Positions 1-64,000 of a stretch of 64,000 nt of DNA are shown here, in pieces (the stretch's first letter is position 1; each line of letters starts with the position of its first letter). Location of the stretch: assembly GCA_902805845.1 (NCBI GenBank), contig CADCUI010000064.1, positions 1-64,000 on the forward strand. The letters run 5' to 3'. This stretch comes from an uncultured Nocardioidaceae bacterium (GTDB lineage Bacteria > Actinomycetota > Actinomycetes > Propionibacteriales > Nocardioidaceae). The notes beneath the pieces are model-generated. The model worked only from the letters and a program-made list of their open reading frames with translations. It had not been told where the DNA came from and did no database searches. Position numbers and translations under genes: made by a program.

Positions 1-277
1 CGGTCTTCGAACCCACCGAGGACCAATAGTGGTTGACGCTAGACAGATTGGGCCCAGATTTTGATGAACCGTCGCCAAAGTTCCACGCGTAGTTCGTGAT
101 GTTGCAGTTGTCGCTCCAGGCAGACGCGTACATCTCGACGTCCTGCCACGGAACGCTGGGGTTCTGGTAGCTGTATACCCGCAGCGAGACGTCGGCGTAG
201 GCCGGACTTGGATTGACAACAGCTAACCCTGCTCCTGCGGCAACAAGTACTGCTGCCGAGCGTAAGACTTTGTTCAT
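1..277 (-). CDS. Secreted PKD-domain protein, 5' part only (runs off left edge)
   Basis: The reverse strand from the ATG at 277 stays open to base 1 (92 codons). It starts with MNKVLRSAAVLVAAGAGLAVV, a lysine/arginine n-region and hydrophobic core, followed by a likely signal-peptidase site after AYA (about residue 28). The mature part contains WNFGDG with nearby aromatic and serine residues, the hallmark of a PKD beta-sandwich, a fold used in extracellular adhesion or substrate-binding modules. The rest lies outside the window, so any catalytic domain is unknown. The calls for secretion and PKD are good; function is not assignable. Confidence 0.7.
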   Translation of the reverse strand, partial: MNKVLRSAAVLVAAGAGLAVVNPSPAYADVSLRVYSYQNPSVPWQDVEMYASAWSDNCNITNYAWNFGDGSSKSGPNLSSVNHYWSSVGSKT

Positions 278-568
278 GGACGAACCCGATCCCGTCACTC
301 GTGTCTGATGGTGCGATGGCTGGGACAACGTATGGTCCGGAAGGGCAGGCGTACCGGGTACAACGGTCCTGGTTTTCGGGACGAAAAATCCCGCTCATGC
401 GCCCTTATCACGGGACTACTTAGGCGTTGCACATGCTGTGGCGATAACTGCCTTTCGGGTCGTAAGTCCTATAGACCATGGGTCCTACAACCTTGCTCGC
501 GACGTGTTCGCAGGGTTCACTGAGCGCCGTGGTGTCAGGGGTGGCACCGGTCTCGGGGTGGGAAAACC
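278..568. other. Intergenic gap between divergent secreted-protein genes
   Basis: About 290 bases between the divergent PKD gene and the sugar dehydrogenase gene. It must hold both promoters, but I see no convincing -35/-10 pair, palindrome or small gene. The base composition is less GC-rich than the flanking coding sequence. Short open frames here are not supported by codon usage or ribosome-binding sites. Confidence 0.4.
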
Positions 569-2500
569 ATGGCACTTGAATTCGATCGGCGTACGGCACT
601 CAAAGGCGTCGGCGCGGCAGCGCTAGGTGGCTGGCTGGGGCCTGTCCTGGCAGCGGCACCGGCCAACGCGGTCCCGCATGACGGGCGGGTCCTGGCCACG
701 GGGCTCGCCATTCCGTGGGGTCTCGTCTTCGTCGGCTCCGACGCGCTGGTGGCCGAGCGTGACACCGCCAAGGTGTACCTGGTGTCGCACACTGGAGGGC
801 AGCGGCTCCTGGGCGCGGTCGGAGGCGCCACGAAGGTCATGTCGATGGCCCTGTCGCCGAGCTTCGCGCAGGACAAGCTCATCTACGCCTACATCCGAGC
901 CGCCGCCGACCACCGGGTCGTGCGCATGACGTGGAACGGCAGCACTCTGGGCTCGCCGAGTCCGGTCTTCGTCGGGATTCCGCATGGCACAGACCACACC
1001 GGCGGAGGACTCGCGTTCGCACCTGACGGCATGCTTCACATCGGGCTCGGCGACCTCGGCAGCAAGGAGCAGGCCCGTGACCTGAGCTCGTTGGCCGGCA
1101 AGACCTTGCGAGTCCGTGCCGACGGCTCGGTGCCGGGTGACAACCCGTTCGGCAGCGCGATCTGGACGATCGGGCACCGCAATGTCGAGGGGCTGGCGTT
1201 CGCAGGTGCGGTCCTCTATGCCACCGAGTTCGGCGAAAGCGAGACCGACGAGCTGAACATCCTCGTCAAGGGAGGCGACTACGGGTGGCCCGAGCACGAA
1301 GGAGGGGACGGAGGAGGGCCGGTCGAGGATCCCATCGTGACCTGGTCGCCGACGTCGTACTGCTCGCCGGCCGGCATCGCCATCAGCAACGGCCAGGCCT
1401 TCGTCGGCGCCCTCGCCGGGAAGAGCCTGTTCCAGGTCGACCTGTCCACGCGGGCGGTGACGCGCCACCTGTACAACACCTACGGCCGGATCCGGAGCGT
1501 CGCGGTTGCCCCGGATGGCGCGCTGTGGATCACGACCGGCAACAACGGCGGCAGCTTCGCGCGGATCCCGGAGGACGATCGAGTCATCCGGCTCCTGCCC
1601 GGCATCCAGCTGTTGACACCCACGGCGGTGAGCGCAGCGGCCGTCTCCACGAGCAGCGCCGTCCTCAACTGGTCACCGCCGATGGACTACGGTCAGTCGG
1701 CGATCACCGGTTACCGGGTCAGCCGCGACGGGGGGTCCGCGGGAGGATCCGCGTGGTCGACCACGGTCTCGGCGGCAACTCGCTCCCTCACGTTCACTCA
1801 TCTTGCCGGCGGCGCGACGTACAACGTGTCTGTCGCCGCCATCAACGGTCAGGGCGTTGGCCCCGCCTCTTCCGTGGCTGTCGCGATCCCCGCTACCGGG
1901 ACGCCCACCGTTCCTACGGGGGTCGCAGGCAGAGCCCTCACGGCGACGAGTGCGGTCCTCAGCTGGGCCCCGCCATCGAGCAGCGGCACGTCGGCGGTGA
2001 CCGGATACAAGGTGTCACGTAACGGTGGCACCGGAGGGGAGAGCGGCTGGTCCACCACGGTCGCGGCGTCTGCCCGGTCCCTGACCTTCACGCACCTCAC
2101 CCCAGGCAGCACCTACGCCTTGTCGGTATCCGCGGTGAACGCGAAGGGCGCGGGACCCGCTGCCGTGAAGTCGGTGCTGTCGGCCACGAAGCCCGGCGCC
2201 CCGGTCATCGGCACAGCGACCGCCGGCGAGGCTGGAGGCGCGATCACAGCGGTGGTGCGGTGGGGCGCCCCCGCCTCCAGCGGCGGCGCCCCCGTCACGG
2301 GATACCGCGTGCGGGCGCTGCGCATGAGCTCCACCGGCAGCGTGCTGAGCACCACCACCTCCGCCATGCAGTCGGCGGACTGGCGCCTCATGTCGATGAC
2401 GTTGCCGCAGGCGGGCAACTACCGGTTCACCGTCCAGGCGTTCAACGCCGTCGGCGGTGGTGCTCAGTCGGCTCGGTCGAATCAAGTCGCGGGTCTCTGA
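569..2500 (+). CDS. Exported PQQ-type glucose/sorbosone dehydrogenase-like protein with three fibronectin III domains
   Basis: 643 residues. The N-terminus (RRTALKGVGAAALGGWLGP) is a Tat-like signal ending near ANA, residue 34. Residues about 35-340 form a six-bladed beta-propeller of the GSDH family (LATGLAIPWGLVF opening, GDLGSKEQA, LAGKTLRVRADGS, NPFGSAIWTIGHRN), the fold of soluble PQQ sugar dehydrogenases. Three Fn3 domains follow at about 349-441, 449-538 and 543-640, the first two near-duplicates (SAWSTTV..ARSLTFTHL). Fn3 tails often tether secreted enzymes to polysaccharide. The substrate is unknown, and members of this propeller family are often non-enzymatic. Single gene, no operon partner. 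Confidence 0.8.
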   Translation: MALEFDRRTALKGVGAAALGGWLGPVLAAAPANAVPHDGRVLATGLAIPWGLVFVGSDALVAERDTAKVYLVSHTGGQRLLGAVGGATKVMSMALSPSFAQDKLIYAYIRAAADHRVVRMTWNGSTLGSPSPVFVGIPHGTDHTGGGLAFAPDGMLHIGLGDLGSKEQARDLSSLAGKTLRVRADGSVPGDNPFGSAIWTIGHRNVEGLAFAGAVLYATEFGESETDELNILVKGGDYGWPEHEGGDGGGPVEDPIVTWSPTSYCSPAGIAISNGQAFVGALAGKSLFQVDLSTRAVTRHLYNTYGRIRSVAVAPDGALWITTGNNGGSFARIPEDDRVIRLLPGIQLLTPTAVSAAAVSTSSAVLNWSPPMDYGQSAITGYRVSRDGGSAGGSAWSTTVSAATRSLTFTHLAGGATYNVSVAAINGQGVGPASSVAVAIPATGTPTVPTGVAGRALTATSAVLSWAPPSSSGTSAVTGYKVSRNGGTGGESGWSTTVAASARSLTFTHLTPGSTYALSVSAVNAKGAGPAAVKSVLSATKPGAPVIGTATAGEAGGAITAVVRWGAPASSGGAPVTGYRVRALRMSSTGSVLSTTTSAMQSADWRLMSMTLPQAGNYRFTVQAFNAVGGGAQSARSNQVAGL

Positions 2501-2664
2501 GGGTTCCTGCTCGGCTGAGGTGATAGGGCACCTGGCCGACTGGCTCGGGAAAGTGCGCCCGAATCCGTCCGACCATGGTCCCTCCGTGGCGTGGAAGCCC
2601 TTGTCAGGTGGCTGGGCAGGCGATGGGATGGTGCTCCAGCCACGAGCCCAGGGGAGGCATCGGC

Positions 2665-2868
2665 ATGCGCACATCAGTCGCAGCGACCATGGGGGCACTG
2701 GCCCTCGTCCTGTCCCTCGGCTCGTCGCCTGCCACCGCCGCCGAGGTCGACTTCGTGAACCCGGCCGAGAACTGCAGCGTATTCCCGGACGCCGGCAGGT
2801 TGTTCGGCACCTGTGTGGGCGGGGTGGCGAGCTCCACCAAGCCCGGCAAGTCGCGGCACGACACCTGA
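2665..2868 (+). CDS. Small secreted protein of unknown function (67 aa)
   Basis: I chose the ATG at 2665 because GGGGAGG lies 8 bases upstream and the protein then begins with a clean signal peptide (MRTSVAATMGALALVLSLGSS, cleavage near TAA-AE). The mature part is about 40 residues with two cysteines (NCSVF, GTCVG), which could form one disulfide after export. An in-frame upstream ATG at 2575 would spoil the signal peptide. No family recognised. Confidence 0.5.
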   Translation: MRTSVAATMGALALVLSLGSSPATAAEVDFVNPAENCSVFPDAGRLFGTCVGGVASSTKPGKSRHDT

Positions 2869-2941
2869 GCCGAACCGCCCCGGCGCTGGGCGCTTGCGAC
2901 AGGCAGTATCAGGTGCCTAAGAGCCCTCTCATGGTGGATTC

Positions 2942-2985
2942 ATCGCGGTCTTAACCGCGATCGACACGGTTCGGGTCAACCGAAC
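2942..2985. promoter_or_regulatory. Two adjacent inverted repeats upstream of the two-component operon
   Basis: ATCGCGGT (2942-2949) pairs with ACCGCGAT (2954-2961) around a 4-base loop, and a second inverted repeat GTTCGG-GTCAA-CCGAAC follows within 10 bases. They lie just ahead of the small ORF at 3001. Without a T-run they look more like operator sites or an attenuator than a terminator. A role in binding the response regulator encoded at 4937 is a guess. Confidence 0.3.
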
Positions 2986-3000
2986 ACCTGGAGGCAACCA

Positions 3001-3099
3001 TGCGCCGCTCAGCCGCTGTCGAGTTTCTCGGACTGGAGCTTGCAGCGCTGCCGACGGCCGCCCAGGGCACCGAGGAGGACCAGTGCCGCGCCCGCTGAG
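3001..3099 (+). CDS. Possible 32-codon leader ORF
   Basis: ATG at 3001 preceded by GGAGG at 2992-2996 with good spacing; it encodes MRRSAAVEFLGLELAALPTA and stops at 3099, overlapping the GTG start of the next gene (3083) by 17 bases. The arrangement suggests translational coupling or a leader peptide. The peptide has no recognised family and the call rests on the ribosome-binding site and position only. Confidence 0.3.
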
Positions 3100-3511
3100 T
3101 CGCACCTGGTGGGGCGTGATCGCCGGCTCCCTGCTCACACTGCCGGCCGGGGCGTACGTCGTGGCCACCCTCGTCAGCTCCGACGCCGACACACCCGCAG
3201 GCCGTACTCCCATCGTGATCGTCGGCACCGACAGGGCCGAGGACGACTCCGCGGAAGGTGCCGACCCCGCTCCGGAGCCGGTGAGGTCCCCCTCGTCCGC
3301 ACCGACCGGTGATGATGAGGGGGAGCTCACGGTGGTGAAGCCAGGACCTCGTCACCTCGGCGACGATGGTGACACCGACGACGATGGCGACGACGGGGAC
3401 GACGGGGACGACGGTGACGACGACGGGGACAGCGGGGACGACACCGGGAACGAACCCGACGACAGCGGGGACGACGACGGAGACGACGCCGGAGACGACA
3501 GCGACGACTGA
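3083..3511 (+). CDS. Single-pass membrane protein with long Asp/Gly-rich repeat tail
   Basis: 142 residues starting at GTG 3083, with GAGGAGG 5-11 bases upstream. One membrane segment lies at about residues 10-30 (WWGVIAGSLLTLPAGAYVVATLV); residues 95-142 are built of DDGDDG-type repeats with about half aspartate. Such acidic tails can chelate divalent cations, and its position directly ahead of a histidine kinase suggests an ion-related or envelope role (inference). Its 3' end overlaps the annotated kinase frame, and the same repeat read one base later gives a Thr/Gly-rich stretch. Confidence 0.6.
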   Translation: MPRPLSRTWWGVIAGSLLTLPAGAYVVATLVSSDADTPAGRTPIVIVGTDRAEDDSAEGADPAPEPVRSPSSAPTGDDEGELTVVKPGPRHLGDDGDTDDDGDDGDDGDDGDDDGDSGDDTGNEPDDSGDDDGDDAGDDSDD

Positions 3512-4952
3512 CACAGGACCGCCATCGGCCGGCAGAGCCGGGCTGTCCGTCCGCACCCGCATCACCGTGGCCGTCGCCATCCTCGTAGGGCTCGCGCTGT
3601 CCAGCGCGGGCCTGGTCGTCTATGCCCTGGAGTCAGCCCACATCCAGCAGGAGGTCAACGGCCAGATCGAGCAGGAGCTGGCCGAGTTCGACGGGCTCCA
3701 GGGCGGTGTCGACCCCCAGACCGGGGAGCCGTTCGCCGACGTACGGCGGCTGATCCGGCTGTTCCTCGTGCGCAACGTCCCCGATGACGACGAGCTGCTG
3801 GTCGGGTACTGGGACGGAGTGCCCCAGGAGAGCTCGGCGACGCGCCATGCCCGCACCTTCCCGGGGTACCAGCCGTTCCTCGACGTCGTCGAGAAGCGGC
3901 TCGACACCGGGGGGACCGAGCGGCTGCAGACCGAGGAGTGGGGAGAGGTCGTGGTCACGGTCCAGCCGGTCCGTGACGAGCGCACCTCGGGAGCGTTCGT
4001 GATCGTCAACTTCCTCAGGGACGAGCACACCGAGCTGAACCGCGTTCTGCAGACCTACGCGATCGTCGCGGTGCTCTCCCTGGGGCTGATCACCCTCGTG
4101 GCGGCATGGCTCGCCGGCCGGCTGCTGGGCCCGGTGAGGACGCTGAGGGACAACGCCCGGCAGATCACCGAGACCGATCTCTCGCGTCGGATCCCCGAGT
4201 CGGGGAACGACGACATCACCGCGCTGACACGGACGTTCAACGAGATGCTCGCCCGGCTCGACCGGGCGTTCACGGGGCAGCGGGAGTTCCTCGACGACGC
4301 CGGTCACGAGCTGAAGACCCCGTTGACCATCATCCGCGGTCACATGGAGGTCCTGGACGGTTCCGACCCGGCCGACGTCGCGGACACCAGGAACCTCCTG
4401 CTCGGCGAGATCGACCGGATGGCGAGGCTCGTGAACGACCTCATCATGCTGGCGAAGACCGACCGGCCGGACTTCTTCGTCCTGGCGCCGGTCGAGGTCG
4501 GAGCGTTCACCGAGACCGTCCTCGACAAGTGCCGGGCGCTGGGCGAGCGGCGCTGGCAGCTCGACGAGGTGGTGCACGGGACGGCCAGCTTCGACGAGCA
4601 GCGGATCACCCAGGCTCTGCTGCAGCTCGGGTCCAACGCCGTGAAGCACACCGAGCCGGGAGACGTGATCGGCGTCGGGTCACGGACGGATCCCACGGGC
4701 AAGCTGGAGATGTGGGTCCGCGACACCGGGACCGGTGTGCGTGAGCCGGACAAGGAGCTGATCTTCGAGCGGTTCGGGCGGGGAGCGGGACGGACGGACG
4801 ACGACGGGTTCGGGCTCGGTCTGTCGATCGTGCGCGCGATCGCCGAGGCCCACGGCGGCACGGTCGCCGTTCGGGACAGCGGCCCGAAGGGAGCCACCTT
4901 CGTGCTGTCGCTGCCGGTCCGACGGAAGGCGGAAGCATGGCTCGCGTCCTGA
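3366..4952 (+). CDS. Two-component sensor histidine kinase (HAMP, HisKA, HATPase)
   Basis: Up to 528 residues. After a Thr-rich N-terminus come TM1 (RITVAVAILVGLALSSAGLVV), an extracytoplasmic sensor of about 150 residues, TM2 (IVAVLSLGLITLVAAWLAG), HAMP, the phospho-acceptor H-box HELKTPL (His near residue 314), N-box NAVKHT, DTGTG and GLGLSIVRAI boxes. It is an EnvZ/OmpR-type kinase. The first 49 codons are the +1 frame of the D/G repeat, so the true start is uncertain; a start near 3510-3570, close to TM1, is possible. The gene overlaps the response regulator by 16 bases. Confidence 0.88.
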   Translation: MVTPTTMATTGTTGTTVTTTGTAGTTPGTNPTTAGTTTETTPETTATTDTGPPSAGRAGLSVRTRITVAVAILVGLALSSAGLVVYALESAHIQQEVNGQIEQELAEFDGLQGGVDPQTGEPFADVRRLIRLFLVRNVPDDDELLVGYWDGVPQESSATRHARTFPGYQPFLDVVEKRLDTGGTERLQTEEWGEVVVTVQPVRDERTSGAFVIVNFLRDEHTELNRVLQTYAIVAVLSLGLITLVAAWLAGRLLGPVRTLRDNARQITETDLSRRIPESGNDDITALTRTFNEMLARLDRAFTGQREFLDDAGHELKTPLTIIRGHMEVLDGSDPADVADTRNLLLGEIDRMARLVNDLIMLAKTDRPDFFVLAPVEVGAFTETVLDKCRALGERRWQLDEVVHGTASFDEQRITQALLQLGSNAVKHTEPGDVIGVGSRTDPTGKLEMWVRDTGTGVREPDKELIFERFGRGAGRTDDDGFGLGLSIVRAIAEAHGGTVAVRDSGPKGATFVLSLPVRRKAEAWLAS

Positions 4953-5611
4953 TCATCGAGGACGAGGAGCGGATCTCGTCGTTCATCGCCAAGGGGCTCA
5001 AAGCAGACGGCTACACCACCACGACCGTCGCCGACGGCATCGCCGGGCTCGACTACTCCTTGAGCGGCGACTTCGACCTCGTGATCCTCGACATCAACCT
5101 GCCCGGGCTGAACGGCTACGAGGTCCTGGAGCAGATGCGTGCCTCCGGCAGCGGCCTGCCCGTCATCGTGCTCACTGCCCGGGACTCGGTCACCGACACG
5201 GTGACCGCGCTGGAAGGCGGTGCCGACGACTACATGCCGAAGCCGTTCCGGTTCGCCGAGCTGCTGGCCAGGGTGCGGCTGCGGCTGCGCCAGACCTCCG
5301 ATCAGGTGTCCGCACGCGAGGACCTGCTCGAGGTCGGGTCGGTGCGTCTGGACCGGCGTACCCGCGAGGCGACGTCCGGCGGTCGCGGCGTCGAGCTGTC
5401 CGCCCGGGAGTTCAAGCTTGCCGAGATCTTCATGCTCAACGCCGGCCTCGTGCTCTCCCGTGAGCAGCTGCTCTCTCACGTGTGGGGCTACGACTTCGAC
5501 CCGGGATCCAACGTCGTCGACGTCTACGTGGGCTACCTGCGCAAGAAGTTCGGGCCCGGGACCATCGCCACGGTGCGGGGCGTGGGCTACCGCTTCGACA
5601 CCGGGCGGTGA
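4937..5611 (+). CDS. OmpR/PhoB-family response regulator
   Basis: 224 residues. The receiver domain has the acidic pair (IEDEE), phospho-acceptor Asp52 in LVILDINLPG, the switch Thr (VLTARD) and the conserved Lys (PKPFR). A winged-helix DNA-binding domain occupies about 125-222 (LSAREFKLAEIFM, SREQLLSHVWG, VDVYVGYLRKKFG, VRGVGYRF). The start overlaps the kinase gene, so the two are one translationally coupled pair. The target genes are unknown; the inverted repeats at 2942-2985 are candidates for autoregulation. Confidence 0.93.
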   Translation: MARVLIIEDEERISSFIAKGLKADGYTTTTVADGIAGLDYSLSGDFDLVILDINLPGLNGYEVLEQMRASGSGLPVIVLTARDSVTDTVTALEGGADDYMPKPFRFAELLARVRLRLRQTSDQVSAREDLLEVGSVRLDRRTREATSGGRGVELSAREFKLAEIFMLNAGLVLSREQLLSHVWGYDFDPGSNVVDVYVGYLRKKFGPGTIATVRGVGYRFDTGR

Positions 5612-5618
5612 GAGTCAT

Positions 5619-5636
5619 CGCAGGTTGCACCCTGCG
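5619..5636. terminator. Short hairpin between convergent genes
   Basis: CGCAGG (5619-5624), loop TTGCAC, CCTGCG (5631-5636), lying in the 53-base gap between the response regulator stop and the convergent secreted-protein gene. The stem is only 6 bp and there is no T-run, so it is a weak bidirectional terminator candidate. Confidence 0.3.
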
Positions 5637-5664
5637 AGCCGGCCGCTGGTCCGGCGCCGACGTG

Positions 5665-6252
5665 TCAGCCTCGAGGCACCTCGTCGCTCCAGGTGCGGAA
5701 GAACGCTTGGCCGGGACCCTGCGCGTTGTCGGCCCAGATCTCACGCCCGAAGTGGGCGTTGGCGAGCTTGACCTGCACCCACTCAGGCCCGTTCAGGCAG
5801 CGGCGGGGGACTCGGATGGTGGCGCTGTCGGCGAAGTAGTCCAGGGTGTGGGTGGCCCCGCACCGGTCCCTGCGCCCGTTGCGCTTCGCGAAGATCATCT
5901 CGCCGTCCCAGTCCTTGCGGTTGGCGGTGATGTCGAACGTGCGCGTGAGACCCGAGTCGGTCCGGATCCGGCCCACCAGCACGTGCCGCCTGCCCGAGCG
6001 CCCCAGCTCCACGAAGCTCTGCCGGATGAGGACGGCGCGGGACCGATGCGCCACCTTGACCTTGATCACGTCCCCGTTCCGATGACCAGGAGCGGGCCTC
6101 CACTCGTCACCGTCATCCTCGTCGACCTTCCACATGTCGCCGGCACCGTCCGCCCACGTCGAGGACTCGGCGTCGGCAGCGTGCACGGCGAGCAGCGGCG
6201 ACAACAAGGTGGCGCTGACCAGTGCCAGCGACCGTCGTACCCAAGGCCTCAT
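5665..6252 (-). CDS. Secreted beta-rich protein, paralogue of the protein at 35541-36071
   Basis: 195 residues with a signal peptide (MRPWVRRSLALVSATLLSPLL, cleavage near ADA), preceded by CAGGAG. The mature part opens with a WADGAGDMW segment, has short charged strands (DVIKVKVAHRSRAVLIR, LVGRIRTDSG) and ends with RVPRRCLNGPEWVQVKLA, matching the C-terminal pattern R-P-x-RCL-G-V of the paralogue 30 kb away. The two cysteines could form a disulfide. No enzymatic motif; function unknown. Confidence 0.65.
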   Translation of the reverse strand: MRPWVRRSLALVSATLLSPLLAVHAADAESSTWADGAGDMWKVDEDDGDEWRPAPGHRNGDVIKVKVAHRSRAVLIRQSFVELGRSGRRHVLVGRIRTDSGLTRTFDITANRKDWDGEMIFAKRNGRRDRCGATHTLDYFADSATIRVPRRCLNGPEWVQVKLANAHFGREIWADNAQGPGQAFFRTWSDEVPRG

Positions 6253-6333
6253 CGCCGCCGCTCCTGTCTGAGGGTTTGTCCGGTGCTCGGCACCCTGTCA
6301 TACCGGCCGCGCCGTGCCTATAGGAAACGTGAA

Positions 6334-6367
6334 ACTGCCCCGCCCACCAAGAGGTGAACGGGGCAGT
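6334..6367 (-). terminator. Rho-independent-like terminator of the four-TM membrane protein gene
   Basis: ACTGCCCCG (6334-6342) and CGGGGCAGT (6359-6367) form a 9-bp perfect stem with a 16-base loop 15 bases beyond the stop codon of the reverse-strand gene; on that strand the stem is followed by TTCACGTTT. No T-run follows on the forward strand. Confidence 0.6.
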
Positions 6368-6381
6368 ACGGGTGGAGGAGG

Positions 6382-7113
6382 TCAGTAGGCGGAAGGGTTG
6401 TCCGAGGTGCGGCGGGCTGGGGTGGCTCCCGCGTCATCACCGAGGGGCGCCGCGGTGCCGGTCCGGTGCACATCGGTCGTGCGGCCGTGCTCGACGTCAT
6501 GGGCGACCCCGGTGGTCCGCGCGGTGCCGGTCTCGACGTGACGCTCGACCGTGGCCGGTGCGGTCACGGTAGCGGTGCGGTGCACGGTGTCGTGCTCGAC
6601 GTCCCCTTCGGGCTCCTTCGCCAGCAGGAACGACCCGATCGTCCAGAGCAGTGCGCCGATGAGACCGATCCAGAGCGCCCAGGCCGTCGAGACGTTGGCG
6701 TTTGCCTCACCGCCCGCTCCCGCGAACTTCACGGTCTCGATGGGGTTGATGAAGTACAGGATGATCCAGAGCAACGAGGCGAGTCCGACGGCGAAGGACG
6801 CCAGGGACAGGCCGCGGTGCTGTCGACGGTCCGCCCGCTTCGTCGCGTAGAGCAGGGCGGCCGAGAAGCCGAGGCCGAGAAGGCCCATGTAGGGGATGAG
6901 GCTGTCGGACTCGTATCCCGACACCAGTCTCTGGGCGTTGTCGCCGCCGCCGATCCCCACCCAGGGCATGAACATGGAGACGGCGAGGATGAGCGCGCCG
7001 AGTGTGGTGATGTACGCGCCGAGCGGGTTCGCCCGCCGGACGTCGTCGTGGCCCAGGGTGTGCGCACCGGGGCCGGTATGCGATGCAGTCATGTCTAGTG
7101 ACATACCCGTCAT
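6382..7113 (-). CDS. Four-TM membrane protein with hydrophilic C-terminal tail, unknown function
   Basis: 243 residues. Four predicted membrane segments: YITTLGALILAVSMFMPWVG, IPYMGLLGLGFSAALLY, LSLASFAVGLASLLWIILYFI and ALWIGLIGALLWTIGSFLL. The last 75 residues are a His/Thr/Asp-rich cytoplasmic tail with no domain. The start may instead be the third ATG (7095 region, MTASHTGPG), since the first 20 residues add nothing recognisable. Monocistronic, with its own terminator. No function assigned. Confidence 0.65.
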   Translation of the reverse strand: MTGMSLDMTASHTGPGAHTLGHDDVRRANPLGAYITTLGALILAVSMFMPWVGIGGGDNAQRLVSGYESDSLIPYMGLLGLGFSAALLYATKRADRRQHRGLSLASFAVGLASLLWIILYFINPIETVKFAGAGGEANANVSTAWALWIGLIGALLWTIGSFLLAKEPEGDVEHDTVHRTATVTAPATVERHVETGTARTTGVAHDVEHGRTTDVHRTGTAAPLGDDAGATPARRTSDNPSAY

Positions 7114-7331
7114 TCAAGGTCACAAACGGTGCGTTTCCCTTCAGGGGGTCCCGCCACCGCGGAGAGCTGGAGCGCCCGGACGGCCTCCACAACCCGCCCG
7201 GGCGCAGCGCGAGCCGCCTCAGAGCGACGTGAGTCGTGAGGACGGCTCGGCACAGACGCCGTACCCGGCCTGGTGGACGGCAACCCGGCGGTCCAGACGA
7301 TGCGGTGCCCGGCAAAAGGGTCGGAGCAGGG

Positions 7332-7889
7332 TCAGACCCCGCTGACGCCCTCGCCGCCGCCGGCCTGCTCGTTGAAGCTCTCGTGCTCCAGGAGGTGCAG
7401 CACCGGCACACCCAGCTTGCGGCGCGCCCGGGACGTCCAGTCGAGGTGGAAGAACTCGGCCACCACGTGGGGGCGCGTCAGGACGATCGCCTCCGCGGCC
7501 TCGACCTCCTGGACCTTGGCGGCCAGCGCGTCGATCGGCTCCGCGGTCACGGTCTGACCCGTCGCCGTGGCACCGGCATCCTCCAGCGCCCGCACCGACG
7601 TCGTGACGTCGGCCCGCGCCTGGTCGAGCAGCTCGCGCTGGATGTCCACCACCTCGTCGTGGTCGAGCATCGCCGGCGACACCACCAGGGCGTCGCCGGA
7701 AGCCAGCGTTCCCATCGCCGACTCGACGCGGGCCGCCGCGTCCTCCACGGGAAGCAGCAGGTGGTACCGCACCGGAGCCGGCGCCTCCTCGTGAAGTCCG
7801 CGGACCTGGAGGGCGTCCTGCCTGCTCAGTGGCTGCTCGACGAGCAGCACCACGTCGTACGCGGCTCCATCGTTGCCACCGGTCGTCAT
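7332..7889 (-). CDS. Universal-stress-like protein
   Basis: 185 residues from the ATG at 7889, chosen over an upstream GTG/ATG at 7913 because AGGAG precedes it by 7 bases. An alternating beta/alpha pattern (YDVVLLVEQPL, PVRYHLLLPVED, AEAIVLTRPHVVAEFFHLDWTSRARRKLGVPVLHLLEH) resembles a UspA-type Rossmann-like domain, but the ATP-binding G-x2-G-x9-G(S/T) signature is not clear. It is most likely a nucleotide-independent stress protein. It lies 64 bases downstream of the DNA ligase gene on the same strand. Confidence 0.5.
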   Translation of the reverse strand: MTTGGNDGAAYDVVLLVEQPLSRQDALQVRGLHEEAPAPVRYHLLLPVEDAAARVESAMGTLASGDALVVSPAMLDHDEVVDIQRELLDQARADVTTSVRALEDAGATATGQTVTAEPIDALAAKVQEVEAAEAIVLTRPHVVAEFFHLDWTSRARRKLGVPVLHLLEHESFNEQAGGGEGVSGV

Positions 7890-7952
7890 GCGGACGCTCC
7901 TGTCGTTCACCACCCTGGTCCACCCGAGCCGCCGGACCGCCTTAGCCCGACC

Positions 7953-9065
7953 CTAGTGGTGTCCGACCGAACCGAGAACGTCCGCGAGGTCGTAGGACAC
8001 CGGTGTCTCCAGCTGCTGGTAGGTGCAGCTGCTCGGGTCCCGGTCGGTCCGCCATCGTCTGAACTGCGCCGTGTGCCGGAACCGATCACCCTCCATGTGG
8101 TCGTAGGCGACCTCGAGCACCCGCTCGGGACGCAAAGGCACGAAGGAGAGGTCCTTTCCCGCATTCCAGCGGCTGACCGCACCCGGCATCCGCTCACCAC
8201 TGGCGGTGATCCCCTCCCACTGTCCCCACGGGTGCTCGGAGGGGTCGCACACCAGCGGTCGAAGCTCCTCGACGAGCTGAGCCCGGCGAGGAGCAGGGAA
8301 GGAGGCGCTGACGCCGATGTGGCGCAGATTCTGCTCGTCGTCGTAGAGCCCCAGCAGCAAGGAGCCGAGCAGGGGACGCTCGTCGGTGGAGTTCTTGTGC
8401 AGCCGAAAACCAGCGACGACGACGTCGGCGGTGCGGTCGTGCTTGACCTTGAACATGACGCGCTTGTCGCTCTGGTAGGTGCCCTTACGGGGCTTCGCCA
8501 CGATCCCGTCGAGGCCGGCTCCCTCGAACTGGTCGAACCAGCGGCGCGCCAGCTCGCGGTCGGTGGTCACCGAGGTCAGGTGCACCAGGGAGGTGGGCTT
8601 CGCCAGGGCCTCCTCCAGCCGTCGCCGGCGTACGGCGAGAGCGCTGTCGCGCAGATCGTCACCGTCGAGTGCCAGGACGTCGAACGCGACGTACGCCGCG
8701 GGGGTCTTCTCGGCGAGCATGCGCACGCGTGAGTCGGCGGGATGGATCCGGTCCTGAAGCCGGTCGAAGTCGAGCCGGTCGCCGATCGCGACGATGAGCT
8801 CGCCGTCCAGCACGCACCGGTCCGGCAGCGTGCCGGCGCGGACAGCGTCGACGACCTCGGGGAAGTAGCGGGTCAACGGCTTGGTGTTGCGGCTGGCCAG
8901 CTCCACCTGGTCGCCGTCGCGGAACAACAGGCACCGGAAGCCGTCCCACTTCGGCTCGTACAGCAGGCCGGGATGCTCGGCATCGCGGAACGTGGCCGGG
9001 TCAGGGATGTCCTTGACGGACTTGGCGAGCATCGGGAGGACGGGCGGCAGCACGGGCAGGTCCAC
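7953..9065 (-). CDS. ligC: ATP-dependent DNA ligase (LigC-type, nucleotidyltransferase plus OB fold)
   Basis: 370 residues from GTG 9065; the longer upstream frame is non-homologous and overlaps the divergent gene. Motif I is YEPKWDGFR with the AMP-accepting Lys39; motif III/IIIa (VLDGELIV, YVAFDVLALDGDDLR), motif IV (EGAGLDGIVAK) and motif V (MFKVKHDRTADVVVAGF) follow, then an OB domain ending in the PERVLEVAYDHMEG / RFRHTAQFRRWRTDRDP segment typical of the LigC group. It seals nicks in duplex DNA, usually in repair beside the NAD-dependent LigA. Divergent from PPK2 with 70 bases between starts. Confidence 0.88.
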   Translation of the reverse strand: MDLPVLPPVLPMLAKSVKDIPDPATFRDAEHPGLLYEPKWDGFRCLLFRDGDQVELASRNTKPLTRYFPEVVDAVRAGTLPDRCVLDGELIVAIGDRLDFDRLQDRIHPADSRVRMLAEKTPAAYVAFDVLALDGDDLRDSALAVRRRRLEEALAKPTSLVHLTSVTTDRELARRWFDQFEGAGLDGIVAKPRKGTYQSDKRVMFKVKHDRTADVVVAGFRLHKNSTDERPLLGSLLLGLYDDEQNLRHIGVSASFPAPRRAQLVEELRPLVCDPSEHPWGQWEGITASGERMPGAVSRWNAGKDLSFVPLRPERVLEVAYDHMEGDRFRHTAQFRRWRTDRDPSSCTYQQLETPVSYDLADVLGSVGHH

Positions 9066-9135
9066 GCGACGGACCCTACGCCGCCGCTGCCCGCGCGTCG
9101 TCGCGCAGCGTGGCGATGCAGGTAGCCTCCGGCTC

Positions 9136-9987
9136 GTGGACCAGAACGGCATCGAGAACGTGGCCGGCCTCCTGCGGGTGGGGCCCGGACCGGTCGACCT
9201 CAGCGCCATCGACCCCGGAGGCAAGCCGGGCTTCGACGGTGACAAGAAGGCCGGGAAGGTGGCGCTGGCCGGGCTGGAGGACGCCCTCGTCGACCACCAG
9301 ACCCGTCTGTCGGCCCACGGCTACACCGGGGGGCATCGCAAGCTGCTGCTCGTCATCCAGGGCATGGACACCTCCGGCAAGGGTGGAGTCCTCAAGCACG
9401 CGGTGGGGCTGCTGGACCCGGGTGGCGTGCGCATCACGTCGTTCAAGGCGCCCACCCAGGACGAGCTCGCCCATGACTTCCTGTGGCGGGTGGAGAAGCA
9501 GACCCCGGCGGCCGGGCAGGTGGGGATCTTCGACCGCTCCCACTACGAGGACGTCCTGATCGGCAAGGTGCACGAGCTCGCGCCACCGGAGGAGATCGAG
9601 CGGCGCTACGGCGCGATCAACGACTTCGAGCGGCGGCTCACCGAGGACGGCACGGCTGTGGTCAAGTGCATGCTGCACATCTCCAAGGACGAGCAGAAGG
9701 AACGACTGCTGGCGCGGCTGGAGAACCCGAAGAAGGTCTGGAAGTTCAAGCCCGAGGACGTCGACGGGCGCGCGATCTGGGACGACTACCAGGCGGCGTA
9801 CGAGACGATGCTCGAGCGCTGCTCGACCGAGTGGGCGCCGTGGTACGTCGTACCGAGCAACCGCAAGTGGTACCGCACGCTCGCCATTGCCTCCCTCCTG
9901 GTCGAGGCCATGGAGGAGATGGAACTGCCGTGGCCGGAGCCGGACTTCGACGTCGAGGAGCAGGCGCGTCGGCTGGCAGCCGGCTGA
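9136..9987 (+). CDS. ppk2: Polyphosphate kinase 2, DRSHYED subtype
   Basis: 283 residues starting at GTG 9136 (no good ATG; upstream codons are antisense to the ligase). Walker A GMDTSGKGG at 76-84, Walker B IFDRSHYEDVL, lid ENPKKVWKFKPEDVDGRAIWDDY, and the C-terminal APWYVVPSNRKWYRTL block. PPK2 proteins transfer phosphate from polyphosphate to AMP/ADP/GDP; the HYED form after the Walker B Arg-Ser fits the class III-like group, which can phosphorylate both AMP and ADP (subclass is inference). A second, different PPK2 lies at 52980. Confidence 0.85.
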   Translation: MDQNGIENVAGLLRVGPGPVDLSAIDPGGKPGFDGDKKAGKVALAGLEDALVDHQTRLSAHGYTGGHRKLLLVIQGMDTSGKGGVLKHAVGLLDPGGVRITSFKAPTQDELAHDFLWRVEKQTPAAGQVGIFDRSHYEDVLIGKVHELAPPEEIERRYGAINDFERRLTEDGTAVVKCMLHISKDEQKERLLARLENPKKVWKFKPEDVDGRAIWDDYQAAYETMLERCSTEWAPWYVVPSNRKWYRTLAIASLLVEAMEEMELPWPEPDFDVEEQARRLAAG

Positions 9988-10147
9988 GCGCGTCGCACCC
10001 GAGGGCGCCGTGGGCGGCGCGGGATTCGAGGGCGCTCACGGCCGGTTACGCTCACAGCCGACACACCGAGATCGAAAGCGCGTTGCAGTCCCTCCGACGG
10101 TCGCCGAGCCCGCCGACGGACGTGCTCGACCGGGGAGGAACCCGCCT

Positions 10148-11413
10148 GTGAGAGTCGCCTTGCTGTCCTACCGCAGCAAGCCGCACGTCGGCGGCCAGGG
10201 CGTCTACCTGCGGCACCTCAGTCGCGAGCTGGTGGGGCTCGGTCACGACGTCGAGGTGTTCTCCGGCCCGCCCTACCCGGAGCTCGATCCCGGTGTGCGA
10301 CTCACCAAGGTGCCGAGCCTCGACCTCTACCGCGAGCCCGACCCCTTCCGGATCCCGCGGCCCCGGGAGTTCCGCGACCTCGTCGACGTGCAGGAGTTCC
10401 TCGCCATGTGCACCGCGGCCTTCCCCGAGCCGCGGACCTTCGGGAAGAGGGTCGCCCGGGTGCTCGCGGCCCGGCGCGACGACCTCGACGTCGTGCACGA
10501 CAACCAGACGGTCGCCTACGGGATGCTGGAGATCGAGCGCCTGGGGTTCCCGCTGGTCACCACGATCCACCACCCGATCACCTTCGACCGCCGCGTCGAC
10601 CTCGCGCACGCTCCGCTGCGCAAGCAGCTCGCGCTTCGGCGGTGGTACTCGTTCCTGCGGATGCAAGGCAAGGTCGCCCGGCGGCTGCCGCAGATCCTCA
10701 CCGTCTCGGAGAGCTCGCGCCGCGACATCGCCCGTGACTTCGGTGTCGACCCCGCCGTCATCGAGGTGATCCCGCTCGGGGTCGACGAGGTCTTCGTGCC
10801 CCCGACCCGGCCGCGGGTGCCGGGGCGGATCCTCGCGATGGCCAGTGCCGACACTCCCATGAAGGGCGTCCACACCCTGCTCGAGGCGGTCGCGAAGCTG
10901 CGCACCGAGCGGGAGGTCGAGCTGGTGCTCGTCACCAGGCCGAGCCCCGGCGGCCGGACCGAGCGTCTCATCGACAAGCTGGGGGTCGGGGACTGCGTGC
11001 GCTTCGTCCACGGCATCTCCGACGCCGAGCTGGTCGAGCTCATGGGGTCGGCCGAGGTCGCGTGCGTGCCGTCGCTCTACGAGGGCTTCTCGCTGCCGAC
11101 CGCCGAGCTGATGGCGTGCGAGACGCCGCTGGTCGTGAGCCGGGCCGGCGCCATCCCCGAGGTCGTCGGCCCCGACGGCGAGTGCGCCGACCTGGTGACT
11201 CCGGGGGACGTCCAGGAGCTGTACGACGCGGTGGGGTCCCTGCTCGACGACCCCGACCGCCGTTCGGCGATGGGCGCCGCCGGCCGTCGCCGGGTGCTGG
11301 AGCACTTCAGCTGGCGCGCCGTGGCCGTGGCCACCGCCGCGGCGTACGAGCGGGCCATCGCCAGGAAGAACGGACTGCCCGACGCGGGCACCGCTGTCCA
11401 GGACCAGACGTGA
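10148..11413 (+). CDS. Glycosyltransferase family 4 (GT-B fold)
   Basis: 421 residues from GTG 10148, with GGGGAGGA 8 bases upstream. N-terminal Rossmann domain opens VRVALLSYRSKPHVGGQGVYL (the GGQG loop of GT4 enzymes); the C-terminal domain has the donor site VPSLYEGFSLPTAELMACETPLV with the E-x7-E motif. Retaining transfer of a sugar from a nucleotide donor. It heads a three-gene run with a methyltransferase (13-base gap) and a toroid protein, suggesting a common small glycosylated product. Acceptor and donor are unknown. Confidence 0.85.
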   Translation: MRVALLSYRSKPHVGGQGVYLRHLSRELVGLGHDVEVFSGPPYPELDPGVRLTKVPSLDLYREPDPFRIPRPREFRDLVDVQEFLAMCTAAFPEPRTFGKRVARVLAARRDDLDVVHDNQTVAYGMLEIERLGFPLVTTIHHPITFDRRVDLAHAPLRKQLALRRWYSFLRMQGKVARRLPQILTVSESSRRDIARDFGVDPAVIEVIPLGVDEVFVPPTRPRVPGRILAMASADTPMKGVHTLLEAVAKLRTEREVELVLVTRPSPGGRTERLIDKLGVGDCVRFVHGISDAELVELMGSAEVACVPSLYEGFSLPTAELMACETPLVVSRAGAIPEVVGPDGECADLVTPGDVQELYDAVGSLLDDPDRRSAMGAAGRRRVLEHFSWRAVAVATAAAYERAIARKNGLPDAGTAVQDQT

Positions 11414-11426
11414 GGACACCGACCAG

Positions 11427-12149
11427 ATGCTGACCGTTGACTTCGACCGGCTGGCCCTGAGCGCCGGCGAGCGGGTGCTCGACATGGGCTGCGGCGCCGG
11501 CCGGCACGCCTTCGAGATGTACCGGCGCGGCGCCGACGTCATCGCGCTCGACCAGGACGCCGACGAGCTCGCCACGGTCCGCGAGTGGTTCGCGGCGATG
11601 CGCGAGGAGGGCAGCGTTCCCGCGGGCGCGGAGGCAGACGTCAAGCAGGGCGACGCGCTCGACCTGCCCTTCTCCGACGGCGAGTTCGACCGGGTCGTCG
11701 CCTCCGAGGTCCTCGAGCACATCCCCGACGACGACCGCGCGGTCTCCGAGCTGGTCCGGGTGCTCCGGCCCGGCGGCACGATCGCGGTCACGGTGCCGCG
11801 CTGGCTGCCGGAGCGGATCTGCTGGGCGCTGTCCGACCGGTACCACGAGGTGGAGGGCGGCCATGTCCGCATCTATCGCGCTGACGAGCTCCGGGACAAG
11901 CTCGAGGCTGCCGGTCTGCGGTTCCTCGGCCAGGCGCACGTCCACGGGCTGCACTCGCCGTACTGGTGGGTCAAGTGCGCCGTCGGCGTCGACAACGACC
12001 AGAACCGGCTGGTCAAGGCGTTCCACCAGGTGCTGGTCTGGGACATCGTGAAGCGGCCGCGGGCCACGCGGCTCGCCGAGAAGGTCCTCGACCCGCTCAT
12101 CGGCAAGAGCGTGGTGCTGTACCTGCAGAAGCGGGAGCAGCCTGCGTGA
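11427..12149 (+). CDS. SAM-dependent class I methyltransferase
   Basis: 240 residues. Motif I VLDMGCGAGRHAFEM, motif post-I (IALDQD), motif II (FDRVVASEVLEHIPDDD) and motif III (LRPGGTIAVTVP) define a Rossmann methyltransferase of the Methyltransf_11 type; a C-terminal extension with WWVKCAVGV and VWDIVKRP is specific to this group. The stop codon overlaps the GTG of the next gene (GTGA), so translation is coupled. Substrate unknown; probably the same pathway as the neighbouring GT4 and toroid proteins. Confidence 0.8.
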   Translation: MLTVDFDRLALSAGERVLDMGCGAGRHAFEMYRRGADVIALDQDADELATVREWFAAMREEGSVPAGAEADVKQGDALDLPFSDGEFDRVVASEVLEHIPDDDRAVSELVRVLRPGGTIAVTVPRWLPERICWALSDRYHEVEGGHVRIYRADELRDKLEAAGLRFLGQAHVHGLHSPYWWVKCAVGVDNDQNRLVKAFHQVLVWDIVKRPRATRLAEKVLDPLIGKSVVLYLQKREQPA

Positions 12150-13234
12150 TCCCCGAGGTCCCCGGCATCCTCACCACGGCCCAGGTCCGCGACACCGCGG
12201 CCGCGATCGCACGGGTGCAGCAGCCCGACGGCGGCATCCCGTGGGCGGTGGGGGAGCACATCGACGTGTGGAACCACGTCGAGGCGGCGATGGGGCTGCT
12301 CCTCGGTGGCGAGGTCGAAGCGGCCGAGGCGGCGTTCGCGTGGTGCCTGGCCGCCCAGCGCGCCGACGGGTCGTGGCCGCTGAAGGTGATCGGGGACCGC
12401 GTCGAGGACGACAGCGGCGAGACGAACATGTCGGCCTACCCGGCCGTCGGTCTCTGGCACCACTGGCTGGTGCGAGGTGACGAGCCGTTCGTACGGCGGT
12501 TCTGGCCGGTCGTGCGACGCGGGCTCGACTTCGTGGCCGGCATGCAGCTGCCGTTCGGAGGCGTGGCCTGGTCCCAGCAGGGCGACGGCAAGGTCAACGC
12601 GCAGGCGCTGCTCGCCGGCAGCTCGAGCATCTACCACTCGCTGCGCGCCGGCCTTGCCCTCGGAGAGCTGGTCGGCGAGCCGCAACCGGGTTGGGAGCTG
12701 GTGGCCGGCCGGCTCCGGCATGCGCTGGAGGCGCACCGCGACCGGTTCCTGGACAAGGCGACGTTCTCGATGGACTGGTACTACCCGGTTCTCGGGGGGC
12801 CGTTGCGCGGTCAGCAGGCCCGGGACCTGCTGAGCAGCCGGTGGGACGACTTCGTCGTGGACGGGCTGGGGTGCCGCTGCGTCGACACCAACCCGTGGGT
12901 CACCGGCGCGGAGACGTGCGAGCTGGCCATGGCGCTGGACAACACCGGTGACCGCGACCGGGCGACGGCGATGCTCGCCGACGCCCAGCATCTCCGGCAC
13001 GAGGGAGGGCTCTACTGGACGGGCTTCGTCCACGGCGACGACGTCTTCTGGCCCGACGAGCAGACGACGTACACGTCGGCGGCCGTCGTCCTCGCCGCCG
13101 ACGCGCTGTCGCGCACGACCCCGGCTTCGGGGATCTTCCGCGGCGACACCCTGCCGGCGGACCCGCCCGCCATCGGCCTGTCCTGCGGCTGCGTCGAGGC
13201 GGGTGCCTCGCCGGCCGGCGCGCGTGGTGGCTGA
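12146..13234 (+). CDS. Alpha/alpha-toroid protein, prenyltransferase/squalene-cyclase-like
   Basis: 362 residues from GTG 12146 inside the GTGA overlap. Repeating helical units with conserved glycine-rich turns (QQPDGGIPWAVGEHIDVWNHVEAAMGL, QRADGSWPL, GGVAWSQQGDGKVN, EGGLYWTGFVHGDDVFWPDEQTTYTSAAVVLA) match the alpha-toroid of prenyltransferase and squalene-cyclase repeats. The DxDD motif of squalene-hopene cyclases is absent, so cyclase activity is unproven; glycoside-processing toroids are an alternative. The C-terminal SCGCVEAG may bind metal. Third gene of the GT4/methyltransferase run. Confidence 0.55.
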   Translation: MIPEVPGILTTAQVRDTAAAIARVQQPDGGIPWAVGEHIDVWNHVEAAMGLLLGGEVEAAEAAFAWCLAAQRADGSWPLKVIGDRVEDDSGETNMSAYPAVGLWHHWLVRGDEPFVRRFWPVVRRGLDFVAGMQLPFGGVAWSQQGDGKVNAQALLAGSSSIYHSLRAGLALGELVGEPQPGWELVAGRLRHALEAHRDRFLDKATFSMDWYYPVLGGPLRGQQARDLLSSRWDDFVVDGLGCRCVDTNPWVTGAETCELAMALDNTGDRDRATAMLADAQHLRHEGGLYWTGFVHGDDVFWPDEQTTYTSAAVVLAADALSRTTPASGIFRGDTLPADPPAIGLSCGCVEAGASPAGARGG

Positions 13235-13268
13235 GCAGCTCTCAGGTTGGTGAGCCGCGCCCCCGGCG

Positions 13269-13922
13269 TCAGCGGCGGCCGACCGGGTCCCCGGCGTCCC
13301 CGCGCACGCGTCGCAGCGCCCGCATCGAGCCGCAGGCCCCCACCTCCGCGAATCCGTCGGCCGGCGCCCGCAGGAAGATCTCGTACGGCGGGCGCCCGCC
13401 GTCCGCGGGATCGGGGAACACGTCGTGGATCAGCAGCAGACCACCGGCCTGCACCCACGGCGCCCACCCCTCGTAGTCGGTGTGCGCCGGCTCCTCGCCG
13501 TGACCCCCGTCGACGAACAGCAGCGCCAGCGGGGTTCGCCAGTGGCGCGCGACGATGGACGACTGGCCGACCACGGCAACGACCTCGTCCTCCAGGCCGG
13601 CCTCCGCGACCGTGCGCCGAAAGACCGGCAGCGTGTCCATGCGCCCGGTGCGGGGGTCGACCAGGGACGCGTCGTGGTGCTCCCACCCCGCCTGGTTCTC
13701 CTCCGAGCCGCGGTGGTGGTCGACGGTGAACACCGTCGTACCGGTCGCCCGGGCGGCGGAGCCGAGGTAGATCGCGGACTTCCCGCAATAGGTGCCGACC
13801 TCCAGGATCGCCCCGTGCCGGCCCTGCTCGACGGCGCAGCGGTGGAGGAAGAGCCCCTCGTCCTCGGGCATGAACCCCTTGGCCGCGCGGGCGGCCGCCA
13901 GGAGGTCCTCGGACAGGTCCAT
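13269..13922 (-). CDS. Class I SAM-dependent methyltransferase (Methyltransf_24-like)
   Basis: 217 residues from ATG 13922. Motif ILEVGTYCGKSAIYLG binds SAM, followed by VFTVDHHRGSEENQAGWEHHD and LALLFVDGGHGEEPAHTDYEGWAPWVQAGGLLLIHDVF, the pattern of the catechol-O-methyltransferase/cephalosporin-hydroxylase-like group, where the D and H residues can bind a metal. Convergent with the GT4/toroid run, 34 bases apart, and likely related to it. Acceptor unknown. Confidence 0.75.
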   Translation of the reverse strand: MDLSEDLLAAARAAKGFMPEDEGLFLHRCAVEQGRHGAILEVGTYCGKSAIYLGSAARATGTTVFTVDHHRGSEENQAGWEHHDASLVDPRTGRMDTLPVFRRTVAEAGLEDEVVAVVGQSSIVARHWRTPLALLFVDGGHGEEPAHTDYEGWAPWVQAGGLLLIHDVFPDPADGGRPPYEIFLRAPADGFAEVGACGSMRALRRVRGDAGDPVGRR

Positions 13923-13952
13923 GCCGCCCAGGCTAGGCCCGCCACGCCTATC

Positions 13953-14030
13953 GCCGACCCGCCCGGCATGTCTGGCCGACCCGCCCTGCATGTCTGGCCG
14001 ACCCGCCCTGCATGTCTGGCCGACCCGCCC
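13953..14030. repeat. 22-bp tandem direct repeat, about 3.5 copies
   Basis: Units begin at 13953, 13975, 13997 and 14019 (the last partial, to 14030), each carrying GACCCGCCCTGCATGTCTGG with one mismatch in the first. It fills the intergenic space between the divergent methyltransferase and metF genes and ends about 34 bases before the metF -35 hexamer. There are no unique spacers, so it is not a CRISPR. It may be a regulator-binding array or a replication-slippage product. Confidence 0.75.
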
Positions 14031-14063
14031 AGGAAGCCGGGCGAGGCGGACCGGCAGAGACCG

Positions 14064-14092
14064 TTGCCCCTGACGGGTTCCGCGCCTAGGCT
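14064..14092 (+). promoter_or_regulatory. metF promoter
   Basis: TTGCCC (14064-14069), a 17-base spacer and TAGGCT (14087-14092), a housekeeping-type actinobacterial promoter. Transcription would start near 14099, about 10 bases ahead of the first operator, so a bound protein would block elongation or initiation. Confidence 0.55.
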
Positions 14093-14108
14093 GGCGACCG
14101 GCGGGATC

Positions 14109-14144
14109 GTCGCGTATCACGAAATGAGTTGCAGCATGCGCAAC
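14109..14144 (+). promoter_or_regulatory. Tandem operator pair at metF
   Basis: Site 1, 14109-14125 (GTCGCGTATCACGAAAT), matches the inverted form of the best site at 30283 at 14 of 17 positions. Site 2, 14128-14144 (GTTGCAGCATGCGCAAC), matches at 13 of 17 and has palindromic arms GTTGC/GCAAC. They start exactly 19 bp apart, the same spacing as at betB and the DMGDH gene. Site 2 carries the ATG of metF at its centre. The likely binder is an IclR protein encoded in the window (inference). Confidence 0.6.
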
Positions 14145-14990
14145 AAAGCCGAGGCAGCGGCGCTACGGGGGCTGGTCGAGACGGCACGCTACGAGGTGCT
14201 GCCCACTCCCACCATCGAGGACAAGATCCTCGAGCACCTCCCCACCGACCGGATGCTGACGGTCACCGCCTCACCGGCCAAGGGGCTGGAGGCGACGCTC
14301 GACCTGACCGAGCGGTTGGCCAAGCAGGGGTACGCCGTCATGCCGCACCTCGCGGCCCGCATGGTCCGCGACAAGAGCGAGCTCGCCGAGGTCTCCGACC
14401 GGCTGGTGGCAGCGGGCATCACGGCGGTCTTCGTCCCCGCCGGGGACAAGACCCCGCCGGAGGGGGAGTACGACGCCGCTCTCCCGCTGCTCGCCGACCT
14501 CACCGCGCTGGGCAGTCCCTTCGCCGAGGTCGGCATCACCGGCTATCCCGAGACCCACCCGCTGATCAGCGACGACGTGACCGTCCAGTCGATGTGGGAC
14601 AAGCGGGCGCACGCCACGCAGATCGTGAGCAACCTGGTCTTCGACCCGGCGGCCGTCGACCGGTGGCTCACCCGGATGCGCAGCCGTGGTGTCGGACTGC
14701 CTGTCTGGCTGGGCATCCCCGGCCCGGCCGAGCGCGCCAAGCTGCTGACGATGGCGACCAAGATCGGCGTCGGCGACTCGACCCGATTCCTCATGAAGCA
14801 CAAGGGGGCGCTGTTCCGGCTGGCCGCACCCGGCGGCTTCACGGGCGAGCGCTTCCTGGAGAACAGCGCACCCGTACTGGCCCGCCCCGAGTCGCAGGTG
14901 GCCGGGCTGCACGTCTTCACGTTCAACCAGGTCGCCGAGACCGAGCAGTGGCGTCAGCAGCTCCTCGACAAGCTGGTCAGCGGCCGCTGA
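14136..14990 (+). CDS. metF: Methylenetetrahydrofolate reductase (MetF family)
   Basis: 284 residues. An in-frame ATG at 14124 exists, but 14136 is preferred because it occupies the centre of an operator exactly as in iclR2. A TIM-barrel pattern with MLTVTASPAKGLEATLDLTERLAKQGYAVMPHLAARMV and ITAVFVPAGDKTPPEGEYDAA matches the MTHFR FAD/folate core. In this setting it would interconvert methyl-THF, formed from betaine methyl groups, and methylene-THF; the direction is inference. Convergent with the corrinoid operon, their 3' ends overlapping by 14 bases in a palindrome. Confidence 0.8.
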   Translation: MRNKAEAAALRGLVETARYEVLPTPTIEDKILEHLPTDRMLTVTASPAKGLEATLDLTERLAKQGYAVMPHLAARMVRDKSELAEVSDRLVAAGITAVFVPAGDKTPPEGEYDAALPLLADLTALGSPFAEVGITGYPETHPLISDDVTVQSMWDKRAHATQIVSNLVFDPAAVDRWLTRMRSRGVGLPVWLGIPGPAERAKLLTMATKIGVGDSTRFLMKHKGALFRLAAPGGFTGERFLENSAPVLARPESQVAGLHVFTFNQVAETEQWRQQLLDKLVSGR

Positions 14991-14996
14991 CCAGCT
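14971..14996. terminator. 26-bp perfect palindrome carrying both stop codons of convergent genes
   Basis: AGCTGGTCAGCGG (14971-14983) is followed directly by its reverse complement (14984-14996). The inner 14 bases give a TGA stop to metF (14988-14990) and to the DUF1638 gene (14979-14977), so both proteins end in LVSGR. As RNA it forms an 11-bp stem with a 4-base loop on either strand, fitting a bidirectional terminator, though no T-run follows. Confidence 0.7.
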
Positions 14997-15714
14997 CCTC
15001 GCCCAGGAGCTCCGCGAGCGCGGCCTCGAGCCGCTCGTGGCCGGTGTCGATGACGGTCAGCGGCAACCCGATCCGGGCCGCCGCCGACTCCGCCAGTGGC
15101 TGCAGGGCCGGGTCGCGCTGCTGGCGCAGCCAGACGACCCGGGTGTAGTGGCCGAAGTAGTCGTCACGGAGCTCGGGATGACGGTCGAGCCCCAGCTCGG
15201 CGAGGACCGTCCGGTCGAAGGACCTGACCAGGAAGTCGGTGAGCAGATAGGTCCCCGGCTCCTCCTCGAGCAGCCGACGCAGCCGCTCCGCCCCGGCGTA
15301 CAGGTCGTAGCAGTGCAGGCCCGACAGCCGGAGCAGCCCCCGGCGCTCGCACACCTCGTCCAGCGCTCCGTAGGTCCCGCAGTCGGCATAACCGACGGCG
15401 ACCGTGGCGTAGCGGTGACCCAGCTCCTCGGCGAGCTCCTCGACCTGGCCGGCGATGCGCTGCGGCTGGTTGTGCAGCAGCGGCGGCAGCGGGTGGACGT
15501 CGACCGGCCAGCCACGCGAACGCACGATCTCGGCGCACGGCTGCGCGATCGCACCGCAGGCGACCAGCGCCACGGCACCGGGCGGGCTCGAGCGCAGCGG
15601 TACGGCGGTGGCAGGTGCCCCAGCCGGCGAAGAGACCTCAGCCGGCTCAGCCGGGAAAGGCGAGGAGGTCGACGAAGCGGTCGTTGAAGTCTTGGCGATC
15701 GGAGAGCTCGACAT
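14977..15714 (-). CDS. DUF1638 protein of the corrinoid methyltransferase system
   Basis: Core from about residue 48: VALVACGAIAQPCAEIVRSRGW, LLHNQPQRIAGQVEELAEEL, VAVGYADCGTYGALDEVCERRGLLRLSGLHCYDLYAG, TYLLTDFLVRSF and YFGHYTRVVWL, the DUF1638 pattern with conserved cysteines. This family is repeatedly found beside MttB/MtgB-type genes and may handle the corrinoid cofactor (function unproven). I use ATG 15714 because GGAGGAGGTG lies 4 bases upstream, although this overlaps the RACo gene by 68 bases and adds a Ser/Pro-rich leader; GTG 15573 is the alternative. Last gene of the iclR1 operon. Confidence 0.65.
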   Translation of the reverse strand: MSSSPIAKTSTTASSTSSPFPAEPAEVSSPAGAPATAVPLRSSPPGAVALVACGAIAQPCAEIVRSRGWPVDVHPLPPLLHNQPQRIAGQVEELAEELGHRYATVAVGYADCGTYGALDEVCERRGLLRLSGLHCYDLYAGAERLRRLLEEEPGTYLLTDFLVRSFDRTVLAELGLDRHPELRDDYFGHYTRVVWLRQQRDPALQPLAESAAARIGLPLTVIDTGHERLEAALAELLGEELVSGR

Positions 15715-17620
15715 AGCGCACCTCCTCCAGCAGGGCGGTGGCACCCGCTCGCTCCTGCACGCTGAGCAGCGCCATCTTGGCGCCCTCGCCGGCCACGTTG
15801 CCCGCGGAGACGATCCGCAGCACGGGCAGCTTCGGCACCAGGCCGATGCGTACGGCGGCGGCGGGGGACAGGTAGGTGCCAAAGGACCCGGCGAGCAGCA
15901 CCTGCTGGACGTCGTCCTCGGCGAGGCCGAGCTCCTCGAGCAGCAGCGCCCATCCGGTGGAGATCGCCGCCTTGGCGAACTGCAGCTCGCGGACGTCGCG
16001 CTGGGAGAGGTAGACGGTCTCGGACGGGTCGGCGTCAGGAGTCGGCCGGTGCAGGACGAACACCCGCTCCTGACCGATCGTGGTCAGCCGGTCGGCGAGC
16101 CCCGGCGCGAGCTCCGCGGCACGGTCCTCGGGCACGAACCGCCCGGAGGCGTCCAGGAGCCCGACCCTCACCAGCTCGGAGACGGCGTCGACCAGCCCCG
16201 AGCCGCACAGCCCCTGCGGCTCGGCGTCGCCGATCACCTGCAGCTGGACCTCGTCGTCGCCCGGCAGCCGGACCACCTCGATGGCGCCGTCGGCGGCGCG
16301 CATGCCGCAGCGGATCGCGCCGCCCTCGAACGCCGGCCCGGCCGGAGCAGCGGTGGCCAGGATCGTGTCACCGTTGCTGAGGACGATCTCGCAGTTCGTG
16401 CCGACGTCGACGAAGAGCCTGACCCGCTTGTCGCGGTCCATCCCGGTGGCCAGCATGCCGGCGACGATGTCGCCGCCGACGTAGGCGCCGAGCGCGGGAA
16501 GGACGACGGCGCGCGCTCCCGGGTGGAGCGCGAGGCCGAGGTCGGAGGCCCGCAGCGTGGTCGGGAACGTCGCGGTCGACATCACGAAGGGCGCGACCCC
16601 GAGTGGCTCCGGGTCGATGCCGAGCGCGAGCGCGGTCATCGTCGCGTTGCCTGCGAGCGCGACCTCGTAGACCTCGGCGGGGTCGACGCCCGCCTGGTCG
16701 CAGACGTTGCCGACCAGCTCGACCAGCGTCTCCCGGGCCAGCTGGCGCAGCCGGGGCAGCGCCTCGGTGTCCATCATGGTCGCGCTGATACGCGTGATGA
16801 CGTCGGCGCCGAACGGCTGCTGCTTGTTGAGCATCGAGGCAACGGCCAGCGGTGTCCCGGTGGTGACGTCGAGCAGCGTGGCCACCACCGTCGTGGTCCC
16901 CAGGTCGAAGCCGATCGCGAACTGGCGGGCGGTCGTGTCGCCGGGCTCCACGTCGATCAGGACGTCGTCGACGACCACCGCGGTCACCTTGTGGTCGGCC
17001 GCCCGCAGGGCGTGAGGAAGCGACTGCAGGGCGCGCAGGTCGGGGGTGAGCACCAGGTCGTCCATCGCGTCGAGGAGCCGGGTGAGGTCGGGCCGCTGGT
17101 CGGTGAGGCTGGGCGCGTCGAGCTCGACGTACCGCTTGCGCACCGCCGGCCGCAGGATCACCTGCCGGCCGACGCCGACGGTGGCGGCCTTCGGGCGGGT
17201 CGTCAGCGGCGGGACCTCGACGGCCAGGTCGGACGTCGCCTGCGCGAGACAGGCCAGTCGCCAGCCGCTCTGCAGCTGCTCGGGCGTGAAGGCGCGTACG
17301 TCGAGTCGGGAGACCGGCACCGAGCCGTCGACGACCTGCACCTTGCACTTCTTGCAGGTGCCGTGACCGCCGCAGGTGGAGTCGATCGCGATGCCGTTCC
17401 AGCTCGCCGCGTCGAACACCGTGACCCCCGGCGGCACCCGGACCGACCGGTCGGCAGGGGAGAAGCGCAGCTGCACGCGGCCGGTGCCGTCGTGCGGCTG
17501 GCCGTTGCGTCCGGGCGGGTCGATGAGCCCCTCCCGGCGCAGGTGGTCCACCGAGAGACCCGCAGGTCCGGCGTCTGCGTGGTCGGGCACCGCGCCTTCC
17601 GCGGCGGGACCGCTGCTCAC
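15647..17620 (-). CDS. RACo-type corrinoid activation protein (2Fe-2S ferredoxin plus ASKHA ATPase)
   Basis: 657 residues from GTG 17620 (GTGA overlap with the upstream gene). An N-terminal 2Fe-2S domain has Cys83, Cys89, Cys92 and Cys124 (STCGGHGTCKKCKV ... RLACLA). A linker follows, then DUF4445/ASKHA: FAIGFDLGTTTVVATLLD (phosphate 1), LAGNATMTALALG, LFVDVGTNCEIVLSNGD and LLAGSFGTYLSP. RACo proteins use ATP to reduce inactivated Co(II) corrinoid to Co(I), re-entering the methyl-transfer cycle. It would service the corrinoid protein at 18492; the reductant (a ferredoxin or NADH reductase) is not in the window. Confidence 0.9.
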   Translation of the reverse strand: MSSGPAAEGAVPDHADAGPAGLSVDHLRREGLIDPPGRNGQPHDGTGRVQLRFSPADRSVRVPPGVTVFDAASWNGIAIDSTCGGHGTCKKCKVQVVDGSVPVSRLDVRAFTPEQLQSGWRLACLAQATSDLAVEVPPLTTRPKAATVGVGRQVILRPAVRKRYVELDAPSLTDQRPDLTRLLDAMDDLVLTPDLRALQSLPHALRAADHKVTAVVVDDVLIDVEPGDTTARQFAIGFDLGTTTVVATLLDVTTGTPLAVASMLNKQQPFGADVITRISATMMDTEALPRLRQLARETLVELVGNVCDQAGVDPAEVYEVALAGNATMTALALGIDPEPLGVAPFVMSTATFPTTLRASDLGLALHPGARAVVLPALGAYVGGDIVAGMLATGMDRDKRVRLFVDVGTNCEIVLSNGDTILATAAPAGPAFEGGAIRCGMRAADGAIEVVRLPGDDEVQLQVIGDAEPQGLCGSGLVDAVSELVRVGLLDASGRFVPEDRAAELAPGLADRLTTIGQERVFVLHRPTPDADPSETVYLSQRDVRELQFAKAAISTGWALLLEELGLAEDDVQQVLLAGSFGTYLSPAAAVRIGLVPKLPVLRIVSAGNVAGEGAKMALLSVQERAGATALLEEVRYVELSDRQDFNDRFVDLLAFPG

Positions 17621-18491
17621 GCCGATGCGGCGGCCTGCCGCTTGCGGTGAGCTGCGATCCAGCTCCCGCCCCACTCGTCGTGGCCGAGCAGCAGGTCGGC
17701 GGCCTTCACCGCGTCGACGATCTGCGGGCTGCGGGTGTCCATGATCGCGCTGGTGAGCCCGGCGGTCATCGCCATCGGCAGGAACGCCGCACCCAGCGTG
17801 TGCCGGTCGGGCATGCCGAAGGAGACGTTGGAGGCGCCGCAGGTCATGTTCAGACCGTGGACCTCGCGGATCCTGCGCATGGTGTCGAATGCGGTGAGCG
17901 CGGTCGCGGTGTCGGCGCCGATCGGCATGGCGAGCGGGTCGATGACGATGTCGGCCATGGCGATGCCGTACTCCCCGGTCGCGACGTCGACGATGTGCTG
18001 GACGAGCTCCAGCCGCCGGTCGGCCTCCATGGGGATCTCCTCGGAGTCGTTCGGCAGTGCGATCACCGCGGCGTCGTACCGCTTCACCAGCGGGAGGATC
18101 AGCTCCATCCGCTCGTCCTCGGCGGTCACGGAGTTGACCAGGGCGCGCCCCTGGTAGGCCGAGAGGCCGGCCTCGAGCGCCTCGACCACCGAGGAGTCGA
18201 TGCAGATCGGCAGGTCGGTGAGCTCCTGCACCATCGTGATCGCCTTCGCCAGCAGCTCCGGCTCGTCGGTCAGCGGCACACCCATGTTGACGTCCAGGAC
18301 GTCCGCGCCGCCCTCGACCTGGGCCTTGACGTCACGCTCGATCGCGGAGAGGTCGCCGGCCCGCAGCTGCTCCTGGAAGATGCGTCGCCCGGTGGGGTTG
18401 ATCCGCTCACCGATGAGGCAGAAGCGGCGCTGGTGGCCGATCACGACCTGCTTGCTCGCCGACCTCAGCACGGTCTCCGACAGCGGGGCGC

Positions 18492-18495
<4 letters not shown>
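17617..18495 (-). CDS. mtgA: Methyltetrahydrofolate:corrinoid methyltransferase, MtgA-like (pterin-binding TIM barrel)
   Basis: 292 residues from ATG 18495 in an ATGA overlap with the corrinoid gene. Dihydropteroate-synthase-like fold: FCLIGERINPTGRR, GGADVLDVNMGVPLTDEPELL, PICIDSSVVEALEAGL, ALVNSVTAEDERM, DIVIDPLAMPIGAD and MTCGASNVSFGMPDR carry the folate-site Asp/Asn residues of the AcsE/MtgA/MetH-pterin family. It would move the methyl group from methyl-Co(III) corrinoid to tetrahydrofolate. The partner assignment comes from its strict coupling to the corrinoid and RACo genes. Confidence 0.88.
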
Positions 18496-19153
<658 letters not shown>

Positions 19154-19157
<4 letters not shown>

Positions 19158-19957
19158 GCCGCGCCTTCCTTCTGCTTCGTGCCCCGGTCCTTCTGTCGCC
19201 GCAGCAGCAGCGACAGTGCATCGGCCTCGTCGGTGAGCCGCCGGCCGACCTGCTCGACCCGGTCGGCGAGCCGAGCGGTCGGGCCGGAGACACCGAGGGC
19301 GGCGACCACCTCACCGTCGCGGCCGCGCACGGGCACCGCCACCGCGGTGAGCCCCACCTCGAGCTCGTCGACGGTGGCCGCGTAGCCGCGACGGCGTACC
19401 TCCGCCAGGTCGCGCTCGAGCTCGCCGAGGTCGGCGACGCTGCGCTCGGTGGGCCGCTCCAGCGGCGGCTCCGGCATCGCGAGCCGGCCGTGGGCGTAGA
19501 GCACCTTGCCCAGCGAGCTGCAGTGCTCGGGCACCTGCAGCTGCGTCCAGTCGCGGGTCGCCAGCAGGTACGCCGAGTCGACCTGGGCGACGTGGACGAC
19601 GGCCGCACCTCGGGGGACGCCGAGGTGCGCGGTCTCGCCGGTGTGGTCGCGCAGCCGCTCCAGGAACGGGCGCGCGACTCGGGCAGTCTCCTGCCAGGGG
19701 TCGTGCCGGGCGGCGTGGAGCGCGAACAGCGAACCCGCCTCGTAGGACCCGGAGGCGTCGCGCTGCACGAGGTCGGTGCGCTCCAGCGCGGAGAGCAGGC
19801 GGGAGGTGGTCGAGCGGGCCAGCCCCGCGGCGTCGGAGATCTCGGTGAAGGTCAGCGGCTCGTCGGCGCGCACGACGAGCGACACCAGCGTGCAGGCGCG
19901 GTCGACCGCCTGGGTGCCTGTCACGCCCGAGCGGGGCGGGAGGTCGAGCTCCGTCAC
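19154..19957 (-). CDS. IclR-family transcriptional regulator 1, head of the corrinoid operon
   Basis: 267 residues from GTG 19957; GTG 19984 is an alternative and the ATG at 20038 would swallow the promoter palindrome. The winged helix at about 15-75 (LTFTEISDAAGLARSTTSRLLSALERTDLVQRD) is followed by the IclR effector domain (AHLGVPRGAAVVHVAQVDS, CSSLGKVLYA, RRRGYAATVDELEVGLTAVAVPV, ALGVSGPTARL). It probably senses betaine, choline or a catabolite and controls the divergent mttB through the palindrome at 19996, with autoregulation of iclR1-mtgC-mtgA-RACo-DUF1638 (inference). Confidence 0.85.
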
Positions 19958-19995
19958 CAGACCAGTCCTGACTGCCGTATCCACGCGGCCACATC

Positions 19996-20013
19996 GTGGA
20001 ACTTGACTTCCAC
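19996..20013. promoter_or_regulatory. Palindromic operator between iclR1 and mttB
   Basis: GTGGAA (19996-20001), six bases, TTCCAC (20008-20013): an 18-bp perfect-arm palindrome in the divergent promoter region. It overlaps the putative mttB -35 hexamer, so a bound regulator would block or shape mttB transcription. Its sequence differs from the GTTGCG/CGCAAC family, arguing for a second regulator, most simply IclR1. Confidence 0.55.
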
Positions 20014-20029
20014 ATGGTGAGGCTATGAT
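20003..20029 (+). promoter_or_regulatory. mttB promoter candidate
   Basis: TTGACT (20003-20008) and TATGAT (20024-20029) are near-consensus hexamers, but the spacer is only 15 bases, two short of optimal. A suboptimal spacer is compatible with a promoter that needs or is shaped by a bound regulator. Confidence 0.45.
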
Positions 20030-20059
20030 GCGGAGCACACTCGGTCAAGGAGGCCCTCG

Positions 20060-21499
20060 ATGTTCCGCAACTCGATGCCGCGTTACGAGATCCTCTCCGA
20101 GGACGCGATGGCCAAGCTCGACGCGGGCTGGCGTCGCCTGGTGACCGAGATCGGCGTCGAGTTCATGTCGGAGCGTGCGCTCGAGCTGTTCCGGAAGGCG
20201 GGCCAGCGCGTCGAGGAGAACACCGTCTTCCTCGACCCCGACTTCGTCCTCGAGCAGGCGGCCAAGGCCCCTCGCGAGTTCGACGTACAGGCGCGCAACC
20301 CCGCCAACAACATCCACATCGGCGGGGACGCGATGGCGTTCGGCGCCGTGTACGGCCCGCCCTTCGTGCGGGAGGGCGAGGTGCGGCGCGACGCCACCAT
20401 GGACGACTTCCGTCGGTTCACGCAGCTGGCTCAGAGCTTCCCGGTGCTCGACTCGGCCGGCGGCGTGATCTGCGAGCCCAACGACACCCCGCTCGACTCC
20501 CGCCACCTCGACATGACGCTGGCCCTCCAGACGCTGACCGACAAGGTCTACATGGGCAACGTGGTCTCCGGGGTCAACGCCCGCGACACCATCGCGATGG
20601 GGGAGATCCTGTTCGGCGGCCGGGAGGCCATCGAGCAGACGCCGGTGTCGATCTCGCTGGTCAACTGCAACTCGCCGCTGCGGTGGGACGACCGGATGCT
20701 CGACGCGCTGTTCGAGTACGCCGAGGCGAACCAGGCCGTCGTGCTGACGCCGTTCATCCTCATGGGCGCGATGTCGCCGGTGACCATCCCTGCGGCGCTG
20801 GTCCAGCAGATCGCCGAGGCGCTGTCCGGGATCGCGCTCGCCCAGCTCATCCGGCCCGGCTGCCCGGTGATCTTCGGGTCGTTCCTGTCGAACATCGACA
20901 TGCAGTCGGGATCGCCGACGTTCGGCACCCCGGAGTCGGGCATCGGCCTGCTGTGCACGGGGCAGATCGCGCGACGCTTCGGGCTCCCGTTCCGGTCCGG
21001 CGGCGCGCTCACCTCCTCGCAGGTGCCCGACGCGCAGGCCGGCTACGAGGCGCTCATGACCCTGTTGCCCACGTTCCTGGCGGGCGCCAACTGGGTGATG
21101 CACTCGGCCGGCTGGCTGGAGGGCGGGCTCGTGGCCGGCTACGAGAAGTTCGTGGTCGACGTCGAGCTGGTGCAGATGCTGCAGGCGGAGTTCACTCCGT
21201 TGGAGATCGACGAGGGCTCGCTCGCGTTCGACGCTCACCAGGAGGTCGGCCACGGCGGCCACTTCCTCGGCGCCATGCACACCATGGAGCGGTTCCGCAC
21301 CTGCTTCTACCGGCCGATGCTGTCGTCGTCGGAGAACTACGAGCGCTGGATGCGCAACGGCGGGGTCGACGCGGCTGGGCGGGCGAAGAAGATCTACCAG
21401 GCGAAGCTCGAGGCCTACGAGCAGCCGCCGCTCGACGACGCCATCCGGCACGAGCTCGAGGAGTACGTCGTGCGCCGCCGCAAGGAGCTCGGCGACTGA
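20060..21499 (+). CDS. mtgB: MttB-superfamily methyltransferase without pyrrolysine, probable glycine betaine:corrinoid methyltransferase
   Basis: 479 residues, start fixed by AAGGAGG at 20047-20053. The fold signature runs through YEILSEDAMAKLDAGWRRLVTEIGVEF, FGAVYGPPFVREGE, LDSAGGVICEPNDTP, ISLVNCNSPLRWDDRML, VLTPFILMGAMSPVTIPAALVQQIAEALSGIALAQLIRPG, GSGSPTFGTPESG-type and LPFRSGGALTSSQVPDAQAGYE blocks. There is no in-frame amber codon, so it belongs to the non-Pyl group typified by MtgB of Desulfitobacterium, which demethylates glycine betaine. Proline betaine or carnitine cannot be excluded, but flanking betB, betA and DMGDH genes favour betaine. Confidence 0.88.
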   Translation: MFRNSMPRYEILSEDAMAKLDAGWRRLVTEIGVEFMSERALELFRKAGQRVEENTVFLDPDFVLEQAAKAPREFDVQARNPANNIHIGGDAMAFGAVYGPPFVREGEVRRDATMDDFRRFTQLAQSFPVLDSAGGVICEPNDTPLDSRHLDMTLALQTLTDKVYMGNVVSGVNARDTIAMGEILFGGREAIEQTPVSISLVNCNSPLRWDDRMLDALFEYAEANQAVVLTPFILMGAMSPVTIPAALVQQIAEALSGIALAQLIRPGCPVIFGSFLSNIDMQSGSPTFGTPESGIGLLCTGQIARRFGLPFRSGGALTSSQVPDAQAGYEALMTLLPTFLAGANWVMHSAGWLEGGLVAGYEKFVVDVELVQMLQAEFTPLEIDEGSLAFDAHQEVGHGGHFLGAMHTMERFRTCFYRPMLSSSENYERWMRNGGVDAAGRAKKIYQAKLEAYEQPPLDDAIRHELEEYVVRRRKELGD

Positions 21500-21588
21500 C
21501 CGCCGAGTCGGCGCTTGTGCACGCCTGATGACCGCCGAGTCGTCGCTTGTGCACGCCTGATGACCGCCGAGTCGGCGCTTGTGCACGC
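21497..21588 (+). repeat. Three 32-bp tandem repeats after mttB (dispersed repeat family)
   Basis: Units start at 21497, 21529 and 21561, period 32, each TGACCGCCGAGTCGGCGC then TTGTGCACGC (one base differs in the second). The TGA opening the first unit is the mttB stop codon. The same core recurs four times after proX (30081-30197). The GTGCAC centre is self-complementary. Function unknown; a REP-like mobile or termination element is possible. Confidence 0.8.
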
Positions 21589-21643
21589 GTCTCGCCGCCC
21601 CGGCCCACGAGGGCCGGCCATGGGCACCCGTGTGCGCTGACGC

Positions 21644-21676
21644 GTCCTCGCCTTCGGGACGCGGGACCGAGGTCCC
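21644..21676. promoter_or_regulatory. Hairpin and palindrome upstream of iclR2
   Basis: CGCGTCC and GGACGCG pair across a 9-base loop (about 21640-21663), directly followed by GGGACC-GA-GGTCCC (21663-21676). The first could terminate mttB transcription; the second looks like a protein-binding palindrome for iclR2. Neither is proven. Confidence 0.35.
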
Positions 21677-21702
21677 GGCAGCAGAGACGCGCACGCACTA
21701 GC

Positions 21703-21719
21703 GTTGCGCCATGAGCAAC
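21703..21719 (+). promoter_or_regulatory. Operator over the iclR2 start codon
   Basis: GTTGCGCCATGAGCAAC matches the GTTGCGTGATACGCAAC site at 13 of 17 positions, with arms GTTGC/GCAAC. The ATG of iclR2 is at positions 9-11, exactly as in metF site 2. A -10-like TAGCGT (21699-21704) lies 7 bases upstream of the ATG, so the transcript may be leaderless and the site would sit over the transcription start, fitting autorepression. Confidence 0.55.
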
Positions 21720-22526
21720 ACCGCAGAGGCCGTCGCCAGCTCCCGTGCTGTCGACCCGGCCGTCCCCCCGGCTGTGGGCAGCGTGCAGTCGGTCGACCGC
21801 GCCCTCACGATCCTGGGCATCCTCGCCCGGCTCGGACAGGTCGGAGTCACCGAGATCGCCGTCGAGCTCGGCGTCCACAAGAGCACCGCCTTCCGGCTGG
21901 TCAGCACCTTGGAGGCGCACGAGCTGGTCGAGCAGACCGAGGACCGAGGCAAGTACCGCCTGGGGCTCGGCCTCGCCCGGCTCGCCGGCGCCAGCACCGC
22001 CCGGCTCGACGTCGTCCAGGAGGCCCGACCGGTCGTCCGCCGACTGGCGACCGAGTGCGGCGAGACCGTCAACGTCGCGGTCCTGTCGGATCGGGCCGCG
22101 TTGTACGTCGACCAGGCCGCAGGTGGCTCGGCGCTGCCGTCGCACAACTGGGTCGGGCAGCACATCCCGCTGCACGCCACCTCGAACGGCAAGGTGCTGC
22201 TCAGCGGGCTGGAGGCCGACGAGGTCGACCGCCGCGTGGACCACCTCCCGGCGTACACCGAGACCACGATCACCGACCGCCGCCTTCTCCATGAAGGGCT
22301 CGACCGCGTGCGGGAGTGGGGCTATGCGGTGGCCACCGACGAGCTGGAGGTGGGACTGACGGCACTGGCGGCCCCGGTACGGAGCGCGCATGGTGACGTC
22401 GTGGCCTCGTTGAGCATCTCGGGACCCAGCTACCGCCTGCCCGAGCTGCGGCTTCCGGACCTGGTCGCCCTCGTGGTCGAGGCTGCCGACGACGTCTCGC
22501 GCCGTCTTGGATGGGAGCGCCGGTGA
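21711..22526 (+). CDS. IclR-family transcriptional regulator 2
   Basis: 271 residues. Winged helix at about 22-85 (SVDRALTILGILARLGQVGVTEIAVELGVHKSTAFRLVSTLEAHELVEQ), then the IclR effector domain (GETVNVAVLSDRAALYVDQAAGGS, LHATSNGKVLLSGL, VREWGYAVATDELEVGLTALAAPV, SLSISGPSYRL). It sits directly upstream of betB, 91 bases away. The start codon lies inside an operator of the 17-bp family, which makes this protein the best candidate for the factor controlling metF, betB-betA-ABC and DMGDH-etf (inference). Confidence 0.88.
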   Translation: MSNTAEAVASSRAVDPAVPPAVGSVQSVDRALTILGILARLGQVGVTEIAVELGVHKSTAFRLVSTLEAHELVEQTEDRGKYRLGLGLARLAGASTARLDVVQEARPVVRRLATECGETVNVAVLSDRAALYVDQAAGGSALPSHNWVGQHIPLHATSNGKVLLSGLEADEVDRRVDHLPAYTETTITDRRLLHEGLDRVREWGYAVATDELEVGLTALAAPVRSAHGDVVASLSISGPSYRLPELRLPDLVALVVEAADDVSRRLGWERR

Positions 22527-22534
22527 GAACGTCC

Positions 22535-22563
22535 TTGACGGGCCTGCCGAGCTTCAGGATGCT
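22535..22563 (+). promoter_or_regulatory. betB operon promoter candidate
   Basis: TTGACG (22535-22540), 17-base spacer, GATGCT (22558-22563). The -35 is near consensus; the -10 keeps only the key A at position 2 and T at position 6. The operator pair begins at the next base. Confidence 0.45.
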
Positions 22564-22599
22564 GTTGCGTAACGCACAAGCTGTTGCGAGATACGCAAC
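22564..22599 (+). promoter_or_regulatory. Tandem operator pair at betB
   Basis: Site 1, 22564-22580 (GTTGCGTAACGCACAAG), has a perfect left half and a degenerate right half. Site 2, 22583-22599 (GTTGCGAGATACGCAAC), is identical to the DMGDH-gene site at 30283 in 16 of 17 positions. The starts are 19 bp apart. The pair lies between the promoter and the betB ribosome-binding site GCGAGGA. Confidence 0.65.
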
Positions 22600-22617
22600 T
22601 GCGGCGAGGATGCCCTG

Positions 22618-24087
22618 ATGTCCAGCCTGTACATCGCGGGGAAGTGGACCGGTGCCCGCGACGGCGAGCGCCGCGAGATCCGCTGCCCGTCCGACGGGAC
22701 CCTCGTAGCCGAGGTCGACGAGGCCGGGCACGCGGATGCGGTGGCCGCGGTGGCCGCGGCGCGCGAGGCCTTCGACGACGGGGCCTGGCCGGGTGCCTCC
22801 AGCCTGGACCGCGGCCGGCTGCTGCACACCGTCGCTGATCTCCTCGAGCGCGACAAGGCCGAGGTCGCCCGGGCCGAGAGCCTCGACACCGGGAAGCGGC
22901 TCGTCGAGAGCGAGTACGACGTCGACGACGTGGTGGGCGTCTTCCGCCACTACGGCAACATCGCCGCCGAGGACCCTGGCCGGTTGGTCGACACCGGTCG
23001 CCCCGACGTCGTCAGCCGGATCGTGCACGAGCCGATGGGCGTCTGTGCCCTGATCACCCCGTGGAACTACCCGCTGCTGCAGACGTCGTGGAAGGTCGCG
23101 CCCGCACTGGCGGCCGGCAACAGCTTCGTGCTGAAGCCCAGCGAGCTCACCCCGCACACCGCGATCCACCTGATGCGGCTGCTCGAGGAGGCCGGGGTGC
23201 CCGCAGGTGTCGCGAACCTCGTGCTGGGAGCCGGTGCCGCCGTCGGGTCGCCGCTGGTCGAGGACCCGCGCGTCGACATGGTCTCGTTCACCGGAGGCCT
23301 CGCCACCGGCAAGCGCATCATGGCTGCGGCCAGCGAGACGGTGAAGAAGGTCGCGCTCGAGCTGGGTGGGAAGAACCCCAACGTCGTCTTCGCCGACTGC
23401 GACATGGAGGCGGCGCTGGACTTCGCCCTGACCGCGGTCTTCCTGCACTCCGGCCAGGTGTGCTCGGCGGGAGCCCGGCTGGTGGTCGAGGAGTCGATCC
23501 GCGACGACTTCGTCGACGAGGTCGTACGCCGGGCGGAGCGGATCCGGCTCGGTGGACCGTTCGACGAGCAGGCCGAGAGCGGCCCCCTGATCTCCGCCGG
23601 CCACCGCGAGAAGGTCGAGGCCTACGTCGCCGCTGGCCTGGAGGAGGGGGCCCAGCTCAGGTGCGGTGGTCGGCGCCCGGACGACCCGGCGCTGGCGGAC
23701 GGCTTCTACTACCTCCCGACGGTGCTCGACCGCTGTCACACCGGCATGTCGGTGGTCGCCGACGAGTCCTTTGGTCCGGTGCTGACCGTCGAGACCTTCA
23801 GCGGCGAGGACGAGGCGATCGCCACCGCCAACGACAGCATCTACGGCCTCGCGGGCGCGGTGTGGACCGAGAACGCCGGTCGTGCCGAACGCGTCGCGAG
23901 CCGGCTGCGCATGGGCACGGTCTGGATCAACGACTACCACCCCTACGTGCCGCAGGCGGAGTGGGGCGGATACAAGCAGTCCGGGTTCGGCCGGGAGCTC
24001 GGGACGGCGGGGCTCGAGGAGTACCGGGAGACCAAGCACATCTGGCACAACGTGCGGCCGGCGCCCCAGCGCTGGTTCCAGGGCTGA
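22618..24087 (+). CDS. betB: Betaine-aldehyde dehydrogenase
   Basis: 489 residues, ALDH superfamily. Cofactor and catalytic blocks: [50 protein letters not shown], catalytic Glu248 in [16 protein letters not shown], nucleophile Cys282 in [18 protein letters not shown] and the C-terminal [18 protein letters not shown]. The Q-C-S context and the following choline dehydrogenase gene favour betaine aldehyde as substrate: NAD(P)-dependent oxidation to glycine betaine in the cytoplasm. First gene of a likely five-gene operon with betA and the ABC importer. Confidence 0.88.
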
Positions 24088-24100
24088 ACGGGGGAGCGCG

Positions 24101-25855
24101 ATGGCAGGCAGCGGCGGACCGCGGACCTACGACGTCGTCATCGTCGGCGGCGGCTCCGCCGGCTGCGCCCTGGCCAACCGGCTGAGCGCCGACCCGGGCA
24201 CCTCCGTGCTCGTCCTGGAGGCGGGCCGGTCGGACCTGCGGCTGGACCCCTTCATCCACATGCCGGCCGCACTGCCGTACCCGATCGGCAACCGGCTCTA
24301 CGACTGGAAGTACGAGTCCGAGCCGGAGCCTTACATGAACGGCCGCCGGATCTACCACGCGCGCGGCAAGCTGCTCGGGGGCAGCAGCAGCATCAACGGG
24401 ATGATCTTCCAGCGCGGGAACCCGCTCGACTACGAGCGATGGGCGTCGGACCCGGGGATGAAGGAATGGGACTTCGCCCATTGCCTTCCCTACTTCAAGC
24501 GGATGGAGACCTGCGTCGCCGGCGCCGACCGGTGGCGCGGGGGCAGCGGCCCGCTCATCGTGGAGCGCGGACCCGCCACCGGCGCCCTCTTCGGGGCGTT
24601 CTTCGAGGCAGCGCAACAGGCCGGATACCCCCTCACCGACGACGTCAACGGCTACCGCCAGGAGGGTTTCGCGCCGTTTGACAAGAACGTCTACCGTGGC
24701 CGACGACTGTCCGCTGCGCGGGCGTACCTCCACCCGGTCCGCGATCGCAAGAACCTCCGCGTCGAGACGCTCGCGCAGGTGACCGGCCTGCGCACCGAGG
24801 GGACCCGCGTGACCGGGGTCGACTATCGCAAGGCGGGCCGGGGCATCCGGCAGGTGCGCGCCGGCGAGGTCATCCTGTGCGGCGGCGCCATGAACTCGCC
24901 GCACCTGCTGCTGCTCTCGGGCATCGGCCCGAAGGAGGAGCTGGAGCGGCTGGGCATCGACGTGGTCGCGGACCTCCCGGGTGTCGGCCGCAACCTGCAG
25001 GACCACCTCGAGGTCTACGTCCAGTACGCCAGCAAGCAGCCGGTGTCGATCGGCCCCTGGCTCCGGCACCGCCACAAGCCACGGATCGGCGCGGAGTGGC
25101 TCTTCCTCCGTCGCGGGGTGGGCGCCACCAACCACTTCGAGGGCGGCGGCTTCATCCGCAGCAACGACGACGTCGACTGGCCCAACCTGATGTTCCACTT
25201 CCTCCCGATCGCGATCCGGTACGACGGGTCGCGGCCGGCCGGCGACCACGGTTACCAGGTGCACATCGGGCCCATGTACTCCGACGTGCGCGGCAGCCTC
25301 ACGCTCAAGTCGCGGGACCCGTTCGAGCACCCCGCCCTCCGGTTCAACTACCTCTCGACCGAGAACGACCGGCGGGAGTGGATCGAGATGGTCCGAGCGG
25401 CGCGCAGCATCCTCAACCAGCCGGCCTTCGCCCCCTTCAACGCCGGCGAGCTGTCACCGGGACCCAGCGTCGAGACGGACCAGGAGATCCTCGACTGGGT
25501 CGCCCGGGACGCAGAGACCGCGCTGCACCCTTCCTGCACCGCCAAGCTCGGCATCGACGACCTGGCGGTGGTCGACCCGGCGTCGATGAAGGTGCACGGC
25601 GTGGAGGGGCTGCGCGTCGTGGATGCCTCGGTGTTCCCGTACGTCCCCAACGGGAACCTCTACGCCCCCGTGATGATGGTGGCCGAGAAGGCCGCCGACC
25701 TGATCGCCGGCAACACCCCCCTCGCACCCGAGGTGGAGCCGTTCTACCGGCACCGCGAGGGCACACCGCTCTACCCGCCCGGCGACCCGCGCAACCAGCA
25801 GGTCAGCCCGCCGATGCCCGCGGCGGAGGGGCTCCCGGAAGGGGCGACCGCATGA
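24101..25855 (+). CDS. betA: Choline dehydrogenase-like GMC flavoprotein
   Basis: 584 residues from ATG 24101 with GGGGGAG upstream. FAD site [20 protein letters not shown] at 10-29, GMC signature 1 ([20 protein letters not shown]), signature 2 ([16 protein letters not shown]), catalytic His476 in [11 protein letters not shown] and the C-terminal Asn in [22 protein letters not shown]. Length and spacing match BetA, which oxidises choline to betaine aldehyde. Thirteen bases after betB, overlapping the ATPase gene at ATGA. Other alcohol substrates are possible but context is strong. Confidence 0.88.
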
Positions 25856-26976
25856 CGACGATTCCGAGGACTGGCCGGTCGACGGCGCCCCAGGGAGCCA
25901 CCGCCGGCGCGGAGCAACCACCAGCGCCGGGGTCCGGGGACGCTGCACTGTCGGTGCGCAACCTGTGGAAGGTCTTCGGCCCCAAGGCCGACAAGGTGGT
26001 CGGCACGCCGGACGCCGACCTGTCGCGCCAGGAGCTCAAGTCCAAGACCGGATGTGTCATCGGCGTGCGGGACGTCTCCTTCGACGTCGCGCCCGGCGAG
26101 GTCTTCGTGGTCATGGGCCTCTCGGGTTCCGGGAAGTCGACGCTGGTCCGGTGCCTCACCCGGCTGATCGAGCCGACGGCGGGCACCGTCGTCCTCGACG
26201 GCGAGGACGTCACCGCGGCGTCGGAGGCCAAGCTCCGGGAGCTCCGTCGTACTCACGTGTCCATGGTCTTCCAGCACTTCGGTCTGCTGCCGCACCGTCA
26301 GGTCCTCGACAACGTCGCCTACGGGCTCGAGGTGCGTGGCATGAGCAAGAAGGAGCGGCGTGCCAAGGCCACCGAGATCCTCGACCTCGTGGGTCTCGAC
26401 GGCTACGAGACCTCCTACCCCGACCAGCTCTCCGGCGGCATGCAGCAGCGCGTCGGACTGGCCCGCGCGCTCGCCAGCGACCCGACGATGCTCCTCTTCG
26501 ACGAGCCGTTCTCCGCGCTGGACCCGCTCATCAGGCGGGACATGCAGAACGAGGTGATCCGGCTCCACCACGAGCTGGGCAAGACCATGGTCTTCATCAC
26601 CCACGACCTGCAGGAGGCGCTCAAGCTCGGCGACCGCATCCTCATCATGCGCGACGGCGAGATCGTGCAGGTCGGTACGCCGGACCAGGTGGTCGGCGCG
26701 CCGGCCGACGACTATGTGCGTGACTTCACCTCCGACGTGCCTCGATCGCATGTGCTGACCCTCAAGTGGGTGATGCGCGACCCGCGCCCCGGCGACTCCA
26801 GCGAGGGCCCGGTGATGTCCTCGGACACCGTGGTTTTCAAGGCGGCCCGCGCCGCGCTTGCCTCGGCGCACCCCGTGCGCGTCGTCGACGGCGGCGAGCT
26901 CGTCGGCATCGTCGATGACGAGGCGATCCTCCGGGTCGTGGTCGCCGAGGAGACCACGGAGGGCTCCAAGCCGTGA
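25852..26976 (+). CDS. proV: ProV/OpuAA-type ATPase of a quaternary-amine ABC importer
   Basis: 374 residues. The N-terminus has the family block [16 protein letters not shown]; Walker [12 protein letters not shown]-loop [13 protein letters not shown], signature [15 protein letters not shown], Walker [23 protein letters not shown]-loop [13 protein letters not shown]. The C-terminal 90 residues retain roughly one CBS-like unit ([26 protein letters not shown]) rather than the tandem CBS of osmotic OpuA, suggesting substrate uptake for catabolism rather than ionic-strength sensing (inference). Coupled by overlap to betA and the permease. Confidence 0.9.
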
Positions 26977-29039
26977 CGGCCACCGCCCTCCGGCCGCCGG
27001 GCGCCGGCGCCCGGCCGGAGGATGACGTCGCTCCGGTGCAGCGCATGCGCCGCATCCCTCGCTGGGCGCTGGCGGTGGCGGTCGTCGTCGGCTGGGTGGT
27101 GGTCTGGTACTTCACCAAGGGCACGGACACCCTCACCCTCGGCGGACGCGAGAACACCGACACCCACGACACCCTCACGAGCTTCCGCGACTGGGTGCTC
27201 GCCAGCCGCGACACCAACCCGATCGTGCAGCTCACCACGAGCATCGCCGAGGTGTTCCGCAGCTCCGTGGACTGGCTGCAGCGGATGCTCTCCACGGCCA
27301 ACTTGCCACGTCCCGTGCCGGAGGTCGGGTGGCTCGGGGTCACGGCCGTCGCGGCCTGGGTCGGCCTGGCGATCGCCGGCTGGCGGATCGCCCTGCTGGT
27401 GACGGCCTCCTTCCTGTCCTTCGGCATCCTCGGCTTCTGGCAGGACTCCATCGACCTGCTCATCGTGACGTTCCTCGCCGTGCTCGCCGCGGTCGTCATC
27501 GGGATGCCGCTGGCCATCTGGATCGCGACCAGCGCCCGCGCCAACTCCGTGGTGTCGGTGGTCCTGGACCTGATGCAGACCATGCCGACGTTCGTCTACC
27601 TCATCCCGGTCGTGCTGTTCTTCGGCATCGGCGCCTCCGGTGCGGTGGTCGCCACGCTCATCTACGCCCTTCCGCCGCTCGTCAGGATCGCTGGCCACGG
27701 CATCCGGTCGGTGTCGCCGACCACGATCGAGGCCACCGACTCGGCCGGGCAGTCCCGCATGCAGCGGCTGCGCAAGGTGCAGCTGCCGATGGCGCGAGCC
27801 ACGATCATCGTCGGGCTCAACCAGACGATCATGGCGGCGCTGTCGATGGCCACGATCGCCTCGTTCGTCGACGGCCCGGGGCTGGGCCAGCCGGTGCTCG
27901 ACGGGCTGAAGATCAACGACGTCGGCCGCGCCTTCGTGCCAGGCCTCCTCATCGTCGTCATCGCCGTGATGCTGGACCGCACCACGACGGCAGCCAGCGA
28001 GCGGGCCGAGAACGTCGCCAGGCGAGGCGGCCACCAGCACGAGCGCCGGCGCAAGCTCCTGCTGGCCGGGACAGGCCTGCTCGCCCTGGTGCTGGTCTAC
28101 GTCTCCCGGGTCTCGCTCTGGGCTGCGGAATTCCCCGAGAGCGAGCTGGGCACCTCGTTGGCGTCGGTCGCGGACAGCGCCTCGACCTGGGTGACCGACA
28201 ACCTGAGCAGCTACACCAACCCCTTCCGCAACGAGTTCACCGTCCTGGTGCTGAACGGATCGGATGACCGCCCGGGCCTGCAGTCGCTGCTGGCCGAGTC
28301 GCCCTGGTACGTCACCGGCGCTGCGATCGCCGTGCTCGCGCTGGTCGTCGGCGGGCTCCGGGCACTGCTGCCGACCCTGGTGTGCCTGGCCGGGATCTAC
28401 TTCCTCGACCTGTGGCACGACGCGATGATCACCCTCACCATGACGCTGGTCGGCACCGTGCTGGTCATGCTGCTCGCCCTGGTCTTCGGGGTCTGGATGG
28501 CCAGGAGCCGACGTACCGACCTCGTCGTCCGGCCGCTCCTCGACGCGGGCCAGACGATCCCGCCGTTCGTCTACCTCATCCCGGTGCTGGCGCTCTTCGG
28601 GCCCTCCCGCTTCACCGCGATCGTCGCCGGGATCGTCTACGCCGCACCTGCGGCCATCAAGCTGGTCGCCGACGGCGTCAAGGGCGTGCCGGCCACCACG
28701 ATCGAGGCCTCCCGCTCCACCGGTGCAACCCGGTGGCAGGAGATCACGAAGGTGCAGCTGCCGATGGCGCGGTCCTCGCTGGTGCTGGCCACCAACCAGG
28801 GGCTGCTGTACGTGCTGGCCATGGCCGTCATCGGGGGGCTGGTCGGTGCCGGCGCCCTGGGCTACGACGTCGTCCTGGGGTTCTCGCGCAGCGAGGAGTG
28901 GGGCAAGGGCATGGCAGCGGGAGCCTCGATCGTCCTGCTGGGCGTCATGCTCGACCGGATCACCCGTGCAGCGGCGGCGGACCGGTCCGCGCCACGCGAG
29001 CCCTCGAGGACCAGCAGGATGCGCTGGGGTGGGATCTGA
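26973..29039 (+). CDS. proW: Fused double ProW-type permease of the quaternary-amine importer
   Basis: 688 residues from GTG 26973. Two complete BPD_transp_1 units occur in one chain: unit 1 about 165-340 with [44 protein letters not shown] and [19 protein letters not shown]; unit 2 about 465-665 with [43 protein letters not shown] and [17 protein letters not shown]. Each has the EAA loop that docks on the ATPase, so one polypeptide supplies both halves of the membrane channel. A hydrophilic linker and extra TM segments join them. Length is about twice that of usual ProW. Confidence 0.88.
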
Positions 29040-29096
29040 CGGCACGACAAGGGTGGGGACATGGGAAGCAGCACGCAAACCAACTGGAGGAGAAGC

Positions 29097-30083
29097 ATGA
29101 CTAGGGGATGGAAGGGCGGACGACTGGCCGCGCTGGCGGTCGGAGCGACGCTCGCCCTTGCCGCGTGCGGCAGCAACTCGATCGACGCCGAGACGCAGGA
29201 GAACGAGAAGAAGGCGCAGGCCGCGGGGGGTGCTTGCGAGGAGCTGAACATGGCCGTGAACCCGTGGGTGGGCTACGAGGCCAGTGCCTACGTGGTCGGC
29301 ACGGTCGCGGAGCAGGAGCTCGGCTGCACGGTCAACTACAAGAACCTCAAGGAGGACGTCTCCTGGCAGGGGTTCGCCACCGGGGAGGTGGACGTCGTCA
29401 TCGAGGACTGGGGGCACCCCGACCTCGAGAAGAAGTTCTTCGAGGGGTCCGGCGACGGATCAGCCATGGACTTCGGTCCCAACGGAAACGTCGGCATCAT
29501 CGGCTGGTACGTCCCGCCGTGGCTGGCCGAGGAGCACCCGGACATCCTCGAGTGGGAGAACCTCAACAAGTACGCGCAGGACTTCGCCACCTCGGAGTCC
29601 GGCGGCCAGGGCCAGTTCCTCGGGGCGGACCCGTCGTACGTGCAGTTCGACGAGGCGATCGTGGAGAACCTCGACCTGGACTTCAAGGTGGTCTTCTCCG
29701 GCAGCGAGGCGGCCTCGATCGAGGCCTTCGAGCAGGCGGAGAAGAACAAGGAGTTCCTCATCGGGTACTTCTACGAGCCGCAGTGGTTCATGTCCGTGGT
29801 GCCGCTGGAGAAGGTCGCGCTGCCGCCGTACAAGGAGGGCTGCCAGGAGCCGCCGGAGGACGTCGACTGCGACTACCCCGAGACGGTGCTGAAGAAGATC
29901 GTCTCCACGGAGTGGGCGGAGTCCGGTGACCCGTCGGTCGACCTCGTGAAGAACTTCGAGTGGACCAACGAGGACCAGAACACCGTGGCGAAGTACATCT
30001 CCCAGGACAAGATGTCCCAGGAGGACGCCGCGGCGAAGTGGGTCGAGGAGAACCCCGACAAGGTCAAGGCCTGGCTCCCCTGA
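29097..30083 (+). CDS. proX: Glycine betaine/choline-binding lipoprotein (OpuAC/ProX family)
   Basis: 328 residues; ATG 29097 chosen for GGAGG at 29086-29090 and the resulting lipoprotein signal (RLAALAVGATLALAACGS, lipobox LAAC). The mature protein has MAVNPWVGYEASAYVVGTVAEQELGCTVNYKNL, VSWQGFATGEVDVVIEDWG, GIIGWYVPPWLAEEHP and FLIGYFYEPQWFMS, with the aromatic residues that cage quaternary ammonium groups in this family. Last gene of the importer operon, followed by a repeat-built hairpin. Confidence 0.9.
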   Translation: MTRGWKGGRLAALAVGATLALAACGSNSIDAETQENEKKAQAAGGACEELNMAVNPWVGYEASAYVVGTVAEQELGCTVNYKNLKEDVSWQGFATGEVDVVIEDWGHPDLEKKFFEGSGDGSAMDFGPNGNVGIIGWYVPPWLAEEHPDILEWENLNKYAQDFATSESGGQGQFLGADPSYVQFDEAIVENLDLDFKVVFSGSEAASIEAFEQAEKNKEFLIGYFYEPQWFMSVVPLEKVALPPYKEGCQEPPEDVDCDYPETVLKKIVSTEWAESGDPSVDLVKNFEWTNEDQNTVAKYISQDKMSQEDAAAKWVEENPDKVKAWLP

Positions 30084-30086
30084 CCG

Positions 30087-30197
30087 CGAGTCGGCGCCAA
30101 TGCACGCCCAGATCAGGTCGAGTCGGCGCTTGTGCACGGCAGAGCCGTGCACAAGCGCCGACTCGGCGGGTTTTCGGCGTGCACAAGCGCCGACTCG
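30087..30197. repeat. Four copies of the mttB-3' repeat family, direct and inverted
   Basis: Copies of the GAGTCGGCGCTTGTGCAC core lie at 30087-30107 (direct, degenerate), 30119-30140 (direct), 30144-30165 (inverted) and 30177-30197 (inverted). As after mttB, the first copy directly follows the stop codon of the preceding gene in a TGACCGC context. The mixture of orientations makes hairpins possible. Confidence 0.8.
30119..30174 (+). terminator. Strong hairpin terminator of the betaine importer operon
   Basis: Bases 30119-30140 and 30144-30165 are perfect reverse complements: a 22-bp stem closed by the 3-base loop AGA, followed by GCGGG and TTTT (30171-30174). It is made of two head-to-head copies of the dispersed repeat. 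It separates proX from the DMGDH promoter. Confidence 0.7.
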
Positions 30198-30222
30198 GGA
30201 GGACGGGTCGGTCTTGACAGGC

Positions 30223-30251
30223 TTGACAGGCATCCCCGGCTGACCGAGGCT
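30223..30251 (+). promoter_or_regulatory. DMGDH-etfBA promoter candidate
   Basis: Consensus TTGACA (30223-30228), 17-base spacer, GAGGCT (30246-30251). A second TTGACA lies 9 bases upstream (30214-30219) as part of a short direct repeat. Transcription would start near 30258, just ahead of the operator pair. Confidence 0.55.
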
Positions 30252-30263
30252 GGAGGGACGTTC

Positions 30264-30299
30264 GTTCCCTATGACGCATCGGGTTGCGTGATACGCAAC
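30264..30299 (+). promoter_or_regulatory. Tandem operator pair at the DMGDH gene
   Basis: Site 2 (30283-30299) is GTTGCGTGATACGCAAC, the best copy, with perfect 7-bp arms around GAT. Site 1 (30264-30280, GTTCCCTATGACGCATC) is degenerate (11 of 17) and begins exactly 19 bp earlier, as at metF and betB. Confidence 0.65.
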
Positions 30300-30325
30300 T
30301 CAGTGCCCGAGTGAAGGGCTGCTCC

Positions 30326-32842
30326 ATGGCCTCGGTCCCCACCTCCGCCCGCGTCGTCGTCATCGGTGCCGGCATCGTCGGCAACAGCCTCGTCTACCAC
30401 CTGGCGAGGCTCGGCTGGCGCGACATCGTCCAGCTCGACAAGGGGGCGCTGCCCAACCCCGGCGGGTCGACCGGTCACGCGTCGAACTTCATCTTCCCGG
30501 TCGACCACTCGCGCGAGATGGCCGACCTGACGCTCGACAGCGTCCAGCAGTACCAGGAGATGGGCGTCTTCACCGAGTCCGGCGGCATCGAGGTGGCGCG
30601 CACCGAGGAGCGCATGGAGGAGCTGCGGCGGCGGATGTCCTCGGCCAAGGCCTGGGCCATCGACTCCGAGCTGCTCACGCCCGAGCAGGTGCAGGAGAAG
30701 GTGCCCTTCCTCGACCCCAGCGTCATCGTCGGCGGCTTCTACACGTCCTCGGTCGGCGTCGTCGACTCGCTGCGCGCAGGCACGATCATGCGCGAGCGGG
30801 CGATGGAGCTCGGTGCCCTCACCGTCGTCCCGACCGTCGAGGTGGTGGGTCTCGACGTCGAGGAGGGCCGGATCCGGCGCGTGCGCACCGACGGCGGTGA
30901 CATCGAGGCCGAGACCGTCGTGATCGCCTGTGGCGTCTGGAGCCCCCAGATCGCCCAGATGGCCGGCGCGCAGATCCCGCTGACCCCCGCCGTGCACCAG
31001 ATGATCAGCGTCGGCCCGGTCCCGGTGCTGGCCGAGCGGGAAGGGGAGATCTCCTTCCCGATCGTCCGGGACATGGACACGTTCTGCTACGAGCGCCAGC
31101 ACGGCGCCGACATGGAGGTCGGCTCCTACGCGCACCGGCCGATCCTGCACGACCCCGAGGAGATCCCCTCGATCGAGCAGGCGAAGCTCTCGCCGACCGA
31201 GATGCCCTTCACCGCCGAGGACTTCGACCAGCAGCTCGAGGAGGCCCTCGAGCTGATGCCGGAGATCCTCGGTGACGAGAAGGCCGAGATGCGCTACGCG
31301 ATCAACGGCCTCCTCTCGCTCACCCCCGACGGCGCTCCGATCCTCGGCGAGACGCCCGAGGTCAAGGGGCTCTGGTCGGCGGCCGCGGTGTGGATCAAGG
31401 AGGGACCCGGCGTCGGCCGCGCGGTCGCCGAGTGGATGACCGACGGGCTCCCGGAGATCGACCTCGGCCACTCCGACATCGCCCGGTTCTACCCCCATCA
31501 GCGCACCCGCGAGCACATCCGCGCCCGCACCAGCGAGGCCTTCAACAAGACCTACGGCATCGTGCACCCGTCCGAGCAGTGGTCCAGCGACCGCAGCAGC
31601 CGGCTCTCGCCGATGTACGCCGACGAGGTGGCTCGTGGTGCGATGTTCTTCGAGACCGCCGGCTGGGAGCGTCCCCACTGGTACGAGTCGAACGCCCGGC
31701 TCCTCGAGGAGTACGGCGACCGGGTGATGCCCCGGGAGCACGAGTGGGACTCCCGCTGGTGGTCGCCGATCATCAACGCCGAGCACCTGGCGATGCGGGA
31801 CCGTGCCGGCATCGTCGACCTGACCGCGTTCGCGATCTTCGACGTGGTCGGTCCCGGCGCCCTCGACGCCGTGCAGCGCATCGTCGTCGCGCAGGCCGAC
31901 GTGTCGCTGGGCAGGGTCATCTACACGCCGGTGCTCGACGAGCGCGGCGGCTTCCGCTCCGACCTGACGGTGATGCGCCTCGCGCACGACAGGTTCCGGG
32001 TCGTCACCGGCGGCGCGCACGGCATGGTGGACCTCAAGTGGTTCGCCGACCGGATGCCCTCCGACGGCTCGGCGCAGGTGGTCGACCGCACCTCGGCGTA
32101 CTCCACGATCGGGCTGTGGGGTCCGCGCGCCCGCGACATCCTCGGCGAGCTGACGCGTGACGACATCAGCCACACCGGCTTCGGCTTCGGCACCTGCCGT
32201 GACATCCAGGTCGGCTCCCTGCAGGTCCTCGCGTCGCGGATCTCCTACGTCGGGGAGCTCGGCTGGGAGCTCCACCTGCCGATGGAGCACGGCGCCAAGC
32301 TGTGGTCGATGCTGCACGAGGTCGGCGAGGGCCACGGCGCGGTGCCGGTGGGCATCGGTGTCTACGCCACCACCGGTCGTCTCGAGAAGGGCTACCGGGC
32401 CTACGGCTACGAGCTCGACTCCGAGCGCACCATCGTCGAGGCCGGCATGCAGCGACCCAAGGTCAAGGTCGCCGACTTCGTCGGCCGGGAGGCCTACGTC
32501 AAGCAGCGCGAGGAGGAGCCCCGGACGGTCCTGTGCACCCTGACCGTCGACGACCACACCTCGGCCTCGGGAACCAAGCGCTACATGCTCGGCGGCGAGC
32601 CGATCGTCAGTCGGGACGGCGGTCCCCTGGTGGACGGGCACGGCCACCGGCCGTACGTGACCACCGCCGGCTCCGCGCCGTCGCTGGGCAAGCACGTGCT
32701 GCTCGCCTACCTCCCGCCCTCCGAGGCCGAGGTCGGCAACCAGCTGGCGGTCAGCTACATGGAGGAGCTCTACCCCGTGACGGTCGGGTCGGCGGACAGC
32801 ACCTCGCTGTTCGACCCCGACAACGAGCGGCTCAAGGCGTGA
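30326..32842 (+). CDS. Dimethylglycine/sarcosine dehydrogenase-type flavoprotein with GcvT domains
   Basis: 838 residues from ATG 30326; an upstream TTG at 30284 would start inside the operator. The FAD-binding DAO domain (ARVVVIGAGIVGNSLVYHLARLG) contains GGSTGHASN, where His51 aligns with the histidine that binds FAD covalently in DMGDH. An FAO_M linker follows, then GcvT (VDLTAFAIFDVVGPGALDAVQRI, SYVGELGWELHLPMEHG, LEKGYRAYG) and a C-terminal barrel that binds tetrahydrofolate in relatives. It would oxidatively demethylate dimethylglycine, possibly also sarcosine, with electrons to ETF. Followed 12 bases later by etfB. Confidence 0.88.
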   Translation: MASVPTSARVVVIGAGIVGNSLVYHLARLGWRDIVQLDKGALPNPGGSTGHASNFIFPVDHSREMADLTLDSVQQYQEMGVFTESGGIEVARTEERMEELRRRMSSAKAWAIDSELLTPEQVQEKVPFLDPSVIVGGFYTSSVGVVDSLRAGTIMRERAMELGALTVVPTVEVVGLDVEEGRIRRVRTDGGDIEAETVVIACGVWSPQIAQMAGAQIPLTPAVHQMISVGPVPVLAEREGEISFPIVRDMDTFCYERQHGADMEVGSYAHRPILHDPEEIPSIEQAKLSPTEMPFTAEDFDQQLEEALELMPEILGDEKAEMRYAINGLLSLTPDGAPILGETPEVKGLWSAAAVWIKEGPGVGRAVAEWMTDGLPEIDLGHSDIARFYPHQRTREHIRARTSEAFNKTYGIVHPSEQWSSDRSSRLSPMYADEVARGAMFFETAGWERPHWYESNARLLEEYGDRVMPREHEWDSRWWSPIINAEHLAMRDRAGIVDLTAFAIFDVVGPGALDAVQRIVVAQADVSLGRVIYTPVLDERGGFRSDLTVMRLAHDRFRVVTGGAHGMVDLKWFADRMPSDGSAQVVDRTSAYSTIGLWGPRARDILGELTRDDISHTGFGFGTCRDIQVGSLQVLASRISYVGELGWELHLPMEHGAKLWSMLHEVGEGHGAVPVGIGVYATTGRLEKGYRAYGYELDSERTIVEAGMQRPKVKVADFVGREAYVKQREEEPRTVLCTLTVDDHTSASGTKRYMLGGEPIVSRDGGPLVDGHGHRPYVTTAGSAPSLGKHVLLAYLPPSEAEVGNQLAVSYMEELYPVTVGSADSTSLFDPDNERLKA

Positions 32843-32854
32843 AGGAGAGCTGAC

Positions 32855-33622
32855 ATGGATGTTCTGGTCTGCATCAAGCGCGTTCCGGACGTGGCGGGGT
32901 CGGTGGCCCTGACCGAGGACTCGATGGACGTGGACGCCCGCCACGTGGGCTACGCGGTCAGCCCGCACGAGGAGTGCGCGATCGAGCTCGCGGTCCAGGT
33001 CGCCAAGGCGACCGACGGCGCTGCGACGGTGCTGACGGTCGGTGACGAGGACGCCGTCGAGCAGCTGCGCGACGCCCTCGCGGTCGGCTGCGGGGCGGCG
33101 GTGCTGATCGAGGTCGAGCCCCGGCGCTACGGTCCGACCGACGTCGCGGCGGCCATCGCCGACGTCGTCCGCGACCACGAGGCCCAGGGCCGGTCCTACG
33201 GGCTCGTCCTGCTCGGCAACGACGCCGCCGACACCGGCGACTTCCAGGTCGGGGTCCGGCTCGCCTACGAGCTCGGCCGCCCGGTCGTCACCGGCGCCGC
33301 CACCGTGGAGGCGGCCGGAGAGTCCCTGGTCGCCCGCGTCGAGGCCCCCGAGGGCGCGGCCGTCTTCGAGGCGCCGGTGCCGGCGGTCGTCACGGTGATG
33401 GAGGGCGGCGTCGAGCCGCGCTATCCCTCGATCCCGGGCCGGATGAAGGCCAAGCGCGTGCAGATCGAGACCGTCACTCCCGCCCGGGAGCCGGTCGGCT
33501 CAGGACGGGTGCGGCTCCACCTGCCGCCCGTGCCGCCGAGCCAGGTGGAGGTGCTCGGCAAGGGAGCCGAGGCGGCTCCCGCGATGGTGGACCTGTTGGA
33601 GCGACTGGGAGTGGTCCGATGA
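32855..33622 (+). CDS. etfB: Electron transfer flavoprotein beta subunit
   Basis: 255 residues: MDVLVCIKRVPDVAGSVAL, ISPHEECAIELAVQVAK-type AMP-site block, GLVLLGNDAADTGDFQVGVRLAYELGRPVVTGA and SIPGRMKAKRVQIET. These match EtfB, which binds AMP and pairs with EtfA. It directly follows the DMGDH gene with AAGGAGA as ribosome-binding site, so it is probably a dedicated acceptor for that dehydrogenase. The onward ETF:quinone oxidoreductase is not in the window. Confidence 0.9.
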   Translation: MDVLVCIKRVPDVAGSVALTEDSMDVDARHVGYAVSPHEECAIELAVQVAKATDGAATVLTVGDEDAVEQLRDALAVGCGAAVLIEVEPRRYGPTDVAAAIADVVRDHEAQGRSYGLVLLGNDAADTGDFQVGVRLAYELGRPVVTGAATVEAAGESLVARVEAPEGAAVFEAPVPAVVTVMEGGVEPRYPSIPGRMKAKRVQIETVTPAREPVGSGRVRLHLPPVPPSQVEVLGKGAEAAPAMVDLLERLGVVR

Positions 33623-34602
33623 CGCTGGTGCTGGTCGAGGTCGAGGACGGGGCCGGCAACGGCGCCATCAGCGAGATGTCGCGCGAGGCGTTGACGTTCG
33701 CACGCCGCATCGCGGTGCCGCTCGACGCCCTGGTGGTCGGTCGTGCTGCCGCCGGCGTGGCCGGCGAGCTGGGGGAGTACGGCGTCAGTCGGGTCTATGA
33801 GGCGTCGGGCAGTGCGTTCGAGAGCTACGCCCCGGCGGCCTGGGCCGCTGCCGTCGTGGCGGCGAGCGAGGCGTCGGGCGACGCAGGGAAGGCGGTCCTC
33901 GCCGCCGGAACCCCGCGCGGCAGCGAGGTGCTGGCTCACGTGGCCTGCCGGCTCGGCGTCTCCATGGCTGCCAACGTCGTCGCGGTCGAGAACGAGGAGC
34001 CCTTCACCGTCAGCCGGCAGGTGCTCGGCGGGGCGGCCCTGGAGGAGATGCGGCTCGATGACGCCACAGTCGTCCTCACGGTGGCCGGCCACACGACCGA
34101 GGCGCAGCCCGCGGGCACCGCGGTGACCTGCCAGGTGCAGCCCCTCGACGTCGCGGTCTCCGAGCAGGACCTCGCCGCGCGGGTCGTCCGGGTCGAGCCG
34201 GGCGAGGCCGATGCGTCGGGCAACCTCAAGTCGGCCAAGGTGGTCGTGGGCGCGGGTCGCGGCGCCGGCGGCCCCGGGGGGTTCGACGACCTGCTCGAGC
34301 TCACCGAGCTGCTCGGCGGCTCGCTGGGCGTCTCGCGGGTCGTGACGAGCCTGGGCTGGCGCCCTCACCACGAACAGGTCGGGCAGACCGGCAACCGGAT
34401 CTCTCCGGACGTCTACATCCCGTGCGGGATCAGCGGCGCGATCCAGCACTGGGCGGGCTGCTCGAGCGCGAAGACGATCCTCGCCATCAACTCCGACCCG
34501 GACGCCCCCATGGTGACCAAGGCGCACTACGCGGTGATCGGCGACATGCACGAGGTCATCCCCGCCGTCAACGCGGAGATCAGGCGACGCCGCGGCGCCT
34601 GA
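33619..34602 (+). CDS. etfA: Electron transfer flavoprotein alpha subunit
   Basis: 327 residues, ATG overlapping the etfB stop (ATGA). The C-terminal FAD domain has SAKVVVGAGRGAGG, LGGSLGVSRVVTSLGW, VGQTGNRISPDVYIPCGISGAIQHWAGCSSAKTILAINSDPDAPM and the final YAVIGDMHEVIPAVNAEI, the EtfA signature. It carries the FAD that passes electrons from the DMGDH to the respiratory chain. Last gene of the operon. Confidence 0.92.
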   Translation: MTLVLVEVEDGAGNGAISEMSREALTFARRIAVPLDALVVGRAAAGVAGELGEYGVSRVYEASGSAFESYAPAAWAAAVVAASEASGDAGKAVLAAGTPRGSEVLAHVACRLGVSMAANVVAVENEEPFTVSRQVLGGAALEEMRLDDATVVLTVAGHTTEAQPAGTAVTCQVQPLDVAVSEQDLAARVVRVEPGEADASGNLKSAKVVVGAGRGAGGPGGFDDLLELTELLGGSLGVSRVVTSLGWRPHHEQVGQTGNRISPDVYIPCGISGAIQHWAGCSSAKTILAINSDPDAPMVTKAHYAVIGDMHEVIPAVNAEIRRRRGA

Positions 34603-34612
34603 AGCCGGCGCA

Positions 34613-35461
34613 TCAGCCCTGCCCGTTCCCGGACGCCAGCCACTCGACCGCCTGCTGGCGCAGGGCTTCGGTGACCAGGTGGCCGCCCGGGTACTCCACG
34701 TAGGTCACGTCGTAGCCGTCGTCCTCGAGCGCCGGCACCAGCCGTCGGCTCGTCGCGGCGATCGGGAGCACCTGGTCTTCGGTGCCGTGGGACACGAAGA
34801 ACCGCGGACGCCCGGTGCGGGTGGGTGCCGCCTGGAAGCCCGGTGACCAGGCGACCACCGCGTCGAAGAGGTCGCCGTTGACCAGCCCCAGGGTGAGCGC
34901 GTAGCTCGCCCCGTCGGAGAAGCCCGTCACCGCGTACGACGAGACCGCGTGGCGAGCCGACAGCTCGGTCAGCAGCCCGTCGATGGTGCGGACGTCGGGG
35001 CCGAAGCCACCGGTGATGACGTCCCACGACGCTGCGGCCGACTTCGGTGCCACCAGGAGCAGCCGGTGCCGGTCCGCCCACGGCATCAGCCGGTCCAGCG
35101 CGGGCGCGGCGGCGCTGCCCGCGCCGTGCAGGCAGAGCACCAGCCGGCACGGCCGGTTGCCGGATGGCACGTAGACCTCGGCCGGTGCCGCTGCGCCGCC
35201 GGCGCGGAGCAGCTGACGGCCGGGCCGGCCGTTTCGACCGTCGTCCTCCGGTGAGCGATCGGGTCGCGGACCGAGCCGGCCACGCGAGTACGCGGGTGCC
35301 GGCGACGAGACGGCGCCGCCACCTCCACCCCCTTCGGCCCGGCGGCCGCTCCGCCGGCGTCCTCCGCTGCCCGACTCGCCGGCGCACCCGGCTGCCGACA
35401 TGGTGACTGCGAGTCCACCCAGGTGGAGGAGCAGGCTGCGGCGGGAGGACCGATCGGGCAC
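34613..35461 (-). CDS. Exported alpha/beta-hydrolase esterase lipoprotein (LpqC/PHB-depolymerase-like)
   Basis: 282 residues from GTG 35461. The N-terminus SSRRSLLLHLGGLAVTMSAAGCAG is a Tat-like lipoprotein signal with Cys after AAG. A Gly/Arg-rich linker precedes the hydrolase: CRLVLCLHGAGSAAAPALDRL (oxyanion region), nucleophile Ser in VTGFSDGASYALTLG (GFSDG), and a late Asp/His pair (SHGTEDQVLP, YPGGHLVTEAL). Likely cleaves ester bonds of polymers or aromatics outside the membrane. Convergent with etfA, 10 bases apart. Confidence 0.7.
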   Translation of the reverse strand: MPDRSSRRSLLLHLGGLAVTMSAAGCAGESGSGGRRRSGRRAEGGGGGGAVSSPAPAYSRGRLGPRPDRSPEDDGRNGRPGRQLLRAGGAAAPAEVYVPSGNRPCRLVLCLHGAGSAAAPALDRLMPWADRHRLLLVAPKSAAASWDVITGGFGPDVRTIDGLLTELSARHAVSSYAVTGFSDGASYALTLGLVNGDLFDAVVAWSPGFQAAPTRTGRPRFFVSHGTEDQVLPIAATSRRLVPALEDDGYDVTYVEYPGGHLVTEALRQQAVEWLASGNGQG

Positions 35462-35540
35462 CGCCGTGCGGTACCCCGCAGCTCGTGCTTCACGCCGGGG
35501 TTCCGCCGTCCGACGGCCCGCTCGTGTCATGCTCCGACGC

Positions 35541-36071
35541 ATGCCCCTTCGCCGCACCGCAGTCCTGGCCCTCATCTTTGCCGCGTTCGTGCTCACCGCC
35601 TCGCCGGCGCTCGCCCAACGCGCCACCGTGACGGACCCTGCCGGCGACGCCAGCGGACCGGGACTGGACGTCGTCTCCGCGACCGTCCGCAACCGCGACC
35701 ACGCGATCGTGGCGCGGGTCCGCTTCGATCGAGCCGTGCGTGGTGACCTCATTGTGAGCGTGGACCCGCGCGGGGACCGGGGTGTTCGGCTGGTCAGCGA
35801 GTACCGCCCCCACCGCACCACCCGGAACTACGTGGTCGGCGGAGCCTTCACCCGGCGCGTGGAGGGCGAACTGCGCTGCGGCGGCTTTCGCGTGGTGTGG
35901 ATCGCCGACGCGGAGGTGGCCCGGATGCGGCTGCCGTCCCGCTGCCTGCAGGACGGGAACTACGGCGCCGTGCGGTTCGCCGTCCTGACCGAACGGGGTG
36001 GCGACACCGACTACGCCCCGGAGACCGCCGACGGTGACATCGGGGTCAGCGGGTGGATACCGCGCGGCTGA
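35541..36071 (+). CDS. Secreted beta-rich protein, paralogue of the protein at 5665-6252
   Basis: 176 residues from ATG 35541 (ATG 35529 is equally possible). Signal peptide MPLRRTAVLALIFAAFVLTAS, cleavage near ALA-QR. The mature part opens TVTDPAGDASGPGLDVVSATVRN, a pattern seen in calcium-binding beta-domains, and ends with RMRLPSRCLQDGNYGAVRFAVLTE. Two cysteines match those of the paralogue. No catalytic motif; function unknown. Confidence 0.65.
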   Translation: MPLRRTAVLALIFAAFVLTASPALAQRATVTDPAGDASGPGLDVVSATVRNRDHAIVARVRFDRAVRGDLIVSVDPRGDRGVRLVSEYRPHRTTRNYVVGGAFTRRVEGELRCGGFRVVWIADAEVARMRLPSRCLQDGNYGAVRFAVLTERGGDTDYAPETADGDIGVSGWIPRG

Positions 36072-36084
36072 GCACCGGTCCGCG

Positions 36085-36834
36085 TCAGTTGCCTCCGCCC
36101 CCGTCCCCTCCTCCTCCGGCGTCGCCGAAGCCCGCGCCGTCGATCGAGAAGCCGCCGCCGCCGCCGCCGATTCCGTCGAATCCGGTGTGCTCGATCTGGA
36201 TCGGCGGCGCAAAGGCCCAGCTCAGCGCGACGGCGCTGGCGAAGTAACCCTCGGTGTAAGGCTGGAAGGCGGTCCCGGCCTCCCAGTAGGGCAGCACCCG
36301 CGAGCCGATGCGGACCTTGCGCACCTCGGGTTCCTCGTGCGCGGCGACGCGAGCAGCGTCCAGGGCGCAGGCGGGGACTCGTCTCATGCCGCGTCCACGC
36401 GGTATCCACTCCACATGGCGCTCGGCAGGACCGTGCTGCGGGTTGAAGAAGCAGGGAACCCGGAGCTGCGGTAGTGCCGACCCTTGCACCCGTGCCTGCA
36501 CGCAGGCGAGCGCGTAGCGGCCCGAGGACAGGGCGTCGGTCACCTTGCTGATCTCGTCGGAACGACGGATGCGATGCACGTTGCGCTGCGCCGACTCGTA
36601 GGCGTCGAGCGCCGCCTGGTAGTCGGTGCGGGTCGGCTCGTCGAGGTCGTTGCCGGCCACCTCCCGGTCGAGGCGGGCAAGCTGTTCGCCGAACACAGTG
36701 ACGTCCTCGTCGGCGATGCTTCGAGCCGCGGCAAGGTCCTCCCGCTCCAGGGCCCGGTCCGCTCTCGCGTGCTGGACCCGCCGGGCGAGCAGTCCGCCGC
36801 CGCCGACCACCAGTCCGAACAACAACCACTCCAT
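36085..36834 (-). CDS. Membrane-anchored protein with Gly-rich C-terminus, unknown function
   Basis: 249 residues from ATG 36834. One N-terminal membrane segment (MEWLLFGLVVGGGGLLA), a charged coiled-coil-like region (residues 20-110, ALEREDLAAARSIADEDVTVFGEQLARLDREVA), a cysteine-containing middle (LRVPCFFNPQHGPAERHVEWIPRGRGMRRVPACALDA) and a tail rich in Gly, Asp and Phe. Resembles uncharacterised actinobacterial TPM/YgcG-neighbour proteins only loosely. Convergent with the preceding gene, 13 bases apart. Confidence 0.6.
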   Translation of the reverse strand: MEWLLFGLVVGGGGLLARRVQHARADRALEREDLAAARSIADEDVTVFGEQLARLDREVAGNDLDEPTRTDYQAALDAYESAQRNVHRIRRSDEISKVTDALSSGRYALACVQARVQGSALPQLRVPCFFNPQHGPAERHVEWIPRGRGMRRVPACALDAARVAAHEEPEVRKVRIGSRVLPYWEAGTAFQPYTEGYFASAVALSWAFAPPIQIEHTGFDGIGGGGGGFSIDGAGFGDAGGGGDGGGGN

Positions 36835-36954
36835 GGGCGGTCTCCTGGCGGGAGGGAACCTGACGTCTCCATGGTGCGCGTGATCCGCCTGGTCGCCAAG
36901 GGGCCGGGAAACCCGATCGACCGGTAGACGGCCCACATCTACGCTCGACCTGCG

Positions 36955-38823
36955 ATGCAGAACTTCCCCCCACGGGTCACCGTCTTCCGCACGCTGCCCG
37001 GAGAGACCACCACGCCGGCACCTGACCTCAGGTCGCCGGCGCGATTCCTGTTGTGGCACCTGCGTCGCCAGCGCGGGGTCATCGCCGCCGCCACCGTGGT
37101 GGGCATCCTCTGGCAGCTGCCGCTCACGGTGGGTCCGTGGCTGGTGGGCCGTGCCATCGACGAGGGCATCGTGGCCGAGTCCACCGCCGCCACCCTCTGG
37201 TGGACGGGGCTGTTGCTGCTGGTCACCCTCGTCGGCGCCGTCTTCGGCATCGCGATGCACACGATGGTCGTCCGCAGCTGGCTGATCGCGCTCTACGGCA
37301 CCACGTTGATGGTGACCCGCAAGGCCGTGCAGCTGGGACACGTCCTGCCACGGCGGACACCCACGGGCGAGGTCTTGAGCGTTGCGTCGGGCGACGCCGA
37401 CGAGTTCGGCGGTCTGACGGAGATCAGCGCCCGCGCCCTCTCCCAGCTCGCTGCCTACCTGACGGTCGCCGCAATCGTGCTGCTCACCTCACCCACGCTG
37501 GGTCTCATGGTCCTGGCGGCCGCCCCCGTGCTGGTGGGCGTGGCGCTGCCCCTGCTGCGTCCGCTCCACCACCGGCAGGAGACGGAGCGCCGCCGGAACT
37601 CGGACCTGACCTCCGTGGCCACCGACATCGTGGCCGGCCTGCGGATCCTCCGCGGCATCGGCGGTGAGAACACCTTCGGACGCAACTACGCCCGCCAGTC
37701 GCAGCTCACCCGGAAGGCCGGAGTCTCCGCCGGCGTGTGGCAGTCCGCGATCGAGGCCATCGGGGTGCTGATGTCGGGCTGCTTCCTCGTGATTCTGATG
37801 TACGCCGGCGCGCGCGCGGTCGACTCCGGCGACCTGACCGTCGGCGAACTGGTCAGCTTCCTGGGCTACGGGCTGTTCATGGTCGGTCCGATCCGGACCT
37901 TCTTCGAGTTCGCGCAGAAGCTGACCCGCGCGCTGGTGTCGGCTCGCAAGGCCGTCGCGGTCCTCGAGCTCACCCCGCCCTGGCGCGCACCGTCCGAGCC
38001 GATGACGATGCCGGACGACGGCGACCTGGTGGACGAGGTGAGCGGCTTCGTGGCGCGTCCCGGACGGCTCACCGTCGTGGTGAGCTCGGTGCCGGAGTCC
38101 TCCGCTGCGATGGCCGACCGCTTGGGGCGATGGTTCACGGTCGACGAGGAGCCTCCACCGCTGGAGACGCACAGTCGTCGCCGCGGCCGGCGCGCCCGGG
38201 CGGAGCGGCGGGCACGCGCCGACGAGCTGGCCGCCCGCGACGCCGCGCGAGCGGCCCGACCGTGGGGCGTGACCTTCGGCGGGGTGGACCTCGGCCGAGT
38301 CCCGCTCGAGCAGGTGCGGCGCACGATCCTCGTCAGCGACACCGGCAGCCAGCTCTTCGCCGGCACCCTCCAGGACGCGGTGGACCCGCACCGTGCCCTG
38401 ACCCGGGAGCAGGCTGAGCAGGTGCTGCGCGCCGCGGCCGCCGAGGACGTCTACGCCGCCCTGCCCGGGGGGTGGGCAGGGGAGCTCGACGAGCGCGGGC
38501 GCGGGCTCTCGGGCGGCCAGCGGCAGCGGCTGGTGCTGGCGCGCGCCCTCGGGGCCGATGCGCCCGTCCTCGTGCTGGTGGAGCCCACGTCAGCCGTCGA
38601 CGCCCATACCGAGGCCCGGATCGCCCAGGAGGTCGCGGCGTACCGGCGCGGGCGGACGACCGTGGTGGCCACGGTGTCGCCGCTCTGGCTCCACCACGCC
38701 GACTGCGTGGTCCTGCTGCGCGAGGGTCGGGTCGTCGCTGAGGGCACGCACGAGGAGCTCGTCGACACCGAACCGGACTACCGCGAGGTCGTGCTGCGGA
38801 CCATGGAGGAGAGTCATGTCTGA
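36955..38823 (+). CDS. ABC exporter half-transporter A with degenerate ATP site
   Basis: 622 residues: six-TM exporter domain (about 25-320), then an NBD. The NBD keeps a canonical signature LSGGQRQRLVLARAL (Leu518-Gln522), but the Walker A region reads RLTVVVSSVPESSAAMAD with no GKS/T, the Q-loop Gln is missing (ILVSDTGSQLFAG), Walker B is VLVLVEPTSAVD and the H-loop is TVSPLW. Alone it cannot bind ATP normally; paired with the next gene it supplies the signature half of one working site. The 8-base overlap with that gene supports a heterodimer. Substrate unknown. Confidence 0.85.
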   Translation: MQNFPPRVTVFRTLPGETTTPAPDLRSPARFLLWHLRRQRGVIAAATVVGILWQLPLTVGPWLVGRAIDEGIVAESTAATLWWTGLLLLVTLVGAVFGIAMHTMVVRSWLIALYGTTLMVTRKAVQLGHVLPRRTPTGEVLSVASGDADEFGGLTEISARALSQLAAYLTVAAIVLLTSPTLGLMVLAAAPVLVGVALPLLRPLHHRQETERRRNSDLTSVATDIVAGLRILRGIGGENTFGRNYARQSQLTRKAGVSAGVWQSAIEAIGVLMSGCFLVILMYAGARAVDSGDLTVGELVSFLGYGLFMVGPIRTFFEFAQKLTRALVSARKAVAVLELTPPWRAPSEPMTMPDDGDLVDEVSGFVARPGRLTVVVSSVPESSAAMADRLGRWFTVDEEPPPLETHSRRRGRRARAERRARADELAARDAARAARPWGVTFGGVDLGRVPLEQVRRTILVSDTGSQLFAGTLQDAVDPHRALTREQAEQVLRAAAAEDVYAALPGGWAGELDERGRGLSGGQRQRLVLARALGADAPVLVLVEPTSAVDAHTEARIAQEVAAYRRGRTTVVATVSPLWLHHADCVVLLREGRVVAEGTHEELVDTEPDYREVVLRTMEESHV

Positions 38824-40738
38824 CCTCCTCGCGACCTCGGCGGACACCTGGCAGGACCACCGGATCGAGCAGCCCCTCCTGCCTCCCCAGCTGAGCCGGC
38901 CCGTACAGGGCGGGCCGGTCAGCGCACGCATCGGTGGCCTGCGGGAACGGCACCGGATCCGTCGGCAGCGAGCCGAGCGGGTCTACGCCGAGTCCCGCAG
39001 TCCGGCCCGAGGGTGGCCCGTGGCCGACGACCGAGCCGTGGTCCGGTTCGTGGGCCGGCTCATCAGGGAGCGGCGCCGCATCTTCGCCGCGCTCGTGCTG
39101 CTCAACGCGCTCGCGGCCTGTGCCGCGCTGGCCGTGCCGAGACTGCTCGGGAACCTCATCGACCGGGTCGCAGCACCGGGCGTCGCCTCGGGCATCGGCG
39201 AGCTGGCCTTGGTCATCACGGCCGTCGTGGCGGCCCAGGCGGCGTTCACCTTCGCCGGACAGCTGACCTCGACCGTGTTCGGCCAGAACCTGCTGGCGTC
39301 GATGCGGGAGTACGTCGTGGACAGGATCCTGCGGCTGCCGCTGAGCCGGGTGGAAGGAGGCAGCACCGGCGACCTCGTCACCCGCGTCACCCGTGACGTG
39401 GGCACGATGAGCAGGGCGATCCAGTTCGGGTTGCCGATGGCGGTCATCACGTTGCTCACGGTGGTGCTCTCCGTCGGCGCCATGCTGCTGAACTCGGTCC
39501 TCCTCGCCGTGCCGTCCCTGCTCGTCATCGCAGGGTCCGTCGTGCAGGTCCGTCGTTACCTGCGCAGGGCCGCGGTCTGCTACATCGCCGAGGGCGCGAC
39601 CTACTCGCGGATCAACACGACCCTGACCGAGACGGTCGAGGGAGCACGGACCGTGGAGGCTCTGGGCCTCGCGGAGCGCCGGGTGCGAGGCGGGGAGGAC
39701 GACGTCGCGGTGTCGGCGCAGGCAGAGCGTTACGGCATGACGCTGCGCAACCTGCTCTTCGCCGTCATCGACGTCGCCTTCAACCTGCCCCGGGTGATCA
39801 CCGTGCTGGTCGGGGCGTGGGGGTACTGGCACGGTCACGTGACGCTCGGACAGATCACCGCCGCGGTGCTCTACGTCGAGTCGCTGTCCGGACCGCTGGA
39901 CCGACTGGTGGGCGAGGTCGACCGGCTCCAGGTGGGCGCAGCCTCGACCGCCAGGCTGCTCGGGATCGCGACGGTGCCGCCCGACCGGGAGCCGGGCGAG
40001 GCGCTGCCGTCGGGTCCCGAGCTGGTGGGGGAGAACCTCCGGTTCGCCTACCGACCCGGCCACGACGTGCTGCACGGCGTCGACTTCCGGCCACGCGTCG
40101 GTGAGCGGCTCGCCGTCGTGGGCCCGAGCGGCTCCGGCAAGTCCACCCTCGGGCGACTGCTCGCCGGCATCAACGGACCGCGCACCGGCTCGGCCCGCAT
40201 CGGCGGCGTCGACCTGATCAGGTTGCCGTTGGAGAACTTGCGCGACGAGGTCGCCCTGGTGACGCAGGAGCACCACGTCTTCGTGGGCTCCGTCCGCGAC
40301 AACATCGTCCTCGGACGCGAGGGCGCCGACGACCAGGCGGTGTGGAAGGCACTGGCGGCGGTCGGGTCGGCGGACTGGGTGCGGCGGCTGCCCGACGGCC
40401 TGGACACCGAGGTCGGCTCCGGCAACACCCCGCTCACTCCCGCCCAGGCCCAGCAGGTGGCGATGGCCCGGCTGGTGATCGCCGACCCGCACACGCTGGT
40501 GCTCGACGAGGCGACCTCACTGATCGACCCCCGGACGGCACGGACGCTCGAAGGGTCGGTGCACGCGCTCCTGGAGGGCCGCACGGTCGTCGCGATCGCA
40601 CACCGTCTGCACACGGCGCACGACGCCGACCGCATCGCGGTCGTCGTCGACGGCCGGATCGTGGAGCTCGGCACCCATGACGAGCTCGTCGCTCGCGGCG
40701 GGGAGTACGCCGCCCTGTGGCGGGCGTGGACCAGCTGA
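38816..40738 (+). CDS. ABC exporter half-transporter B with canonical Walker motifs
   Basis: 640 residues from ATG 38816. After a hydrophilic leader the six-TM domain spans about 75-380. The NBD has Walker A GPSGSGKST (436-444), Q-loop VALVTQEHHVF, Walker B TLVLDEATSLID and H-loop AIAHRLHTAHDAD, but the signature is LTPAQ (540-544) instead of LSGGQ. So this half provides the nucleotide-binding side and its partner the signature side: one consensus and one degenerate site, as in known heterodimeric exporters but with unusually complete asymmetry. Confidence 0.88.
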   Translation: MSDLLATSADTWQDHRIEQPLLPPQLSRPVQGGPVSARIGGLRERHRIRRQRAERVYAESRSPARGWPVADDRAVVRFVGRLIRERRRIFAALVLLNALAACAALAVPRLLGNLIDRVAAPGVASGIGELALVITAVVAAQAAFTFAGQLTSTVFGQNLLASMREYVVDRILRLPLSRVEGGSTGDLVTRVTRDVGTMSRAIQFGLPMAVITLLTVVLSVGAMLLNSVLLAVPSLLVIAGSVVQVRRYLRRAAVCYIAEGATYSRINTTLTETVEGARTVEALGLAERRVRGGEDDVAVSAQAERYGMTLRNLLFAVIDVAFNLPRVITVLVGAWGYWHGHVTLGQITAAVLYVESLSGPLDRLVGEVDRLQVGAASTARLLGIATVPPDREPGEALPSGPELVGENLRFAYRPGHDVLHGVDFRPRVGERLAVVGPSGSGKSTLGRLLAGINGPRTGSARIGGVDLIRLPLENLRDEVALVTQEHHVFVGSVRDNIVLGREGADDQAVWKALAAVGSADWVRRLPDGLDTEVGSGNTPLTPAQAQQVAMARLVIADPHTLVLDEATSLIDPRTARTLEGSVHALLEGRTVVAIAHRLHTAHDADRIAVVVDGRIVELGTHDELVARGGEYAALWRAWTS

Positions 40739-40892
40739 GACGCCGGAGGGTCAGGGCGGGCACCCGCGCGTAAAGGTTGGCGGCTTTGGTCCCGGCGGCC
40801 TGGGCGTTTTGTCCTATTGTGGGGGCACCGCCTCGTCGGCGGGTGCCCGGAGCACGGAAGCTCCGGTTCGCTACCAGGGAGGGTGGCATCCG

Positions 40893-43538
40893 ATGGCCGT
40901 CGCACGTCGTCCTGATCCCGCCAGCGAGTCTCGGCAGCGCCGCACGATCGCCGTGGCGGTGGCCGGCCTGCTGGCTGCCATGTCGGTGGCCGCGGTCGTG
41001 GTCACGCAGCCGGGCGCCGGTGCGGAGCCGGTGTGCGGCCCCGGCGGCCAGGTGCTCGAGGGGATGCCCGGCCCGCTGGTCTGCGCGCACGCCGACGAGC
41101 CGCCCCCGGGCGTCGACGTGTCCGACCACGTGCGCACCCGCGAGCTGGTCAGCCGTGAGGGCGCCGGTCCGGCGGCCTACGAGGCGGCCGAGGAGCTCGG
41201 CGTACCGACGTCCGTGGCCTCCGCAGCCGCGGGCTCGGCGGTGAGCTGCGACGGTGACGGCGACAGCGGATACCGGGTCCAGGCGATGTACGTCGTGGAG
41301 GCCGGCCGCAGCAACCGCTTCGCGGCCTTGCAGTCGTCGCTGCAGCGGTGGGCGGCGGGCGCGGACGACGTCGTGAACCGGTCGGCCGCGATGTCCGGCG
41401 GCGTGCGCAACGTCCGCTACGTCACCGACACCAGTCCCGACGGCACCTGCGTCGCGCGGCTCCTCAACGTCACCGTGCCCGCGGGCTCGATGACGTCGTT
41501 CAACGCGACGATCAACGCGGTCAAGGCGCTGGGGTACGAGAGCCCTGCTCGCAAGTACCTCATGTGGACCGACGCAACGGTGCTGTGCGGCATCGCCACG
41601 ATGTACCCGAACGACCTGGAGAGCCAGAGCAACCCGAACAACGGCCTCTACGCGCAGTACGCCCGCATCGACTCCGGCTGCTGGGGGTTCGGCGACGGCG
41701 CCGGCCAGCACTCCGTCGAGGCGCACGAGCTGGCGCACAACCTCGGCGGTGTGCAGAACAGCGCGCCGCACTCCACGCGGGTCGGTCACTGCTGGGACGA
41801 GTACGACACCATGTGCTACGCCGACGGCGGCGCCTACGCGATGAAGCAGATCTGCCCACCCGAGCGGGAGTACCTGCTGGACTGCAACACCGACGACTAC
41901 TTCTCGACCTACCCGGACCCGGGCAGCTACCTCGACACCCACTGGAACGCCGCCGACTCGCGCTTCCTGATCGGCGGCGGTGACGGGTTCGGCGGCGGTG
42001 CGTCAGGGTCGCCGACCGTGCTCGGGGCGACGATCGGCGTGAACAACCCCGCCGTGCCGGGCCTCTCGACGCAGGTGTCGGTGACGCCGGCGATCCCCGA
42101 CGGCCGCTCGTTGGCGTCGGTCACCTGGAAGTCGGCGCGCGCCGACTGCAACTTCGGCACGCCGTCCGCGCTGCAGTCGACGGTCACCTGCGGCGCGACG
42201 GCGTCGAGCGCCACGACCGTCACCGCCACGCTGGTGGACTCCACCGGCGCCACGAAGGCGGTGACCCGCCCGTTGACGTTCGCCACCGGAACCACGCGTC
42301 CGGTCGCGCTTTCCCTGGCGGCTGCGGCCCAGGACGGCACGCCGGCGAGCGTGTGCACCGGTGCGGGCTTCCCCGTCGTTGCGACGGTCACCGACGCCGC
42401 AACAGGGCAGCCGGTGAAGGGGCTCAGCGTCTCGTTCACGAAGCAGACCGCCACGATGACCGCTCCGTCCAGCGCCGGAGCCGCCGCATCGGTGCTCGGT
42501 GGGACCGCCACCGTCACCGGCGCGGCGACGGTCTCCACCACCTACGCGGCCCGGACCGCGGCCGGCACCGTCTACGCCGCCGGCTCGGCGACGCCGGTGG
42601 CGACGGTGCCCGGCAGGTGCGCGCCGGTCCTCACCGGCGCGGCGAACGTCGAGGAGGTCTACTACGGGGACCCGGTCACCGTGAGCGGCACGCTCACCCG
42701 GGCCGTCGACGGCGTGACCGTCCCCGTGGGGGGCGTGTCCCTTCCCGTGACCCTGAGCTACCGCAGCGGAACGACGAACAAGGTCGTCACCGTGGGCACT
42801 GCCAAGACCAGCGCCGACGGCAGCTACACCGTGGCGGTGAGGCCCACGGTGACCGGCGCGCTGGCGGTGGCGCTGGTGGGCTCGACCGCCTACACGGCGA
42901 CGTCGGTGCCCCTTGGGAGCGTGGTCGTCAAGCTGCCCTCGACCGAGCTGACTGCCACGGTCGACCGCACCGAGGTGGGGTACGGCGACCCGGTCACGGT
43001 GACGGGTCGACTGACGAAGACCGCGGGTGAGCTCACCACCGGTGTCGTCGGGGCGACGGTCACGGTGAAGGTGACCGCGACAGGCAAGGCTCCGGCCACG
43101 GTCGGGTCGGGGCGCACCCTGGCCGACGGCACCTTCCGCATCTCGGTGCCGTTGAAGCTGTCCGGGGCGTTGTCGGTGACCTACGCCGGCGCGGCGGGGC
43201 TCCCGGCAGACAGCGTCGTGGTCGGTGACGTCACGGCGAGCACGTGGGCCACCGCGGTCTCCCTGTCCGGGACCCCCGCGGGCACCGCGGTGGTGCTGAG
43301 CGGCACGGTGACGAAGAGCTACGACGGTGTGACGGCGCCGGCCAAGAGCCTTCGCCTGAAGGTCTACCTCACACCCAGCGCGACGGGCGTGCCCGTGCTG
43401 GTGACCTCGCCGACGACGACGACCTCGGGGACCTTCTCCGCCAAGGTCTACCCGCAGGTCGCGGGGAGCTACACCGCCGTGCTGACAGGCATCACCGGCT
43501 ACAGTGATGCCACGAGCAACGCGGTCTCCGTCGGCTGA
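40893..43538 (+). CDS. Secreted metzincin-like zinc metalloprotease with C-terminal Ig-like repeats
   Basis: 881 residues from ATG 40893 with AGGGAGGG upstream. Signal/anchor (RTIAVAVAGLLAAMSVAAVVV), then a protease domain with H278ELAH282 in VEAHELAHNLGGVQNS and a downstream MCYAD that resembles a metzincin Met-turn. The usual third zinc ligand at HExxHxxGxxH is Gln here, so another residue, perhaps the His in VGHCWDEYD, may bind zinc. From about residue 580 three Ig-like beta-sandwich repeats follow (YYGDPVTVSGTLT, GYGDPVTVTGRLT, AVVLSGTVTKSYDG). Probably a cell-surface or extracellular protease. Confidence 0.75.
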   Translation: MAVARRPDPASESRQRRTIAVAVAGLLAAMSVAAVVVTQPGAGAEPVCGPGGQVLEGMPGPLVCAHADEPPPGVDVSDHVRTRELVSREGAGPAAYEAAEELGVPTSVASAAAGSAVSCDGDGDSGYRVQAMYVVEAGRSNRFAALQSSLQRWAAGADDVVNRSAAMSGGVRNVRYVTDTSPDGTCVARLLNVTVPAGSMTSFNATINAVKALGYESPARKYLMWTDATVLCGIATMYPNDLESQSNPNNGLYAQYARIDSGCWGFGDGAGQHSVEAHELAHNLGGVQNSAPHSTRVGHCWDEYDTMCYADGGAYAMKQICPPEREYLLDCNTDDYFSTYPDPGSYLDTHWNAADSRFLIGGGDGFGGGASGSPTVLGATIGVNNPAVPGLSTQVSVTPAIPDGRSLASVTWKSARADCNFGTPSALQSTVTCGATASSATTVTATLVDSTGATKAVTRPLTFATGTTRPVALSLAAAAQDGTPASVCTGAGFPVVATVTDAATGQPVKGLSVSFTKQTATMTAPSSAGAAASVLGGTATVTGAATVSTTYAARTAAGTVYAAGSATPVATVPGRCAPVLTGAANVEEVYYGDPVTVSGTLTRAVDGVTVPVGGVSLPVTLSYRSGTTNKVVTVGTAKTSADGSYTVAVRPTVTGALAVALVGSTAYTATSVPLGSVVVKLPSTELTATVDRTEVGYGDPVTVTGRLTKTAGELTTGVVGATVTVKVTATGKAPATVGSGRTLADGTFRISVPLKLSGALSVTYAGAAGLPADSVVVGDVTASTWATAVSLSGTPAGTAVVLSGTVTKSYDGVTAPAKSLRLKVYLTPSATGVPVLVTSPTTTTSGTFSAKVYPQVAGSYTAVLTGITGYSDATSNAVSVG

Positions 43539-43564
43539 GATCGGGCCCGCCTAGGGTGAGGCCC

Positions 43565-43669
43565 ATGACCGAGGCCCATGACTGCGAGCACGAGTGGACG
43601 CTCATCAACCGGGACGAGAACCGGCTGATCTACAAGTGCCTGAAGTGCGGTGAGCTCCGGCGCGAGTGA
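43565..43669 (+). CDS. 34-residue zinc-ribbon-like microprotein
   Basis: ATG 43565 to TGA 43669 encodes C7-E-H-E-W11 and a C-x2-C pair in YKCLKCGELRRE, so Cys7, His9, Cys26 and Cys29 could bind one zinc. Codon usage matches real genes here and it fits the 91-base gap after the protease gene, overlapping the convergent lipase gene by 40 bases. Function unknown; similar tiny zinc proteins are common in actinobacteria. Confidence 0.5.
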   Translation: MTEAHDCEHEWTLINRDENRLIYKCLKCGELRRE

Positions 43670-44400
43670 GCCCGCCGGGTGGGATCCGCGAGCGCCTCCC
43701 AGAACGCGGCCCGCACAGCGTCGGCGCCCCACGCGTTGGGCTCGATGACGTGGCAGTACCACAGGTCGCGGTCCGCGGGCCGCGCCTCTGGCTGGGCCGG
43801 GTTGCCACGGGCCAGGCCGTGCCCGAGGAACCGGCCGTGGATGTCGGCCACAGCAGCACCATGCTCGGACGCGACCTCCCGCAACGCCGCGTTGAGAGCG
43901 GCGAGCACCTCCACCACGTCGGGCCATGGAGGGAGGCCGACGCTCGCGGCGTCGCCGGTGCCGTCGCTGGGGTCGTAGACGGTGCCCAGCACCAGCTCGC
44001 CGGACGGCGGCATCCGCCGCCGAAGCTCGTCCAGCGCGTGCGCGACGCGCACCTTGACGACTGAGATCGTCTGCAGTGCCATCGGGGTGTCGCCGTAGCA
44101 GGACAGCACGTCGTTCCCGCCGATGGTGAGGGTGACAACAGCGGCCGACTCGCCGAGCTGGGCGAACCGGGGGAGCTGGTGGTCCAGCAGCGACGCGGTC
44201 GTGGCACCGTCAGTGGCGAGCAGCCGAAGCGAGAGGCCGCTCAGGTCCCCGTCTCGCCAGGCGGGGAAGTCGTCGTCGCGGTTGCGGGCGAGCAGGCTGG
44301 CTCCGCCCCGTCCCGGTCCTCCCGCGTAGTCATCGATCGAGATGGAGTCACCCAGCGCCACATAGGCGGTCGGCTCCGCCGGGCGCCCCTCAGCCGTCAC
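43630..44400 (-). CDS. SGNH/GDSL-type lipase or esterase
   Basis: 256 residues from GTG 44400. Block I YVALGDSISIDDYAGGPGRGG holds the nucleophilic Ser; block III TLTIGGNDVLSCYG the oxyanion Asn; block V is VIEPNAWGADAVRAAFW, where the usual DxxH pair is not obvious and IEPN-A-W-G-A takes its place, as in some divergent SGNH proteins. No signal peptide, so probably cytoplasmic. Divergent from the DUF1801 gene. Confidence 0.72.
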   Translation of the reverse strand: MTAEGRPAEPTAYVALGDSISIDDYAGGPGRGGASLLARNRDDDFPAWRDGDLSGLSLRLLATDGATTASLLDHQLPRFAQLGESAAVVTLTIGGNDVLSCYGDTPMALQTISVVKVRVAHALDELRRRMPPSGELVLGTVYDPSDGTGDAASVGLPPWPDVVEVLAALNAALREVASEHGAAVADIHGRFLGHGLARGNPAQPEARPADRDLWYCHVIEPNAWGADAVRAAFWEALADPTRRAHSRRSSPHFRHL

Positions 44401-44449
44401 CGTTTCACTGTTCCCCGTCGGCCCCGGGCCACGCGCCCGTCGCGATACG

Positions 44450-44803
44450 GTGCCGAGGGTGACCACGGTCGACGACTACCTCGCTGCTGTCGGCGGGCCC
44501 GAGCGGCTTGCGCTGCTGCACGTCCGCGACGTCGCACTGGGTGCCGTTCCCGAGGCCGAGCAAGGCAGGAGCTACGGCATGGCGGCCCTGAGGTACCGGG
44601 GCAAGCCTTTGCTGGGGTTCCTGGCCGCCAAGCAGCACCTGAGCATCTTCCCGTTCAGCACCGAGGTCGTCGACGGGGTCCGCGACCGACTCCTGGGCTT
44701 CGACCTGTCGAAGGGAACGATCCGGTTCACTGTCGAGAGCCCCGTCCCCGACGACGTCCTTCGCGACATCGTCCGCCTGCGCGCACAGGAGATCACGGGC
44801 TAG
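44450..44803 (+). CDS. DUF1801/YdhG-like protein
   Basis: 117 residues; GTG 44450 or GTG 44459 may start it. The pattern TVDDYLAAVGGPERLALLHVRDVA, GRSYGMAALRYRGKPLLGFLAAKQHLSIFPFS, GTIRFTVESPVPDDVLRDIVRLR matches the DUF1801 fold (related to frataxin-like/YdhG proteins). Role uncertain; such proteins are linked loosely to metal or stress responses. Single gene. Confidence 0.7.
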   Translation: MPRVTTVDDYLAAVGGPERLALLHVRDVALGAVPEAEQGRSYGMAALRYRGKPLLGFLAAKQHLSIFPFSTEVVDGVRDRLLGFDLSKGTIRFTVESPVPDDVLRDIVRLRAQEITG

Positions 44804-44847
44804 GTCCCGCATCCGGGAGACTGCCGGGCGCGTGCCAGAGTGGCGGC

Positions 44848-45777
44848 ATGAGTCAGCCAGGCGCCGCCCAGCCGCCCGTCGTCGTGGTCACCGGAGCCAA
44901 CGGCTTCGTCGGCGCCCGCATCTGCGCCGCCTTGGTCGACCGGGGGGCGACCGTGCGTGCGGTGGTACGGCGCCCCGGGACCGCGCCGCTGGTCACGGGC
45001 ATCGAGGAGCAGGTCGGCGACTTCTACGACCAGGGCCTCGCGACGGCGGTGGTGCAGGGCGCCAGCGCCGTCGTCACCACGGTCCACCCGATGGGCACCG
45101 ACCGCGAGAACCAGCACCGCATCGCGGTCGAGGGCACTCCTGTGCTGGCGCGGGCGGCACGCGATGCGCGGGTGCCACGGCTGGTCCACGTCTCGACCGC
45201 GGCCGTCTACGACCGTTCCCCCGGAGCCGGTGACGTGGACGAGAGCTCACCCTTGGTGGGAGACGATGCCGGCGACTACGCCGTCACCAAGCGCGACACC
45301 GATGCGGCGCTGGCCGCGGTCGACGGGCTGACCAGCGTCGTGCTGCGCCCGCCGGCGATCCTCGGATCGGGTGAGACCTCCATCTGGAACACCCTGCGAC
45401 CCGCGAACATCCGGGACGACGAGGAAGCCCGGCACGCCGTGCCCGAGCAGGCCTTCGCCTGGGTGCACGTCGACGACCTCGCCGCCCTGGCCGCGGACGC
45501 GGCCTCGGGCCGGATCGCCTCCTCCACCGATCCCCGGAAGGGCCCGGTCGGAGACACCTGCACCGTCGTCAACGTCGCCGCGGAACCCGCCACGAACCGT
45601 GACTACTACGAGACCGTCACCAGGGCTCTTGGCGTGGAGCCGGTCTGGCAGGCCACTCCCGCCTGGACCGGACGGCTGCTCGCCGAGCGCGCCCACGAGT
45701 GGGGCTGGGCGCCGACGGTGCCCCTCGCTCGGGCACTGGCCGAGATCGACGAGGGGCTTCGCAACCGATCCCGGTGA
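44848..45777 (+). CDS. NAD-dependent epimerase/dehydratase (extended SDR)
   Basis: 309 residues from ATG 44848. Rossmann GANGFVGARICAAL binds NAD(P); YAVTKRDTD holds the active-site Tyr-x3-Lys; LVHVSTAAVYDRS provides the Ser/Thr. The C-terminal half (AFAWVHVDDLAALAADAAS, ATPAWTGRLLAERAHEWGWAP) is the substrate domain of extended SDR proteins. Likely a nucleoside-diphosphate-sugar epimerase or related reductase; substrate unknown. Convergent with the acetyltransferase gene. Confidence 0.8.
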   Translation: MSQPGAAQPPVVVVTGANGFVGARICAALVDRGATVRAVVRRPGTAPLVTGIEEQVGDFYDQGLATAVVQGASAVVTTVHPMGTDRENQHRIAVEGTPVLARAARDARVPRLVHVSTAAVYDRSPGAGDVDESSPLVGDDAGDYAVTKRDTDAALAAVDGLTSVVLRPPAILGSGETSIWNTLRPANIRDDEEARHAVPEQAFAWVHVDDLAALAADAASGRIASSTDPRKGPVGDTCTVVNVAAEPATNRDYYETVTRALGVEPVWQATPAWTGRLLAERAHEWGWAPTVPLARALAEIDEGLRNRSR

Positions 45778-45804
45778 CGGACGGCTGCCCAGGCGGCCCT
45801 GGCG

Positions 45805-46383
45805 TCAGCGGAGGTCCAACCGCATGACCACCCGGGGGAAACCACCGGAGACCGCGGTCGTGTCTGCTGCCTTGGTGAAGCCGGCGCGCTCGAAGACGTG
45901 GCGGGTGCCGACGTACGCCATCGTGAGGTCCACCTTCTGCCCGTCGTTCTCCACCGGATAGCCCTCGATCGCCGGAGCACCCTGGGAGCGCGCGTAGGCC
46001 ACGGCGCCCCCGAGCGCGGCGTGAGAGACGCCCTTGCCACGGTGACCGGGACGGACGCGGATGCACCACACCGACCACACGGGCAGGTCGTCGACGTGCG
46101 GGATCTTCGTCGATCGGGCGAACGGCAGCTCCGCCCTGGGCGCGACGGCGGCCCACCCGACGACCTCCCCCTGCTGGTAGACGAGGACGCCCGGGGCGAC
46201 ATCCCGGCTGCAGAGGTCCCTGACGTGGTCCCCCCGCGCCGCTCCTACGAGCTCACGGTTGGTCTTGGCGTCGATGCGGTGACTGAGGCACCAGCACACC
46301 GAGGAGCCGGGATTCTTGGGCCCGAGCATCACCGCGACATCGCCGAAGCGTGCGGCCGTGGCGGGCGTCACCTCGATGCTCAC
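45805..46383 (-). CDS. GNAT-family N-acetyltransferase
   Basis: 192 residues. Core: VLVYQQGEVVGWAAVAPRAEL (beta4), VWSVWCIRVRPGHRGKGVSHAALGGAVAYARSQGAPAIEGYPV, with the acetyl-CoA pyrophosphate loop RPGHRGKG (Q/R-x2-G-x-G/A form), and HVFERAGFTKAADT near the end. The N-terminal PGSSVCWCLSHRID block is typical of a GNAT subgroup seen in actinobacteria. Acceptor unknown. Confidence 0.75.
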   Translation of the reverse strand: MSIEVTPATAARFGDVAVMLGPKNPGSSVCWCLSHRIDAKTNRELVGAARGDHVRDLCSRDVAPGVLVYQQGEVVGWAAVAPRAELPFARSTKIPHVDDLPVWSVWCIRVRPGHRGKGVSHAALGGAVAYARSQGAPAIEGYPVENDGQKVDLTMAYVGTRHVFERAGFTKAADTTAVSGGFPRVVMRLDLR

Positions 46384-46506
46384 GTGGCCACGCTAGCCCT
46401 AGCCTGTCGAGGCCGGACGGAGCGTTCCGGGCGGGCCCGTGACCTGCACAGAATCTCCACACGTCGTCCCCGCGTTCTGACCCGGTGCGCTCGTAGCGTT
46501 CTGTCC

Positions 46507-47436
46507 ATGATCAGGGTGCGAGCTCTCACCAAGCAGTACGGCCAGGTCCGTGCCGTGGACGACCTCTCCTTCGATGCGGAGGCCGGCAAGGTCACCGGGT
46601 TCCTGGGCCCCAACGGGGCCGGGAAGTCGACCACGATGCGGATGGTGATGGGGCTGGACCGGCCGACCTCCGGGTCCGCACTGGTCAACGGCCGGCGGTA
46701 CGACGGACTTGCCGCTCCACTGCACGAGGTGGGGGCGCTGCTGGACGCCGGCGCCATGCACCCTGGTCGCACCGGCCGGGCTCACCTGCGCATCGGCGCC
46801 CGCACCAGCGGCATCCCCCTGTCCCGCGTGGAGGAGGTGATCGACCAGGTCGGGCTCGACGGCGCGGCCGGCCGACGGATCAAGGGCTACTCCCTGGGCA
46901 TGCGGCAGCGGCTCGGGATCGCCGCTGCACTGTTGGGCGATCCGCAGGTGCTGCTCTTCGACGAGCCGGTCAACGGCCTCGACCTGGACGGGGTGCGGTG
47001 GATCCGACGACTTCTTCGGGGCTTCGCCGACGAGGGCCGCACGGTGCTGGTCTCCAGCCACCTGATGAGCGAGATGCAGCTGATCGCCGACCGTGTCGTC
47101 ATCATCGGCCGCGGACAACTGATCGCCGACGCCGAGATCGACGAGGTGCTGCGCGGCCTGGGCGGCCATCGGGTGCGGGTCCGCAGCCCGCGAGCCGACC
47201 AGCTGCGCCGCGCGCTGGCCGACCGCGCGGCGGTGAAGCCGACGAGTGCCGACGAGCTCGAGATCACCGGGGTGCCCGCGACCGAGATCGGCGACCTCGC
47301 CCACGCGCTCGGCGTGCCGGTGCACCACCTGGCGGAGGTCGAGCAGTCCCTCGAGCACGCCTATCTCAACCTGACCGAGGACAGCGTCGACTACCACGGC
47401 CACACGCCGGTGCACGCGATCGGAGCCACCCGATGA
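46507..47436 (+). CDS. ABC-2 type exporter, ATP-binding subunit
   Basis: 309 residues from ATG 46507. Walker A LGPNGAGKST, an LGMRQRLGIAAALLG signature in place of LSGGQ (common in ABC-2 antibiotic/nodulation-type ATPases), Walker B VLLFDEPVNGLDLDG, H-loop SSHLMSEM. The C-terminal DUF4162-like part (HRVRVRSPRADQLRRAL) is usual. Coupled by ATGA overlap to the permease. The pair may export a lipid, peptide or drug. Confidence 0.88.
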   Translation: MIRVRALTKQYGQVRAVDDLSFDAEAGKVTGFLGPNGAGKSTTMRMVMGLDRPTSGSALVNGRRYDGLAAPLHEVGALLDAGAMHPGRTGRAHLRIGARTSGIPLSRVEEVIDQVGLDGAAGRRIKGYSLGMRQRLGIAAALLGDPQVLLFDEPVNGLDLDGVRWIRRLLRGFADEGRTVLVSSHLMSEMQLIADRVVIIGRGQLIADAEIDEVLRGLGGHRVRVRSPRADQLRRALADRAAVKPTSADELEITGVPATEIGDLAHALGVPVHHLAEVEQSLEHAYLNLTEDSVDYHGHTPVHAIGATR

Positions 47437-48203
47437 GCGCCACCACCGTCCTGCTGGCGCGCACCGGTCGGGCCGAGTGGGGCCGGGTCTGGAGTGTCCG
47501 CTCCAGCTGGATCTTCGCCCTGGTGACCGCAGTCGCGGTGGTCGGCCTGGGCACGATCATCGGGTTCGACTCCGCTGACGACCCCTCCGGCGTGCCGGCG
47601 GACGTGAGCGCCTGGGACGGCGGACGGCTCACCGGGATGTTCGCCCTGTTCGGCATCCTCGCGATGTCGGTGGTCGCCAGCACCGCCGACTACGGCACCG
47701 GCGGCATCGTGCCGACCCTGCAGTGGACGCCCCGGAGGGGCGTCCTTGTCGCCGCCAGGACCGGCGTCATCGTCGCCACCACGACGCTGCTCGGGGTGCT
47801 GCTCGTGGCCGCGGCAAGCGTGGTGGTGTGGGCGTGCCTGCCCGAGCTCGGCCTGCCGGTGTCCGAGGGCGCGGAGACCCTCGGAGGGCTTGGTCTGGTC
47901 TACGCCTGCGGGGCGGTGCTGGCGGTGGGACTCGGCCTGCTGCTGCGCAGCACTGCGGGCGGATTGGTGTCGGTCATCGCCCTCGTGCTCGTGCTGCCCC
48001 CCTTGTTGGCGCAGCTGCCCTACGACTGGGCCGTCGAGATCTCCGCACACATGCCGGGGTCCGCCGCCCTCTACCTGATCTTCGGCGAGGGTCCGAGTGA
48101 CGACATGACCACTGCTTCGACGCGCCTCACCCTGGGGGCGTGGGCTGTGACGGCACTGTCAGCAGGCGGCCTTCGCCTGTTGCGCACGGACGCGAACCGA
48201 TGA
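47433..48203 (+). CDS. ABC-2 type exporter, permease subunit
   Basis: 256 residues from ATG 47433. Six hydrophobic segments (SSWIFALVTAVAVVGLGTIIGF, GMFALFGILAMSVVAS, GVIVATTTLLGVLLVAAASVVVWA, LGGLGLVYACGAVLAVGLGLLL, GGLVSVIALVLVLPPLLAQL, TRLTLGAWAVTALSAGGL) with a YGTGGIVPTLQWTPRRG cytoplasmic loop typical of this permease class. Forms the channel for the upstream ATPase. Confidence 0.82.
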   Translation: MSATTVLLARTGRAEWGRVWSVRSSWIFALVTAVAVVGLGTIIGFDSADDPSGVPADVSAWDGGRLTGMFALFGILAMSVVASTADYGTGGIVPTLQWTPRRGVLVAARTGVIVATTTLLGVLLVAAASVVVWACLPELGLPVSEGAETLGGLGLVYACGAVLAVGLGLLLRSTAGGLVSVIALVLVLPPLLAQLPYDWAVEISAHMPGSAALYLIFGEGPSDDMTTASTRLTLGAWAVTALSAGGLRLLRTDANR

Positions 48204-48225
48204 CGACCCCCACAAGGAGCAGACC

Positions 48226-48621
48226 ATGAGGACGGCCACCACCTACTACCGCCTTGCCCTCGCTGTCACGGTTGCGACGGCGTTCTTCCTCGTCCTCGCG
48301 ATCGGCGCCCTCGGGATCATCGGCGCTGGTGGCCGACCGGACCGCATCTATGTCGCCGTCCTTGCGGTCCTGGTGGCGGGCACCGTCGTCGCGAGGCTGC
48401 GGCCGGCCGGCATGGCGCTGGTCCTCGTCGCGACGGCGTTCGCGCAGGTCCTCGTCACCGCCGCGGCGTTCCTCGCCGGGCTGCCCCAGGAACGAGGTGC
48501 CTCGGTCGTCGACATCGTCGGCATCAACGCGATGTACACCGTGCTCTTCGGCCTGTCGGCGTGGCTCTTCAGGCAGGCGGCCGGACAGACCTCGCCCGTG
48601 GGCGTGAGCAGCCGCGCCTAG
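48226..48621 (+). CDS. Small four-TM membrane protein
   Basis: 131 residues, ATG preceded by AAGGAG. Four hydrophobic stretches (ALAVTVATAFFLVLAIGALGII, RIYVAVLAVLVAGTVVARL, GMALVLVATAFAQVLVTAAAFLAGL, VGINAMYTVLFGLSAWLF). Twenty-two bases after the ABC-2 permease on the same strand, so it may be part of that operon. No family function known. Confidence 0.65.
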   Translation: MRTATTYYRLALAVTVATAFFLVLAIGALGIIGAGGRPDRIYVAVLAVLVAGTVVARLRPAGMALVLVATAFAQVLVTAAAFLAGLPQERGASVVDIVGINAMYTVLFGLSAWLFRQAAGQTSPVGVSSRA

Positions 48622-48686
48622 CTGCGCCGTCCATGTCCTAGCCTTCAGGTCGACATCGATCGGTCCAGCACCGCCGGGGGAGGCTC

Positions 48687-49424
48687 ATGTCCACGCACAG
48701 GGGCGGCACACGTATGAACGACGCCGGCTCGTCTCCGACCCGCCCCGGCTCGGATCCTGCTCGACCCGAGGACGGACGTCGCGACAGGTGGATGCAGGCG
48801 GCTGCACTGGCCGGTACCGCGACGCTGCCGCTCGTGCTGATCGTGTCGATGGTCTCGGACGTGACGGGCAGCGGCGGTCTCAACCCGGGGTCGTCGGACG
48901 CGCAGCTGATCCGGGTCTTCGTGGAGTACCGGGACCAGCAGCTGGTCGCCTCGTCGCTGTACGCCGCCGCCGCCGCTGCCACGCTGCTGTTCCTGGGGCC
49001 CCTGTGGGCGCGGTTGCGCACCGGGTCGGAGTGGCTCGCCGTGGTGGCGGTTGCTGGCGGTGTTGCGGCCGGGTTCCTGTGGCTGCTGGCTTCCGCGTGG
49101 TCGATGACGGCCGTCGTGGCGGCCGACTACGAGGACGCCGGCGCGGCGCGGTTCCTCATGGTCTCGGGCTGGGAGATCGCGCGGCTGTCCGTGGCGCCCC
49201 ACCTGGTGATGGTCGGAGCAGCCACGGTGACCGGGTTCCGTCACGGCGCGTTCGGCCGGTGGTTCAACGTGACGGGCCTGGGATTCACGCTGCTTCTCGC
49301 GGTCGGCCTCGTCCCGTTCGCCCCGGCCGGGATGATGGGCATGCTGGCCACGCTGTGGGTGTTCCTCGCCTCGCTGGTCCTCGCCTTCGGAAGCCCGCCA
49401 GAGACCCGTCCTGACGCGCGGTGA
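48687..49424 (+). CDS. Six-TM membrane protein, DUF4386-like
   Basis: 245 residues; ATG 48687 has GGGGGAGG upstream. Hydrophilic start, then hydrophobic segments (AAALAGTATLPLVLIVSMVSDV, VASSLYAAAAAATLLFLGPLW, WLAVVAVAGGVAAGFLWLLASAW, MVGAATVTGF, FTLLLAVGLVPFAPAGMMGMLATLWVFLASLVLAF). The periplasmic stretch SSDAQLIRVFVEYRDQQLVAS recalls DUF4386-type proteins. Overlaps the MFS gene start by 4 bases. Function unknown. Confidence 0.6.
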   Translation: MSTHRGGTRMNDAGSSPTRPGSDPARPEDGRRDRWMQAAALAGTATLPLVLIVSMVSDVTGSGGLNPGSSDAQLIRVFVEYRDQQLVASSLYAAAAAATLLFLGPLWARLRTGSEWLAVVAVAGGVAAGFLWLLASAWSMTAVVAADYEDAGAARFLMVSGWEIARLSVAPHLVMVGAATVTGFRHGAFGRWFNVTGLGFTLLLAVGLVPFAPAGMMGMLATLWVFLASLVLAFGSPPETRPDAR

Positions 49425-50575
49425 CCTCGATCCTCGCTGCCCGCAACGCGGTGGGTTGGGCCTTCGTCCTCAACGGGCTTCTCTTCGCGAGCTGGGTCTC
49501 GCGGATCCCGGAGGCTCGCAGCGCGCTGGGGCTCGGCAACGGCCAGCTCGGCCTGCTGCTGCTGGCGATCGCGGCAGGGTCCGTGGTCGCGATGCCGACG
49601 ACCGGGACCGTCATCGAGAGGATCGGCACAGTCCGCGTGATCCGGGGAGCCGGCGCGAGCGCCTTGGCCGGACTGCTCCTGGTCTCCGTCGCGCTCGCGG
49701 GCGGCGAGGTGTGGGTGGCCGCGGTCGGCCTCTTCCTGTACGGCGTCGGCACCGGTGTGTGGGACGTGACGATGAACGTCGAGGGAGCCGCCGTCGAGCG
49801 TCATCTCCGGCGCACCGTCATGCCGAGGTTCCACGCCGGTTTCAGTTTCGGGACGGTCTTCGGCTCGGGAATCGGTGCGGGCGCCGTCGCGGTCGGCGTA
49901 CCTGCTGTCGCACACCTCCTGCCGCTGGCGCTGCTCGGATTCGTGGGCGTCGTGGTCGGCTCACGCGTGTTCCTGCCGGACGAACCGGTGGGCCACGACG
50001 AGCCGGCGCCTTCGGCGTGGGGCGCCTGGCGGGAGCCGCGCACGGTGCTGATCGGGTTGATGGTCCTGGCCCTCGCCCTGACGGAGGGGGCGGCCAACGA
50101 CTGGCTGGCCTTGGCACTCGTCGACGGCCACGACGTCGAGCCGTGGGTCGGGGTCACGGGGTTCGCGCTCTTCGTCACCGCGATGACGACCGGTCGACTG
50201 CTCGGACCCGTGCTGCTGGACAGGTTCGGCCGCATGCCCGTCCTGTGGAGCACCATGGCAGCGGCCGCCGGGGGAGTCCTGCTCATCGTCTTCGGCGAGC
50301 ACGTCCTCGTGGTGGTCCTCGGTATCGCCCTGTGGGGGCTGGGAGCCTCCTTGGGATTCCCGGTCGGGATGAGCGCCGCCGCCGACGACCCTCGGCGAGC
50401 AGCCGCCCGGGTCAGCGTGGTGTCGACGATCGGGTACGCCGCGTTCCTGGCCGGCCCACCGTTCCTCGGCTTCGTCGCCGACCACGTCGGCACCTTGAAG
50501 GCCCTTCTCGTCGTCGCGGTCCTGCTGGTGCCCTCCGCGGCGCTGGTGCCGTACGCGCGGAAGCCGCCCTCGTGA
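49421..50575 (+). CDS. MFS transporter (FucP/YbjJ-like)
   Basis: 384 residues from GTG 49421 within the GTGA overlap. Twelve-TM MFS pattern with FASWVSRIPEARSALGLGNGQLGLLLLAIAAGSVVAMPTTG at the start and YGVGTGVWDVTMNVEGAAVERHLRRTVMPRFHAGFSFG in the first half, the signature of the YbjJ-like group of unknown-substrate MFS carriers. Direction and substrate cannot be inferred. Confidence 0.8.
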   Translation: MTSILAARNAVGWAFVLNGLLFASWVSRIPEARSALGLGNGQLGLLLLAIAAGSVVAMPTTGTVIERIGTVRVIRGAGASALAGLLLVSVALAGGEVWVAAVGLFLYGVGTGVWDVTMNVEGAAVERHLRRTVMPRFHAGFSFGTVFGSGIGAGAVAVGVPAVAHLLPLALLGFVGVVVGSRVFLPDEPVGHDEPAPSAWGAWREPRTVLIGLMVLALALTEGAANDWLALALVDGHDVEPWVGVTGFALFVTAMTTGRLLGPVLLDRFGRMPVLWSTMAAAAGGVLLIVFGEHVLVVVLGIALWGLGASLGFPVGMSAAADDPRRAAARVSVVSTIGYAAFLAGPPFLGFVADHVGTLKALLVVAVLLVPSAALVPYARKPPS

Positions 50576-50666
50576 CTGGCCTGGCAGGGGGCTGTCTGAC
50601 AGTGTTCTCAGGGGCAGGCTCGTTGCGAACGCCTGCTGCAGCCCATCGTGTGACCCGGGAGACGAC

Positions 50667-51143
50667 GTGACCATCAAAGACATCGGGCCGGACCCGCAGA
50701 GCTTCGACCTCGAGCACGCGACGCTGGAGAACCCGAACTACCGCTCGGTCGCCTGGTCGGGCAAGTACCTCCAGCTGACCCTCATGTCGATCCCGCCCGG
50801 CGAGGACATCGGCCTCGAGGCGCATCCCGAGACCGACCAGTTCCTACGACTCGACGCAGGCAGGGGCCGCGTGCAGATGGGTCCCAGCCGGGACCAGCTC
50901 GACTTCGACCGGGAGGTCGAGGACGGGTGGGCGATCCTCGTGCCCGCCGGCAGCTGGCACAACGTCACCAACATCGGGAACGAGCCCATGCGGCTCTACG
51001 CCGTCTACGCACCGGTCCACCACGCGCCTGGCAGGGTCCAGGCCACGGCAGACGACGCGGAGCAGGAGGAGGAGGCCGGCAAGGACGAACCGCCGAGCTG
51101 GTCGGTCCAGCCTGCCGAGCAACCACCGGACGAGCACGCCTGA
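50667..51143 (+). CDS. Single-domain cupin protein
   Basis: 158 residues from GTG 50667. Cupin motif 1 SIPPGEDIGLEAHPETDQFLRLDAGRG (H and Glu metal ligands; the usual H-x-H is reduced to E-x-H) and motif 2 LVPAGSWHNVTNIGNEPMRLYAVYAPVHH. The C-terminus is an acidic tail. Closely resembles the mannose-6-phosphate-isomerase-like cupins found as stand-alone proteins. Enzymatic role unknown. Confidence 0.75.
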   Translation: MTIKDIGPDPQSFDLEHATLENPNYRSVAWSGKYLQLTLMSIPPGEDIGLEAHPETDQFLRLDAGRGRVQMGPSRDQLDFDREVEDGWAILVPAGSWHNVTNIGNEPMRLYAVYAPVHHAPGRVQATADDAEQEEEAGKDEPPSWSVQPAEQPPDEHA

Positions 51144-51202
51144 CCGGACGTCGCAGGCAACGCCTTCGGGCGACGCGGCCTGGGCCAGGTGACACCGTCC
51201 GC

Positions 51203-52906
51203 ATGCCGGCCGCCACCGCCCCGGGTCGTACGGCTGTGCACCGGCGGGCCGTGCTCGTCATCCGGGAGACCGGCGCGTCCGTGACCTCGGTCTTCAAGAA
51301 CCGCAACCTGCGACTCATCCAGGTCGCCCTGCTCACCTCGCTCGTCGGCGACCTTGCGTACACGACCGCCGTCACCGTGTGGGCCTACGGGGTGGGTGGG
51401 ACGACGGTCGTCGCGGTGCTCACCGCTGTGCGGCTTGCCGCCGCTGCCGTCACCGCCCCGCTGGCAGCGGTGGTCGCCGACCGGGTCGGACGACGTACGA
51501 CGCTGCTGGTCACCGACGCGGCGCGGGCGGTGCTGGTCGCCGCCGCTGCGGGATGTCTGGTCGTCGACCCCGGCAGCCCCTGGCCGGTCTACGTGCTGGC
51601 GACCCTCGCCGGCGTGCTGGCCGCGCCGTTCCGAACGGCACAGCGGGCCTGGATGCCGGCCCTGGCACGCCATCCGCGCGAGCTGACCGCCTCCAACGCG
51701 ACGAGCGGGACCTTGGAGAGCCTCGCGGTCTTCGTGGGACCTGCGCTGGGTGGCCTTCTCGTGCTCGCCACCAGCGTCCCGACGGTCTTCATCCTCAACG
51801 TCGCAACCTTTGTGGTCTCGATGCTGCTGGTGGCCGGCGTACGGCCGGCGCGACAGGCGACCACGCGCGAGCCCGTCACCGATCACGGCGGTGCCCCCGG
51901 ACCGGTCAGCTGGGCCCACGAGCTGTCCGCGGGATTCGCCACGTTGCTCCGCGACCCGGACCTCCGCAGCGTGACCGGCCAGGTCTGCGCACAGACCTTC
52001 GTGGGCGGCGCCGCCAAGGTGTTCCTGGTCGTGGTCGCCGTCCAGATCCTGGGCACCGGCGCGGCAGGCGTGGGGCTGCTCGAGGCGGTCCTCGGCATCG
52101 GTGCCATCGTGGGCGGGATCGTGGCCATCGCGCGGGCCGAGCGGCAGCGGCTCGGGCGTGACATGGCGACGGGCGTGCTCCTGTGGTCGACACCCCTGCT
52201 GGTCATCGTGGTGTGGCCGTCGACGACCGCCGTGGTGATCTCGCTGCTGCTGGTGGGCGCGGCCAACCCGCTCGTCGACGTCAACCTCGACACGATCGTG
52301 CAGCGCATGGCGCCGGATGCGACGCTGGCGCGGGTGTTCGGCGCCCTCGACACCTGTTACATCGCCACCTCGGCGCTCGGCTCGCTGGCCATGGTGCCGC
52401 TGTTGGACCTGGTGGACCTGCGTTGGTCGCTGGTCGTGCTCGCCGTGCCCACCGCTCTCGTCGCCTTGCTCAGCCTGCCGAGAATGCGCCGGCTCGACGG
52501 TCGACTCACGATGCCGGCCGGGCTCCCCCTGTTGCAGCGCGTGCCGTGGCTGGCGCCGCTGGCACCAGCGGTCCAGGAGTCGATGGCCCGGTCGCTGGAG
52601 CAGGTGCGGGTGCCGACCGGGAGCCGGGTGGTCACGCAGGGCGAGCCGGCAGATCGCTTCTACATGATCGAGTCCGGCGCCGTCGAGGTGACCCAGGACG
52701 GCCGGGTCCTGCGCCGGCAGGGCGTCGGGGAGTTCTTCGGCGAGATCGGCCTTCTGCATGACATCCCGCGCACGGCCACCGTCACCGCGACGGAGGAGAC
52801 CGTGCTCCAGGCGCTCGGCCGCGACCGCTTCCTCGCCGGTGTCGTCGGGCAGCACCGCTCCCTGGCCGACGAGATCGCCGCCGCCAGGATGGTGTTCCGT
52901 GGCTGA
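51203..52906 (+). CDS. MFS transporter fused to a cyclic-nucleotide-binding domain
   Basis: 567 residues from ATG 51203; a start at the internal GTG (VTSVFKNRNLRL) is also possible. Residues 35-430 are an MFS_3-type carrier (RLIQVALLTSLVGDLAYTTAVTVW, ADRVGRRTTLLVTDAARAVLVAA, LVDVNLDTIVQRMAPDATLARVFGALDT). Residues 450-560 form a Crp-type beta-roll (GSRVVTQGEPADRFYMIESGAVEVTQDG, LRRQGVGEFFGEIGLLHDIPRTATVTATEE), with the GEFFGEIGLLHDIPRTA phosphate-binding cassette intact. A transporter gated or regulated by cNMP is suggested. Precedes PPK2 by 73 bases. Confidence 0.82.
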   Translation: MPAATAPGRTAVHRRAVLVIRETGASVTSVFKNRNLRLIQVALLTSLVGDLAYTTAVTVWAYGVGGTTVVAVLTAVRLAAAAVTAPLAAVVADRVGRRTTLLVTDAARAVLVAAAAGCLVVDPGSPWPVYVLATLAGVLAAPFRTAQRAWMPALARHPRELTASNATSGTLESLAVFVGPALGGLLVLATSVPTVFILNVATFVVSMLLVAGVRPARQATTREPVTDHGGAPGPVSWAHELSAGFATLLRDPDLRSVTGQVCAQTFVGGAAKVFLVVVAVQILGTGAAGVGLLEAVLGIGAIVGGIVAIARAERQRLGRDMATGVLLWSTPLLVIVVWPSTTAVVISLLLVGAANPLVDVNLDTIVQRMAPDATLARVFGALDTCYIATSALGSLAMVPLLDLVDLRWSLVVLAVPTALVALLSLPRMRRLDGRLTMPAGLPLLQRVPWLAPLAPAVQESMARSLEQVRVPTGSRVVTQGEPADRFYMIESGAVEVTQDGRVLRRQGVGEFFGEIGLLHDIPRTATVTATEETVLQALGRDRFLAGVVGQHRSLADEIAAARMVFRG

Positions 52907-52979
52907 TCCGGCGGTTCGGCCTGAGCACTTGCCTGCAGGGTTGGCGCCGGACGACCATGAGGGCGCGAGAGGAGACCAC

Positions 52980-53843
52980 GTGACCACAAGCCCGCGACCC
53001 CCCCAGAGCGCTGACGACGCGACCGCGGATCCACACGACCGCACCGGCGACGAGCGCTACAACAAGTCCGGGCGCCTCAAGGCGTCGGCCTACGAGGCGG
53101 AGATGGAGCGGCTGCAGGAGCAGCTGGTGCTCCTGCAGTACTGGATCCAGTCCCAGGGGTTGAAGGTCTTGGTGATCTTCGAGGGCCGTGGGTCCGCCGG
53201 CAAGGGCGGGGTGATCAAACGCATCACCGAACGCACGAGCCCGCGGACCGTTCGAGTCGTGGCGCTGCCCAGACCGACCGAGCGCGAGGGCACGCAGTGG
53301 TACTTCCAGCGGTACGTCGAGCACCTGCCCGCCGCGGGGGAGATGGTGCTGTTCGACCGCAGCTGGTACAACCGGTCGAACGTCGAGTGGGTGATGGGCT
53401 TCTGCAGCGAGCAGGAGCACCAGGAGTTCCTGCGCAGCTGCCCGGAGTTCGAGCGGATGCTCGTGCGGTCGGGGATCGTCGTGCTCAAGTACTGGTTCTC
53501 GGTCAGCTTCGAGGAGCAGCAACGGCGCTTCGAGGCCCGCAACGCGGAGCCGTTGAAGCGGTGGAAGCTCTCCGACATGGACCTCGCCGAGCATGAGCTC
53601 TACGTCCGGTACTCGATGGCCAAGGACACGACCTTCCAGTACACCGACATCAAGCAGGCACCTTGGTACGTCGTGCCGTCGGACGACAAGAGGGCGGCCC
53701 GGCTCAACTGCGTCAGCCACCTGCTCGGCCAGTTCGACTACGAGGACGTGGCGCCCCAGCCCGTCGAGCTGCCGCAGGTGAGGGACATCCCCTACGTTCG
53801 ACCGCCCATCGCCGAGCAGACGTTCGTTCCGCAGCTGTTCTAG
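52980..53843 (+). CDS. ppk2: Polyphosphate kinase 2, DRSWYNR subtype
   Basis: 287 residues from GTG 52980 with GAGAGGAG upstream. Walker A EGRGSAGKGG (68-77), Walker B LFDRSWYNRSNVEWVMGF, lid FEARNAEPLKRWKLSDMDLAE and APWYVVPSDDKRAARLNCVSHLL. The WYNR form marks the class I group that mainly interconverts ADP/ATP or GDP/GTP with polyphosphate. A disordered 30-residue leader precedes the domain. It differs from the HYED-type PPK2 at 9136, so the organism carries two subtypes. Confidence 0.9.
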   Translation: MTTSPRPPQSADDATADPHDRTGDERYNKSGRLKASAYEAEMERLQEQLVLLQYWIQSQGLKVLVIFEGRGSAGKGGVIKRITERTSPRTVRVVALPRPTEREGTQWYFQRYVEHLPAAGEMVLFDRSWYNRSNVEWVMGFCSEQEHQEFLRSCPEFERMLVRSGIVVLKYWFSVSFEEQQRRFEARNAEPLKRWKLSDMDLAEHELYVRYSMAKDTTFQYTDIKQAPWYVVPSDDKRAARLNCVSHLLGQFDYEDVAPQPVELPQVRDIPYVRPPIAEQTFVPQLF

Positions 53844-53923
53844 GGCCATCGGCACCTTGCTTCCGCGGGCCGGCCCGATCAGAGTGGGACTCCCTCGACC
53901 GCGTCGACTAGCAGGAGGCTCTC

Positions 53924-54499
53924 GTGAGCACTCTCATCGGGCCGGCCGGTCCACAGGTCCGGTCCGGTCGCCGCGAGCGGCGGGCGGAGCGGAAGCGGCT
54001 CAGGCGCCACGGGGAGCTCGCCGCCCGCCTCGCTGAGCTGCACGCCATCAGTGCACTGCTCGATGCGTCCGCCGAGGTCGTCCGCGCCGGTTGGGTGCAG
54101 GGCGCCTGGTTCACGGTGAGCACCCCAGGGGGCACCCGAGACGTCACGGCGTACGACCTGAAGTCGGCCGTGGACCGTCCGGTCAGTGGCGCCTGCCTGG
54201 TGGGCGCCGTGGTGCAGGCGGCCGGCGGACCGGCCTCGGTCCGGTCCCAGCTCGTCCAGCGGACCCTGGACCTGGTGTGGCACGTCCTCCGCGAGGACCC
54301 CGACCGGCCTGTCCGGTGGTGTCCGGGACCACGAGCCCGACTGATGGCGGTGCTCGAGCTGACCCGCTGGAACGACGCTGCGGAACGGACGCAGGACGAG
54401 GTTGCCGACCTCCTCGTGGTGGCCCGGCAGGCCGCCGGGCGCCAGCGGGAGCTGTGCCACGCGGACCGGGCGGAGCTGGACGGTGCCTACGCGTCCTGA
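53924..54499 (+). CDS. DUF6197-like protein
   Basis: 191 residues from GTG 53924 with CAGGAGG upstream. Pattern ISALLDASAEVVRAGWVQGAWFTV, SGACLVGAVVQAAGG, LMAVLELTRWNDAAERTQDEVADLLVVARQAA matches the DUF6197 group (residues WCQG/CLLGA/WND). The N-terminal 35 residues are Arg-rich and may be disordered. No known function; it lies between PPK2 and the AAA+ gene on the same strand. Confidence 0.6.
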   Translation: MSTLIGPAGPQVRSGRRERRAERKRLRRHGELAARLAELHAISALLDASAEVVRAGWVQGAWFTVSTPGGTRDVTAYDLKSAVDRPVSGACLVGAVVQAAGGPASVRSQLVQRTLDLVWHVLREDPDRPVRWCPGPRARLMAVLELTRWNDAAERTQDEVADLLVVARQAAGRQRELCHADRAELDGAYAS

Positions 54500-54556
54500 C
54501 CCGGTCGACTCCCGGAGGACGCTGGGCGGTGGGGCCGGGCGGAAGGGCAGGGCGAG

Positions 54557-56086
54557 ATGAGGCGGATGCCGTTGCGGTACATGGACGATGACGACGAGGC
54601 CGTCCCCGACGCCGAGGTCCGAGTGGTCACCGGTGCACCGGACGGTGATGAGGACGAGCAGCTGCGGCTGTCCGACCTCGGCAAGCTCGCGCTGCGTGGC
54701 CGGGCGCGGATCGTGGGTGCCGCCCGGGCGCACGACCGGCCGACGTTCGCTGCACTGATCCGAGAACACCTGGGCGTGTCCTTGGAGGGCGCGGAGGTCG
54801 TGGAGGAGCGGTGGCCGTCGTACGACCTGGTCAACATCCAGGTCGGGCTGAACGCCTGGCTGGACGAGTCTGCCTCCGAGACGCCAGGGACCCGCCGCAC
54901 CCACGAGCTGGTCGGGCTGGCCCACCACCGCCACCAGGACTTCGGCCTCGCCGATCTCCTGCAGCGGAAAGGGAGCGAGTACGGGCCCGTGCCGGGCAAC
55001 GTCTCCTGGTCCAACCTGGCGAGCGGTCCGGACGGTCAGGTGCAACGCGCGGTGCGCGCGGGGCTCTACTTCGTCACCGACGGACCGGAGCGCTCCGCGA
55101 TCCTCGTCCTGGCAGCCGATCCTGAGGGCGGCATGGGCGTCGCGCAGGTGCACGTCGTCGCGGACCGTCCCGGTGCGGCCGGCAGGATCGCTGCGGAGAT
55201 CCGCCGACTGGCGCTCGTCCACAACGTCTTCCGCGGGCAGGTCATCTCCTTCGGGCGCGACATGTTCGGCGAGCGCGGCGCCGCCCTGCAGTTCCACTCG
55301 CGGTCCGCGATGAGCGCGGACGACGTGATCCTGCCGGCTGAGACCTTGGCGGCGATCAGACGGCAGGTGGTCGGCGTCGCCGAGCACCGCGAGCGGTTGC
55401 TGGCAGCGCGTCAGCACCTCAAGCGGGGGCTGCTGCTCTACGGCCCCCCGGGAGTCGGGAAGACGCACTCGGTGCGCTTCCTCACCAGCCAGCTTCTCGG
55501 CGTCACAATCGTGCAGCTGACGGGGGACTCGCTGCGGCTCATCGGCACTGCCTGCTCGGTCGCACGGACCCTCCAGCCCGCCATGGTCGTGGTCGAGGAC
55601 GTCGACCTGATCGCGGAGGACCGCGGCATGCACCCCGGCCACCACCCGCTGCTCTTCCAGCTGCTCAACGAGATGGACGGGCTTGCGGAGGACGCCGACG
55701 TGGTCTTCCTGCTGACCACCAACCGGGCCGACATCCTCGAGCCCGCCCTCGCTGCGCGCCCGGGGCGGGTCGACCAGGCGGTGCCGCTGGACCTGCCGGA
55801 CGCCGACGCCAGGAGGCGCCTGATCCAGCTCTACCGGGGGTCGCTGACGGTCGACGAGAGCCGGCTGGAGACCGTGATCGACAGGACCGAGGGGGTGACG
55901 GCGTCGTTCCTCAAGGAGCTGCTGCGACGTGCCGCCCTCATCGCCGCCAACGAGTCGAGCTCCCAGGAGCTGGCCGTCTCCTCCGACCAGCTCGACACCG
56001 CGCTGGAGGAGCTGCTCGACACCCGGAACGCGATGACCCGTGTGCTCCTGGGTGGGGGCCGGGAGGCTGGTCAGCGTCTCAGGTAG
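54557..56086 (+). CDS. AAA+ ATPase with unknown N-terminal domain
   Basis: 509 residues. The N-terminal 280 residues (HLGVSLEGAEVVEERWPSYDLVNIQVGLNAWL, FGRDMFGERGAALQFHSRSAMSADDVILP) match no domain I recognise. The AAA+ module has Walker A GPPGVGKT (296-303), Walker B MVVVEDVDLIAEDRG, sensor 1 VVFLLTTNRADILEPALAARPGRVDQAVPL (with arginine fingers) and sensor 2 helices. Closest in type to the ClpX/FtsH/Cdc48-like AAA class. Substrate unknown. The 3' end overlaps the DUF1206 gene by 16 bases. Confidence 0.8.
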   Translation: MRRMPLRYMDDDDEAVPDAEVRVVTGAPDGDEDEQLRLSDLGKLALRGRARIVGAARAHDRPTFAALIREHLGVSLEGAEVVEERWPSYDLVNIQVGLNAWLDESASETPGTRRTHELVGLAHHRHQDFGLADLLQRKGSEYGPVPGNVSWSNLASGPDGQVQRAVRAGLYFVTDGPERSAILVLAADPEGGMGVAQVHVVADRPGAAGRIAAEIRRLALVHNVFRGQVISFGRDMFGERGAALQFHSRSAMSADDVILPAETLAAIRRQVVGVAEHRERLLAARQHLKRGLLLYGPPGVGKTHSVRFLTSQLLGVTIVQLTGDSLRLIGTACSVARTLQPAMVVVEDVDLIAEDRGMHPGHHPLLFQLLNEMDGLAEDADVVFLLTTNRADILEPALAARPGRVDQAVPLDLPDADARRRLIQLYRGSLTVDESRLETVIDRTEGVTASFLKELLRRAALIAANESSSQELAVSSDQLDTALEELLDTRNAMTRVLLGGGREAGQRLR

Positions 56087-56898
56087 CGGGCCCAGAAGAA
56101 GCAGTAGGCACCGAAGGCACCGAGCCCGAGGGCAACGACGGCGAGCAAGGCCGATCCGAAGGGCTGGCGCAGCAGCTCGTGGAGGGCTTCGTCCAACCCG
56201 CCGGTCTCGCGCGGCTGGCGCTGCACCGCCGCGGTGAGGAACAGAGCGCCGACGACACCGAGAGCCACACCCTTGCTGAGGTAGCCCACCTTGCCCAGGA
56301 GCACGACGGGTGCGCGGGTCTCTCCGCTGGTGGCGCGGTTCTCCAGGTGCTTGGTGAACCGTTCCGACCATCCCTGGTAGGCCAGGGCGGCACCTACTCC
56401 GACGATCGCCAGCCCGACGGCTCCTACCAGCAGCGTGCCGCCCGGGGCCGACATCACGCGCGCGGTCAGGCTCTGGGTCGAGCCGCCGGACCCAGACGCA
56501 CCGTTTCCCCAGGCGGTGCTGGCGGCGGTCCACGCCAAGGCGGCGTAGACCACTGCCCGACCCGCGGACACGGTTCGCTTCAGGAGCCGTTTGCCACCCT
56601 TCTCCTGACGGTGCCCGGCGAACGCCTCGAGCGCCTGCCAGAGGGCCATGCACACCAGGCCGAGCGCCACACCCGTGAGGAGCACGTCCCCCAGCGGCTG
56701 CTGCGACATCTGGGCGAAGGCGCCTTCCTGCGACGCGCTGCCGCTGCTCCGGTCACCCCACGCCAGCGGCAGGGCCGTCGCGGCGATGATCAGGTGGGTG
56801 ACTCCGTAGGCAACGATTCCCAGCCGCACCCCGCGGTCAAGGACGTTGCTGCGCGCCGCGTCCCGCGCGCCTTGCTTCGAACGATCGCCAACGCTCAT
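56071..56898 (-). CDS. DUF1206 integral membrane protein
   Basis: 275 residues with GGGGGAGGG upstream. Three copies of a two-TM unit: RLGIVAYGVTHLIIAATALPLAWG, SAGRAVVYAALAWTAASTAWG, and LGKVGYLSKGVALGVVGALFLTAAVQ, each followed by a Q-P-x-G-x-x-L-L-type loop (QQPLGDVLLTGVALGLVCMALWQ, APGGTLLVGAVGLAIVGVG, RQPFGSALLAVVALGLGAFGAYCF). This threefold repeat is the DUF1206 hallmark. Function unknown. Confidence 0.9.
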   Translation of the reverse strand: MSVGDRSKQGARDAARSNVLDRGVRLGIVAYGVTHLIIAATALPLAWGDRSSGSASQEGAFAQMSQQPLGDVLLTGVALGLVCMALWQALEAFAGHRQEKGGKRLLKRTVSAGRAVVYAALAWTAASTAWGNGASGSGGSTQSLTARVMSAPGGTLLVGAVGLAIVGVGAALAYQGWSERFTKHLENRATSGETRAPVVLLGKVGYLSKGVALGVVGALFLTAAVQRQPRETGGLDEALHELLRQPFGSALLAVVALGLGAFGAYCFFWARYLRR

Positions 56899-57078
56899 CG
56901 CGGGCCCTCCCCCTCGGGGCTCCGGCGCACGCGCGCGAGAGCCACGTGAAAGCCATACCGCTCACCGGCGGGCGCCAAACCGCAGGGTCCCTCGGGGGGC
57001 CGATGGCGCGCATGATGGGGGACACGCATCCACGTCTGACACTGCAACGGCACCTGACCACGGAAGGAACCACCCGCC

Positions 57079-57456
57079 ATGAACGTCACGGGCATCACCT
57101 GGCACGCCGTCACCGTCGACGACGACGCCCATGCCGCCACCAAGAAGCTCTACTCGGAGACCTTCGGGGCCCGGATCGGCGTCGAGGCGCCCGGGTTCAC
57201 CATGGTGCACTTTCCCGACGGGTCCATGGTCGAGCTGTACGCCCCGACCAACGTGCCCGACTACGGTTTCAACGACGCCATCGCCTTCGGCTTCCGCGTC
57301 GACGACATCGAGGCCGCCGGCGCCGAGCTGTCAGCGGTCGGCATCGAGCTGCTGGGCGGGATCGTCCACATGCCTGAGATCCACTATGCCTACGGGCACT
57401 TCCGCGGACCCGACGGCCGCGTCTACGGCTTCAACCAGCGCGGCCCGACGGTGTGA
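57079..57456 (+). CDS. VOC-superfamily (glyoxalase-like) protein
   Basis: 125 residues. Pattern GITWHAVTVDDDAHAATKKLYSETFGARI, GFTMVHFPDGSMVELYAPTNVPD, IAFGFRVDDIEAAGAELSAVGIELLGGIVHMPEIHYAYGHFRGPDGRVYGFNQ is a two-unit betaalphabetabetabeta fold; His and Glu at the usual metal positions are visible. Possible dioxygenase, epoxide hydrolase or antibiotic-binding role. Confidence 0.8.
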   Translation: MNVTGITWHAVTVDDDAHAATKKLYSETFGARIGVEAPGFTMVHFPDGSMVELYAPTNVPDYGFNDAIAFGFRVDDIEAAGAELSAVGIELLGGIVHMPEIHYAYGHFRGPDGRVYGFNQRGPTV

Positions 57457-57490
57457 GTCGGTGGCCCTCAGATGCTGCGGGAGTGGTGCC

Positions 57491-58159
57491 TCACTCGGCG
57501 CCGTACGACTCCTGAGTGCCGGCGCTTCGGGCGACGGCGCTCCCCGGCGGCACGCGGACCCGGATCTCCGCACCCAGCCGTGCCCCCCCGGCCAGCTCCA
57601 GTCGGTCTCCCGACCAGAACCTGCCCGGGTCGTAGTAGTTCGTCGGGCGCTCGGTCCCGAGGAGCCCCATCGACTGGTAGGTGCCGGCCACCACCTCGGC
57701 GCAATAGGTGTACTCCACCGGCGCCGCCTGTCGCAGGCGGCCGCGGACCCACCGACCGGCCAGCGCCGCTGTCGACGGGAAGGGGGTGCCGTCCATTCTC
57801 GCGATGGTCCGCAGAAGACCGTCCTCCATCTCCCGGGTGACCGGCGACTCCAGCTGGCGCAGCCACGCCTGCTGCCCGTAGCGGTGCGACCAGACCTCGA
57901 CCGCGGACCGCAGGTCGTGCAGCTGTACGCCGCGGTGGTGGGTCCCCGACCACAGGTCCAGGAGCGACTTCCCCAGCTCCGCGTGCCACAGGAGCGGCGG
58001 CAGGTCGTCGAGCACCACCGCCATGCCGACGTGGTTGACCGGCGCGTTGGTCACGGTGCGGATCGCCTGGTCCGCCGCCGAGAAACCCCGGAAGAGCCAG
58101 AGGTCACCGGTGCGGGTGAGCTCTGCCGCCGCGTCTAGGCTCAGCACCGCGTCAGCCAA
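57491..58159 (-). CDS. Permuted papain-fold (NlpC/P60-like) hydrolase
   Basis: 222 residues from a TTG at 58159; GTG 58147 is an alternative start. The order of motifs is circularly permuted: the His (NAPVNHVGMAVVLDD) comes first and the Cys (VEYTYCAEVVAGTYQSMGLL) about 120 residues later, as in YiiX/YebB-type enzymes of the NlpC/P60 superfamily. Such proteins act as peptidases, amidases or acyltransferases. No export signal. Its start is 17 bases from that of the divergent small gene. Confidence 0.65.
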   Translation of the reverse strand: MADAVLSLDAAAELTRTGDLWLFRGFSAADQAIRTVTNAPVNHVGMAVVLDDLPPLLWHAELGKSLLDLWSGTHHRGVQLHDLRSAVEVWSHRYGQQAWLRQLESPVTREMEDGLLRTIARMDGTPFPSTAALAGRWVRGRLRQAAPVEYTYCAEVVAGTYQSMGLLGTERPTNYYDPGRFWSGDRLELAGGARLGAEIRVRVPPGSAVARSAGTQESYGAE

Positions 58160-58162
58160 GGA

Positions 58163-58172
58163 AGGAGCTCCT
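58163..58172. promoter_or_regulatory. Palindromic Shine-Dalgarno shared by two divergent genes
   Basis: AGGAGCTCCT is a perfect palindrome. Read forward, AGGAG lies 9 bases before the ATG at 58177; read in reverse, AGGAG lies 8 bases before the TTG at 58159. Each gene's promoter must lie inside the other's coding sequence, so their 5' transcripts would overlap. Confidence 0.5.
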
Positions 58173-58176
58173 GTCC

Positions 58177-58473
58177 ATGAAGCTCTGGAAGGTCCTGGGT
58201 CTCGCCGGGCTCGCCGGCGTCACTGCCACGGGAGTCATTCTCGCCCGGGACCGGCGCGAACGGGTGCAGCTCGAGCCCGACGACGTCCGGGCGCGGCTCC
58301 ACGAACGGCTGGCCCAGGTGACCTCCTCACCGGACGAGCCGGGTGCGAACGATCGCCTCGCAGACCCTGCTGGGCACCCCAGCCGGCACCGGGTCCGCGG
58401 CCGATGGCTCCGTCGCCTCAGGCTTCTGGCCGCACCAGGACCTCGAAGCTCCGGCCGTCACGCGTCGCCGTGA
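58177..58473 (+). CDS. Small single-pass membrane protein
   Basis: 98 residues; ATG with good ribosome-binding site. Residues 1-22 (MKLWKVLGLAGLAGVTATGV) are a signal anchor, followed by a charged helix (RERVQLEPDDVRARLHERLAQV). From about residue 50 the sequence becomes Arg/Pro-rich and overlaps the convergent acetyltransferase gene by 56 bases, so the C-terminal third may be a frame extension past a lost stop. Function unknown. Confidence 0.45.
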   Translation: MKLWKVLGLAGLAGVTATGVILARDRRERVQLEPDDVRARLHERLAQVTSSPDEPGANDRLADPAGHPSRHRVRGRWLRRLRLLAAPGPRSSGRHASP

Positions 58474-58894
58474 ACCCTCCGACGCGCCGGAACCCCAGCG
58501 ACTCGACCGTCCGCAGCGCCCGGGTGTTGAACGAGGCCACGGTGACCCGGAACGCCGGCGGCGCGAGGTGCTCCCGCCCGAAGGCCAGTCCCGCGGCGAT
58601 CGCCTCACGGCCCAGCCCCTGACCGACGAGAGCGGGCCGTAGACCGCCACCGGTGTCCAGCGCAGACGCGTCGTAGTCCCACCCTGGGACCTGCCCGTCG
58701 GTGCCGAAGGAGCGGAACCCGACAAGCCGGTCCCCGACGGTGACGGCGTGGAACCCGCTGTCGATCAACGCCTGGGGTTCGGAGCCGGTCATGTCGTAGC
58801 AGTCGTAGGGCGGCGGATAGCGCCAGGTGCAGATGTCGAGCGCGTGGGCGTGGGTGAGGGGTCCGACGGCCAGCGGCCCCCCCGAGACTGTCAC
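58418..58894 (-). CDS. GNAT-family N-acetyltransferase
   Basis: 158 residues from GTG 58894 in a GTGA overlap with the EamA gene. FHAVTVGDRLVGFRSFG, LRPALVGQGLGREAIAAGLAFGREH (acetyl-CoA loop GQGLGRE) and VASFNTRALRTVESLGFRRVGGFTA give the GNAT core of the RimJ/RimL type. The opening WRYPPPYDCYDMTG motif is typical of a GNAT subgroup active on small molecules. Acceptor unknown. Confidence 0.75.
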   Translation of the reverse strand: MTVSGGPLAVGPLTHAHALDICTWRYPPPYDCYDMTGSEPQALIDSGFHAVTVGDRLVGFRSFGTDGQVPGWDYDASALDTGGGLRPALVGQGLGREAIAAGLAFGREHLAPPAFRVTVASFNTRALRTVESLGFRRVGGFTATRDGRSFEVLVRPEA

Positions 58895-59856
58895 GTCGAC
58901 GCTTCCTTCCCGACGGCTGGTGCGGCAGCGGTGCCGCGGTCCGGAGGGCGGCGGCGGGTGACTGCCACGCCCAGCAGGCACAGGGCCCCTCCGACGTACG
59001 CCAGTGTCGGCGGCGCCTCCGACAGGACCAGCCAGCTGAGCAGGACAGTGATCGGCGGCACCAGGTAGGTGGTGACGCTGAGGTTCCCCGCGCTCATGTG
59101 CTTGAGCGCGACAGCGTACGTCGAGAACGCCACCGCGGTCGGGAACAGCCCGAGGTACACCACCCACCACAGGTCCACGGCGCTCGCCGACCCCACCGAG
59201 TCCAGGAGGGACCCGGTGAACGGGAGGCAGGAGAGCGTGCCGACGGTGCAGGCGATCCACGTCACCTGGATGGCCGGGAGCCGGGCGACCAGAGGCTTCT
59301 GCACCACCAGGCTGACGGCGTACGCCGCGGCCGCGACGAGGCAGAGCGCCACACCGACGACGTCTCGCCCCGCGTCCTCCGACGTGGCGCTGGCGATCAC
59401 CACGACCCCGAGGAACGCCACCAGCAGTCCCACGCCGAGCGCGAGGGTCGGCCGCTCATGCAGGAAGACCGCCGCGAGCATCGCGACCAGCACGGGAGCG
59501 AGCTGGATCAGCATGGCGGCCGTGCCCGCGTCCACGCGGCGCTCACCTGCGTTGAGAGCCACGTTGTAGAGCCCGAACCAGAGCACGCCGATGACGACCA
59601 ACCTGCCCCAGTCCGGACGGGACGGCCCTCGCCAGCCACCGCGGGCGACGAGGACCGCTCCGAGCGCCAGTGAGGCGACCAGCAGCCGGCCGAGCGACAG
59701 CGCTCCGGGGGAGAAGGACTCACCGAGGTGCCGGATCGCCACGAACGCCGACGCCCACAGCACGAGGGTCACGGCGACCGCGGCCAAGGGCAGGACCGGT
59801 GGCTGGCGCTCAGCCGTGGTCGGACTCCAACGCCGTGATGGCCTCGTGCAGGGCAA
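58891..59856 (-). CDS. EamA-family (DMT) metabolite exporter
   Basis: 321 residues. Ten-TM repeat pattern typical of the drug/metabolite transporter superfamily: LAAVAVTLVLWASAFVAIRHLGESFSPGALSLGRLLVA, NVALNAGERRVDAGTAAMLIQLAPVLVAML, then the second EamA unit (LCLVAAAAYAVSLVVQKPLV, ALKHMSAGNLSVTTYLVPPITVLLSWLVLSEAP). ATG 59856 overlaps the upstream lyase gene by 47 bases; a later start is possible. Substrate unknown. Confidence 0.8.
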   Translation of the reverse strand: MPCTRPSRRWSPTTAERQPPVLPLAAVAVTLVLWASAFVAIRHLGESFSPGALSLGRLLVASLALGAVLVARGGWRGPSRPDWGRLVVIGVLWFGLYNVALNAGERRVDAGTAAMLIQLAPVLVAMLAAVFLHERPTLALGVGLLVAFLGVVVIASATSEDAGRDVVGVALCLVAAAAYAVSLVVQKPLVARLPAIQVTWIACTVGTLSCLPFTGSLLDSVGSASAVDLWWVVYLGLFPTAVAFSTYAVALKHMSAGNLSVTTYLVPPITVLLSWLVLSEAPPTLAYVGGALCLLGVAVTRRRPPDRGTAAAPAVGKEAST

Positions 59857-60694
59857 GGGTGCGGCGGGCGGACTCGACGTGCAGGTTCTCGACCATGCGG
59901 CCGTTGTAGGTCACGACTCCCGCGCCGCGCCCCTCGTCCCATGCGTGCAGCACCCCGCGAGCGTCCTCGACGGCCCGCTCCGACGGCGCGAAGGCCTCGT
60001 TCGCGCCCGCCACCTGACCCGGGTGGATCAGCGTCTTCCCGTCGAACCCCATCTCCCGCCCCTGGCGGCACTCGGCGAGGAAACCGTCGGTGTCCTTGAC
60101 GTTGTTGTAGACGCCGTCGACGACCGCCTTCCCGGTGGCCCGGGCGGCGAGGAGGACGAGGCCGAGACCGGTCACGAGGGGCCCTCGACCGGGCACGTGC
60201 TCGGCGTTCAGCTCCTTCGCCAGGTCGTTGGTTCCCATGACCAGCACGGTGAGGATGTCGGAGGCGGAGGCGATCTCCTCGGCGTGCAGCATGGCGTACG
60301 GCGTCTCGATCATCGCCCAGAGCCGGGTCTGGGGGAGCGCGCCGTGGCGCGACATGGTCTCGACGAGGTCGAGCACCGCCTGTGCGCTGCTCACCTTCGG
60401 CACCACGATGGCGTCCGGACCAGCCGCACAAGCCGCCTCCATGTCCTCGGCGTGCCACTCGGTGTCCATGCCGTTGACGCGGATCGTGAGCTCGCGCCGC
60501 CCGTACGCGCCCGAGGACGCCGCCCCGCACGCGTTGTCCCGGGCCCCGGACTTCGCGTCGGGGGCGACGGCGTCCTCCAGGTCCAGGATCAGCGCGTCGG
60601 CCGGCAGCGTCTTGGCCTTCTCCAGCGCTCGCTCGTTCGAGGCGGGCAGGTAGAGGACCGAGCGGCGGGGACGGAAGACGCTGTCGCCGCTCAT
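59810..60694 (-). CDS. HpcH/HpaI aldolase-family protein, CitE/malyl-CoA thioesterase-like
   Basis: 294 residues from ATG 60694 (ATGA overlap with the upstream gene). TIM barrel with [38 protein letters not shown] (Arg and the metal-binding Glu), [39 protein letters not shown] and [19 protein letters not shown]. This is the CitE/Mcl group. Following a longer malyl-CoA-lyase-like gene, it matches the Mcl2-type (malyl-CoA thioesterase) half of an ethylmalonyl-CoA-pathway pair (inference). Confidence 0.75.
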
Positions 60695-61779
60695 GGGTCG
60701 ATCTCGAGGGCGGCGTACTGCTCGGCGAGCGCCGGGTCGACCTTCGCCAGCTGCTCGGCCAGCTCCACCATCACCAGGCACTGCTTGAGGGAGGCGTCGT
60801 CCTCCATCTTGCCGTCGAGCATCACCGCGCCGGTGCCGTCGCCCCCGTCGACCTGCAGGGCGGCCACCACCCGGCGGGCGTGGCGCACGTCGTCGACGGA
60901 CGGTGAGAAGACGCGGTGCGCGATCTCGATCTGCGTGGGGTGCAACGACCAGGCGCCGACACAGCCGAGGAGGAAGGCGTTGCGGAACTGGTCCTCGCAG
61001 GCGACGAGGTCCGCGATGTCACCGAACGGTCCGTAGTAGGGGAAGATCCCGTGTGTCGCGCAGGCGTCGACCATCCGCGCGATGGTGTAGTGCCACAGGT
61101 CCTGCTGGTACGTCGTCCGCTGCGTCGACCGGATCGCCTCCGGGTCCGCGGACTCGGGGTCCTGCCGCACCAGGTACCCGGGGTGGCCGCCGCCGACCCG
61201 TGTCGTCTTCATCCGCCGGTCGGCGGCGAGGTCTGCCGGGCCCAACGAGAGACCCTGCATCCGGGGGCTGGCGCCGCAGATCTCCTCGACGTTGGCCACG
61301 CCACGAGCGGTCTCGAGGATCGCGTGCACCAGCAGCGGCCGTCTCAGACCGGCCTTCGCCTCGAGCTGGGCGAGGAGCCGGTCGACGTAGTGGATGTCCT
61401 CGGCGCCCTGGACCTTGGGGATCATCACCACGTCCAGCTTGTCGCCGATCGCGGGGACGAGCGTGGTGATGTCGTCGAGGAACCACGGCGAGTCCAGGGC
61501 GTTCACCCGGGTCCACAGCTGGGTGGCCGCGAACTCCGTCTCGCGCGCGATGCGCAGGAGTCCCTCGCGGGCAGCGACCTTGTTGTCGGCCCTCACCGCG
61601 TCCTCGAGGTTGCCGAGCAGGACGTCCGCCGTGCCGACCATGCCGGGGACCTTGGCCGCCATCTTCTCGTTCGACGGGTCGAAGAAGTGGAGGGCACGGC
61701 TGGGACGGGCGGGGATCTCGCGCAGAGGCTCCGGCGCGCCCACCGCGAGCGGTCGGAAGAAGTCCTTGGCGCTGCGCAT
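60691..61779 (-). CDS. Malyl-CoA/beta-methylmalyl-CoA lyase-like protein
   Basis: 362 residues. HpcH/HpaI barrel with [81 protein letters not shown] and [38 protein letters not shown]. Length and motifs suit the Mcl1 group, which cleaves malyl-CoA or beta-methylmalyl-CoA to glyoxylate plus acetyl- or propionyl-CoA. Paired with the shorter CitE-like gene. It could handle glyoxylate formed elsewhere; no other ethylmalonyl-CoA gene is in the window. Confidence 0.75.
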
Positions 61780-61856
61780 CCCCGGACGCTAGCAGCGGGC
61801 TCGGAGGGGCTGGCACGTCCGCAGGTATGAGGTTCCCCACGACTCAGCCGGCACGG

Positions 61857-62243
61857 TCAGAGCTCCGCGTGGTCGATGACGCAGAACTCGTTGCCGTCCG
61901 GGTCACGCAGCACGATGAAGTCGGCGTCGTCGGGATAGGGCCAGTCCGCGACACGGCTCGCGCCGAGCGCGCAGAGCCGCTCGACATGGCGCTCCTGCTC
62001 GCTGGTGTAGAGGTCGACGTGGATGCGTACGGGGGGCTCCGACGGCCTGTCGGTCAGCTGGAGCGAGAGCGGCGTACGCACGCCCTGTGGGTCGACGACC
62101 ATCATGAACCCGTCGTCCCACTCCGACTCGCGGGGGCGGTACCCGAGGGCGGCTGACCAGAACTCGACCGCGCGCCGCATGTCCTGCACGTTCACGACCA
62201 CCGTCGCCAGGTGGAGGTCTCCCACGTCGCCGTTGCCATCCAT
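61857..62243 (-). CDS. VOC-superfamily (glyoxalase-like) protein
   Basis: 128 residues: HLATVVVNVQDMRRAVEFWSAALGYRPRESEWDDGFMMVVDP, LSLQLTDRPSEPPVRIHVDLYTSEQERHVERLCALGASRV, FIVLRDPDGNEFCVIDHAEL. The pattern ending RDPDGNEFCV is typical of VOC proteins related to bleomycin-resistance and glyoxalase-like folds. Lies between the lyase pair and the DHA2 pump; no operon partner. Confidence 0.8.
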   Translation of the reverse strand: MDGNGDVGDLHLATVVVNVQDMRRAVEFWSAALGYRPRESEWDDGFMMVVDPQGVRTPLSLQLTDRPSEPPVRIHVDLYTSEQERHVERLCALGASRVADWPYPDDADFIVLRDPDGNEFCVIDHAEL

Positions 62244-62273
62244 GGGGACACGGTATGTCTGCCGTGCCTCACG

Positions 62274-63839
62274 TCATCCGGTGGACTCGGCAGGCGCTCG
62301 CTCCTCGTCGACAGGTGCCGCCGGCACCTCGACCGGCGGGGTGGTCAGTGAGCAGAACCGCGTGGCCGGGCGTGCTTTCGTGACCCACCACCTGGCGCCC
62401 CTCCCGGTGGGTCGGTCGGCGCCCCGGACCGGCCCGTGGTCGGTCACGGTGAGAGCGGACATGACGGCTCCTCCGGCCAGGAGGCCGACACAGGCCCAGA
62501 CGACGACCGAGAACCCGTCCAGGACCCGGTCGCTGTCCAGCAGCCCGCTCCCACCGAGCCCGCTGACCCACGGCAGCGCGGCCACCGACAACAGGGCAGC
62601 GGTCCGCGCGACGGCGTTGTTGACGCCGCTCGCCAGCCCAGCGTGCGCGTCCGGCGCGGCGGCGAGCACCGTGGCGGTGAGCGGGCCGACGAACAGGGTG
62701 AGCCCGGCCCCGAGGAGCGTGGTCGGCGCCAGCACGTCGACGACGTAGTCGGTCTGCTGGTCCACCCGGTCGAGGAGTCCGACCGCGAGCGCACACAGGG
62801 CGAGCCCGAGCGTCATCGGGATCCGTGGGCCGACTCTGGCCATCAGCGCTCCGGCCTGCGCCGAGAAAACGAGCATGATCACGGTCGCAGGAAGGAGCGC
62901 CAGCCCCGCAGCCAGGGGCGAGAACCCGGCTCCCACCTGGAGGACCAGTCCCAGGGAGAAGAAGAGCGCACCCAGTGCGGCGTACACCGCGAGCGTGACG
63001 ACGTTGGACCACGTGAACAGCCGTGAGCGGAAGATGTCCAGCGGCAGGAGGGGGTCCGTGGCCCGCTGCTCCCGCACCAGGAACGTGGCGCCGAGCAGCA
63101 CCCCCGCGGCGAGCCAGGCCAGGGCGGCCACCGCGCTCGAGCCCTCGTCGGAGAGCGCGGTGAGCCCGTAGGTGACGGCTCCGAGAGCGCCTGCGAGCAG
63201 GACCGCGCCGGACACGTCGAGCCTGTCCCCCAGATCGGGGTCTCGTGACTCGGGCACGTGGCGACGGCTCACGACGATGACCAGGACGGCGACCGGGAGG
63301 TTGATCAGGAACACCCACCGCCAGGACGCGACCTCCACCAGCCATCCGCCGAGGAAGGGACCCACCGCGGCGGCGGCGCCGGTGAGCCCGGACCAGGCGC
63401 CGATCGCGCGCGCCCGGTCGCCGGCGGAGAACGACGCCTGGAGGATCGCCAGGCTGCCGGGGACCACCATGGCCCCGCCGATGCCCTGGATCGCACGCGC
63501 TCCGATCAGCGTGGCCTCGTTGGGAGCGAAGCCGCACAGCGCCGAGGCGACGGCGAACACCACCACGCCGGCCGTGAAGACCGCCCTGCGCCCCAGGCGG
63601 TCGCCGAGTGATCCACCGAGCAGCACCAGGGCGGCGAGCGTCAGGGCATAGGCGTTGACCACCCAGGTCAGTCCGGCGCTGCCGATGTCGAGGTCGCTGC
63701 CGATCCGGGGCAGCGCGATGTTGATCACGGTTGCGTCGATGTAGGTCAGCGCGGACCCGAGCACGGTGGCTGCCATGACCCAACGGCCCCGAGGGTCGCC
63801 CCAGGCGAGGGACGCGGGGGCCGCAGCGGCGAGTGGCAC
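62274..63839 (-). CDS. MFS transporter, DHA2 (EmrB/QacA-like) drug exporter
   Basis: 521 residues, 14-TM DHA2 type. LGSALTYIDATVINIALPRIGSDLDIGSAGLTWVVNAYALTLAALVLLGGSLGDRLGRRAVFTAG at the start holds motif A (GDRLGRR) and the D-TVVNVAL-type motif; AIQGIGGAMVVPGSLAIL is motif C-like. The tail after TM14 is hydrophilic. Exports drugs or metabolites by proton antiport; a physiological substrate is unknown. Confidence 0.88.
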   Translation of the reverse strand: MPLAAAAPASLAWGDPRGRWVMAATVLGSALTYIDATVINIALPRIGSDLDIGSAGLTWVVNAYALTLAALVLLGGSLGDRLGRRAVFTAGVVVFAVASALCGFAPNEATLIGARAIQGIGGAMVVPGSLAILQASFSAGDRARAIGAWSGLTGAAAAVGPFLGGWLVEVASWRWVFLINLPVAVLVIVVSRRHVPESRDPDLGDRLDVSGAVLLAGALGAVTYGLTALSDEGSSAVAALAWLAAGVLLGATFLVREQRATDPLLPLDIFRSRLFTWSNVVTLAVYAALGALFFSLGLVLQVGAGFSPLAAGLALLPATVIMLVFSAQAGALMARVGPRIPMTLGLALCALAVGLLDRVDQQTDYVVDVLAPTTLLGAGLTLFVGPLTATVLAAAPDAHAGLASGVNNAVARTAALLSVAALPWVSGLGGSGLLDSDRVLDGFSVVVWACVGLLAGGAVMSALTVTDHGPVRGADRPTGRGARWWVTKARPATRFCSLTTPPVEVPAAPVDEERAPAESTG

Positions 63840-63875
63840 GGCTCCATAGTGGCACCGTTCGCGTAGCGTGCCGGT

Positions 63876-64000
63876 GTGCCAGGGACCGTGGACCGCGTGG
63901 ACGCCTTCCAGCGCCGCAACAAGGTGGTCGGCTTTCCCCTGGCGGTGATCTACAAGTACTTCGACGACCAGGGCCCCTACCTCGCCGCGATCCTGACCTA
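63876..64000 (+). CDS. YihY/BrkB-family membrane protein, 5' part only
   Basis: Open from GTG 63876 to the window end (41 codons). VDRVDAFQRRNKVVGFPLAVIYKYFDDQGPYLAAILTY matches the start of YihY/virulence-factor BrkB proteins, which have the Q-R-x-GFPLAVxYKFxDDQGxYLAA block. The rest of the six-TM protein lies outside the window, so function and completeness cannot be judged. Confidence 0.75.
   Translation, partial: MPGTVDRVDAFQRRNKVVGFPLAVIYKYFDDQGPYLAAILT

Follow-up and report, generated by a model that had tools for sequence, protein, structure and literature searches.

Tandem GTTGCG palindromes as likely IclR2 operators in a choline and glycine betaine cluster of a Nocardioidaceae bacterium

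Introduction

According to the main text of a comparative study of the IclR family (Suvorova and Gelfand 2021, PMC8222616), these regulators bind 17-bp odd palindromes of the form GTT...AAC, mostly located at -20 to -80 from the start. Tandem operators 18 to 22 bp apart are described there for 94 orthologous groups and are read as binding by tetramers. The palindrome studied here, GTTGCG-N5-CGCAAC, fits the published group 1 class as GTT-11-AAC. Its 19-bp tandem arrangement, both in the window (the whole 64-kb stretch of DNA that was analysed) and in relatives, falls within the range published for the distance between centres. The premise of the original prediction, that IclR proteins bind inverted repeats of this kind, is thus borne out by the family, and since tandem IclR operators with this spacing are already published, the GTTGCG pairs represent a new, well-supported member. 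They differ from the published consensus GTTYCRY-W3-RYGRAAC in the inner arm, which is GCG/CGC here. Neither choline nor betaine was found in the main text of that study, whose supplementary tables may nevertheless list this group.

The candidate regulator IclR2 has the two domains of the family, both above gathering: an N-terminal HTH_IclR domain (PF09339, 53.8 bits) and IclR_C (PF01614, 148.7 bits). It shares its fold with TtgV, of which an operator complex is available (PDB 2xro) and whose dimers bind one extended operator cooperatively (PMC8222616). Unlike IclR2, TtgV is an efflux regulator with another sequence and operator, and the match to 2xrn/2xro is weak (63 bits). The NCBIfam equivalogs BhcR, AllR, IclR and KdgR are among the best NCBIfam scores of IclR2, over nearly its whole length, but orthology to any of them was rejected, as all score far below their cut-offs (at best 187.2 against 350 bits, for BhcR).

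With regard to metabolism, the closest system is the glycine betaine demethylation by MtgBCD in Ruegeria pomeroyi, where growth on betaine raises MetF2, SdaA, C1 oxidation proteins and a BCCT transporter (PNAS 2025, PMC12478193). As far as the main text of that paper goes, both systems have MtgB, MtgC, a pterin protein, RamA, DUF1638 and MetF2 kinds of proteins, and the gene kinds raised by betaine are those that carry a GTTGCG operator here or in relatives; IclR was not found in it. R. pomeroyi is a marine alphaproteobacterium, whereas the actinobacterial genes described here are packed into one compact cluster that includes two iclR genes. In the main texts of open-licence PMC papers, we found in print neither an IclR operator for glycine betaine or dimethylglycine in Actinobacteria or Nocardioides, nor glycine betaine and corrinoid demethylation in Nocardioides, nor, judging by titles and the opening lines of abstracts, a GTTGCG site of an IclR protein. 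The one paper that came up for IclR together with dimethylglycine concerns Roseobacter litoralis.

Gene content of the cluster

The following genes are predicted.

14136 to 14990, + strand (divergent): MetF-like methylenetetrahydrofolate reductase (PF02219, 29.1 bits, gathering 24)
14977 to 15882, - strand: DUF1638 protein, start uncertain (PF07796)
15647 to 17674, - strand: RACo-like corrinoid reductive activator (PF14574, PF17651, PF17650, PF00111)
17617 to 18495, - strand: pterin-binding methyltetrahydrofolate:corrinoid methyltransferase (PF00809; NF005719 above cut-off)
18492 to 19157, - strand: corrinoid protein, MtgC-like (PF02310, PF02607; NF047996 4e-60, below cut-off)
19154 to 20038, - strand: IclR1, paralogous regulator (PF09339 and PF01614)
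20060 to 21499, + strand: mtgB, MttB-superfamily methyltransferase (PF06253; PDB 4yyc, 2qne, 9yce)
21711 to 22526, + strand: IclR2, candidate operator binder (PF09339 and PF01614; co-occurrence)
22618 to 24087, + strand: betB, betaine aldehyde dehydrogenase-like (TIGR01804 5e-185, below cut-off)
24128 to 25855, + strand: betA, choline dehydrogenase, start approximate (TIGR01810 above cut-off)
25948 to 30083, + strand: choline/betaine ABC transporter with ATPase (start approximate), double-length permease and binding protein (TIGR01186 above cut-off, NF008196 below, PF04069)
30326 to 32842, + strand: dimethylglycine dehydrogenase-like flavoprotein (DMGDH) with GcvT domain (PF01266, PF16350, PF01571, PF08669)
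32855 to 34602, + strand: electron-transfer flavoprotein beta and alpha (ETF families, below cut-offs)

The predicted module for the step from glycine betaine to dimethylglycine consists of mtgB, the corrinoid protein, the pterin methyltransferase, RACo, DUF1638 and iclR1. PF06253 covers residues 3-478 of the open 479-residue mtgB frame, which contains no in-frame amber codon. The neighbours of mtgB include the corrinoid protein, the corrinoid:THF methyltransferase and the activator, in an order kept in most relatives whose DNA reaches there. The product matches PDB 9yce, a "Glycine betaine methyltransferase", at 2e-116; 4yyc, named a putative trimethylamine methyltransferase, scores higher. 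The enzyme may be specific for glycine betaine.

Operator-like palindromes and their conservation

Seven palindromic sites of 17 bp had been predicted, and all seven are present in the sequence.

14109 to 14125, no strand: candidate metF operator site 1, GTCGCGTATCACGAAAT (3 arm mismatches)
14128 to 14144, no strand: candidate metF operator site 2, GTTGCAGCATGCGCAAC (likely metF ATG 14136 within)
21703 to 21719, no strand: candidate iclR2 operator site, GTTGCGCCATGAGCAAC (over the iclR2 ATG at 21711)
22564 to 22580, no strand: candidate betB operator site 1, GTTGCGTAACGCACAAG
22583 to 22599, no strand: candidate betB operator site 2, GTTGCGAGATACGCAAC (exact arms)
30264 to 30280, no strand: candidate DMGDH operator site 1, GTTCCCTATGACGCATC
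30283 to 30299, no strand: candidate DMGDH operator site 2, GTTGCGTGATACGCAAC (exact arms)

The pairs claimed for metF, betB and DMGDH are each 19 bp apart from start to start, and iclR2 has, as predicted, a single site over its start codon and no pair in the window. The two sites put forward as strongest (22583 and 30283) agree at 16 of 17 positions. Within the pairs, the leading site is always weak, with 2-3 arm mismatches, and the metF pair is weak altogether. Of 15 aligned rows, 14 have an ATG at the likely metF start. The argument that equal spacing goes beyond chance stands: with up to 4 arm mismatches, 19 bp is the sole recurring pair spacing between 2 and 119 bp in the window, with three pairs against one each at 63, 87 and 112 bp and none at the rest. 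Matches to the 17-mer with up to 3 mismatches number four in the window, 30283 being counted on both strands, compared with a mean of 0.07 and a maximum of 2 in 100 shuffles.

This pattern is maintained in relatives. GTTGCG-N5-CGCAAC occurs 154 times in 58 IclR2 loci; other spacers give 0-15 occurrences, and 40 permuted arms give 5.3 on average and 25 at most. The partner of a site lies at -19 in 85 cases and at +19 in 9, the other offsets averaging 0.29 (highest 7 at +51, then 5 each at -20 and -51). In testable loci, a pair is located upstream of betB in 39/50, of DMGDH in 37/42 and, at -27/-8, of metF in 14/24; upstream of iclR2 it is found in 32 of the 58 loci. Taken together, these counts support a view of the GTTGCG-N5-CGCAAC sites as conserved operator-like elements.

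Numerous hits of equal quality outside the cluster had been named as evidence against a regulon. They were not found in the organism's own genome (3.28 Mb in 91 contigs), where exact arms occur in only two places, both in the cluster. Arms with one mismatch occur in six further places, two of them again in the cluster; of the four outside it, one (C1:86355) falls within a frame that, by eye, looks like parA.

Promoters and mode of regulation

A plausible promoter had been proposed before each pair, which applies to betB and DMGDH.

22535 to 22563, + strand: betB promoter, TTGACG-17-GATGCT (39/39 pair-bearing relatives match TTGACN-16..19-NANNNT)
30223 to 30251, + strand: DMGDH promoter, TTGACA-17-GAGGCT (36/37 pair-bearing relatives match the same pattern)

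The background for this pattern is 24/4000. At metF, only a weak -35 is discernible (TTGCCC-17-TAGGCT, by eye).

The GTTGCG pairs are, with good probability, operators through which IclR2 would repress betB, DMGDH, metF and iclR2, with the corrinoid module likely controlled separately by IclR1. IclR2 is predicted to occupy every pair in the form of two dimers, repressing the three promoters as well as its own gene. The betB and DMGDH pairs come after the -10 hexamer, on the expected start of transcription or just past it; the start codon is covered by a site at metF and, in the window, at iclR2. A pathway compound, perhaps dimethylglycine, would then release the regulator. We infer the binding by IclR2, the repression, the effector and the oligomeric state.

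It is rather improbable that IclR2 would instead act as an activator on these pairs, or with a sign that varies with site position. PobR and PcaU are activators of the IclR family, and the NCBIfam matches of IclR2 include the PcaR/PcaU/PobR subfamily (137.7 bits, below the cut-off of 284.75); moreover, many relatives have their iclR2 pair upstream of the apparent -10. At betB and DMGDH, however, the pair begins at the -10 hexamer or beyond it and extends into the transcribed region, positions from which activators seldom act.

The cognate regulator and the corrinoid module

IclR2 had been named as the natural candidate, and it turns out to be the best one, considering its co-occurrence with the pairs, the genomes or loci in which it is found without IclR1, and the family's GTT-11-AAC tandem operators. 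In 149 sampled genomes of the family, the looser pair and an IclR2 orthologue are both present in 52, the pair only in 5, IclR2 only in 6 and neither in 86. In other words, IclR2 accompanies 52/57 genomes with the pair and 6/92 without it (Fisher 2.5e-27, uncorrected for kinship). The looser pair is absent from 6 of the 58 IclR2-bearing genomes and the strict pair from 24; with the strict pattern, IclR2 is found in 34 of the 35 pair genomes and IclR1 in 33.

The latter figure, together with the presence of its gene in the same cluster, would be compatible with IclR1 binding the GTTGCG pairs, either in place of IclR2 or along with it as one regulon, but there is only a slight chance of this. 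One genome, G023, retains IclR2 and the pair, and a search of it at E 1e-40, in which 16 of the 34 first-look candidates were scored, found no IclR1; this favours IclR2 as the binder. Similarly, in Serinicoccus the 17-21 kb analysed around each of two loci (L069 and L070) contain pairs and IclR2 but no IclR1. Furthermore, in the 58 loci no GTTGCG site is present at any testable start of mtgB, the corrinoid protein, pterin methyltransferase, RACo, DUF1638 or iclR1 genes (0/38-45 per gene), and the iclR1-mtgB gap has a palindrome of its own, GTTCCA-N5-TGGAAC, in 38/44 loci. In the window, it is represented by two sites.

19986 to 20002, no strand: candidate IclR1 operator site 1, GTTCCA-N5-TGGAAC type (3 mismatches)
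20007 to 20023, no strand: candidate IclR1 operator site 2, 21 bp after site 1 (4 mismatches)

The idea of one regulon over the pathway therefore holds only in part and finds no support for the corrinoid module, which has the other palindrome instead. This predicted glycine betaine demethylase module is likely to stand outside the GTTGCG regulon, its GTTCCA palindrome being read by IclR1, and the pathway as a whole is likely divided between the two paralogous regulators.

The recognition helices differ, with a near-invariant VHKSTAFR in IclR2 and mostly L(A/P)(K/R)STTSR in IclR1; L071 and L162 have an IclR2 with the same helix, yet no recognizable site. Published residue-base rules do not decide from these helices which protein reads GCG and which CCA. 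His27 is correlated with G/C at position 10/22 (PMC8222616, main text), a rule that is not obeyed by the candidate IclR2 operator, which has T/A there when the numbering is transferred by eye from the column for TtgV.

RNA structure or chance

As the betB and DMGDH sites would be transcribed, each with a possible 6-bp stem, the palindromes could be thought of as RNA hairpins in leaders (attenuator, riboswitch or protein-binding RNA) rather than DNA operators. This is most unlikely, and was rejected on two grounds: among 489 changed arm positions in 283 sites, 392 break the pairing, 91 result in G-U and paired double changes account for only 6, and Rfam at gathering scores gives no match in 13000-35000. 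The position of the iclR2 pair before the apparent -10 in many relatives also argues against it. Finally, although several of the seven sites are weak (up to 3/12 arm positions changed), a chance collection in a GC-rich genome is ruled out by the similar offsets kept across dozens of loci, by the control counts, by the 403 starts of eleven further cluster genes in the 58 loci, none of which has a pair or even one site (the ABC ATPase, counted apart, has 3/49), and by the backward control of the strict pair, which matches 0/149 genomes.

Extent of the regulon

In relatives, the GTTGCG sites reach further genes, whose content fits the pathway. Where purU is divergent to iclR2, a pair is located in the gap between them in 27/37 relatives, and in 11/15 loci a site is present at a BCCT transporter gene. 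A pair also precedes fhs in two genomes (G007 and G118), sdaA in 5/9 copies (up to 5 mismatches, all from one genus and its five genomes with such a pair) and folD in 1/30 genomes (best copy each, two second copies being left out). This one-carbon extension is seen in relatives only, because the FolD (C20) and Fhs (C51) homologues of the own genome have no pair in the loci returned; the query with L-serine dehydratase gave no match there, and the empty answer of that search shows nothing. Looser-pattern matches in G007 (C91), G015, G049, G064 (C1:6844) and G109 were discarded as apparent chance hits, lying inside coding frames or having no pair at the thresholds.

Elsewhere in the own genome, on contig C87, a pair with 5 mismatches is situated before a peptide-transporter-like gene; the 8 kb examined there include no IclR2-like gene. 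Another genome (G104) has a pair beside a gene that, by eye, resembles this one, and there the pair overlaps the start of a paralogue that is IclR2-like (37%). On account of both observations, a similar site may be recognized by a third IclR.

Implications

For Nocardioides-like actinobacteria that use choline and betaine via a predicted corrinoid (B12) demethylase, the analysis yields a likely operator, its candidate regulator and the list of genes concerned, and the operator predicts co-regulated purU, fhs, sdaA, folD and BCCT transporter genes in some relatives. The two sister regulators, encoded in a single cluster but differing in the arms of their candidate operators, also provide a clean natural pair for studying what determines IclR DNA specificity.

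It could be imagined, tentatively, that IclR1 and IclR2 are both repressors with the same 6-5-6 geometry and with arms GTTCCA versus GTTGCG, which split the pathway at dimethylglycine as a two-step relay. Betaine, acting through IclR1, would open the corrinoid module; the dimethylglycine so made would then release IclR2, turning on DMGDH, MetF and more choline supply. In relatives, this release would also turn on purU, fhs, folD and sdaA, as a one-carbon overflow, and the betaine transporter. If such a relay exists, IclR2 would be a one-carbon-load regulator of the Nocardioidaceae.

The betaine gene cluster

The cluster is made up of the following genes.

metF-like gene, plus strand (PF02219, weak at 29 bits)
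iclR1 (19154..20038) and genes for a corrinoid protein, a pterin methyltransferase, a RACo-like activator and DUF1638, minus strand, after metF
MTTB methyltransferase gene, iclR2 (21711..22526), betB and betA, plus strand, after the minus-strand block
choline/betaine ABC transporter, DMGDH-like flavoprotein and two ETF subunits, plus strand, after betA

The MTTB methyltransferase matches PDB 4yyc at 1.7e-130, as well as 2qne and 9yce, the latter named glycine betaine methyltransferase. Judged by its protein families, the gene set would imply a route from choline through betaine to dimethylglycine, with transfer of a methyl group to tetrahydrofolate, and then onward by DMGDH.

The ABC permease frame (26973-29039) has double length and contains two matches of permease type, resembling a fusion of two such proteins. 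Repeat units resembling CCGAGTCGGCGCTTGTGCACG, REP-like or terminator-like by eye, occur as direct copies 3' of mtgB (21505-21590) and as an inverted set before DMGDH (30128-30195).

Conservation of the candidate operator pairs

The original prediction of seven palindromes is borne out by the sequence: all seven are present, with the core GTTGCG-N5-CGCAAC, as three 19-bp pairs at 14109/14128 (metF), 22564/22583 (betB) and 30264/30283 (DMGDH) and one site over the iclR2 start (21703). With up to 4 arm mismatches and spacings of 2 to 119 scanned, the window has spacing 19 three times and spacings 63, 87 and 112 once each. When the genome (3.28 Mb, 91 contigs) was scanned for equally good sites, exact arms were found at two places, both in the window. 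One-mismatch arms occur at six more places, two of them in the window; of the four outside it, one falls within what was judged by eye to be a parA frame.

A scan of named genomes for IclR2 gave at least 58 loci (1.05 Mb), which served as the sample. Going by their record titles, most of these listed loci come from Nocardioidaceae and others from Serinicoccus, Jatrophihabitans and unplaced records; their gene order is strongly kept. The GTTGCG arm with a 5-base spacer and at most 1 mismatch gives 154 sites in 55 of the 58, against 0 to 15 sites for each of twelve other spacers (0 to 12) and an average of 5.3 (largest 25) for 40 permuted arms. Around the 154 sites, 85 partners lie at -19 and 9 at +19; other offsets have a mean of 0.29, the largest being +51 (7), -51 (5) and -20 (5).

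Allowing 5 mismatches in 24 positions, a pair precedes betB in 39/50, DMGDH in 37/42, metF in 14/24, iclR2 in 32/58 and the ABC ATPase gene in 3/49 cases among the listed loci. None was found at 403 testable starts of eleven other cluster genes in these loci (DUF1638, RACo, pterin methyltransferase, corrinoid protein, iclR1, mtgB, betA, permease, binding protein and two ETF genes).

The probable regulator of the pairs

Among 149 sampled genomes of the family, IclR2 orthologues (E 1e-60) are present in 58 and IclR1-like proteins (E 1e-40) in 56. The strict pair occurs in 35 genomes and its backward control in none; 34 of the 35 have IclR2 and 33 have IclR1, counts that ignore kinship. With a looser pattern the number of genomes with pairs rises to 57, of which 52 have IclR2 (kinship again ignored); 6 of the 58 IclR2 genomes have no match to this pattern. 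It matches 5 of 91 genomes without IclR2, as does its backward control, which matches 7 of 149 overall.

The telling cases as to which protein accompanies the pairs are G023, a family genome, and Serinicoccus. In G023 a 19-kb stretch contains metF, IclR2, DMGDH and ETF with a pair before iclR2, and IclR1 was not found in the genome (E 1e-40 search). Two Serinicoccus loci have metF, IclR2, DMGDH and ETF, with pairs at iclR2 and DMGDH; IclR1, mtgB and betBA were not found within the locus sequence. Among 20 stretches taken from family genomes, eight come from IclR2 genomes lacking a strict pair, of which seven have single sites or weaker pairs; in L162, a stretch from such a genome, no site was seen.

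A degenerate 19-bp pair also precedes a peptide-transporter-like binding-protein gene in the genome itself (C87; 3685-3720 of stretch L196). In the relative G104 (L151), a better pair is flanked by a gene judged similar by eye and by a regulator resembling IclR2 (37%). These pairs hint at a third IclR protein with a similar operator.

Position relative to promoters

A TTGACN-16..19-NANNNT promoter lies just 5' of the pair in 39/39 (betB) and 36/37 (DMGDH) pair-bearing relatives, against 24 of 4000 random windows; before the pair it was found in 0/14 relatives at metF and 1/32 at iclR2. From the -10 end to the pair there are mostly 6-8 bases at DMGDH (30/36 relatives), and 13-16 (27/39) or 0 (5/39) at betB. 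The window gaps are 0 at betB and 12 at DMGDH, and the pair should therefore lie over the expected transcription start of betB and just past that of DMGDH, positions that fit repression.

At metF, ATGCGCAAC is found in 14 of 15 aligned rows, so that the start codon and the Arg-Asn codons are likely inside site 2. In the window, the likely metF codons 1-3 (ATG CGC AAC) are part of site 2 (14128-14144), and the ATG is kept in 14/15 rows. The iclR2 pair in many relatives lies 5' of a TAGTGT-like -10, itself a few bases from the ATG, so that there the pair is present as DNA rather than as part of a leader transcript. Of 489 changed arm positions, just 6 are paired double changes.

Probable regulon content in relatives and candidate effector

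Among the listed loci, a BCCT transporter gene is present in 15 of 58 and has a site in 11; two of the other four extend beyond the end of the locus. The purU gene is divergent to iclR2 in 37 loci, with a pair between them in 27. Outside the cluster, pairs lie before fhs (formate--tetrahydrofolate ligase) in G007 and G118, before sdaA in five genomes, all from a single genus, and before folD in one of 30 genomes. The fhs gene, within 16 of the 58 listed loci, was found (E 1e-80; 30 genomes searched) in 16/21 genomes with IclR2, also in G118, and in 0/8 without IclR2. In the genome itself, the folD and fhs homologues have no pair. Genes of the kinds that carry sites or pairs here or in relatives also rise on betaine in Ruegeria pomeroyi, namely MetF2, SdaA, C1 oxidation and a BCCT transporter (PMC12478193).

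The best, if tentative, candidate for the effector of IclR2 is dimethylglycine or a product further along the pathway, because IclR2 stays with DMGDH where the locus sequence is without betBA and mtgB.

Two probable regulators

In PMC8222616, 94 orthologous groups of IclR regulators are described as having GTT-11-AAC sites in tandem at 18-22 bp, an arrangement read there as tetramer binding. The GTTGCG pairs belong to this type; the GCG inner arm, the betaine pathway and a two-regulator split were not found in the main-text parts compared.

A second palindrome, GTTCCA-N5-TGGAAC, shares the 6-5-6 geometry of the GTTGCG sites with different arms. With at most 1 mismatch it lies in the iclR1-mtgB gap in 38 of the 44 listed loci having both genes. 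Of 42 such sites across the 58 loci, 41 are in this gap; the exception, in L050, sits next to mtgB, the mapped ends of the genes overlapping in that locus. A second member is recognisable in 10 cases among the listed loci, 21 bp further along. In the window the element is the following.

19986-20023, iclR1-mtgB gap: GTTCCA-type palindrome, both members degenerate (3 and 4 mismatches)

This palindrome is a candidate IclR1 operator. The recognition helix reads VHKSTAFR in nearly all IclR2 rows and mostly L(A/P)(K/R)STTSR in IclR1.

A single IclR2 regulon over the pathway, as originally proposed, thus stands in part: conserved pairs mark betB, DMGDH, metF and iclR2, whereas the testable starts of the corrinoid module and mtgB lack a pair, and the iclR1-mtgB gap contains the GTTCCA palindrome instead. 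Given this second palindrome type and the differing recognition helices, two regulators rather than one likely control the pathway.
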